A DNA stretch of 64,000 nt from Zygnema cylindricum (Eukaryota > Streptophyta > Zygnematophyceae > Zygnematales > Zygnemataceae): assembly GCA_037447655.1 (NCBI GenBank), contig JBBHKE010000012.1, positions 54,400 through 118,399 of the forward strand, given 5' to 3'. The notes below the pieces were generated by a model. That model did no database searches and was not told the DNA's origin. It was given only the letters and a program-made list of their open reading frames with translations. Made by a program: the position numbers and the translations under genes. Below are positions 1 through 64,000 of the stretch, one piece after another. Each line of letters starts with the position of its first letter. Positions within the stretch are counted from its first letter, which is position 1.

Positions 1-680
1 CCATCTGCTCCTCTTTCCCTCCCTCCCTCCCTCCTTCCCTTCCCTTTCTCCCTCCCTCCCTTTTTCCCTCCCTCCCTCCCTCTGTCCCTCCCTCCCTCCT
101 TCGCCCCCTCTCCCCTTCTCTCCCCCTCTCTCTTCTATCGCTCACTGTCATCTCTCTGCTCTCTCTCTCTTCTTCTCTCGCCCTCCTTTCTCTGTCCTTC
201 CCTTTCTCCCTCCATCTTCCCCTCTCTCCCTCCCTGTCCCTCTCTGTTTCTGCATTCTTATTTTTGAAAAAAAAAATGTTAAGTCGAATTTGGGGCCACT
301 GTTTCTTGTTTTTTTTTTTTTTTCTCTTTTTTTCTCTCTTTTTTTCTTTTTTTTTCTCAATTTCTCTATTTTCTTTTCTTCTCGTGTTTTTTTTCTCTTT
401 TTTTTCCCTTTTCTTTTGGGTCTGGGAAGCTGAAAAAATAATCGACAAGGGTGATTGGAAATGTATTTATTCTTTAAATGTTTTGAGTACAAATCGAGGA
501 AAACGAGTCGTTGTTTTTCAACGATTCCCGAATTCCTATTGGTGAGAAAACCCTAAAAAATAAAATTTTCATCTCTCTCTTTTTTCACTATTTTTATCCC
601 CTTCCCTTTTTTTTTTGTCACCTCGTCTTTAGTCAGTTTCTTTCTGTACCCTTTTTTTTCTTTTTTTTCTCTCTTCTTTT
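1..680. repeat. CT-rich then T-rich low-complexity sequence
   Basis: The first 260 bases are almost pure pyrimidine, built from CCCTCCCT and TCTCTC runs. About 260-410 and 590-680 are T-rich with many homopolymers. Open frames across this stretch encode only Lys/Arg/Glu-rich or Phe/Leu-rich low-complexity peptides and are not genes. A short non-repetitive stretch at about 430-542 is open in one frame and ends at a GTGAGA donor-like site, so one diverged exon cannot be excluded. Confidence 0.8.
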
Positions 681-786
681 CCTCATTGATGATGTATCTA
701 ATATTTTAAGATTTTGCCAAACAAATTGGGAAATTTGGGCTACAATTGGAGAAGCTTGTTGCTTTCAACACAATCAAAATAAGTAA

Positions 787-1640
787 TACCGTTATTAGTG
801 TGGAAAATAACTTTCGTATTACTTTCATATCACTCTTGCGGCAATCTTTATTATTTTATATCTTTATTTCAATTCTTTTTTTTTTAATCGAGGATTAAGA
901 CGAAATTCACTTACCATCAATATCAACACAGTTTGTCTCTCTTTATCTTTTTTTTTTTGTTTTCTTATGACCTGAAATTAGTGTTATATATAGAAGACAT
1001 TTTCTCGATATTCGATACGAAGTATATTTTTGACCCTCAATACTTGATACAGAAGGGAGAGGGAGAAGTAGAGGGATTTCGGTACCTAGCTTGACATTCG
1101 ATAACCGAGCAAAAAATAAATTATTATTATTAAAGCTAATGGACAAAAGATAAAAATCTTCTGCGGCTGTTTATATTCAAAGAAATAATATGGACGGTCG
1201 AGGATATGGATCGAGGGTCGAAAGGTTATCGTGTCACTTTTGTCTTTTCTCTCTTGTGAGAATTTGAATCTCGCTTTGCATATCTAGTCTAAATTTCATG
1301 CTACCAATATTTTATCACTCTAGTGAATTCAATACGACTTCGTACTAAATCTCGTATTTTTCGTAATGCGTACGACTTTAGTGTTTTTCGTGCTCAAACC
1401 TTGCATATGCATATGATAGTATTTTTTATTTTTCTTTTATTATTTTTTTTTGTCACTGGTATATTGACTTATTATTGGTTGGCTGGATCTTTCTGAAACA
1501 TCGGTGTATATGTGTCCGTAATCTCTAATACTGTGACTTTCAGTTCAGTTTAGTCAGGCAGGTACTTCGTTTCATATTTTTTAGGTTTTTTTCGTTTTTT
1601 TGTTTGTTTCCGTGGGCAGTTCCTTCGGCAGGTATAGAAA
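787..1640. other. AT-rich intergenic sequence, nothing recognised
   Basis: I see no convincing coding frame, RNA gene or terminal repeat here. The sequence is AT-rich with T homopolymers. Confidence 0.5.
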
Positions 1641-1647
1641 AGGCATA

Positions 1648-1846
1648 CACTGTCCATAAATATTAGAGATAATAACACTAATTTGGTCACAACTTTTTTT
1701 TTTAAGAAAATTGTACTAAAGTGATAAAAGCACAACTTAAAGGTAGTGGATCACAATCTCCCACGTCTCCTTGTACTTAATTAGTATTGTATTATAATTT
1801 CGCATTAAAACTAATAAATCCTTAACACTAATAACGATGGGCACTG
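1648..1846. mobile_element. Small TA-flanked TIR element (MITE), about 200 bp
   Basis: The element starts CACTGTCCAT and ends GGGCACTG, with TA on both sides (1646-1647 and 1847-1848). It aligns by eye over its whole length with the 198-bp element at 17020-17217: both carry the inner stretch CACGTCTCCTTG followed by a TTAGTATTGTAT motif and both end in an AACACTAATAACGAT-like arm. It has no coding capacity. TA duplication and size suggest a Tc1/mariner-type MITE. Confidence 0.6.
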
Positions 1847-2233
1847 TATTGTACATCTAGTACTATATAGTACTATATGTACTACATTTACATGTATCGT
1901 GCATAAAGTATGAAATAGAATATCGTGCACAATATTGTATCGCGAGACATATTTAAGCTGCCTTCGATATGATTAAAATTAAATACGATTATGTATCGCA
2001 TCACGATATATCGACCACACTAGTAATTCTTGTTGTATAATCAGTGATTATAGTTTTTGTAGTTTTTGTGATTTCTCCATTGGCTTTCTTGTCAACATTG
2101 CAACAAGTTTGACTCGTGTTGACTTTTTTTCATCAAGTTTTAGTGTGGTTGACTTTTTGGATGGATCGAAAAAGGGTCAAAGTTCGTTGTAGAATTATGA
2201 CATTTTTGTCTTTTTATGGTATTTTTTTTTCAG

Positions 2234-3215
2234 GTACGTGTACTTTTTGGAAAACCAACAAATAGGTCCTCGACTATTAATTCGAGTTAAAAAACCGACT
2301 GTCGAGGAAATAGAACAAGCGATCTCAAATTTTGGAAAAAATCCCACTTGAAAAAAAATATATAATAATAATAAAATAAAGAAACATAAAAGAAAGAAAA
2401 AAAAAGCCATAAAACAAAAAAAAAGGCCTCTTTCGTTTAATCTTTTTTTGAGGTTCGAGTTGAAGAAAATGGATTTGTCGAGGAAATGGAAAAATTTGGA
2501 AACGATTGTGAATACTGGAAAAAAAAAATGAACTTAGAAAAGAAACAAAATGATTTTTTTATTATTTTTTTTAGGGAGGACTGACAAGAAAGGTTTTATT
2601 ATTCGAAGAAAAAAAATCGACGATTGATGAAATGGAACAAAATTTTGCGAAATTTGGAAAAAAAGCAAATTTAATAAGAAAAAAAGTTGAAAAAAGCTGT
2701 AATTTTGTTACTGTTATGGAGGAATTTTTAAAAATACTAGTAATTTTTGGTTTAGAATAACATATTGTCAATGGAACAATTAAAAAAAAAAAAAGATACT
2801 AGCTAACTTTTAGGAAAAAAAAAGGTTTTATTCTTGTGGAGAAATGACTGAAAGACAAAAAAAAATTCGAGTTAAGAAACTGAATGCAAATGAAATTGAA
2901 GAAACAATTTTGCGACTTTTGGGGGAAAAAAAAAACATTTTTTTTTAATCAAAAGACTAAAATGATAAACTTGTTAAAAGAAAAAACTGTTGTCCATTAA
3001 ATAGAAGAAACAACAGCGGTTGTTCGGTAAAAAAATAAAATATCTTACTAAATATGCCCTTTTTCTGTTTTTTTTAGGAAGGATTGGCAAATACATGATG
3101 AGTTCTATCCTTTATAAACGACTCCCTTTTTTTTTTTCTTTTTTTTTTCACTTCTTGGTTTATTTGATAATTTTTCCTTACACTCGTTGTTTGGACTTTT
3201 ATCTTAAATTTTAGA
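2234..3215 (+). other. Tandem exon-like units of an unrecognised AT-rich gene (weak)
   Basis: Canonical acceptor sites (long T tract then AG) end at 2233, 2574, 2813 and 3077. Three are followed by short frames with related peptides. The first contains RVKKPTVEEIEQ then FGKN; the second contains RRKKSTIDEMEQ then FAKFGKK; a third, with a frame break, contains RVKKLNANEIEE. Sequence just after the acceptors is also alike (GGAGGACTGACAAGA, GAAGGATTGGCAAA). This looks like duplicated exons, or repeats derived from an exon. No start, stop or family could be assigned, and the sequence is very AT-rich, so chance similarity remains possible. Confidence 0.25.
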
Positions 3216-3248
3216 ATAATATTTTTTCTCTCGTGTTTATCTCTCCCC

Positions 3249-3743
3249 TATAGCAGTAGATGACATGGCAGCGGACAGAAAGTAGGAAAGAAGTAAATAT
3301 GGAAAAGGACAAAAGGTAAAGAAAGACAAAAATGTATTTCTTGATTGTATTGAAAATTACAGAGCAGTCGTTTTAGTAGAATCGGCAAAGTCACGAGAGT
3401 GACTTTTCAAGATCTAGGGAGCCTATGTGACTCTGAAAGGTCACTTGGCTCATTTGCCGAAAGGGCAAATGGAGATCCTTAGTTGTCAGTAAAAGCTAAG
3501 GCTGATATCTCTACAGGAGCTATACTGTGCGCTTTTAAGAAGCGCCAGGTGCAGAAAACAGAAAGAGAATCCAGAAACATAAAACTGAAACTAAAACATA
3601 AACTGAGAAAACAGAAAACTGAACTAAGTAAATAGCATAGACTAAGATGCTCTAACTAGCTAGATAATGTGAACTGTACCAGTTTGCGTTGTTAACTAAG
3701 ATAGAGCTAGCCTGATGATTCTAACAAAGGTATAAAGGTAACA
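3249..3743 (-). repeat. Copia-1 3' LTR
   Basis: This copy matches 8903-9393 from end to end, sharing for example GACATGGCAGCGGACAG and the CTAGCTAGATAA region. Read on the minus strand it starts TGTTACC after the purine tract and ends CTGCTATA against the target duplication. Confidence 0.92.
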
Positions 3744-3757
3744 CCCACCCTCTTTGT
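3744..3757 (-). promoter_or_regulatory. Copia-1 polypurine tract
   Basis: On the minus strand the sequence AAAGAGGGTGGGTG lies immediately before the TGTTA start of the 3' LTR. This is the expected place and composition for the plus-strand primer. Confidence 0.75.
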
Positions 3758-5887
3758 TAGAATCGAAGGCCGGAGGAGGACAGATGAAGTTTGAACTGAG
3801 GGCGGGCAAGAGCTTTTGTGAGGAAGTCGGCCAGTTGCTTGGAAGTGGGACAGTAGATGAACTTGACAGTATCAGCAGCAATGGCGTCACGCGTGAAGTG
3901 AAACTGAATGTCGATGTGCTTCATCCGCCTATGGTGGATTGGGTTCCCCATGAGAGCAAGGGAACCTTGGGAGTCGCTGAAGATGACAGTGGCAAAGGGT
4001 TGTGGAATTTGAATATTGGAATGGAGGAAACGTAACCAGATTGCTTCCTTGGTTGCATGAGTGGCAGCCATGCATTCTGATTTGGTGGAGGAAAGAGCAA
4101 CAGTTGGTTTCTTCTTGAAGGCCCACGAAATGAGGGCACCATGGAGGGAGAAACATACACCAGATGTGGAGCGTCGGGATTCCGAATCTCCCCCCCAGTC
4201 CGCATCACAGAAACCAACCAGCTTAGGTGAAGATGATCCTGTGAAGGTGAGCTTGATGGATTTTGTCCCTTGAAGGAAACGTAGAACCCCTTTGGCAGCT
4301 AGGAGGTAATCCGCTGAAGGGTTACAGACAAATTGACTGAGCTGGCCGACGGCTACTGCTATGTCTGGACGTGTTCCGATCATAACATACATTAGACTCC
4401 CAACAATAGAACGATATAGCTCATGGGTTGCTCCGGGGACAGGCCCACCGAAGTTTTTGATAAGTTTGACATTTGGGTCTAAGGCAATGGAAATTGGAAT
4501 ACAATCTGACATAGAAAATCTGGTGAGGATTTCATTGATATATTTCTCATGAGATAGAAATATGACTTTGGAGGGTCTGTCACGACCGACAAAAATACCA
4601 AGACAGCATTCGACCTCCCCTAAGTCAGTCATGGAGAAGTGGAGATTGAGCATGGTTTTGACTAGATTAATGTGGGGAAGGGAGGGACCGGCTAGAAGAA
4701 GATCATCAACAAAGAAAACTAAGATGACTAGAGACTAGTTATTACCTCGCAAAAAGAGACCAAAATCTGCAGCAAGCTTGTTGAAGCCCTCCTTGAGAAG
4801 AACTGCCTCCAAATGTTTATTCCAAACACGAGGTGCCTGTTTTAGGCCGTAGAGATATTTGAGAAGTCGGCACACGAGGTGCTCAGTGCCTAGAGCGACA
4901 TATCCTTCCGGTTAGCGGATAAATATTTCTTCACTTAATGTGTCGTAGAGGAAGGTTGTCTGGACATCCATGTGATGGACGTGCCAGTCACGGGCAGCGG
5001 CGAGGGAGAGGAGCATGCGAATGGAGGTGAATTTGGCCACAGGGGCATATATCTTATTAAAATCAACCCCCTTCTTCTGTAAGAATCCTTTAGCGACGAA
5101 GCGAGCTTTATAGCGGTCAAGGGATCCATCATCTTTAGTTTTGATGCGGAAAACCCACTTCGAGCCGATGACCTTTCGACCTTGTGGAAGGGAGGTGAGT
5201 TCCCACGTGACATTTTTTTGTAATGAGGCGAATTCTGCGTCTAATGCTACTTTCCATGAGGCAGCATGTGGCCCGTTCATGGCAGCTGTAAAACACTGTA
5301 GAACGTTGTTAAAGACTGTGGAACGTCGACACTGGCAATGTTGGTTGTGCCAATTGTTTCCCGAAGCTGACGAGCATGAATTCTTTCACTCTTTCGAATG
5401 GGTAGGGTAGAAGCAGCAGCTGTAGACAAAGATTTGGCATGTGGAATAACATGCTGTGGATCATTAGAATTAACAATCATTTGGATTGTCGGAGGAGAGG
5501 GAATAGGGGACTAAGTTTGTCCGAGAGAGTGGGGAAGGAGAGGATGGTGAGAGTATGTCTGAAGTGGTTCTGAGGAGTGTAGAAGGAGGTAAGAGTAAAG
5601 AAGGATGGGAGAGTGAAAGAAGATTTGTCGAATGGGGAGAAATGGCAGGGGAAATGATTGAAAGGGATGATGACGGAGGTTCCAGCTTGGGAAGTGGAAG
5701 AGAAGGAGGGGAAGGGGAAGTATGCAGAAGTTTGAGAAGAAGAGGTGTTTCATCAAAGCTGACATCACGGCTGAGGACAACTCGACGTTCGCCGGAGAGC
5801 CAAATTGGATATGCTTTTGATTTGGTTGCAAAACCGACCAAAACGCCCGATTTGGCTTGACTGTCCCATTTGCCGGTTGGAGTAAGG

Positions 5888-6665
5888 GTGCATCTCCATG
5901 TGCCTAAGTAAGGGTTTTTTCCTGTCGTTTTCCTATAAAACTTAGAGCCGTACCGCGTAAGTTTCAACCGTACAAAAAAATAGAGAAAATGAGAAGTACA
6001 TTTTGCGTCATCATCGAATTTAAGATGTATTACATGTTGTCGTTTTGTATTCTTTGACCCACGGCCACGCCAAAAAACGTCATCTTCAAACTTTTCTTTA
6101 AAACACAGGGAAGATGTGTTTTAAAACAAAGAATTTTCGAAAAAACAAATAGAAACATGTAGTCGCACGTGTAAATATTTTTCAAGAAATTTCAAAAGAG
6201 TTCAAGCGACGACGAAAAGTGCACGATCCGTTATGTTTTGTCCGTTTGCGTTTAGGTACGACAAAGCAAAGTACACAATTTGTTTGGTTTTGTCCGTTTG
6301 CGCCTGGTACGGATTTTATTTTGCCAGGGGTCTCAAGATCCGATGCCATTTCACGTCGAGCGGACAAGAGACGCAAAAGCAAAATGCATCTTCTTCAACC
6401 GTGAAACGGCACAGGCTGGATGGCGGTACGTCTACAATGTCACGAAAAGTCATGCGACGTCACAAGCAGTTACAAAAAATAACGTGCGTCATCACAGATT
6501 GTACACTGTCGACAGCCATCAAGGGCGTTGTCGACGTATACAATCGTCACGCCCTTAAGTGACAACTTCGTTTGGTACACATAGGGACACCCGAAATCCG
6601 GGTCCGCCGGATCTGCGCTAAAAAACAAAGTAAATTCTCTAAGTTTCAAGTACATGGAGATGCAC
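5888..6665. mobile_element. 778-bp non-autonomous TIR element inside Copia-1
   Basis: GTGCATCTCCATGTGC at 5888-5903 is inverted at 6650-6665 with one mismatch. It splits the Copia-1 coding sequence between integrase and RT. The interior has no transposase and contains many CGTACGG and ACGACAAA words. A diverged second copy lies at about 44093-44644, sharing for example AAACGGACAAAA and AACGACAG followed by AAAAAACCCTTACTTA. A clear target duplication was not found, so the superfamily is open. Confidence 0.6.
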
Positions 6666-8891
6666 ACTGGGATTTTTCACCCAAGCGATACAACAGAATA
6701 TACGGAGATGTGAGATGTTCGGTTTGACGCCTATCCAGGCTTCGTAAGGGGTTTTTCCGGGAAGGGTTGTGGTTAGGGAAAGATTATGTAAGTAATTGGC
6801 AGTGGTGACAGTTTGTGCCCAAAAAATTGTCAGCAGGTTAGCAAAATGTAACATGGATCTCGCCATTTTCACAATTGTACGATTAAACCTTTCGGAAACT
6901 TCGTTTTGTTGTGGCAAATGGGCGACCGTTGATTGATGTATAATTCCATGAGTACCAAGAAATTGCGAGAATTCCATGGAGAAATACTCTCCCCCATTGT
7001 CGGTTCTAAGACATTTGATACGCCAGTCATGAGAGTTCTCAACAAGGCACTTATATTTTTGAAACTTTTGGAACGTATCACATTTACAGCGAATAAGGTA
7101 AAGATGACAAAAACGCATGGCAAGATGACAAAAACGCATGGCGTCATCAATGATAGTGACGTAATATAGGGCGCCAATGTGACTCGGTACAGACATGGGA
7201 CCACACAGACAGATCAGAGTGGACGAATGTGAGGGGGGCATCAGATTTGGAAGTGGAAGATGGAAAGGGCGGACGCGTTAATTTGTCTTGGACGCATCCA
7301 GAACAAAAGGGTAGAATTTTGGGTGAAAATGGATCGAGGCAGTTGACAAGGCCCTTGTATAATGCTTGCAGCCTAGAGGAGTAAAGATGGCCATATTGGA
7401 GATGCCATCGTGTGAATGAATGAGGCGACGATGATATAGCATAATTGGCAGATCGAACGGATTGAAAATGAGATAGGACATAGATGGATCCGGATTCGAT
7501 GCCAAGTCCCACTTGAACTTGGGTTGACGAAAGAACATGATAGTGGTTGTGGAAAAGACAGCACTGGCGCCGCCCTACAGCAGTGGCGCCTAGATTAAGG
7601 GCAGCGCCTACTGAGAAAAGATTCTTTTTCAGCCCTGGAACAAATAGGACATGAGAAAGAGTTATTAGTGATGTCATGTTTGGGCGACCGATAGTGGAGA
7701 TCTGGCCGATATGGGTGGTCGTTAATGCGACATTTGTCATGGGAGAATGAAGTGGCGATATAGATGTAAACCAATCGGAGCACGAGGATAAATGATGGGA
7801 CGCTCTAGAGTCTACTATCCAAGAGTCGTTCGGAATAAGGGGATCGGTTACCGCGGATATGACGAGGGCGAATCCGTAATCAGGCTGGTCCGGGTGATAG
7901 GGAACAGCCGGCAATAGTCCAGCGATCGCTGGAGTGGTACCGGAAAGATAAACAGTGTACGGCTGAACAATGGGCGAACGGATGGACAATGGGCGACGGC
8001 TGAGGATATTCCCCAAGAAGAGCATTGCCATATCCAGGTGAATGGGAATAGACAAAAGGATTTGTTGGCGCTAAATATTCAGGGAAAACTGGTTGAATCG
8101 CTTCAGCAGTAGAGGCGTGACGATGATAATTGTCGCGGCCACCCTGGCGGCCACACCCACCTGTACGACCAGGACCTCTTTGACGATCCTGCTTACGTCA
8201 AGACCTCCTTGACGATTGTGCTTACGTTTGAGTGCAAGGCAGTTGTCGATGGCGTGGTCAAGTTCGCCACAATAGAGACAGGAGGAGATCTTGGATGGCC
8301 GAGTGGACGGATGATAGGTTGCCATTATGTTTTGTCTCTTCATGTACCAGACTTGTGATGAGAGACGAAATAGTGATAACGACAGAAGAGTTGTCGATGG
8401 ATGAAATGAAGGTGGAGTAGGAGGGCGACAGTCCTCCCAAGATCGCTGTAATAATATCTTCGTCAGATACAGTAGAGTTGATGATGCGCAGGCGTCCGAC
8501 AATAGATTTGATATTGTGTATGTATTGTTGGATACTGTTAGAAGGAAGTTTCTGAGAAGAGAGAACTTGCCAACGAAGTAGGAGTTTGTTGGACCAGGAT
8601 TGGTTTTCGTACGCACTGGTCAACAATTTCCAGGCGTCGTGAGCAGAACTAGCGTCACGGATGAGGCCAAGTTGGGAAGGCTCAAGAGCAAGAACCAATT
8701 GCGAGTGCGCTTCCTCATTGCGAAGTATTTAGGCAGGTTTGGAGGCACCATCGGAAGGTTTTGCTTCGCTTTCGCTTCCGTTGATAATAGACCAGAGTTT
8801 TTCCCGACGCAAAAGGTGCTCGATCTGATACTTCCATCCATAGAAGTCCGAGCCATTAAATTTGGCAACGGTGTTGGAATTTGTGCTTAAA

Positions 8892-8902
8892 GGCCCATAA
8901 CC
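8892..8902 (-). promoter_or_regulatory. Copia-1 primer-binding site, half initiator-tRNA-Met type
   Basis: On the minus strand GGTTATGGGCC directly follows the 5' LTR. It is complementary to GGCCCAUAACC of the anticodon arm of plant initiator tRNA-Met, not to the tRNA 3' end. Drosophila copia uses a cleaved 5' half of this tRNA in the same way. The same site follows the LTR of Copia-2 (60329-60343) and, mutated, of Copia-3 (45418). Confidence 0.7.
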
Positions 8903-9393
8903 TAAAGCAGTAGATGACATGGCAGCGGACAGAAAGTAGGAAAGAAGTAAATATGGAAAAGGACAAAAGGTAAAGAAAGAAAAAAATGTATTTCTTGATT
9001 GTATTGAAAATTACAGAGCAGTCGTTTAAGTAGAATCGGCAAAGTCACGAGAGTGACTTTTCAAGATCTAGGGAGCCTATGTGACTCTGAAAGGTCACTT
9101 GGCTTATTTGCCGGAAAGGGCAAATGGAGATCCTTAGTTGTTAGTAAAAGCTAAGGATGAGATCTACTATCAGAAACTACAGGAGCTAGCGCCAGGTGCA
9201 GAAAACAGAAAGAGAATCCAGAAACATAAAACTGAAACTAAAACATAAACTGAGAAAACATAAAACTGAGCTAAGTAGATAGCATAGACTAAGATGCTCT
9301 AACTAGCTAGATAACGTGAACTGGGATACCAGTTTGCGTTATTAAGAAAGGTAGAGCTAGCTTGAAGATTCTAACAAAGGAATAAAGTTAACA
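8903..9393 (-). repeat. Copia-1 5' LTR
   Basis: This LTR begins TGTTAACTTTATTCC on the minus strand and ends CTGCTTTA against the primer-binding site. The gag start codon (8920) lies 18 bases before its end. Confidence 0.92.
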
Positions 9394-10240
9394 TCCCCTC
9401 CCCCCCCCCCCCCCTTTCCCCGCCCTTTCCCCCTAAACCTTTCCCTTTCCTCCCATTTTTTTTGGCAAACATTTTTGTTGAATTAGATTTAAAAATTCAC
9501 TTTTGGAAGACCAAAAAAGGTATATATTAACAAAAAAACAAAACGCTTGACTTTTGTGCTTTCTACCCTTTAAGCCATTTTTTGTGACAGTAACAAAAGT
9601 ACAAAAAATGTGTAAAAGTACATACGAAAACTAAATGTTAAATAAAATAAAAATTAAATGTTAAAAATATATATTTATATATTAAATAGATTGCTTTCTT
9701 AATAAAGTCTTACTGGATTGTTTTATTTCAATATTGAAACTTACTATAATTCAAAGACTTTAAAAAGTTTTTTATTTAAAGTTATTCCTCACTATAACAT
9801 AACTCATGTAATTTGTCTTTTTCCCGAATCCTTTGTACTCCCAGTTTCGCTCAAAAAAAAACCATATTTAATCATTTACACAAAAAAACAAAAAAACACA
9901 AAAACTTTTTACTCGAAAAATATTTCACATTTTAGATCTTCCACACCTTTACATTGAGACAAAAAGTCAAAAAAAAGTCAACAAAAAAATTGTCAAACCA
10001 TTTACAAAATCTTATCTTCTAATCTAAAGCTATGAAGATCCAAAATGTGTCCTATTTTCATCCTTCTTTTCATATTTTATTAAACATTTAAACAACATCT
10101 ACGCCCAATCTCAAACTTTTTTACCCTCTTTTCAAACTCTACTTCAACATTCTCACCTAAATATACTCAATTCATTTTACCTCCCAAAAAAGAAAAAAAC
10201 AAAAAAAAACTCCCTTTAACTCCAAAATCGGTGTATCCGT
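9394..10240. other. C-run and AT-rich intergenic sequence
   Basis: After the Copia-1 target duplication comes a run of 15 C (9400-9414) in CCCTTTCCCC-type sequence, then AT-rich DNA with A and T homopolymers. I see no supported gene. Confidence 0.6.
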
Positions 10241-10467
10241 AAGGTGAAATTGTATCCAAAAAGTCAAAGTGGTACCCAAAAGTCACTGATTTCGGAAAGT
10301 CAAAGTGGTTTCCAAGAAGTCAAAGTCGTATCCAAAAGTCAAACAGGTATCCAAAAGTCAAAGTGGCCTCCAAAAGTCAGTCGTATCCGAAAGTCAAAGT
10401 GGTACCCGAAAGTCAAAGTAGCATCCAAAAGTCAAAGTGGTACCCAAAGTCAACGTGGTATTAAAAG

Positions 10468-10495
<28 letters not shown>
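10240..10495. repeat. Degenerate tandem repeat with AAAGTCAAAGT core
   Basis: About a dozen units of roughly 17-20 bp follow the pattern GTGGTATCCAAAAGTCAAA with small changes. The array runs into the last codons and stop of the PP2C gene on the opposite strand, so part of the C-terminal tail is encoded by repeat sequence. Confidence 0.8.
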
Positions 10496-26610
<16,115 letters not shown>

Positions 26611-26639
26611 TAGAAACTATTTTTAAGCGGTTTAATTTG

Positions 26640-27371
<732 letters not shown>

Positions 27372-27920
27372 TGCTGGAAGGGGAAGGAGAGGAAGAGTGA
27401 GAAAAAACAGAGTAGAGGGAAGGGAAAGGACATGTGACGTCACTAGAGGGAGTGAGAAAGAGGTGAGGGCAATCGAAGCGCCTCTCGGCTCTCCTGTTCG
27501 AGTTTGGAAAGGTTGACGGCCGTCATATTTTAGCCGTCATAAATGTCATCTTGTCGGCCGGTTTCAAATTGTATCGACGAACGGCCGTCTATTTACAACC
27601 GGCCTAAAAATCCAGTTTTTCAAATTTTTGAATTTTTCCTTCGGTCCCGATTTACTCACTCTGCTGCTTGGACTCGCCGTTAGTTTTTTTTTTTTTTTTT
27701 TTATTGAAAATATCGATTTGACGGTTTACTGACGGCTGTCAAAAAAGGAAAGTCGGTTCGACGGTTCACGGCGACAAAAGTACATTATAGTTACAAATGT
27801 GCCAAAACGATCGGAAATGCTATATGCGGTCATTTCGTACTATAATTGTACTACTATCGTACTATAATTGTACTATTATCGTACTATACTGTGTTTTTAA
27901 GTGTAGGATGGGGTTACCCA

Positions 27921-28138
27921 CACCTTGTATCGCTATTAGTGTTAATGTTTTTTTTGGCCGCTTAAAACATTTTTTCTCCGTACACACTTGTCGGATTATG
28001 GATCTGACGGTTGGGATTGAAATAGACGATTCTCTCCTTCCGAATGGCGGTCTCCATGTGAAAATCGGACAAGTGTGTACGGAGAAAAGATGTTTTAAGC
28101 GCCGAAAAAGCTATTAAAATTAATAGCGATACACGGTG
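27921..28138. mobile_element. TIR element with long inverted arms, 218 bp
   Basis: Starts CACCTTGTATCGC and ends GCGATACACGGTG, then TA. It shares arms and centre with 17220-17436. Confidence 0.7.
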
Positions 28139-30475
28139 TACTGTAATTTACAAATTTACTACACAAAGCCCTTTACAAGTATTTTTTTATTTTGTTATTT
28201 ATTTATTTTAGCACATGTTAACAAATGGACAAATTTTAGTACATCGGCCGTCAACTTTCGGTTTGAGATTTTGATGTTTTTTCGCACGTGTAAACGGCCG
28301 TCAGATTTGCAGTTACATAGTTATCGATCCGTTTTCCGTTTTTTGGTTTTTTTTGGAGACAGCCGGCAATTATTTACCGGTGTATTATGACGGCCGTCTT
28401 TTAAAATGTAGCGGCTAGAAAATTGGACGTTTTTTTCGTGCGTTCGCGGCAAAATGTTGACCGTACAAGTGATTTTTTTAACTGTTGTGTGTATTTTTCT
28501 TTTGTTGGTTTTGTTTTCTCGAAATTAAAAAAAACAAAATGTTTTTTTAATGTTATTATTTTATTTTTTGTGTCCTTTTTCAAAACCCTGATTGGCTTTT
28601 AAAGTTTTCGTGAAAGGTGTGGATCAGTTTAGTATTTTCCTCTAAAATATATTCTCTTTAATCAGTAAAACCTACGTTTTTGCTCTTTTTATTTTGGAAT
28701 CCTGCATTGTATATTTCGTTTTGTTTTTTTTTCTCCTCTATTATTTTTTCATTTGTTTCGTTTCCTAACATTCCGTACAATCCTCTTGCAATTTGATTTT
28801 TTTAAAAGCACTGAACAACAAAGAAATCACGACCGAACGATAGTTTAAGTATACGACTACTTCACAAGATAGTAAAGTAAATAAGGTACGGTCATTTCGT
28901 ACGAAACTTGACTTCACTGTACTCATTGAGTCAAAATTTCATTAATGGAAGTGAAAAGAAGAAATTGTACGGAAAAGAAATATTAGAAAGCGTAAAAGAT
29001 TGATAGCCGTACGATTTGCGAATTAACAAAGAATTTTTATAACGCATCTTTTTTTTGTGCGTCAAAAAATCAAATAAATTAGGGCTGCCCGTCCTTCAAA
29101 AAAGCAAAAGTACAGATGAGAAACCATAATAGACGCACGGTTTCTTTTTGTTTTCTTCTAGTTTACCGTTTTTCGTAATTCTACCTTCATATAGATTCGC
29201 ACTAAAATTACAATTTGACTTTTAGGTTCGCACTTTAAACAGTTTATCTTAGATCAGTACGACATCTCATTTCCGTACAAAACCTAAGACCTAACTTTTC
29301 TTTTTCCATTTTCATTTTACGCCACGCGTTCATCAGCAAAGGCTAGTACAATTGCCGTACAGCTGTACAAAAGTACACAATCCTACTTTTGTCGGTGCAG
29401 GTTTTTGCGCCACGAAATACGCTCTAGACCATCATGACCCCTCCACGTGACAAATTTTCAGAAGATTTTGTGCTTATCTACACGTGCGTCTCCTAGGATA
29501 TCACTAATGCAAAGTTGTCCACTTGTGCTTGTTCGTACGCTGGTCGTCATTGTTCGTACATAATTCGTACAATATTCGTACATAGTCACGAATTTGGAAA
29601 ATATTGTAGCTAGTGAGAGGACCACAGTGTCTACCAACAACAGTATATTTTTCTGGTACTTTTTGTCCACTCTATTTTGGAAAAATGTGCTGCATCTGCC
29701 ACGTGGATCTGCTCCCTGGGAATTGAGAATACTGCTGCCTCTCTAATTTTAGTACACGTCACTGAACCTGACTTTGACAACCAGTGTGCTTGTGTACGGC
29801 CCTTAAATCTGTACGGAAGTCTCGTTCTGACCGAAGAATCTTAAGGTGACAGCCAAAAATCGTGACATGTCCAAAAATCGTACATAGCCTGCAGTGTTCC
29901 AAACACCTGAAGGAATAAAAACGTACGGAATCCGTTAGCTATTCTGGGACAACATTTTTTGGATGGACCTCCATCAACTCGGGGTTGGCTGACGTGTAGT
30001 TTTGGATTTTGCAGCGGTTTTGACGATAGAAAGATCCATTTCTATTAAATACTGCCACGTAGCATGCCAGATGGGATTTCTGAACAGATATATCGGCACG
30101 TCGGTTTCAAAAAAGGACCTGAAGTGTCTGTATTTTTATTAGCGCGAACTGCGCTAATTTCATTATAAAAAATTGACAAGTGGCGAATTACGCATTTCAC
30201 TCGCAATCTCCCGTATCTCTTATCTTTGGAGTCTACTGTCCTGTAGAACTTCTGTCCAAATGGTGACGTGGCACCGAAATCTGCATGTCGTCAGATGGTA
30301 ACGCACTGATGCTCCCGATGTAGCGGTGTGTGACAATTGAAGCAGCATTTCAAAATTTTAATTTCCAATGGTAAATTTCAAATTTGCGTACGGCTGATCA
30401 CAGCGCAGAAAGCAAATATCGAAATATCGGAATATCGGATTATAGCAAACTTCACATTATCAACTTTTTTATCTA
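28139..30475. other. Intergenic sequence, nothing recognised
   Basis: AT-rich with many GTACGG/CCGTAC words and short direct repeats of GGCCGTC type near 28240-28400. No coding region, RNA gene or paired terminal repeat was found. Confidence 0.5.
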
Positions 30476-30860
30476 CACCGCGAATCGTAATTAGCGTTGT
30501 GTACGCTATTTCTGTCGCACCAAATTTTGACTCTATAACCCTAAATAGAGTACATAATTATAAATTATTCTCTGCGCTATTTAAGGTTCTTTTGAATCAG
30601 CGTTAACAACTCTAATGTCGTTTTAAATAGTGTTGCATCCGGTTGGTGTCTGACCGTGCAAAATTGTACTTTATTAACTAAAAAAGTACACAAAGTGATT
30701 TAATACAGGCCGTTATCATATAACTGCGTTTTAACAAACCGTGTAGTGCAAACGTCATAATGACGTAAAACTGTACGATTTGTCAGATTCTGTACGAGTA
30801 CCTAATTTACATAAAGATATCGACGCGGATAATTACTACGGAAAGAACCCCAAATTAGAG

Positions 30861-31672
30861 TTAGGGTGACGTTCCATCAGGCGAAAAGTGGCGTAGTTTA
30901 CAGAAATCCGCAACCTTCCGTACCAAATTGTACCGCCTATTTTGTTTTTATACGAAAAACAACATTACAAAGAATCTTTGCGATACTCTCCGAAGGTCTT
31001 GGAGGTAATACTGGCCGTCGGATTTCATCTGCGAGGAGTTCGCTTCATTTTTTTCTGCAACTGTCAACCCACCTTTTGGAGGTGGGTTGACAGATACAGA
31101 AAAAAAAAATAGTGACGCGTTGGACGATTAGGCTGCGTGTCATGATGAAAAACCAACGAAAAATCTTAAGATTTGCACATGACACGCGCTTTCCAAAATA
31201 CAACCGAAAATAAAAACGAAATTTCGTAACATTCCCTCGTCACGCTATTTTCAGTAACTTTTGTTCGTCACACTATTTCTCTCAAAGGACTTTCGTTATG
31301 TTCGAAAACTGAAACCCAACATTCCCTCGTCACGCTATTTTCAGTAACTTTTGTTCGTCACACTATTTCTCTCAAAGGACTTTCGTTATGATCGAAAACT
31401 GAAACCCAAAAAAATGAGCTGGCGTAGTATAAAAGTTTTGTCGTATGAATACTTCGTACACAGGTACATGGTACGCAAGTCAAGATTTGAAGTTAAGTTT
31501 GTCGGTGCTAAAAATCTAAAAGATTTTATATATCGGATTGTAGCTTGCGTGGCGCCAGTAAATTTAGAACACGTGGCCTACAAACTCTACGTGATGGAAC
31601 ATCGACTCAATCGACCCGGTCTGTAGAGTTTGCCGTACAATTACAGAAACGTATGATGGAACTTCACCCTAA
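30861..31672. mobile_element. Nested TIR element, about 812 bp
   Basis: TTAGGGTGACGTTCCATCA at 30861-30879 is inverted at 31654-31672 with one mismatch. Inside lie a strong hairpin (31047-31110), a 90-bp tandem duplication (31231-31410) and a 91-codon frame with no recognisable domain (31351-31626). Target duplication was not resolved, so the superfamily is unknown. Confidence 0.6.
31231..31410. repeat. 90-bp unit in two tandem copies
   Basis: ATTCCCTCGTCACGC starts at 31231 and again at 31321. The copies are nearly identical. Confidence 0.95.
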
Positions 31673-32053
31673 TTGGTAAATTAGAGTAGAATTTGTTTAT
31701 GAAAAAAATTGATTACATAAATTATAAATGAATAACTCTAATTATTTTTCATTTTTTTACTCTAATTATTTCTCTACTCTAGTTACGATTCACGGTATAG
31801 TATAATATTTTGCAGGTACTCTAGTGACACCTGTAGTGTAAGCGGGAATTGGCCAATTGGACAACTAGCTAAGGACAAAAGTACAAAACGTGCACTGACA
31901 AAATAAAATATGGTAAAACTTTAGCAGGTAATTCCGTGCGTGCTAGCCCCATACCAATTTTTTTTTTCGTGGGCATACATTTATCTACATCAATATGGTT
32001 GCACAAAAGTCAGCGGAGAAATGTGATTGGTTCAAACCATATCTGACTTTTTT

Positions 32054-32953
32054 AGTGTTGTGTATCGGTAAAAAACTTATCGAGATAACACCGATACCGA
32101 TAGTTATCGGTTATCGAACAGTAAGAGGTACCGATATATCGGTCCGGAACCAACAAATTCCATATCGGCGATAACTATAAAAATATATAGAATGCATACT
32201 ATATTACCTTAGTAAATACTGTATTATACTATTTACATTATATACCATGGCATGCCAACTATACGAATCTGTTCCGTAACTATTTAACTGGAAATTATTA
32301 CGGGCAACGCAGGACAGAAAACATTGGCCGGTTAACTGAACAAAATATTTTTACGACGACGTACGAAATTTACAGACAAATTGGTGAGCATGGAACGGAA
32401 AAAGGACGGCGGACACAAAGTACAACGGACGCAAAATAGTATTCTGCGCGCCGCCGGAATTGAACGGACGTCTTGGAATTAAAAAGTACGAGCGGACGGC
32501 CAGCGTGAGCGCTGGCATCCCGGAATGGCTCTTTTGGCAGCTTAAATGAAAAAAAGATGACAGATTGACACGTGGCAGGTGTCCAGTGGATCCTAAGGAA
32601 TAAAGGGACAAAGCCATGACGTCAGATGGAAAGGTACATCGTTTATATTGGATCTGTACTAAAACCGTACCGACGTCAAGGCGGCCACTGTACTTTCTAC
32701 GCGTCCGGGGAATAAGGCGTACAGTTGAGTGTACATGTCGTACATGTATATGTCGTACATTTATCTGTACAGACCGTACATTTATCGCCGATAGTTATCG
32801 TTATCAGTGTTATCGCCGATAACTACCCGATATTATCGGTTAGTTATTCGCGATAAGACCGATAGCGATATATCGAACCAATATATCGATTATCGAGAAC
32901 CCGAAAAAAGGTCCATATCAGTTATCGGTAAATGCTTACCGATACACAACACT
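32054..32953. mobile_element. 900-bp TIR element rich in TATCGG/CCGATA
   Basis: AGTGTTGTGTATCGGTAA at 32054-32071 is exactly inverted at 32936-32953. Many CCGATA and TATCGG words lie inside both ends, forming subterminal repeats. The centre has no transposase. TTTT lies on both sides, which does not allow a sure target duplication. The terminus resembles hAT elements. Confidence 0.7.
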
Positions 32954-33089
32954 TTTTCCATGCATAAAGTTGCTATAGACCTAATTTTTGTCAATACTTA
33001 TACCGATACGAAACCGATACGATACTTGAATACCCGTGAATGCCTGTTTTAGTATTTTTGCTATACTTCTACGCAAACCCTACAGTACA

Positions 33090-33306
33090 CACCTTGTATC
33101 GCTATTAGGGTTTATCACTTTTTCGCCACTTAAAACATATTTTCTCCGTACACACATGTCCGATTTTCACATGGAGACCGCCAATCGGAAGCTGAAAATC
33201 TTACCTTTCAATCGCTACCGTCATAATTACAATCCGACAAGTGTGCACGGAGAAAAGATGTTTTAAGTGGCGTAAAATAACTTCAACCCTAATAGCGATA
33301 CACGCG
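33090..33306. mobile_element. TIR element with long inverted arms, 217 bp
   Basis: Starts CACCTTGTATCGC and ends AGCGATACACGCG. Both arms contain CTTAAAACAT or its inverse, with TTTCTCCGTACACAC next to it. The centre is inverted relative to 27921-28138. Confidence 0.68.
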
Positions 33307-33556
33307 ACACCAATACCGGATGCGACAAGCCACGAACAGTGCACCAGTGCGCACCTCTAACTGTTATTAGTGTTGAAAATAATTGGCGTAAACACTAAAT
33401 TTGTGATTTTGTGTATAAAAAATAAATAGCGTTGACATTAATCTGGCACTTCACGCTCATTTGTGTGTCTTCTTTAGGGTTTTTGATGTGTCATCAACAC
33501 TATTTAAGTGCATGCGTACTATCTTGACAGTTTTCGCCGAGATACGTACTTGAGGG

Positions 33557-33796
33557 TGTCGTGCATGGCAGTACAACCGTGAAAGGCATGCATCACATCC
33601 AGTGTGGGTCGCCGATAAACAGCAGAAAATGAATGACCATTACATATGTACAGTATTTGTGACCACAATGGGAGTACAAAACATATATAACGCAAGAAAC
33701 AATAAATGAATCTGCTTGGAAAAACAAATTATTCCAAACACATGGACCTAGCAAGAAAATAAAAGACAAAGCAAGATCGGGTAAGTAAGGATGGAA
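33557..33796 (-). repeat. Gypsy-M repeat B2 (240 bp, 3' terminal)
   Basis: Near-identical to 34144-34383 (B1). Read on the minus strand it starts TTCCATCCTTACTTAC and ends TGCCATGCACGACA, which is the element terminus. Confidence 0.9.
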
Positions 33797-34141
33797 TTGA
33801 CGACCGCTGCGTGGCCGCCTCGGACTGCCTTACATCTACACCTGGAGGATGAAAACCCTCCCTAAGCTAAGCAAAAATGATCCATGAACCTCCAAGGGTT
33901 CATGACTTCAAACACCTGTCAAGTTTGTAGCCGTTTGAATTCCTAACGTCTGATGCCGTACCGCGGTCTAGTTCCAGCTGATTTCACATCGTGTTCCCGT
34001 AGTGCCGTACGAGAGTATATTCTGACCTTTGTCCCTTTCGAATCTCTAGTTGTACTCTCGGATATAAACCTGTCACGTCACCGAAACATCAATTAGTACA
34101 CAATTAAATCATAATACCCGTTGACGTCTTACGGCATGACA
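33797..34141 (-). repeat. Gypsy-M repeat A2 (345 bp)
   Basis: Starts TGTCATGCCG like A1 and A2 of Gypsy-P, and contains the matching GGGAGGGTTTTCATCCTC region. It is much shorter than the Gypsy-P A repeat and lacks its last 560 bp. Confidence 0.75.
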
Positions 34142-34143
34142 GC

Positions 34144-34383
34144 TGTCGTGCATGGCAGTACAACCGTGAATGGCATGCATCACATCCAGTGTGGGTCGCC
34201 GATAAACACCAAAAAATGAATGACCATTACATATGTACAGTATTTGTGACCACAATCGGAGTACAAAGCATATATAACGCAAGAAACAATAAATGAATCT
34301 GCCCGGAAAAACAAATTATTCCAAACACATAAACCTAGCAAGAAAATAAAAGACAAAGCAAGATCAAGTAAGTAAGGATGGAA
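34144..34383 (-). repeat. Gypsy-M repeat B1 (240 bp)
   Basis: Lies between the G-run polypurine tract (C run at 34384-34396 on the plus strand) and A2, separated from A2 only by GC. Confidence 0.9.
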
Positions 34384-34429
34384 CCCCCCCCCCCCCAGCC
34401 CGCGGGGGAGCTGGTAACGACAGCCGGTA

Positions 34430-34667
34430 GGTTGCGACACCCGTGGCAAAACCACTGTCCGGCCGGGATAGTGTGCAGAGTTGGAACCAAACACTCGATA
34501 TGGAATCCCGGATTGCAATAGTCGCAGAGGAGCATTGTTGTTTCTCCATCAGATCGTCGGCATAACTGACACTCACTAGCCTCGATAATCGGCATCCGCC
34601 ACCGGTCCATGCTGTGGGAAAGATCAGGTAAATAGCAGGGGGCACAATTTTTCGAATGCTCCTGCAA
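34430..34667 (-). CDS. PHD finger at the C-terminus of Gypsy-M pol
   Basis: Open frame downstream of the integrase. It contains a complete C4HC3 PHD finger: CQLC, then LLCDYC, FHIEC and WFCHGC, with the conserved Trp two residues before the last pair. PHD fingers bind histone H3 tails. In chromoviruses a chromodomain sits at this place and guides integration, so a targeting role is a fair inference. A decayed PHD at the same place in Gypsy-P (52858-53010) shows it belongs to the family. Confidence 0.8.
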
Positions 34668-34799
34668 AGTTCACTTGTCGGCCCCTTATAGGCTCAATAA
34701 TCCATTGGAGTCAATTTTTGTTATCCTCAAGATATGAGCTGAAACATCCGTGTCAATGTGTCAAAAGTTTGCCGCCGCAAATAAAAGTAATCCCCCACC

Positions 34800-35754
34800 C
34801 GGAAGGGTTTTTGTTGCGGCCGGTAGCTGCCACTCGGAGTCGTCGCAAATTGTAAGGAGCCGCGATGTTGGGCAATCTACAGGTTTTCAAAAGCCATGGG
34901 CATTTCTCTAGCGAAAAGCAACGCTCGGTTAGTTAGTTCTTCCAAAAATAGAGAATCAGACATAAGAGGTTGAGATAAGCTCGCGGCTTTCAGTACATTC
35001 CTACCTAGTATTAGTTTTCGACCAAACAACACATAATAGGGGCTGAAATTTGCCAGGCTAGCCTGTACAAATATGCGATAACCCATGCAATATATCCCAA
35101 TGATTCATCCCACACCGTAATCTGTTTTTCTAAGCAATGTTTACGCAAAACACGCTTAAAGGTTTGTACAACTCTCTCTGCCAAACCGTTTGCTTGAGGA
35201 TGATCTTGGCTAGTCCGCCGGTGATCGATTAACGCCTCATCCAGCATCTCCTGAAATTTGCCACGGAACTCGGTTCCTTGGTCTGTTAGTACTTCTGCGG
35301 GGGCTCCATATTGGAGGAGCACGTGCTCCTTAAAAGCTACGGTGGTAAATTTGGCAGATTTTTGCGAGAGTGCCACAACTTCCACCTATTTATTGAAATT
35401 CTCGATCGTTATCATGATGTATTGTTTGCCCCTTCAAGAAATGGGAAAGGAACCTGCAAGATCACACGACCACCTGTAAAAGAGACCCAGAATAGGCAAG
35501 GGCTGAAGGGAGGTTGGTCGGTTAGAAAATGAAGTTCGTAGCCGGTCACATGTGTTGCATTCCTGCCACACAGCTGCCACATCAGCCTGCATACCAGACC
35601 ACCAATACCGTATTTGTACCAAACTCAAAGTCCGTTTGGTGCCATAGTGTCCAAGGTCAGTATGAATTTGGTTGATAAGTGATAGTCGTTCCGTCAGCCG
35701 TGGGACATGCCGGTGACTTCCATCTGAGAGAAGACGAATAAGTGAGCCCCCCAT
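34800..35754 (-). pseudogene. Gypsy-M integrase
   Basis: Zinc-binding HHCC region with IHTDLGHYGTKRTL and CNTCDRL (about 35680-35550). The catalytic core has VLTDQGTEF and HHRRTSQ-like sequence followed by DHPQANGLAERVVQTFKR, giving the second Asp and the Glu of the DDE triad. The C-terminal barrel motif RVGDYFYLRR lies near 34810. The frame shifts between the zinc region (35434-35754) and the core (35011-35385). Family: Ty3/gypsy integrase. Confidence 0.88.
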
Positions 35755-35999
35755 TCATAAGTAACTTTGGGCTCTCTTACGAACACGCTCCTCTTCCATT
35801 GGTACGGTGCCCGCTCGAAAAGATTGAGTAGATAGAAAAAGAATTAAAGCACTGCCCCGCCATGGATCGTGTTCAGTTTTGTGGTTTGTAGGTGCTGCAA
35901 AATTGTAAATCAGATGTGCTCCAACTGATAAGGCGACAACTGATTCGTCATCAAAATCTTGTCGTACACCATTATTATTGGAGTGGGGCAAAGGGTTCT

Positions 36000-36470
36000 T
36001 GGAGAGACCGTCGGCATTCAAACTGAGAAGCTCTGGTCGATGGATTATTTCCATGTCATATTCTTGTAAAATAAGAGCCTAACGTGCTAATTTGCCAGAC
36101 AACTTATCATTGGTCATAAGCCAATGCAATGGTTGATGGACAGTAAGAAAGGTGAAAGGCTTGCCATAAAGATAGTGGCGGTAATGTACAATTCCCCAAA
36201 CTGCGGCAAGGCACTCCCCCTCGTAACTACCGTAATACGACTACGCTTGATTGTTGCTTCGATTGGCTTAAGCCACTACATATTCGTCACCTGTAAGTTC
36301 ATACTGAGTTACGATGGCCGCAATACTTGGCTTACCAACGTTTGTTAGTAGGCAAAATGGTAACTTATGATTTAGTGGACGAAGAATGGGAGCGGTGGAC
36401 AATGCGTCCTTTAATCCCTGAAATGCCTCGATCTGGAGGGTCCCCACATGAACGGAATTGACTTATTCAA
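36000..36470 (-). pseudogene. Gypsy-M RNase H
   Basis: In pieces, the minus strand encodes AFQGLKDAL, a YGSYEGECLAAVWGI-like segment, and RWALILQEYDMEIIHRPELL, then NADGLSKNPLP, the usual end of gypsy RNase H. Stops interrupt it. It is separated from the RT by the solo LTR at 36529-37632. Confidence 0.78.
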
Positions 36471-36528
36471 GAATTGATTTAGTGGGGATGCAAGTGTACT
36501 GAAACTAGGAACAAACCGTCGGTAATAA

Positions 36529-37632
36529 TAAAACTCTGAGACCTCCATAAGTCCTCAGAGTGGACAGCTTCTAAGAAGCCTCCAGGATAATCCTGACCCC
36601 TTTGTGTTTCATCAAAAATAACTGCCACCCTGGCAAGCAAAAACTCTGACCACCTGCACCCCTGTGAAGGCAAGACTCCCTTGAGTCGATAGCAAAAAGA
36701 ATCTCTGAATTTGCTCCCCTGAGTAGTAAGTTATGGAGGGTGAGTCGATAGCAAAAAGAATCTCTGAATTTGCTCCCCTGAGCAGTAAGTTATGGAGGGT
36801 CAAAGTTGACCTTTTGTACAGAAGCTCCTCTGGGAGAGAGGATCCTATCTCCTAATTTTTCTAAGTCCTATCTCTCTCACAGACTCTATCTACTGATGTA
36901 CGGAACCAATCAGATTTCTCCTCCGTACACAAATGTACAGTCGCCGGTGTACTTTATGTACGGAAATTGTACAACATGGCCTAAATGTCGACACATGTCA
37001 TATCCAGATTCGGTGCTTTAATCTCCGGAGATACCACGATCCAATGTAATTTCGCCACGTGTCATCTGATGTGGCGATGCCCATAAACCGCCGAATTCTT
37101 CTTCTGAGATCTCGGCGCTATTTCTGGCCGTCCGATTAAATTCACATTTGATCGGAGCCGTAATAAATACATGCGCGGTATTTGTTTCGCTTACGAAATC
37201 AATGCGCGGTATTGATTTCTTATCCGTACCGCAATTCGTACTTTTACACTACTGGTTCTATGTATCCCGTAAACAATTATAGTTAAATGATATATCCTAC
37301 GTAATAATGTTTAAATAGTTATCAAACTATATAGTACGTAATACTACTTCTAGACTTAACGGCTAAGGTTACCGACTACTGGTAGCTTGCCGGTCGGCAG
37401 GTTCCAGGATCAAATCGCGTGGCCGCCGCATATATTTTTACTTAAAAAACCCCAAATATATATTTCCCGTAAACCTCAAGATAGCCTAGGTAGCCATGGC
37501 TCTAGCTTCCTCTCCAATTTCTCAGTGACTGCGACAAGTTTGAGAGTTGGAGAGAGAAGTTAGAGGTAGTCTGCCTCGGCTTCTTTCTTATTTCTGACCT
37601 AGAAAATATTTTAAAAACCATTAATTTCTACA
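36529..37632 (-). mobile_element. Solo LTR of the Copia-2 family inside Gypsy-M
   Basis: 1104 bp, starting TGTAGAAATTAATGG and ending CAGAGTTTTA on the minus strand, with a 5-bp duplication AATAA at 36524-36528 and 37633-37637. It matches the 5' LTR of Copia-2 (59280-60328) along its length. A unit of about 58 bp is tandemly duplicated inside it (36681-36797). It splits the gypsy RT from RNase H. Confidence 0.95.
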
Positions 37633-38412
37633 AATAATTGGCTAACCCCAGGAATGCACGCAGGCTAGTCAAATACGTTGGGGCCGGGAGTTTACTAATT
37701 GCTTCCACTTTGACTTCTAACGGAGTAATTCTCTCTGATGAAATAAAGTGCCCAAGAAAAGGTACACCTTCGGCCCCGAAAGTGCATTTGGCAGGATGAC
37801 ATTTGAGTCTTACCTTTTTTAATTCCTTCAATACCCACTCTATATGCACTGCATGTTCCTCTAATGAGGCTCAAGCGATGATTAGATCGTCGATATAGCA
37901 ACGGGCAAACTTACATCCCCCCAAGACTGAGTCCATGACTTTGTGGAATAGCGCCGGTGCATTTTTCAGTCCAAAGGGCATAACCGCCCATTCCCAACGT
38001 CCGTCACTACCCCAAAATGTAGTCTTATGTCGATCTTTTTCCTCTTTTTCGATCTGATTAAATCCTGTCGCAGATCTAAATATTTAGCTCCTCCAACATG
38101 ATCAAAAATGTCCTCAGCCAACGGCATTGGATGTTGGTCTTGGATTGTACGTGCATTCAGTTCTCTATAGTCCCCACACGTGCGACGTTTTGTAAAATTC
38201 CCCTCGACGTCTTTTTTACGAGGCATGATGGTGGGCGCCGCAAAGGCGGAATCGGACCTATAAATCAGACCTGCCTTTCCTAACTCTGCGCATCGTTTGT
38301 CTGCAGATTCCCATTCAGTTTCGGATAGACGATGCTTGGGCTTAAATATAGGTCTGTCATCTTCCAAGTCAATAGACATTTTGTAAGTGGTGTGTCGACC
38401 TAAGTCTTTCAT
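37633..38412 (-). pseudogene. Gypsy-M reverse transcriptase
   Basis: Contains RTCGDYRELNART (about 38180), GAKYLDLRQ, WAVMPFGLKNAP (about 37970), the active site CYIDDLII (about 37900) and LGHFISSERI near 37750. A stop follows YIDDLIIA and the frame shifts after LDLR. The last residues FLGLANYL abut the solo LTR. Confidence 0.88.
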
Positions 38413-38876
38413 GGAGAAAGCAAATGCGTCTACGTTTCAGTTTATGACTTCATCTAAAAGTTCGTGTTCGGTTTGTGTTAGTCCTGTTCCGAATTTCTAT
38501 GTCGGTTATTCAAGCGTGTTAATGGTCATGGCTTCCATGGCTTGTGCAAATGCTAGCTGTACATCTGCTATCAAGGAGTGACCCAACTCATACTCGACAG
38601 GAAGATGATGCAAACAATTTACTGCGTGATGCCAACTTGTAGACGGAAATGCAGCTGTCCAGTGTGGTGATGCCTATACCGGTTCTTGAGATCTAGCGGA
38701 CGTGTATGCTGGGAGAGACCAACTCATGTGACTAGGTTCTAAAAATCATAAATAGTGTGATCTGTGTCAAACTTAGCGGGGAAAGGAAAAAGATCGAGCT
38801 GAAAAGTTGTACCCCGAAGAGAAGGTGACGATTTGGATGTTGTATGTTTAAATGGTGTATGCCCCCCCCCAGATGA

Positions 38877-39900
38877 TTAAGAAGGATTGTTCTGTGCGTA
38901 CCGGCCAGCTGCAAACCCCATGCGGAAGACGAATGACAATGATTGGGGGTCCATGACTCGACCAAGTAAGATGCAGCGCTGCCGCTCGGTGAGTCCTGGA
39001 GCAGCAGTGGTGTCTGAGATGAAATGTAAAAGATGTTCTTGTTCTGCGGTAGTAGGTTCTTCTAAGCTGCCTGTATGAGTATTTTGAAGAATGCCCGGTC
39101 CATTATGTGAGTATGCGTGAGAATGTGGATATGCCACTAGTGTAGGCTGTGCACGTAGTGGTTGGCCCGGGATGTTAATACCAAATGCAGGAGGATAGTT
39201 TGTATGTATACATGTCTGGACCTTATGAAATGGAAGAAGTGTATCCTGAATGGAAAGGTTAGGCGGTCGGACGGCGAGGTTAGCTTCTCGGAACCGACCC
39301 ATGTCCACTAGGTTAGTCCACTTGGAACAAACCCGGTGGGTCAGCGAACCGTGGCTTGTGGCATCGATAATTAACAGTGGACCAATCAATGATTCAATGC
39401 GTTTGTAATATGCGAGAACCGTGGGTCGGGGATCGTTATAAGCTGCGATATTTTCTAGGATGTATCGGAAAGGACGATCCAGTTTTTGGAAGAAGTGGAT
39501 CAGACGAACCACCTCGAAGAACACCTTAGTACGCGGATTTGCGAGACCTAAACCTTTCCCGGCCCTTGACATACCCTGACATTCCCATCCGGCAAAGAGG
39601 AGATCAATTAGTTCCAATTCCATTAAATGATGATTTCCTATTAGCCGGATATCTTGTGGCAACGCCGAATGCATATCGTGAAACGCAGACTGGGGTAAGA
39701 GATGAGGATAATGTTCGTGCAAGACTTGACAGTGGTGCAACTGAGCGCGTCTAGCCTAGGGGTCAATATCTACGGAATAGTAATGCTTTATCAGAAGATC
39801 CTTTTGAAGGCAAGAGAGAAGTGAAGTCCCTATTCCTACAAAAAGGTCGAAGATAACGAGACCATTTTGGTGAGGTTGTAAATTGACTGGTGTCCATTTA
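38877..39900 (-). pseudogene. C5 cytosine DNA methyltransferase domain in Gypsy-M (DNMT3/phage-like)
   Basis: Methyltransferase motifs occur in order. Motif I is IFDLFVGIGTS (about 39850). Motif IV is LLFAGWECQGMSRAGKGLGL, with the catalytic Cys at about 39581; the usual Pro-Cys reads Glu-Cys. PRTKVFFEVVRLI follows, then motif VI RYILENI (about 39455), motif VIII IIDATSHGSLTHR and WTNL (about 39320), and a motif X-like RQRCILLGRVMDPQSL near 38960. This pattern is that of DNMT3-type and related phage enzymes, not of a host gene with introns: it lies between protease and RT. One in-frame TAG (39756-39758) separates motif I from the rest, so as written it is interrupted once. The open frame ends at 38877, close to a run of nine G. 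Confidence 0.88.
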
Positions 39901-40747
39901 ATGGGCAAGAACCCGGAAGGATCTATCGTAATGGAGGGTGGATCTGGAATACTAGATAAAGGAATTGGTATAGTAAATTTATATAGCCGGTCAAAATTTG
40001 AAGAGTCAATGGTAAATTCGGGTGTACTAAATAATTTTGGTAAACTCGGGGAATCTGGTGAGATTTCATCCGTTGTTAGAGATTCAAGGATGTTTGCACC
40101 TATGCCAACTGCGGCATAGGCTGGCAAGATTAGCGCCGAATGGGCCGTGGTAGGCATGGGTTGCCGCGCCGAGATAAGGGGTAAGCAAATTTTATGTTCC
40201 GGAAAGTTGTTCAGTCTGTACGAAAATGTTTGATCGTGCATATCAACCCCCCCCCTACGCGTAAAATTACGTCTTGGCTGACAAGGCATTCATAATCACT
40301 ACACTTGGTGACCAAGGCGTGGGCATATATTCCTACAAAATCTGTCTCTGGCTGACTCTGAAACTGGAAACAGACTGGTGCCTTTGTAATTCCGAGGACC
40401 AGTTTTGTGGTACCTGTGGAAGTCAACAGACGTGTGGTAGTGGGTTGTAGCTTATCTGCTGTAAGACCTATTTTGATTGCAAAATCTGAACCGAGGATAA
40501 TTAGCTTTGCGCCTGTATCCGTGAGAGAAAGTGCCGGAGCAAACCCATTCATTGTGAACACGCCCAATTTGTTATCTAGAAAACTGATGTGAGGAGTGAG
40601 GCTAGAACGCTCTTCAAGAGTAATAACTTGAAAGGAGAGAGCATGACGATGGTTATGTAATGCTTGTAACGCAACTGCTGAAAGAGTATGATCTACATGA
40701 TTTTCGTTGATATCGAACTCGAGGAGCATGGTGGACAGGATTGACAA
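39860..40747 (-). pseudogene. Gypsy-M aspartic protease and linker
   Basis: The active-site motif LSLTDTGAKLIILGS lies near 40520, followed by DYECLVSQDVILRVGG. A run of nine G (40247-40255) then shifts the frame; the next frame continues GVDMHDQTFSYRLNN. In Gypsy-P the same region reads without the shift (FRNCGGVDMHVQTISYRPSN), so the run is the cause of the break. Confidence 0.82.
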
Positions 40748-40999
40748 ACGTTCTTTGACCTTATAAGTGTCTTGTATGCTCCTCTCTAGGATTGTAAATG
40801 CTTCAGCAGTGATGCTAGAGGCGGTTTCTGGAATCGGTGAGCGGGGTTCTTTAGCAAATGATAGTGGGATACGTGTGTTAATGGATTTTGACTCACGATT
40901 ATGATCGCGAGTCCCTTTAAACTGAGCTGCCCGCTGTTGAATAGTGGACTCCCTAAGAGATCACCAAGCGAAAGAGGGCATATGAACCATAGTTCGAGC

Positions 41000-42563
41000 C
41001 ATTCCACTTAATTGCGGTTTGACCTGCGCCATAAGCGCGGCAAACTGCTCCTTCATCATGGCCGCCACAGTAGCCTGCATCTCGGCTTTCTCTCGGTCCC
41101 TCCTACTGATTTTTGGAGGGTTGTCTTTCTCTACCCCCTTGGGTGGAGTGACCAATTTTGCCGAGCGAGCAGGTATACCGCTGTTTTTGAAATGATTTTG
41201 ATAACTAAAATTGGGATTCTTAATGTGACATCGATGTACATAATGACCCGTTTGATTACAATGAGTACACGTGGCAGTCTTATCCGGACAGCCGCGTGCG
41301 TCGTGACCGCTGTTACCACATCGAAAGCATATACGAACACCAAGGGGTTGTTGGTAATGTTCCCATAGTTAGAGCCCTTGGGGGTCTTGTATTGGGCGAT
41401 GGGTTGCGTGGATTAGGATTAGGATCCGGGTTTGCATTAGGAGAAGATTTGGGTCGCTCATGAGCGTCCCACCAGCTAGTCTGCATTTCATACCGTACGG
41501 CATACTCTGCAGCCTGCTCGAAGGTAAATTTGAGGCCATATGCCTCAGTCAAATGGCTTTGAATGAAACGTCGAGATTGGGTGGGAAATTGCCCCACAAA
41601 TTTTTGAACTGCCTCTACGTCTGACATGAGATCTGGTAATGCTTCGCGTAATGTTTCCATACGCGCCCGCTATGCCGAGGCGGTTTCGCCTGGGCGACGT
41701 TCGAAATTCATTAGTTCTTTAACCTGATCGGGGTTCTGCATTCGGTACTCTTCCTGTAATAAACTGAAAACAAATGATACTGGATCCCTTAAAGAAACCA
41801 ACATTGCAGGGCGGGCTGGAATTCCAGCCCGAGCCGCAACGGCGAACTGATGAGGGACCTCAGGTATTTCAGGTGAAATTTTGTTGCCTGCAAAGTCATA
41901 ATTTGCAGGTACAACAACTTGGAAAAGAATTTCTAGACTGCCTGTTTTGGCTAAAGATCTAGAATATGCGGGTGCCATTTGTGTCATAACACAAATTGCC
42001 GCATATTTTCGTGTATATAGAGATATGGGAGATCCCCAAAGGTATCGCCCATGTTTCGAAAAAGCAACCGGTAAATCATAACGGTTTTGATACCGGAATG
42101 CAATATCGCGCATCTCGGTATCAAAAAGCATTCGAAAATGTGACAAATACATAGTGTCCTTAAGACGCGAAAAATAAAACTGATTTCTACCTCCTCCGGT
42201 GTCTATAGACAAGGCCATATCCATAAAATAGGAATCTGAGTTAGTGTGTATATTTCCACTCAAAGGAAAAAACGAAGGTGGTAGATTTAGATCCCGGATA
42301 TCAAGGGAGTCTATGTCTGAATCTTCCCCCTAGCTATGGGAAGAGGATGAGGAGACAGATGAAGTAGATCTATACGTGCTGATAATACCAGATCTAGAGT
42401 CAGGTGAACTCGTAAGCTGAGACTGAGCAGACTGACCAGTATGACCTAAAAGCTGGACTGAAGGTGAGCGGGCGGGGATCAAATCCCGATCCGGTCCACG
42501 GTAAAGACTGGAGCTCCTAGTGATACCAGCTTGAAACGATTGATTGTTCCAGTCTGTTGGCAT
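41000..42563 (-). pseudogene. Gypsy-M gag with two zinc knuckles
   Basis: Probable start MPTDWNN at 42563, conserved in Gypsy-P (MPTDWDN at 50687). The capsid region contains FRYQNRYDLPVAF, MQNPDQVKELMNF and LREALPDLMSDVEAVQKFVG. Two CX2CX4HX4C knuckles, CFRCGNSGHDARGC and CTHCNQTGHYVHRC, lie at about 41330-41230. Two frame breaks are present (near 42300 and 41670). Confidence 0.85.
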
Positions 42564-43547
42564 GTAAACAGACAGTAGTCCGGTTGTCCTATCCGGATGC
42601 AACTAGATGCCAGACCCTACTCAGGGTCAGTGGGCATATGCCCACTACCAGATCTATTGATCAAGTCACACAGGAAGTCTTTAAATTCACGCAAACAGGA
42701 ACCCACGCAACCAAGCACCCCCGAACGATTTGATCTATTCTGTATCACCGGGGTTAGTCTAATCGTGAACACCCCTAACAAGGCTGTCACAGCCAGATCT
42801 AAGCAATACCACATTAAGTTACTTCAAGCCACTCCAAGAAGAAACATGTCACCTATGCAAGGCCACTTGTGGCAAAATTTAATAAAACAGGAAACTATTC
42901 AAGGCCCACAAGGCTAGATGTAGAAAACAGAAACCTATCTTGGCCCAACAAGGCCAGATGTAATAGACAAGAAGTCGCTATCTAAGAAAAATCACGGTCA
43001 GATCTAAAGAAAATGCAACCACAGCGCCTATGCGGAAAATAAGGCACAGCATTCGGTCAGATCCTAACCCCTTTAGGTTATCGCGCTTAACAACCTATCA
43101 CGCGCCTGCAACCACAAGGACCCGATTACTCACCTAGAGCTAGCGGTAAGGTTTTCCAATTGATGCTCCAACCTCCCTCCAATTCCAAATCGTCGAATCC
43201 AATTCCAAATCGTCGAAAAGAGATCACAACTTAAAAATACCAACGTAGTTAGTAGCATGTTAGGGCACGTGTATCAGCACTATGCCACGCTCTGCCCGTC
43301 TATAAAGCAATGACAATTTTCGTGATAATTCGTGCAACCTAATATATATATATTTTTTTTTCTAAGGGTTATTTTTTTTTTTTTTTTATAAGTTTTTAAG
43401 TTTTTTTTTTTTTATCTTTTTTGAGTGAGTTAATCCGGTAGGAAGAAAGAAGAGAAAACGATACCGGAACAGTTCAACAATCTCAAATCCAACAACTCAA
43501 AAACAAACTAGGTAACAAATAAAATGAAAACAACGCATAACAAATAT
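42564..43547 (-). other. Gypsy-M 5' leader with repeated hairpin units
   Basis: No coding frame. Between 42780 and 43060 (minus strand) short units recur, each with a small inverted repeat such as GGCCTTGTTGGGCC and a nearby GTTTCTGTTTT-like stretch. T/A homopolymers follow towards the gap. Confidence 0.55.
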
Positions 43548-43557
43548 NNNNNNNNNN
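43548..43557. other. Assembly gap (10 N)
   Basis: Ten N stand where the 5' repeat of Gypsy-M would be expected nearby. Confidence 1.
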
Positions 43558-44092
43558 TGCTTACAGGAAAACAAAACAAACCTGCACTTTGCAGGAACTG
43601 CAGTAGAGTGCAGTTGATTTTGCAGCACTAAACTAAGTACTAAATCCATGTCATGCCTTGTAAGTAAGCCCTATGCTGAAGTACAAAAAAGTTTAAGCCT
43701 AAAAACGTAAGGCTTTTCCCAAGGACCTTTTTTTATACTGAATGGTGTTAACAGTTCAAAACTGCGTGAACTGGCACGTAGCGACGGACAAAATATACGA
43801 TTTGGAGCGTAGCGACGGACAAAAACGTACGGTCAAGTGCGTCAAAACTTGACAACTGTGGTAAGTCATATTTTTTTCCAGGAACCCTTTTCGGAATGCA
43901 AAAATCCGAATTTGAAAAAACATGAAGTCGTATCCCGAATGAATGTTCCGTACTGTACCTAAATCATGAATCAAATCACGACGTTTTAGTTGACGTGAGA
44001 TGACGTCAAGGACGTTTCACGTCCAAACAAAACAAAAGGACATTCGTTTCCTCATATAATTCATCATCCATTCCGGTGTGAATGCAGCGCGT
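43558..44092. other. Sequence between gap and TIR-element copy
   Basis: Includes short hairpins (CTGCACTTTGCAG near 43590) and a TAGCGACGGACAAAA direct repeat (43778 and 43808). No gene seen. Confidence 0.45.
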
Positions 44093-44644
44093 GACATTGT
44101 ACCGTACCGCATTCCAGCCTGACAGTTTCACGGTTGAAGACGATGCGCTTTGCCTTTCGCGTCGCCTGTCCGATCGAGGTGAAATGGCAACGGAATTTGA
44201 AAACCCCTGCAAATAAAAAATCCGTACTGGACGAAAACGGACAAAATCAAACAAACTGTGTACTTCTTTTTGTCTTATTATTACGCAAACGGACAGAACA
44301 TAGCGAACTATGTACTTTTCTTTGTCCTTGGAAATCGTAGGATTTTTTTCGAAATTTACGGCATGTGCAAAAATGTTTTCCTATTTGTCAATCGAAAAAA
44401 CCTAATTTTAAATCACATCGCGCATGTGTTTTAAACAAAAGTTTAAAGATGACGTTTTTTGTCGTAGAAGTGGGTCGAAAAGCACAAAACGACAAATTTT
44501 CGTACATCCTAATTTCAAGGATGACGCAAATTTTACTCTACAAATTTGCGATTCCTTCGTACGGTTGCAACTTATGCAGTACGGCGCTAAGTTTTACGGC
44601 AAAACGACAGAAAAAAACCCTTACTTATGCACATGGGGACACAC
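44093..44644. mobile_element. Partial second copy of the 778-bp TIR element family
   Basis: Matches the minus strand of 5888-6665 from GTGACATTGTA to the terminus GCACATGGGGACACAC. Its insertion replaces the first 58 bp or so of the Copia-3 5' LTR. Confidence 0.6.
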
Positions 44645-44647
44645 CCT

Positions 44648-45417
44648 TAGAAATATTTTCAATGTTTCAAAATTAGTGTACCTTAACAATGTAGACCGTA
44701 CAAAATTAACGAGTTCATATCGAACGACTCCTAAGTAAAAGCTAACTATAAAATACCGTCCGATTGACAAGATTGGACAGACAAAAAATTACCAGAATCT
44801 GAAAGTGGACCACTATGATGCCCACTATGACGCAGCGGTTTCGTCAAGTATAAAGTTTCAATGTCGCTAATAACTTTGTGGAAACGAGAGTTTGTCTTCA
44901 CGTGTATTTGTTTATTAGTGTGTACAGTTAGTAAAAGTCGTACGTAGACAATTGAGGTTTGTCCTATTGTACGCAACAATAGACAAACCATTGACTAAAT
45001 TAACGTACATCAAGCACATAAACATATTACTTTTGAGTAAGGTTATAAAGTACCGTAGCACTCTTTTCAGCGTTATGACTGACTATGTAGGTAGTAGTAG
45101 AATTTATTAGTATAAATTCTAGGACTTAGTGATTCTCATGTATTCCTTGTACAAGGTTTCAAATGGCAAATTTTTTTGCATTTTAAGGGATATTCTTTGG
45201 GCTATATCTCTTGGTTTAATAAGGAGTTTTGCTTGAAACTTTGTGAGTTGTCACCACACGCGGTAACTGTATTGTGTTATAGTTTGGGGCCATTTGGCCA
45301 TATTGACTGCTTTAAGCAGTGGGTGAAAGTCGGTATATTGAGTGCTTCCTCTTTTGGTTCTGTGATGGCTTGTGATTTAGTGGCAGTTGGTGCTACTACG
45401 GTTGTCATAGAATAACA
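44648..45417 (+). repeat. Copia-3 5' LTR, lacking its first ~58 bp
   Basis: Matches 56338-57121, including GGGCCATTTGGCCATATTGA and the end GAATAACA. The sequence GGTTACGAGCCCTCC after it is a mutated form of the half-tRNA primer site of Copia-2. Confidence 0.88.
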
Positions 45418-45449
45418 GGTTACGAGCCCTCCCTCAATGTTACCTATTT

Positions 45450-47830
45450 TCGACAGCACTGGATATATTTATTAGGCAGATATGGTGGAGTTATATTTTC
45501 TAAATATTGATCTTATAGAAGTCTTGGATGGATCTTTGGCCGAATCGGATGCCGGCTGAAAGAAGAAAAATTTGCACTGTCTTCACATCATCAAACTTCT
45601 CATTTCAAAAGAGCTTGTAACGGCTCATATCCACATGAAGAAGGCGTCAGAAATATGGAGCTTTTTGAAAGATACGCACACCAAAACTAATGTTCAGCAC
45701 AAGAAGATTAAGGCTGGAAAAATTTGGGAGTATACGTACACTGGCGGAATATTGTTATGGTTTAAGAAAATTACTACACTTGTCCAGGTGGCATTTTTCC
45801 TAATGACCAACAAGCATTGTTGTTAATGAGAGGGCTTCCTATTGAATATAAAAGAGCCTCTGACAATTTGAAAAAATTACCGCAGGTTGAGTGGAATGTA
45901 GCGATAGCAATTCAATACCTTTTAGATGAAGAGTCTAGTCAAAAAGCTCTTAAAAGTAGTAGACAAGGTGAAGCTTTAAAAAAAGAAAGCGTTCGAAAAG
46001 AACAGTTATATAATAGTCAGATTCAATATCCTAAAAGACCTGATGTATGCTACTATTGTAATGAAAAAAAACACGGCTATAGAAGTTCTCCAATATATTA
46101 AAAGGCTTCTGAAAGTGGAATCTTTCGTCTAGGTTGGTATGCAAGAAAATTAGAATTTCGCAAAATTACACAAACTTATGCCTTCTCCTCAAAAATTACG
46201 AAAAAGGAAGAACAAGTTGTGAGTTTTTCGGAAACAAACGAAAACTCCTTTTTTGCACATACTAACACGGCTACAGGAGATAAAAATTTCGGCTGGGAAA
46301 TGGATACGAAAAAAGAAGGTATAATAGAAGGTGTAGAATTTAGCAAAAAGGAAGAAATTTTATGCAATGGTTTTTATCTCGAAAATATAGATATAAATCC
46401 TTGTGAGAGAGGCCATAGAACATGAAAAATGTTAGAATTAGTTCACTTGGATGTAGAATTAGTTCACTTGGATGTAGAATTAGTTCACTTGGATGTATGG
46501 GGACCAGCTAAGATCGCATCAGCACGTTGTATGAGATACATGGTGACGTTCAAAGATGACTATTCAAGCGACACGAAAATTTACTTCATGAAGGAGAAAA
46601 ATGAAGTGTTTTCCCACTTTAAAGAATTTAAAACCTGGAGCGAGGAAATTCACGGAATTCCAATACGAACATTGATATTGAAAAACAAAAGGGAATATTT
46701 ATTACTAGATTTCATCACCTATCTAGAAGAGAATAAAATATCCTATAAAAATTTAGAGATCAATGTCGAAGTAGAGAGAGTAAACAAAACATTAACTACA
46801 ATGGCCATACCAATGGTTGTAGACAAAAGTGTCGATTTGAAATTTTGGGCTGAGGCCTTAAACTGTGCCACATATTTTTATAATATAATAGAGTCTAGAG
46901 TAATCAAAGGAAATTCACCTCATGAGATATGGACAGGAAGAAAACCAATAGTTAGTCACCTTAGAGAATTTGGTAGCAAGGTTATCATTCGAGATAGTAC
47001 TCAGACTAGGTGGAAAATGGAGCTGAAAGGTATACCTGGAATCCTAGTTGGTTACGATGATTTGTCGGCAGAATATAGAGTATATGTACCAGAGAAGAAT
47101 AGGATAGTAGTAACAAGAAATATCATTATCAAAGATGAGAAGAAATCAGATGATATTTCTCAGTCAATTGACAGAGTTGACAGAAAGGCAGAAAAAGTTA
47201 CTGAATATGTCATATTCAAACCTAGGATGGATCAAAGTGTAAAGTTACAAGAACTCGATAAGGTGAAAAACGTAGGTATTGACGTGCATTTGTCGTCGTT
47301 GGAACAACGACGACATGATCTCGTCGCTAGATCATCAATGACGGGCGCCGGAGGAAAAACAAAAAGTACCGATGAAACAACTTCATCGTTGATTCAGGGA
47401 CATGATGATGTCGTCGCTAAAAATCTGAAAATGTCCACAAACTGTTGTAGCACAAGTTCCGAAAAATGTGCAATGTCGTTTGATAAGCGACGAGATCCCC
47501 TCGTCGCTAGACCAAGAATTTCAAGCACCGGTGGACCATCGTTAGCGCAGAGACCAAAAATTGACAATCGGACTAAACCTTCGCAACCTCAAAATTTCCG
47601 GGGGGAAGTTGGAGAATTAACCGGAGGAATGCTTTTAGAAACCGCTATTTACTATTTGATAATCAAAAGGAGCCTCTTACCCTTCAAAAGGAAATTTTTG
47701 AACCCGAAAAAGAGTATAAGATAACGACAACAAATGATACAGTGACACCTATTTTGGATGCCAAAACTTGGGAAATCTTAGAGCTTTCACCGGATCGAAA
47801 ACCTATTGGAAATGACCTACAAATAATATA
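45450..47830 (+). pseudogene. Copia-3 gag and integrase fragments
   Basis: Gag pieces carry RGLPIEYKRASDNL and a decayed knuckle CYYCNEKKHGYR (about 46050). The integrase frame (46429-47724) starts with three copies of ELVHLDV from a 21-bp tandem repeat, then WGPAKIASARCMRYMVTFKD and FWAEALNCATYF. The catalytic SDNGGEY reads LKNKREY, so the enzyme would be dead. The frame ends in an RT-start sequence LSPDRKPIGND. Confidence 0.85.
46436..46498 (+). repeat. 21-bp tandem repeat, three copies, in frame
   Basis: The unit GAATTAGTTCACTTGGATGT appears three times, encoding ELVHLDV repeats at the integrase HxD-WGP motif. Confidence 0.95.
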
Positions 47831-47897
47831 AATAATGATTGAAAGAAAAACCAAAATTAAGATAGTTTTAAAAATGCAAGTTCAAAATGCAAAATTT

Positions 47898-49033
47898 TGT
47901 CATGCCGTATCGTGTCGGCTTCTCGCGCGCACGTTATCATGCACGCACGGGCGGTATTCTTCATGCACGCATGGTATTTCTCACGCACTCGCAAAATTTC
48001 TCACGCACGCGCGGTATTTTGTATGCACGCGCAGTTTAAGGCACGCGCGCGCGGTTTCATGCATGCACGCGCGGTTTTATGCATGCACGCACGATTTTGG
48101 CACGCGCGCATCATTTTCGTTCGCACGTGCAATTTCACGCCGGTTCATCTATTTATATGTTTTGTTGAAACGTACTAATTTCGTACTAGACGTTTTGTTT
48201 CGTGCGCAAGTACACACTTTTGGAGTATTTCGTGCGATACCTTCTATTTCGTGCGTAAGTACTACGATTTCGAAGTATGGACGTGGAGTATCGTTTGGAG
48301 GCGAATCGCAATTTCCGAGCGACGCTTCGATACACCATTTATTTATTTATTTAAGTCGCGAACCCATGTAGGTTCGCGCGCACATGTAGTTAGGGAGGGT
48401 TTTTACCCTCGGACGGTGGATTTTGTCAGGCGTACGGCAGACGATGTTGGCCGCCTGTTGGCCAACATCTTAAGTAGTTTCATGCATGTAAAGTAGACTA
48501 ATTGTAGGCTAATTTTGCTTAGGCCTAGGGTAGCTCTTACTTAGCCTAATTCTCAGACTTAGAGAATTTAGCTTTTGGACAAGAATTTTCTCTTAGCAGC
48601 GCGACTTTTCTCTTGCTCTCTCTCTCATCGATTGCCCACGTGTCTTTCTTCTCCTTGCTAGCTAGCTGTAGATGTTAGATAGAGTAAGACTATTCTCCTT
48701 GTTTTTCTGCCCTCGTTTTTAATCCACACGGCCTAAGGCCACGTCCGGAAGGTTTCCCTCCAAAGTTTCTCTTTTGGTGGAAGTGTGGAATTGGAGATCG
48801 TGGGGGAGCACATCTGGACCTTGTTGTGCATTCCTCGGGCAGCTTGACGGTTTGGTTGTGTGTTTTGTCTTTTTTTGTATTTCGGTTGGCTTGGAAGGAG
48901 TGTATTTTTGATCGGAATTGGATTTTCCCTTGTTGCGGTTAGAATATTTCTTGCTTTGCTGTCGTAACGGGATAACTCTTGTAGGGAATGTGATAAAGAC
49001 CAGAGAGCCTAGTGGCTACCTCTTGGCTTAGCA
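47898..49033 (+). repeat. Gypsy-P repeat A1 (5' LTR-like, 1136 bp)
   Basis: Starts TGTCATGCCG, ends GGCTTAGCA. It contains a CACGCACGCGCGGTA minisatellite (47935-48115) and, at 48569-48586, the segment complementary to the primer site. It matches A2 along its length. Confidence 0.9.
47935..48115 (+). repeat. GC-rich minisatellite in the A repeat
   Basis: About seven degenerate units of 24-27 bp follow the pattern CATGCACGCACGCGCGGTAT. The same array, slightly rearranged, is at 53271-53460 in A2. It lies in the probable promoter part of the LTR. Confidence 0.85.
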
Positions 49034-49050
49034 TTCTTGTCCAAAAGCTA
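49033..49050 (+). promoter_or_regulatory. Gypsy-P primer-binding site, self-priming type
   Basis: ATTCTTGTCCAAAAGCTA directly follows the A1 end and is an 18-nt perfect complement of TAGCTTTTGGACAAGAAT at 48569-48586 in the same repeat. Self-primed elements such as Tf1 fold the 5' end of their RNA back on the primer site in this way. No tRNA 3' end known to me fits. Confidence 0.7.
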
Positions 49051-50686
49051 CACTTTTCAAAATCACATTTTCTAAAAGTCTATTCTTTTTTTAAATAAAT
49101 TATTAAAAATATAAAATTTTATTTCATAAAAAAAAATATTACTTTTCATATTCAGTTTTTATTCTTGTTTTTGTTTTTCCATTTTGCATCCACTTTATCT
49201 TTCATTTTAAGTTTTGCTTCTCAGTTTGGTGTGAGAACAAAAATCTAAAGAAAATAAAAATAAAAATTACATTATTTTCAATATAAAAAACATCTTTTCA
49301 TTTCTAAAATTTCTTCCACCTATTTTTGATTTGGTTTCTACCTTTTTATCCGGATTTATCTTTCTACGAGTTTTTCCCCTTCTTTCTCTCCATTTTTGAT
49401 TTTGCTTTCTCTTTTGTCTTGAGAAAAAAATATGATAAAAATATTTCAATTTACAAATTTTATTTAGAAAAAAAAACACATTTTGTTTTTGTTTTTTTTG
49501 CTTTCTTCTCTCTTTCTTTCGATTTTTCCCTCCTATCTTGTTGGCACTCCATTTCTAGTCTGCAGATTTAGGTCTGATTTTGTGTCAGATTTTTAGGGTT
49601 AATCTGCAGAATTAGGTTTTGGCTGCAGATTTAGGTTTTGGGCCGCAGATTTAGGGTTTGGGCGAATTTAGGGTTTATTTTTTGGAATTCCTCACCCTAG
49701 GTCAGCATTTTACCATTCCTTGGTCGCAGATTTTTTATTTTTGCAGCGTGGAATTAGGGTTTGGGAAACCAATCGCCTAATTCTACCGCACTTTGTGTTT
49801 TATTTTGAAGTTTTCTCTATATTCCTTATCTTTCTTTCCTTGTTGCCACTTTGTTTGCTATCTAGTGGATATTTGTTTTGTGTTAGATTTGATATTTTCT
49901 TTCATCTCTTTCTACCAAACTTAATCAATCAGAAAACCTAGAAAAACAAAATATTTAATAAATTTAATAGGGTTGCACGAATTGTAACCTAAAATTATCA
50001 TTGCTTTATAGTTGGGTATAGCGAGGGATAGCACTGATACGCATACCCTAGCAAGATAATTACTTCTTTGTTTTTTAGTGGTGGTTTTGGGCAAAATTAT
50101 TCAGTACTGGAGCCTAAGGACTCTGCAAAATCCAACTTGCCTCGACCAAGTCCGGTTCACTTTTAGTACTCACCAGAGTATTAAAGGTGTTTGTAAGTAT
50201 TTCGATGCCCTGTGGGTGTAGGAGCGTCACGATATAGTGTGGACAATAGTGCAGAGAAATCGGTGTGGATTGGTTCTATTACGAACCTTTCTTTTTGAGC
50301 ATTTGCACTTTTCTTGCTTTCCTTGCATGCTATCTAGCCGTGAGCGGCCTTCAATTTCCCTGTCACTGTCTGGATTGGATTTTCTTCATAGATCTTTTCA
50401 TTGGTGGCATTGTTTAGACAATTTTCTGTCTGTGCCGCTGTAGATCTGCACCGAAAGGTGCCTGGATAGTTCTCTGTTTGTTTTTATAGATCTGGCCCTT
50501 CGGCCTTGCCCCATTGTTTGCAGGGTAGAGGTTTTGGTATTCTGGCTTTTTGCTAGATCTGACCACCGGGTCTTGCTAGAGCTTTCGTGTGTTCGCTTGT
50601 TTTGTGTGGATTGGCCTGTCATTTGACGCACCTCGGTTAGGTCGTTCCGAAATTTCCAGTCATACTCGAGGGTTTTGTCTTCTTGT
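49051..50686 (+). other. Gypsy-P 5' leader
   Basis: 1.6 kb without a supported gene. 49560-49690 has several CAGATTTAGG(G)TTT words. 50390-50610 contains four units beginning TAGATCT, three of them with a small hairpin (GCACCGAAAGGTGC, GGCCCTTCGGCC, GACCACCGGGTC). Comparable units occur in the Gypsy-M leader. Confidence 0.6.
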
Positions 50687-52880
50687 ATGCCCACGGATTG
50701 GGATAACTTACATTATCCATCCGGATCTACCCGCGGCGGGAAAGTTTTACGTCCACCGCAGTTAGATCTTTCTAGTTTACACAAGTCTACGGAGGCACCT
50801 GTTTTGGTTGCGGCCCCTAGACCTCCGTCAGTTATGTCATTATTGACCACAGTAGGCTTCCTCTTCAAAGGGGGGCATAGGGAAGATGCATTTTTGCTTT
50901 TCGAGATTGAAGGACACCATGTCTTTATCCCATTTTTGTATGCTTTATAATACCGAAATGTGTGACTTAGCATTTCGTTATCAAGATCGATTTGATCTTC
51001 GTGTAGCATTCTCTCTTCTCGGTGGATAACTCAGAGGGTCGAACCTTACATTGTATTCTCGCAAGTATGATGCTCTACTTGCGATGATTGAATTTTCCCC
51101 TCTTTTTGTTGGTGCACCAGAGGTCATAGGACAAGCGGGTATTCCGTTCCAGGCCGCTTTTCCTGAGGTATTAGATGCCCATGGTATTGTCTTTATTCCC
51201 GCAATCCCACAAATTCCTCGGCAATATGCCGTGGCCACTCGTGCTGCTGTACCAACACGACCAGGGATGATAATTTCGTTGCGGGATCCACTTTCTGTTA
51301 TGTTTGATTTCTTAGAAGCCGAGTATCGGATGTCAAACCCCGATCAGGTGAAAGAATTGATGAATTTCACGCGTAAACTAGGTGAAACCGCCCCTGCTTT
51401 ATGTGCTCGCATGGAGACTCTGCGAGAAGCTTTACCGGACCTAATGTTTGATGCGGAAGCTGTTCAAAAATTTGTTGGACTATTTCCAGATCAATCCAAA
51501 CGTTTTATACAAAGTCATCTCACTTGGATGATTTCCCTGTCCCCACCTCCTCATCCCTTCCCCTCCCACCACCCTGGCCCAACCACACGCTTCCATGGGA
51601 AACCCGTTTTACGACCGATGCCCACAAACCACATGTGCCCGCATGTGCCCGTAATGACATGCCCATTGCAACCAGCAGCAGCACTCCATTTTATTCTTAT
51701 TTAGATTGCATTCTGCTTTTCTGCCCCTACCGAGAGACAGAAAGAGGCAATTTCTTAAGATCTCGCAGAGGGAAAGCACGGGCATTCTAATGGCCGCCGC
51801 GATGAAGGAACATTCGCTTCATGGTCAAATGAAACCCCCTGGAGGAAGACGTTACATGCATCTTACAATCCTCCGAGATTATATTGTCCAACAACGAGCA
51901 GCTACTTTTGACAAGGGCTCGCCTGATCACAATCATGACGGTAAATTACAAAATTCCGGTCTTCCAGTTTTTTTCGAGAGAGAATCTCTCTCTCCTCGAC
52001 CAGACACAACTTCCTCAATTGTGGCTGAAGCTCTCACTATCTTGGATAGTACCATACATGATGCACATCGAGTGAAGGAACGGCTAAGCATCCTTTCTAC
52101 CATTGTTGACGAAGTTCCTAGTGTCTCTCCATTTCCTAATGAGGTTCCCAAAGCCTCTCCCCTTGTTGATGAGTTGGCTGTAGTGCCGCTTTGATGGCGT
52201 TGCAGCTGAACCATAGTCTTTCAGTTATTCAGCCGGTTACCGTAGATGAGCCCCGTGACCTTGATCCTCACATCAGTTTCCTGGACAATTGTCAAAAGTC
52301 CTTCTGCGTTAATGGTGTTGCTCCTTCTCTCCCTCTCATGGACACCGGAGCCAAACCCGTGATCCTCGGATCCGGATTTGCGCTCAAGCTTGGTCTGACC
52401 GCAGAACAAGCTTCAAGCCACGGCTACGCGGCTTCTCACTTCAACCGGTACCATGGAGTCGGTGCTTGGAATCACCAAGGACCCGCTCATCTTTCGATTC
52501 CAGAATGGAACCGATGGTGAGTCCGTGGAGGTTTTTGTCCGAGCATTGGTCACCAAATGCAACGACTACGAATGCTTAGTGGGACAGGATGTTATCTTCC
52601 GAAATTGTGGAGGAGTAGATATGCATGTTCAGACCATCTCTTACCGTCCCTCTAATTTTCCGAGACACAAAATTTGCCTCCCTCTTGTCTTTGCTCGCAA
52701 GCTGTTGCCCACTATGGCACATTTGGCTTTCGCTCTCCCTGCATTTTCCAGCATCGACCTTCGAGATAGTTTAGTGAGCTTGGTTTTCTCCTCGACTCTG
52801 GTCATCTCTTGGATACCGTCGACACCGAGGTCTTTCCACACATTCTCCACGTGGTGGATTGCGATACTAATGGGATGTTG
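50687..52880 (+). pseudogene. Gypsy-P gag and protease, broken
   Basis: Starts at MPTDWDN. It continues in a second frame with MCDLAFRYQDRFDL, then MSNPDQVKELMNF and LREALPDLMFDAEAVQKFVG (51051-51530). The knuckle region is lost. The protease motif LPLMDTGAKPVILGS lies near 52335, then YECLVGQDVIFRNCGGVDMH. The sequence is cut off before methyltransferase motif I and joins the PHD remnant. Confidence 0.85.
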
Positions 52881-53020
52881 AGTTTGCAGAGGGTTTATAC
52901 ATGTACATGTGGTGATCAAGGGTTCCACATGGAGTGCCTCTCTCCTCCAATATCTTTCAACCCTGCTGACATTTGCTGCTGTTCCAGGCCCTCTGCTGTG
53001 CTGACCAGCCCCTCTACAAG
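52855..53020 (+). pseudogene. PHD finger remnant of Gypsy-P
   Basis: A frame with VDCDTNGMLSLQRVYTCTCG followed by GFHMECLSPP and CCCSRP is collinear with the Gypsy-M PHD (MLLCDYCNPGFHIECL). The first Cys pair and the Trp are lost. Confidence 0.7.
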
Positions 53021-53040
53021 CTAAGAAGCTGGGGGGGGGG

Positions 53041-53231
53041 AATTTTTGGGTCCACTTCACTCAAGGGAAGTATTCTTCCCTTTCTCTCTTTGGGTCATTT
53101 TCACCTTTATTCCTTCTCTTGGAGTATATATTTTTTGGCATTTCATATTTATTTTCGTTGTTATATATGTTTGTGAGCATGACTTTGCCGGTTTTCATGC
53201 ATGTTTGCTTGCTTGTCTCTCATACACAACA
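53041..53231 (+). repeat. Gypsy-P repeat B1 (191 bp)
   Basis: Starts AATTTTTGGGTCCAC right after the run of ten G and ends ATACACAACA. It matches B2 at 55630-55820. Confidence 0.9.
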
Positions 53232-53233
53232 GC

Positions 53234-55629
53234 TGTCATGCCGCATAGTGTCTGCTGCTAGCGAGCACGTTATCATGCACGCACGCACAGTATTCCTCAC
53301 GCACGTGCGGTATATCTCACGCACGCGCTGTATTTCTCACGCACGCGCGGAATTATGCACGCACGCACGGTATTTTATATACACGCTTCGTTTAAGGCAC
53401 GCGCGCGCGGTTTCATGCATGTACGCACGGTTTTATGCATGCATGCATGATTTTGGCACGCGCGCATAATTTTCGTTCACACGTGCGCTTTCACGCCGGT
53501 TCATCTATTTATATGTTTCGTTGAAACGTACTAATTTCGTGCTAGACGTTTCGTTTCGTACGCAAGTACACACTTTTGGAGTATTTCGTGCGATACCTTC
53601 TATTTCGTGCTTAAGTACTACGTTTCGAAGTATGGACGTGGAGTATCGTTTGGAGGCGAATCGCGATTTCCGAGCGACGCTTCGATACACCATTTATTTA
53701 TTTATTTAAGTCACGAACCCATGTAGGTTCGCGCACACATGTAGTTAGGGAGGGTTTTTACCCTCGGACGGTGGATTTTGTCAAACGTATGGCAGACGAT
53801 GTTGGCCGCCTGTTGGCCAACATCTTAAGTAGTGAAATTTTATAGGCTCCATTGCCCACAGAATTCGCAGATCCAAAAGAAGCTAATCTTGATAGTGCCG
53901 CCTCCAAGTTGATATAAACCCAAATGAATGATCCCTTGACAATCAGAACCCCAATACACCTTCACCCGTGTGAAGACAAGACCTTCTGTGTGCTCAATTC
54001 CACCACAGAATGCAAAGCTTGAATATGTGTTTTGAACAATATTCCCCACTTTGACTTTCCCACTGAATAAGTGCCACCCTGGCACGCAAAGACTCTGACC
54101 TACTACACCCTTGTGTAGCTTGGACTCCCCTGAGTCCGCAGCAAAAAGAATCACTGAATTTGCTCACCCGAGCAGTAAGTTATGGCTGGTCAAAGATGAC
54201 CTTTATAATTACAAGCTCTCTTAGAGAGAGGTACCTAAATATCACTAAGTCTTGGTCTACCTACTCACGACTACCTACTACTAAACCCTAGTCCAATAGG
54301 AACACTATATAGTACAAGAAGGTACAATAGGAGATGTACTTATTGTACGGCCATTGTACGTTATGGTCTTCAAGGTGACACCTGTGAAATCGGGAGCCAT
54401 GGTTCCTCCTCCCATCTTCTCCGGTATCAAATAATGTGGCGCCACGTGGCACCGCGTGACGCTATCTCCAAATGCCGCCAAAAGCTCACTTTGCGTGGCG
54501 GCTACAATGGCGGCCTTCCGATCAAAACATATTTTACACGGTTCAGATTCGCGTACATGCATGAATTGCTCCTTTTCGTTAGTCTGTCGTTAATTAGCTG
54601 TTGAGTTGACGTTTGTATATTTTTGAAACCCGTAACGTGTATCGTTTCATCAACGCCTTATAGGATAAGGCATACTTCTTCAAATATAACCATAAATCAG
54701 GGTTCAAATCCGGTTTAGGGCAGTCTTTGGTTATTTGTTAGTTAGTTAGAATTCTCTTCTTGTACATTTATAATTAATTACTGTACCCTACAAATGCCAT
54801 CGTTGACTCTAAGCTATAGGCTAAAGCTAATGTCTATTATAGCATGTTGGTACCAGGATGAAATCCTGATTCCGGCATATCCATTTTGGTACAAACTACG
54901 ATTAGCCTATCCTCTTTAGACAGCCATGGCTCTAGCTCTCTCTCTGGTCTTCAGTGACTGCAACAAGTATGGGGACCGGAGAGATTTGAGCGAGAAGCAG
55001 GTTGCCTTTGCTGACTTACTCTATTTATTTTTCTAATACAGACCTAGAAAATACATAAATTTCAACAAGTAGTTTCATGCATGTAAAGTAGACTAGACGT
55101 AGGCTAATTTTGCTTAGGCCTAGCGTAGCTCTTGCTTAGCCTAATTCTCAGACTTAGAGAATTTAGCTTTTGGACAAGAATTTTCTCTTGGCGGCGGAGC
55201 TTTTCTCTTGCTCTCTCTCTCACCGATTGCCCACGTGTCTTTCTTCTCCTTGCTAGCTAGCTGTAGAGGTTAGATAGAGTAAGACTATTCTCCTTGTTTT
55301 TCTGCACTCTTTTTTAATCCACACGGCCTCAGGCCACGTTCGGAAGGTTTCCCTCCAAAGTTTGTCTTTTGGTGGAAGTGTGGAATTGGAGATCGTGGGG
55401 GAGCACATCTGGACCTTGCTGTGCCTTCCTCAAGCAGCTTGACGGTTTGGTTGTGTGTTTGTGTCTTGTTTATATTTCGGCTGGCTTGGAATAAGTGTAT
55501 TTTTGATTGGAATTGGATTTTCCCTTGTTCCGGTTGGAATATTTCTTGCTTGCTGTCGTAACGCGATAACTTTAGTAGGGAATGTGATAAAGACCAGAGA
55601 GCCTAGTGGCTACCTCTTGGCTTAGCATT
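53234..55629 (+). repeat. Gypsy-P repeat A2, interrupted by a solo LTR
   Basis: Matches A1: first part 53234-53832, second part 55068-55629, including the self-complementary segment near 55155-55180. The interruption is the solo LTR at 53833-55067. Confidence 0.9.
53833..55067 (-). mobile_element. Solo LTR of a Copia-2-related family in Gypsy-P A2
   Basis: 1235 bp, TG...CA ends, 5-bp duplication AGTAG at 53828-53832 and 55068-55072. It shares with the Copia-2 LTR the stretches GCAGTAAGTTATGG and GCAAAAAGAATC, and the GCCATGGCTCTAGCT region. It was inserted after Gypsy-P. Confidence 0.95.
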
Positions 55630-55820
55630 AATTATTGGGTCCACTTCACTCGAGGGGAGTATTCTTCCCCTTCTCTCTTTGGGTCATTTTCACCTTTATT
55701 CCTTCTCTTGGAGTATATTTTTTTTGGAATTTCATATTTATTTTCGTTGTTATATATGTTTGTGAGCATGTCTTTGCTGGTTTTGATGCATGTTTGCTTG
55801 CTTGTCTCTCATTCACGACA
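55630..55820 (+). repeat. Gypsy-P repeat B2 (191 bp, 3' terminal)
   Basis: Second copy of B1, ending TTCACGACA at the target duplication. The Gypsy-M 3' end is the same (CACGACA). Confidence 0.9.
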
Positions 55821-56279
55821 ATTTTGAGAAGGCTATGAATATTTTTGCAAAACAAGCAAAAAAAGGTAGGAATAAAAGGATCATCACATTGACAAAGAAA
55901 AAGGCAACACGAAAAATGTTAGAAAATTTTGAAAAGATGAATAAAATGAGAATTGGTACTCTTCTAAAATTCAGACAAAAATAAGAAGGTAGAGAGACAA
56001 ATTTGGAAAACATTGAAAGAGATAATCTAGAGTTAGGGGAGTTAGAATTTACAACGAGTATTCTCTATAGACACATTTATTTGATTCTAATTCATTATAT
56101 AAACTGCACGAGGCATGCTATTGCAGCAGTCATAGGAGGTTTGAGCATATGTCAACAAAAACCGAAAAAGACAGACTGGAAATGGGCGATAAAAGTCTTA
56201 AGGTATTTAGGTGCTTCTAGTATGGTTGTAAGGATACTTGTGGATTAAGTAGCTTAGAGAGTCTAAAGCTTTAGGGGAG
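55821..56279 (+). pseudogene. Copia-3 RT/RNase H tail and polypurine tract
   Basis: Encodes KKATRKMLENFEKMNKMRIG and INCTRHAIAAVIGGL, then KWAIKVLRYLGAS, collinear with copia RNase H. AAAGCTTTAGGGGAG (56265-56279) is the purine tract before the 3' LTR. Confidence 0.78.
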
Positions 56280-57121
56280 TGTTGTTTTTGAAAACTTTAG
56301 TCCTCTCTATATTTTGTGAGAGGAAGTCTCAAGACTTATAAATATTTTCAGCGTTTCAAAATTAGTGTACCTTAACAATCTAGACTGTACAAAATTAAGG
56401 AGTTCACATCAAACGACTCCTAAGTAAAAGGAAGATTACGAAATGGCGCGCACGACCTAACTATGACATATCGTCCAATTGACAAGATCGGAACGACAAA
56501 GATTTTCCAAAATCTGAAAGTTGACCACTATGATGCGGCGGATTTCGTCAGGTATAAAGTTTCAATGTCGCTAATAACTTTGTGGAAACGGGAGTTTGTC
56601 TTCACGTGTATTTTTTTATTAGTGTGTACAGTTAGTAAAAGACTTACGTAGACAATTGAGGTTTGTCCTATTGTACGGAACAGTAGACAAACCATTGACT
56701 AATTTAACGTACATCAGGTACATAAACATATTACTTTAGAGTAAGGTTAGAAAGTACCGAAACACTCTTTTCAGCGTTGTGATTGACTACGTAGTTAGTA
56801 GTAGAATTTATTAGTATATATTCTAGGACTTAGTGATTCTCATGTATTCCTTGTACAAGGTTACAAATGGCACATTTTGTACATTTTAAGGGATATTCTT
56901 TGGATTATATCTCTTGGTTTAATAAGGAGTTTTGCTTGAAACTTTGTGAGTTGTCACCACACATGGTAAGCTGTATTCTCTTATAGTTTGGGGCCATTTG
57001 GCCATATTGACTGCTTTAAGCAGTGGGTCAAAGTCGGTATCTTGAGTGTTTCCTCTTTTGGTTCTGTGATGGCTTGTGATTTAGTGGCAGTTGGTGCTAC
57101 TACGGTTGTCATAGAATAACA
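56280..57121 (+). repeat. Copia-3 3' LTR (842 bp)
   Basis: Starts TGTTGTTTTTG after the purine tract and ends AGAATAACA. Confidence 0.88.
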
Positions 57122-59279
57122 GGTTACACTAATCATGAAACTCCCAGATGAGTACGAAGACATCATTTACCGTATGCAGGGAATGGATGTCTCCTCATGG
57201 ACTTGGAGCATTATCATGGGGATAATTTTTGTGAGGAAAAACACTTTGGAGCTTCGTAGGGGAAGTGAGAGGGTGACTCCATTTACAGCTGGTGGTGACT
57301 AGCGAAACCGTAATGAGAGGAAGAGAGACAAAGGTAAACCTTATCAAAGCTTTGATGGAAAGTGAGGGAGAGGAATAGAAAGGGAAACTTTGAAAAAAAA
57401 GGTTTGCTTCTTTTCTAGGGAACCGCGTCACTATATGGAGGAGTGTCGTTATTTGGAAGAACTTAGAAGGTAGAATGTGAATGAAGAGGAAAAAGGAGAA
57501 GATGAGAAAGAGGATGAGGAAATCTTGGAGCTTCTTCACATCGGTAGAATAGAGAAGAGAGAAAAGTACACAGAAATTCCACGAAGATAACAGTGTGCTT
57601 TTGGAGGTATAAGGGAAGTAAAGGGAAGAAAGGTCCTTGAGGGAGTTAGACATGATTTGGATATCAAGGAATGTAAAAAGTATGGCTTAGAAAAGAGTAA
57701 GTCAAATCTAGGATCCATTATTGAAAAAGGGAAAAATATAAATAATGAGGATAATTTTGTAGATATTTTGGAAACATAAAACTGGTCGGAAAGGGAGAAT
57801 TTAACGGATTATGAGGATAAGGGAGAAGTGAAACTAGAAAACGGTTTTAAAGGATAACGGAGAAGGTGAATATTTAATGAAAGGTTTAGGGGAGGAGAAA
57901 TATTTATTGGGAATAAATTTAGAAAGTGAGAGTGGAAAGAAATCCATGGGAGAGAGTGAGGAAAGTTTATTTTTTGGGGGTAATGGGTTTGACATCATTG
58001 AAGGGAGTGATGGCATTTATGAAGGTGAGCCTGTAAAAGGGTTAGCACCTGGGTGTGTGTTCCAGATTGGAGATGGGGCTGGCTATTTGAATTGCAAGAG
58101 GGAAATTGGATTTAGTGTGGATGGAAAAGAGATGAGGCGGATAAAATCTTTGCTTGGATTTATAAAAAGTGGGATGCTAAATAAAATGTGTGATGCAATT
58201 ATTATTTTGGTTCATCTAATGCACTGTTTCAAATACGAGAGTATTTTTTTAAATTTTTATGAAAAGAAAAGAAAAAAAAAATATTTGTATATAAAAAGAG
58301 AAAAAGGGAGAGAGTGTTTGTTTATTTGTGTGAGGGAGTCGTAAAGAAAATAGACTAGAAAATAAGGGGAGTGTTGATATTTGAGCATTTTCTAGGTTTG
58401 TATTATGATAGGAAAAAGGTAGAGGCAGTCTACCTCTAACTCCTTTCTCTAAGCCCCTACACTTGTTCTAGTCACTAAAGGCTGGATAGGGAGATAGAGC
58501 CATGGTTGCCTAAAGCTTTCTAGAGAGACAGGTAGTAGAAAATAGATAGGTTTACCAAAATTATTGACGGACGCAGGAATTGATCCTAGTACCTGTTGTC
58601 CGTCAAAGTAGCCGTTAGCTTTGTCTGTTAAGTCTAAGACCAGTGCTAGGATATATAAGGTAAAATAAATATATATATATAGTTACACGTAGACTAATTC
58701 GTTTAACGGGAAATAGATACGTAGTGCATTGGTAGAGTGCTCTATAGTAGGGAACACGGTAGGTGACGAAACCGATACCGCGCATTTGTTTCGATAGCGA
58801 AACAAATAGCGCACATCAATTTTCAACGGCTACAATTGAAATACAGTTCTAATCAGACGGCCGCGATAGCTACCGAGATCGCGAAATAGGTTTTTGGTGG
58901 TTTGCGATAACCGCCAAGTCAATTGACACGTGGCACAAACACATTGGCTTGCGGCATATCCGGGGATTATTGAACGAGTCAGCATATGGCACGTGTCGAC
59001 TTTTTGGCCATGTCGTACGATGGCCGTACAAAAGGTACACCGACACCTGTACCTTTATGTACTGTACAATAATGCGATTGGTCCGTACTTCAGTACTAGG
59101 GGGTTTAGAGAGGTGTTTTAGGACTTATAATATTTTGGTAGGTATCCACCTCCCTCCGAAAGAGCATCTGTATAAATCGGCAAACTTTGCCATTTAATAT
59201 CAACTCATTTTGTAGACCAATTTCAGTGATTCTTTTTGTTGCGCACTAAGGGGAGTCTACGCTACACATGGATGTAGTT
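57122..59279 (+). mobile_element. Copia-4 remnant: gag end, short pol start and 3' LTR
   Basis: 57135-57300 encodes MKLPDEYEDIIYRMQGMDV, matching Copia-2 gag (LLMKLPDEFVNIVYRVQDL). A decayed knuckle CFFSREPRHYMEEC (second Cys lost) is near 57405, and IPRR-QCAFGG with an internal stop near 57580. Most of pol is gone; 57877-58344 is an open frame I cannot assign. The purine tract is at 58360-58371. The LTR begins TGTTGATATTTGAGC at 58372 and is cut by Copia-2 at 59279. Confidence 0.75.
58372..59279 (+). repeat. Copia-4 3' LTR, truncated by Copia-2 insertion
   Basis: Related to the Copia-2 LTR (AGGCAGTCTAC, AGAGCCATGG, and a late GATTCTTTTTG word) but a different subfamily. It stops at the TGTAGAAAC start of Copia-2. 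Confidence 0.75.
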
Positions 59280-60328
59280 TGTAGAAACTAATGGTTTTAT
59301 TTGTATTTTCTAGGTCTGAAAAGAAATATAGAAGTCGAGGCAGTCTATCTCTAACTTCTCTCTCCAACTCTCAAACTTGTCGCAGTCACTGAGAAATTGG
59401 AGAGGAAGCTAGAGCCATGGCTACCTTGGCTATCCTGAGGTTTACGGGAATTTTATATTAGGGTTTATTTATTTAGTTAAAAGGTATGTGCCGGCGGTTG
59501 GATTTGATCCTTGTACCTACCGGCCGGCAAACAGGAAATAGCCTGTAGCCTTAGCCGTTAAGTCTAGCCGTAGTATTACGTAACATGTAGTTTGATATTT
59601 ATTTAAATGATTATACGTGCGATAAATCATTTAACTGAAATGAATTACGGGATACATAGATCCAGTAATATATAATGTACGAATTACGGTACGGACAAAA
59701 ATCAATACCGCGCATTTGTTTCGTAAGTGAAACAAATACCACGCATGTATTTATTACGGCTACGATTAAATACGAATTTAATCGGACGGCCGGGATTAGC
59801 GCCGAGATCGCGGAGGAAGATTTTGGCGGTTTGTGGCCATCGCCACATCGGATGACGCGTGGCGAAATTCCGATGGATTGTGGAATCTCCGGAGATTATG
59901 GCACCGAATCCGGATTTGACATGTGTCGACATTTTGCCCATGTCGTACAATGTCCGTACCTAAAGTACACCGGCAGCTGTACTTTTTCGTACGGAACTCA
60001 ATTCTGATTGGTTCCGTACATCAGTAGATAGACTCTGTGAGAGAGATAGGACTTAGAAAAATTAGAAGATAGGACCCCCTCTCCCAGAGAGCTTCTGTAC
60101 AAATGGTCAACTTTGACCCTCCATAACTTACTGCTCAGGGGAGCAAATTCAGAGATTCTTTTTGCTACCTACTCAGGGGAGTCTTGCCTTTACAGAAGTG
60201 CAGGTGGTCAGGGTTTTTGTCTGCCAGGGTGGCAGTTATTTTTGCTGGAACAAAAAGGGGTCAGGATTATCTTAGAGGCTTCTTGGAAACTGTCTTCTCT
60301 GAGGACTTATGGAGGTCTCAGAGTTTCA
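59280..60328 (+). repeat. Copia-2 5' LTR (1049 bp)
   Basis: Starts TGTAGAAACTAATGG and ends CAGAGTTTCA. It is matched in full by the solo LTR at 36529-37632. Confidence 0.93.
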
Positions 60329-63300
60329 GGTTATGGGCCCACCCTCTAGGGTACCAATCTTTAATGGAACTGGCTTCATATATTGGGAAAGTATGATGAT
60401 AGGAGCTCTATGCGAAAAAAGGTTTTGGGGGATAGTGAGTGGACGGTTGGGGCGTCCATCAAGTCTTGGAATTCCTCCAGGGTTTGGAGGAACCAGATTC
60501 ACCAGGAAAGAGGACCCACCTTCAACGGAGGAAACAAAAGAAGGAGAGGTGGTGGACAAAGGAAAGGAGAAGGAGACGACCACACCAATAGCAACTGGTT
60601 CGACATTCATGTCACCTATTCCGAGGAATGAGGAGAATGATACTGAAACCTGGGACTTCAACAATATAGCGGCAAAGCACTTCATCCTACGCCATCTCAC
60701 TCAAGGACTTGCATGTCCTCATTTGCAGGTAGAAAGAGCATCCGATCTTTGGATGGCTCTCATAGAGATGTACCGAAGTGGTACGATTCAACAACAACAG
60801 TTGGCTGATCAGAAAGTTAAGGAGTATGTATACAAAGGGGGAAATATGTTGGATTTTTGCAATGAGCTTGCTACACTCTTCATGGAGCTACAGAGTGCGG
60901 GAAAAGATTTTAGTGAAAAAGAAAAGGTTAACTGTTTACTGATGAAGTTACCTGATGAGTTCGTGAACATAGTTTACCGTGTGCAGGACTTGCCTGACTC
61001 AAGGTCAATATGGAACTCAGTGGTAGGGATGATTCTCGTTCAAGAGAATACAATTGAGATCCGAAAGGGAGGAAAGAGTGGCCAAGCCTTGGCAACAGCG
61101 ACTGATTGGAGGAACAAGGATTCCTGAAAACCGATCGGAAACTATGGGGGTAGGGAGCAAAAAAAACAGGCCGATGAGTTCGAACCAAGGGCTCCCAAAG
61201 GACTGTGTCACTTTTGTAAGAAACAGGGGCACTATATGGCAGAGTGCACTAAGCTAACCGAGCTTCGGTTAAAGGAGGGGCAGACCGGTGGTACCCCGAG
61301 AGGAAAGAAAAAGGCCCTTGTCACACAGGTACTTGAGGCTGAATCCGAGGACGAGGACGATGAGCTCCTTTTGGATGAGGAGTTGGAGGCGAAAAATGAG
61401 GTCAAAATTCCACGGAGGCAGAAATGTGCTTACGGTGGATTGAAAGGTGAAGCAGGCTGGATTGTAGATTCAGGTGCCTCCATGCACATGTGTAAGGATA
61501 GACACCTGTTCACTAAGATAAGAAAGATTCCCACCGTAGAGATAGAGTACGGGGATGGGAGGATAGTCACCACTACTCTTGTAGGATCGGTAGATCTAAA
61601 AGTGTTAGTAGAAGGAAAGACATCCATGTTAACATTCTCCGATGTATTCTTTATTCCGGAGCTGAACAAAAATCTTATCTCTACATCAGTATTAGATGAT
61701 AAGGGTTTTTTTACTAGCACTAGGGAAGGAGTCTTTACTGCTAGTTTTGAGGAGGATGTCTATTTCATTGCTGAGAAAGGTGGCCATGTGATGTTTAGGC
61801 TGATCTTAAGTAATGAAAAGAAGAAACTTTATTATGCTGGTGTTCATGATATTATGATGTGGCATAAGAGGCTTGGGCATGTGAATCTAGATAAGTTAAG
61901 AGAGATGAAAAAGATGGGAGTGGTGGAAGGGATTCAGTTCAGTGAGAGTGATGATATAAGTGATTGTAGTGGATGTGCTCAAGGTAAAGCACACAGATTA
62001 CCCTTTCCTAAATCAGCCACCTATAAGGGAGAAAAAATTCTAGATCTAGTACACACAGATATTTGGGGACCGGCTAAAGTGCCCTCACCGGGGGGGAAGA
62101 GATTTATGATGACTATAACTGATGATTGGTCTCGGTATTCTCAGGTATATTTTTTGAAAAACAAGTCCGAAGCAGAGGATTATTTTAGACAATATAAAGC
62201 ATGGAGCGAAAAACTCCATGAAACTCCAATCAAGAGAGTAAGGAGTGACAATGGTGGAGAGTATACTTCTAACCAGTTTGAGGATTTTCTGAGGGAAGAT
62301 GGGGTTCAACACCAAAAGACAGTTCCAGAAAATCCGGAACAGAATGGGGTAGCTGAAAGGTTAAATAGAACACTAAGTGATAGTGCTAGAAGTATGTTGT
62401 CAGATAAAAAGATAGGGAAAAGGTTTTGGGCAGAAGCAATGAACTGTGCTAATTACCTCAAGAATAGAGTTCTTACTTCAGCTATAAGAGATCAAACACC
62501 TTATGAGAGATGGACAGGTCGGAAACCAGACATATCTCACTTAAAGGTTTTCGGCAGTCAAGTGTTCAGTCTAGATACTGATCGGTCCAATTGGAAGCTA
62601 GATCCTAAAGGAAAACCGGGATACTTATTAGGATATGATGAAGATGTTAAAGGATATAGAGTTTATGATCTAAAAAGGGAAGATATAATCTTAGTAAAAC
62701 ATCTAGTAGTTATGGATGAAGGAAAGTCTGTGGATCCCTTCAAATATACGAAGTCAATAAAAATCAGATTTGAGTCAGAAAATTCCGATGACTTTGAGCT
62801 TCCTAACTATCCAGGTTTTAGAGAAGATGACATTCTTGCAGGAACAAATCAGACCGAAAAGGACTCGGCTGTGGAAACTCCAGTGACAACTCTACTCGAA
62901 GCGGAAGACGTGGTGGAAATTGATTCGGAATTAAGGGATAGGAGAGAAGCCGAGTTTGTTCGAAAGAATCCACGAGAACCATCTATTCGGGCCTCAGATT
63001 TTGAGGGGGGGAGGAGAAGTAGCAAAAGACTGCAAGAAAAAAAGGTTAATAACAAGGTAACTAAACTATCTCATCAAGATGAACCTCAAACTTATGAAGA
63101 GGCGATGACTTCTCCAGAAAGAAACCGGTGGAAGACAACCATCAATGAGGAGATGGCTTCAATCATGACAGCCGATACTTGGGAGCTGGTGGACTGTCCA
63201 CCTAACCGAAAACCAATCGGTTGTAAGTGGGTTTTCAAATTAAAACTGAACCCAGATAACACAATCGAACGCTACAAGGCCAGATTAGTGGCAAAGGGAT

Positions 63301-64000
63301 TTACACAAAAGGAAGGAATTGACTACGAGGAAACCTTTGCCCCGGTGGTTAGATTTCCCTCCGTCGGCATACTTCTCAGTTTAGCAGCGGCGGAAGACAT
63401 GGAAGTGCATCAGATGGACATCAAGACAGCCTTTTTGCATGGAGAATTGGAAGAGGAGATCTTCATGCGACAACCCGAAGGTTTTGTGGAGGAAGGAGAG
63501 GAGAGTAAGGTATGCCGGCTGATTAAATCTCTTTATGGTTTGAAACAGGCACCTCGACAATGGAATAAGAAGCTTGATGAGTTTCTTACCGGTCTGGGAT
63601 ATATTCGGATCAGCTCAGATCACTCAATCTATGTTTACGAAGATGAGGAAGGTTTGATATTTATTGCAATTTATGTTGATGATTTGCTTGTATTAAGTAA
63701 ATCAATGAAAAAAATTAACAAACTGAAAACCGATCTTAAGGGGAGATTTGAAATGAAGGATATGGGAGAAGCAAGATATATTTTGGGAATTCAAGTAGAG
63801 AGAGACCGAAAAAGGAAAATTATAAGATTGACTCAAAGGAAGCAATAGGGAACATGCTTGAAAAATTTCAAATGGATAAAGCTAATAGTTGTACAACTCC
63901 AATGGAGTTGAAGAAGGGAAGTGAGGGGAGTGAGGAAGAAGGAGTCATAGTCTTAGACGAGGAATTATCTCCTGATGAACAGAAGTTCATGCAGACTATT
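60309..64000 (+). CDS. Copia-2 gag-pol polyprotein (partial; one TGA, one frameshift)
   Basis: Retrotransposon polyprotein. Gag has FNGTGFIYWESMM and LLMKLPDEFVNIVYRVQDL. The zinc knuckle CHFCKKQGHYMAEC is at 61203-61244. Protease motif is IVDSGASMHM (about 61463). Integrase has HKRLGHVN and CSGCAQGK (zinc region), LVHTDIWGP, RSDNGGEY and EQNGVAERLNRTL. RT has CKWVFKLKLNPDN, LYGLKQAPRQWN and YVDDLLV (about 63675). RNase H would lie past the window. Gag and pol are in the same frame, separated only by TGA at 61125-61127 just before the knuckle. Near 63843 a small deletion shifts the frame; the next frame continues IGNMLEKFQMDKAN to the window end. Two starts are possible: ATG 60309 inside the LTR or ATG 60333 inside the primer site, both in frame. 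Confidence 0.93.
60329..60343 (+). promoter_or_regulatory. Copia-2 primer-binding site, half initiator-tRNA-Met type
   Basis: GGTTATGGGCCCACC directly follows the LTR and is a 15-nt perfect complement of GGUGGGCCCAUAACC in the anticodon arm of plant initiator tRNA-Met (tRNA sequence recalled). Priming would need a tRNA cut in the anticodon stem, as known for Drosophila copia. Confidence 0.75.

Follow-up and report, generated by a model that had tools for sequence, protein, structure and literature searches.

The arrangement A1-internal-B1-A2-B2, in which two repeats each occur twice and interlock at one end of the element, is the split direct repeat of PAT and Ngaro elements, and such repeats are thought to have had multiple origins among elements that use a recombinase (PMC4157794). 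For Gypsy elements, the sole description of a split-repeat arrangement among the papers examined, in a literature whose subscription journals were covered partially, is that of KnitGypsy-Dnmt3 from Klebsormidium nitens (de Mendoza et al. 2018), where the repeat arrangement was already reported and is equated with that of a DIRS element in the legend to Fig. 4 (PMC5890265). In the 1980s, retroviruses were suggested to integrate by way of a circle, a model dropped after work on linear DNA, which is the established integration substrate (PMC11054761), and two-LTR circles are commonly seen as dead ends of retroviral replication (PMC5314604).

We compared these systems with two elements, P and M, in a 64,000-nucleotide stretch of the Zygnema cylindricum genome (the window). 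P (47898-55820, plus strand) is ordered ATTT / A1 / internal / B1 / GC / A2 / B2 / ATTT. Its A1 repeat (47898-49035), comprising the remaining U3, R, and U5, begins with TGTCATG; B1 (53041-53231), the U3 start as set by reverse transcription, is followed by a GC spacer (53232-53233) lying between CA and TG, the putative integrase cut site CA|GC|TG; A2 (53234-55629) is broken by a later insertion at ~53834-55066; and B2 (55630-55820) ends in CACGACA. The two copies of the 4-bp target duplication, ATTT, occupy 47894-47897 and 55821-55824. Homology between copies of the repeats ends precisely at TGTCATG and at CACGACA/CACAACA, with ATTT adjoining, which bears out the ends and flanks that the first-pass annotation had read, and the coordinates agree with its 191-bp B on either side of A2 and its GC alone between B1 and A2. 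The A pair has diverged by 6.3% and the B pair by 5.8% (Fisher p 0.87), as if one event had made both. The interior holds a gag-like frame (51030-51704; 50% identity to the gag of M over 123 aa) and protease-like frames (52173-52881), all on the plus strand, and a domain scan of the P pieces gave no methyltransferase, reverse transcriptase (RT), or integrase match. P is nested inside a Copia host element, parts of whose 5′ and 3′ LTRs lie at 44646-45423 and 56335-57127 (plus strand) and whose RT core could not be placed in either flank of P; the range 33557-55820, annotated as Gypsy throughout, also spans such unrelated DNA.

M lies on the minus strand and shows the same 3′ end: B2 (33557-33796, ending in CACGACA), a 345-bp A2 (33797-34141), a GC spacer within GACAGCTGTC (34142-34143), B1 (34144-34383), and a polypurine tract of 13 G (34384-34396), in agreement with the B1-GC-A2-B2 order, 240-bp B, and CACGACA end described earlier. 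The 5′ A1 of M was not located in the window, where homology to the P leader ends at the assembly gap 43548-43557. Along the minus strand, M encodes gag, a CCHC knuckle, and protease (frames within 40211-42329), a Dnmt3-like C5 cytosine methyltransferase (38877-39755; PF00145, E 3e-08; all 25 of its 25 PDB matches are DNMT3A/B/C), RT pieces (37628-38436; RVT_1 at E 0.001, below the Pfam cut-off, for 37628-37870, and 37966-38436 by eye only), integrase pieces (35011-35754; an H2C2 zinc domain above the Pfam cut-off and a fragment of the DDE core, rve, below it), and a PHD finger at the end of pol (34437-34571; PF00628, E 7.7e-11). The frames are broken and several matches are weak, and RNase H was not detected in the M pieces scanned. 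M has gag, protease, and RT ahead of a DDE integrase, as Ty3/gypsy elements do. The claim that the family has a DDE integrase holds for the pieces of M, while P itself has neither an RT nor an integrase match. A tyrosine recombinase (PF00589) was found in none of the 26 distinct pieces of M and P that were searched for domains, and we rejected a tyrosine-recombinase element on this ground and on that of the DDE integrase pieces in M.

The B|GC|A junction is abundant in the genome from which the window derives (352.8 Mb): allowing up to two mismatches, it has 438 matches, versus 2 for a reversed-pattern control, and this excess, together with target duplications at the predicted ends, argues against chance. 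Its described palindrome, GACAGCTGTC, is exact in M and differs by one change in P. The order B1-GC-A2-B2 is present in 11 of 12 P-family stretches (including 7/7 readable loci) and in eight of an additional 12 junctions, which were taken from the head of the list (100 of the 438 matches listed) and omit the two in the window, four matched earlier, and C152 and C173, which were read later; B2 was not found in the other four of these 12 nor, among the stretches, in C2496. Another 40 junctions (the remaining rows up to C1063 among the 100 of 438 matches listed) divide into 35 that follow a polypurine tract (32 with a run of at least six G by script; L055, L061, and L077, by eye, with a mutated tract), two that follow A (L053 and L054), and three that are broken (L067, L082, and L087). 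In none of the 40 does an intact B start follow foreign DNA, the sign of a conventional 5′ LTR, the eight rows without a six-G tract being judged by eye, and we met no conventional copy with identical LTRs among the copies read. Elsewhere, bacterial MAGs gave five matches to the junction pattern among prokaryote contigs, about the reckoned chance level, and the viral contigs (methyltransferase, junction, and gag alignment) and plasmids searched gave nothing informative.

The outer ends are equally regular. P-family copies read at both ends start with A and finish with B, as the annotation had proposed. Of the ten copies whose two ends were both read, seven carry a perfect 4-bp target duplication at the A1 start and B2 end (p ~1e-13). 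Excluded from the ten are C1814, in which A1 was not located, C2496, in which B2 was not located, and C2436, whose A1 would fall past the contig start; the two copies on C2460 have no duplications of their own, and the sole A detected upstream of C2460a, at 83% similarity, may belong to another copy. Ends of the form TGTC..GACA with a 4-bp duplication match the TG..CA and 4 to 6 bp of Ty3/gypsy elements; those elements are bounded on either side by the same whole LTR, whereas the outer repeats here are A at one end and B at the other.

The edges of A and B coincide with the sites at which reverse transcription would begin. The annotation had placed a purine tract before B1 and a primer site after A1; in P, these are a run of 10 G at 53031-53040, the sole run of eight or more G in the interior, and a self-priming primer binding site at the edge of A1 and the internal region (49033-49050), both on the plus strand. 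The latter is the exact 18-nt complement of a segment at 48569-48586 (plus strand), the putative RNA start, with which it pairs in the predicted fold, a complementarity equalled in 0 of 300 shuffles. Of 10 copies searched for the primer site, seven, among them P, have a match and three do not; six copies have a 14- to 17-nt complement ~470 nt upstream of the site, and that of C799 measures just 9 nt. Priming of P by tRNA was set aside, there being no TGG at the primer site (by eye) and a self-complement in its place. With a polypurine tract ahead of B and a self-primer site behind A, the LTR is predicted to run B-A, and the genomic copies are therefore permuted; a conventional A-B LTR modified by deletions was rejected, as it would need two exact losses, one at the polypurine tract and one at the primer site.

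If the LTR is B-A, then the integrated copies contain, at A2|B2, the seam between U5 end and U3 start that is expected of an element integrating from a circle. In P, this joint (55629-55630, plus strand) is exact, with no loss or gain; in other copies, one base is changed, added, or lost, or 3, 13, or ~19 bases are lost, with larger losses of 108 and 469 on the U5 side, and the seam of C2129 retains the polypurine tract (for C1956 and C2460b, relatives supplied the U5 end). Such variation resembles that of end-joined DNA, and it sets the seam apart from the B|GC|A junction, which is nearly constant between copies.

We consider that P and M probably represent a large Ty3/gypsy lineage with an integrase attachment site internal to the LTR; cDNA ends would be joined before a DDE integrase opens the internal CA|GC|TG palindrome. 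Transcription would start in A1, and the RNA would prime itself at the A1/internal edge in the manner of Tf1, yielding a linear DNA of order B-A-internal-B-A. Its U5 end and U3 start would then be joined, presumably by host end-joining, to form either a circle with two LTRs or a tandem. At one internal B|A junction, the integrase would cut both strands after CA, so that each CA end is recessed and bears a 5′ GC overhang of 2 nt, and insertion would produce the 4-bp target duplication. The usual form, A-internal-B-A-B, would come from a cut at one junction, and the rare form, A-B-A-internal-B, from a cut at the other. The evidence for this scheme is that of sequence: permuted ends, duplications, a near-constant junction, a variable joined seam, a self-primer site and tract at the A/B edges, and one reciprocal copy. 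That integration proceeds from a circle or tandem opened at the internal junction had been suggested from the window, and the seam (exact in P and variable elsewhere), the duplications in 7 of 10 copies, and the reciprocal copy all support it.

A two-LTR circle has two junctions, and A-B-A-internal-B is therefore expected as well. One copy with this order, C152, was read in separate stretches; its flanks, CTTC and CCTC, are identical at three of four positions. Reciprocals are rare, at 2 junctions versus 35 standard ones of 40 (among the matches listed; p ~1e-8 against equal frequency), and this strong excess of the standard product counts against our explanation, under which a circle should be opened as often at one junction as at the other; so do the established use of linear DNA by retroviruses (PMC11054761) and the finding of no intact integrase. 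Other sites may point to further products. Sites of a polypurine tract next to B number 123; 8 of 20 selected sites in which a polypurine tract meets B run into foreign DNA, a share overstated by the selection, for which the 20 were picked from 60 exact tract|B sites, omitting those with a known junction. (The script called a B end in 10 of the 20, with L103 and L108 counted as broken; the other 10 reach the junction with at most three mismatches.)

The preferred scheme competes chiefly with a tandem dimer, in which two cDNAs lie end to end and two internal B|A cuts release A-internal-B-A-B. The dimer predicts an identical product and U5|U3 seam, and a pair of polypurine-tract|B sites in each of C1069 and C2027, at spacings of 1.3 and 1.5 kb, hints that longer joined arrays may exist; it needs two molecules to join and two cuts, however, and it too predicts equal reciprocals. 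The copies read fit dimer and circle alike; we regard the dimer as unlikely and infer a circle. Distinctly less credible is copying of the DIRS/PAT kind, by which RT would bridge the RNA ends via B1-A2 to make a circle without end-joining, to be opened by the integrase. The topology is that of PAT/Ngaro split direct repeats (PMC4157794), a circle model exists for DIRS1-like elements (PMC3266345), and C1956 and C799 have one seam variant in common, an identical 3-base loss that could also reflect inheritance. Against such copying, a templated seam should be constant, yet it differs in most copies compared, with tract retention and large losses, and the A/B edges fall at the self-primer site and polypurine tract. 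It is most improbable that ordinary elements with B-A LTRs gave rise to P and M as rare by-products, through aberrant two-LTR circles: any LTR element could conceivably insert an aberrant circle, but permutation is the rule among the matches listed (35 of 40 junctions after the tract and no intact B start after foreign DNA), and wherever both ends of a P-family copy were read, it begins at the A start and finishes at the B end. We give practically no credence to an artefact (misassembly, deletions, or a solo LTR adjoining an element), in spite of scaffold gaps at 20146-20155 and 43548-43557, since the arrangement, extra B included, recurs on several contigs with differing target duplications, and A2-B2 of P has no flanking duplication of its own.

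On these genomic copies, we lean toward an abundant natural retrotransposon lineage whose DDE integrase would routinely use an in-LTR attachment site in cDNA that has been end-joined and is probably circular. Opening would yield two products, to which one-LTR circles perhaps add a third that, if real, would have polypurine tract-B|flank ends. Integrated copies combine the joined seam expected of end-joined cDNA with proper target duplications; if this reading is correct, a DDE integrase can use joined cDNA as a normal substrate, split direct repeats could arise without a change of enzyme, and the genome permits circle-derived integration to be counted copy by copy.

Among known systems, KnitGypsy-Dnmt3 is one of the closest by description, sharing Gypsy domains, a Dnmt3-type methyltransferase in Pol, and DIRS-like repeats with M, whose 5′ A1 is unseen; the ends, target duplications, primer site, joint, and mechanism given here are not in the passages on that element (PMC5890265). 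P shares the A1-internal-B1-A2-B2 repeats of PAT and Ngaro, whereas the other hallmarks of the DIRS/PAT/Ngaro group, a tyrosine recombinase and the lack of a target duplication, give way here to a DDE integrase and 4-bp duplications, along with a polypurine tract and a self-primer site. In Tf1, Tj1, and sushi, the integration ends are the LTR edges; those of P-type copies sit inside the LTR. The likeness to these elements lies in a primer site complementary to an upstream segment of their own RNA (PMC4600332). Integrases of foamy virus and HIV-1 cleave the palindromic CA..TG junction of two-LTR circles after CA in vitro (PMC1905944, PMC1180852), much as proposed for CA|GC|TG, and the foamy virus cut leaves a 2-nt 5′ overhang, AT (PMC1180852); in retroviruses, the palindrome and the U5|U3 seam are one and the same, whereas here the palindrome is fixed inside the LTR and the seam is separate and variable. 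Integration at an attachment site other than the ends of the linear DNA is also the feature of the 1984 circle model of Panganiban and Temin (PMC11054761), of which this lineage, if read correctly, would be a working version: abandoned for retroviruses, the model finds its expected product in the genomic copies described here.

P (47898-55820, + strand), nested in a Copia element whose LTR parts lie at 44646-45423 and 56335-57127, carries two kinds of repeat segment, A and B, and comparison of the repeats bears out the order proposed in the first-pass annotation: A1, internal region, B1, GC, A2, B2. Similarity between A1 and A2 starts exactly at TGTCATG, that between B1 and B2 ends exactly at CACAACA/CACGACA, and ATTT adjoins both outer sides (probability that 4 bp of the Copia flanks agree by chance, 0.0069), all in agreement with the ends and flanks named there. 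The two repeat pairs are equally diverged (A, 72/1141 sites; B, 11/191; Fisher P = 0.87). An interspersed ~1-kb repeat lies within A2 of P (about 53834-55066, bordered by AAGTAGT), within the second Gypsy-type element, M (36531-37634), and elsewhere, at 59278-60326.

The interior of P is bounded by a ten-G run immediately 5′ of B1, its sole run of eight or more Gs. Immediately 3′ of A1, 18 nt are exactly complementary to 48569-48586 within A1 (best of 300 shuffles, 11; best of 96 other interior windows, 10), and the two segments base-pair in the predicted RNA fold, a layout that is also that of self-primed elements (PMC4600332). Because the polypurine tract precedes B1 and the self-primer site follows A1, the reverse-transcribed LTR is expected to be B-GC-A, the B-A order that had been anticipated. 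The primer site is matched after A1 in seven of 10 copies searched, six of them with a 14- to 17-nt complement ~470 nt upstream and one (contig C799) with only 9 nt.

Integrated P thus reads as a circular permutation of its reverse-transcribed form. Joining of the cDNA ends would give a two-LTR circle, B-A-internal-B-A; opening at the first B|A junction would yield A-internal-B-A-B, and opening at the other would yield A-B-A-internal-B. The seam at which A2 meets B2 is GCATT|AATT in P, joining the last base before the primer site to the first base after the polypurine tract, exactly; we know of no process that would yield this except the joining of two cDNA ends. With the U5 end and U3 start taken from the copy itself or from a relative as reference, the seam is exact in P, and other copies have one base altered (C631), one gained (C2460b), one missing on the U5 side (C2436), 13 missing (C971), ~19 missing (C1979), 108 missing on the U5 side (C1814), or 469 missing on the U5 side, ending just short of the self-primer segment (C2460a). 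C1956 and C799 lack the identical three bases, a loss perhaps inherited, therefore, from a shared ancestor. The 469-nt loss (locus L021, C2460, 118702-119831) trims A2 nearly to the inferred RNA start before B2 follows, as though R-U5 had been left uncopied. The C2129 seam contains a G run, the retained polypurine tract, and a second polypurine-tract|B site 1.5-1.6 kb past the first suggests the same for C566, C1994, and C2027. This spectrum is what would be expected for end-joined DNA; a templated join is at odds with the variation among copies.

In contrast to the seam, the B|GC|A junction is almost invariant, and its pattern (≤2 mismatches) has 438 matches in the 352.8-Mb genome versus 2 for the reversed pattern. 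The spacer is AC instead of GC in C1979, C1814, and 3 of 20 selected polypurine-tract|B sites, and the junction spacer is changed in 2 of the 20. B1-GC-A2-B2 is present in all seven loci with enough flank, and B2 in 11 of 12 stretches (P and those seven included); eight of another 12 junctions have B2, with none found within 1.8-4.3 kb in the remaining four. Among 40 more junctions, the polypurine tract precedes 35 (32 by script and three, mutated, by eye), two come after an A end, and three are broken. In none of the 40, as judged by reading, does foreign DNA run into an intact B start, the sign of a conventional 5′ LTR, and the conventional identical LTRs that the first-pass annotation had set against its own reading are in this respect absent from the sample. 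Partial A units carrying the junction motif stand in tandem at locus L087 (C1030:441900-442250), which points to recombination or to more than one round of joining, and polypurine-tract|B sites 1.3 kb apart on C1069 (10693 and 12024, - strand), with a junction after the downstream one, may be a three-LTR array.

Seven of 10 copies carry perfect 4-bp target duplications where A1 starts and B2 ends (P, ATTT; C971, AGAT; C631, TGCA; C1956, GCGA; C2129, CGAA; C1979, CATT; C799, AAGT; overall probability about 1e-13, given a chance of 0.007 for each copy). They are imperfect in the two C2460 copies, where GTTG is the right flank of one and the left flank of the other, suggesting rearrangement, and in a copy on C152 (CTTC/CCTC). 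The latter runs from foreign flank through A, B, GC, A, and leader and, ~9 kb on, through polypurine tract, B, and CACGACA to foreign flank; with its two A repeats 97.7% identical over 973 nt, it has the arrangement predicted for the reciprocal opening product. At the second junction after A, on C173, A stops after ~60 nt of similarity to P's A, and no leader was seen. Reciprocal and standard junctions number 2 versus 35, whereas a symmetric circle predicts equality (p about 1e-8); integrase may favor the 5′-LTR junction or cut before the far ends join. Eight of the 20 selected sites, a selection that enriches this class, continue through CACGACA or a near variant into foreign DNA and could represent reciprocals, tract-keeping seams, or A-internal-B copies that arose from one-LTR circles; a search for the internal context of the polypurine tract (63 matches versus 0) does not tell these apart.

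That the structure is real, multi-copy, and inserted with target duplications at permuted ends is, in our view, close to certain. The circular or tandem intermediate cut at an internal junction, as first suggested, gains from the seam, the permuted ends with their duplications, and the C152 copy, and joined cDNA so opened is quite probably the usual precursor. That precursor is probably a circle rather than a dimer.

M, on the opposite strand, has a polypurine tract, B1, GC, A2, and B2 in that order and the same CACGACA end, as had been described and as repeat comparison confirms. Its frames are broken; they encode gag, a CCHC knuckle, and protease, fragments of RT and integrase, and, between protease and RT, a Dnmt3-like cytosine methyltransferase (38877-39755, - strand; 25 of 25 PDB matches are DNMT3A/B/C). 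A PHD finger (34437-34571, - strand) lies at the C terminus of pol. The integrase attributed to the family is thus represented in M, in pieces, with neither an RT nor an integrase match in P. P retains, at 52770-53024, a zinc-finger-like piece weakly similar to the PHD finger of M. Two further 9-G runs in M (38862-38870, just past the methyltransferase frame, and 40247-40255; - strand) are possible additional plus-strand primer sites. By their gag (50% identity, 123 aa) and protease pieces (61%, 71 aa), P and M are related; their LTRs are little alike, sharing a weak 25-nt match and a 15-nt match spanning the junction (reached in 0 of 200 shuffles). Elsewhere in the window, near-identical neighboring blocks (17278-22394; one pair, 99.6%) around a 10-N gap (20146-20155) are possibly an assembly duplication.

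The split-repeat arrangement has already been published, since PMC5890265 describes KnitGypsy-Dnmt3 of Klebsormidium nitens as having the repeat structure of a DIRS element with Gypsy domains; neither the part of that article covered nor the literature searched offers a mechanism for it. In vitro, integrase cuts palindromic two-LTR junctions in foamy virus, where 2-nt 5′ overhangs result, and in HIV-1, where the sequence requirement is strict (PMC1180852, PMC1905944), and the CA|GC|TG spacing of the P/M lineage equals that of the foamy virus site. For retroviruses, the 1984 circle model was given up following work on linear DNA (PMC11054761). P and M are a Ty3/gypsy variant for which the searches turned up one prior structural report; should the mechanism hold, it would be new within the literature searched.
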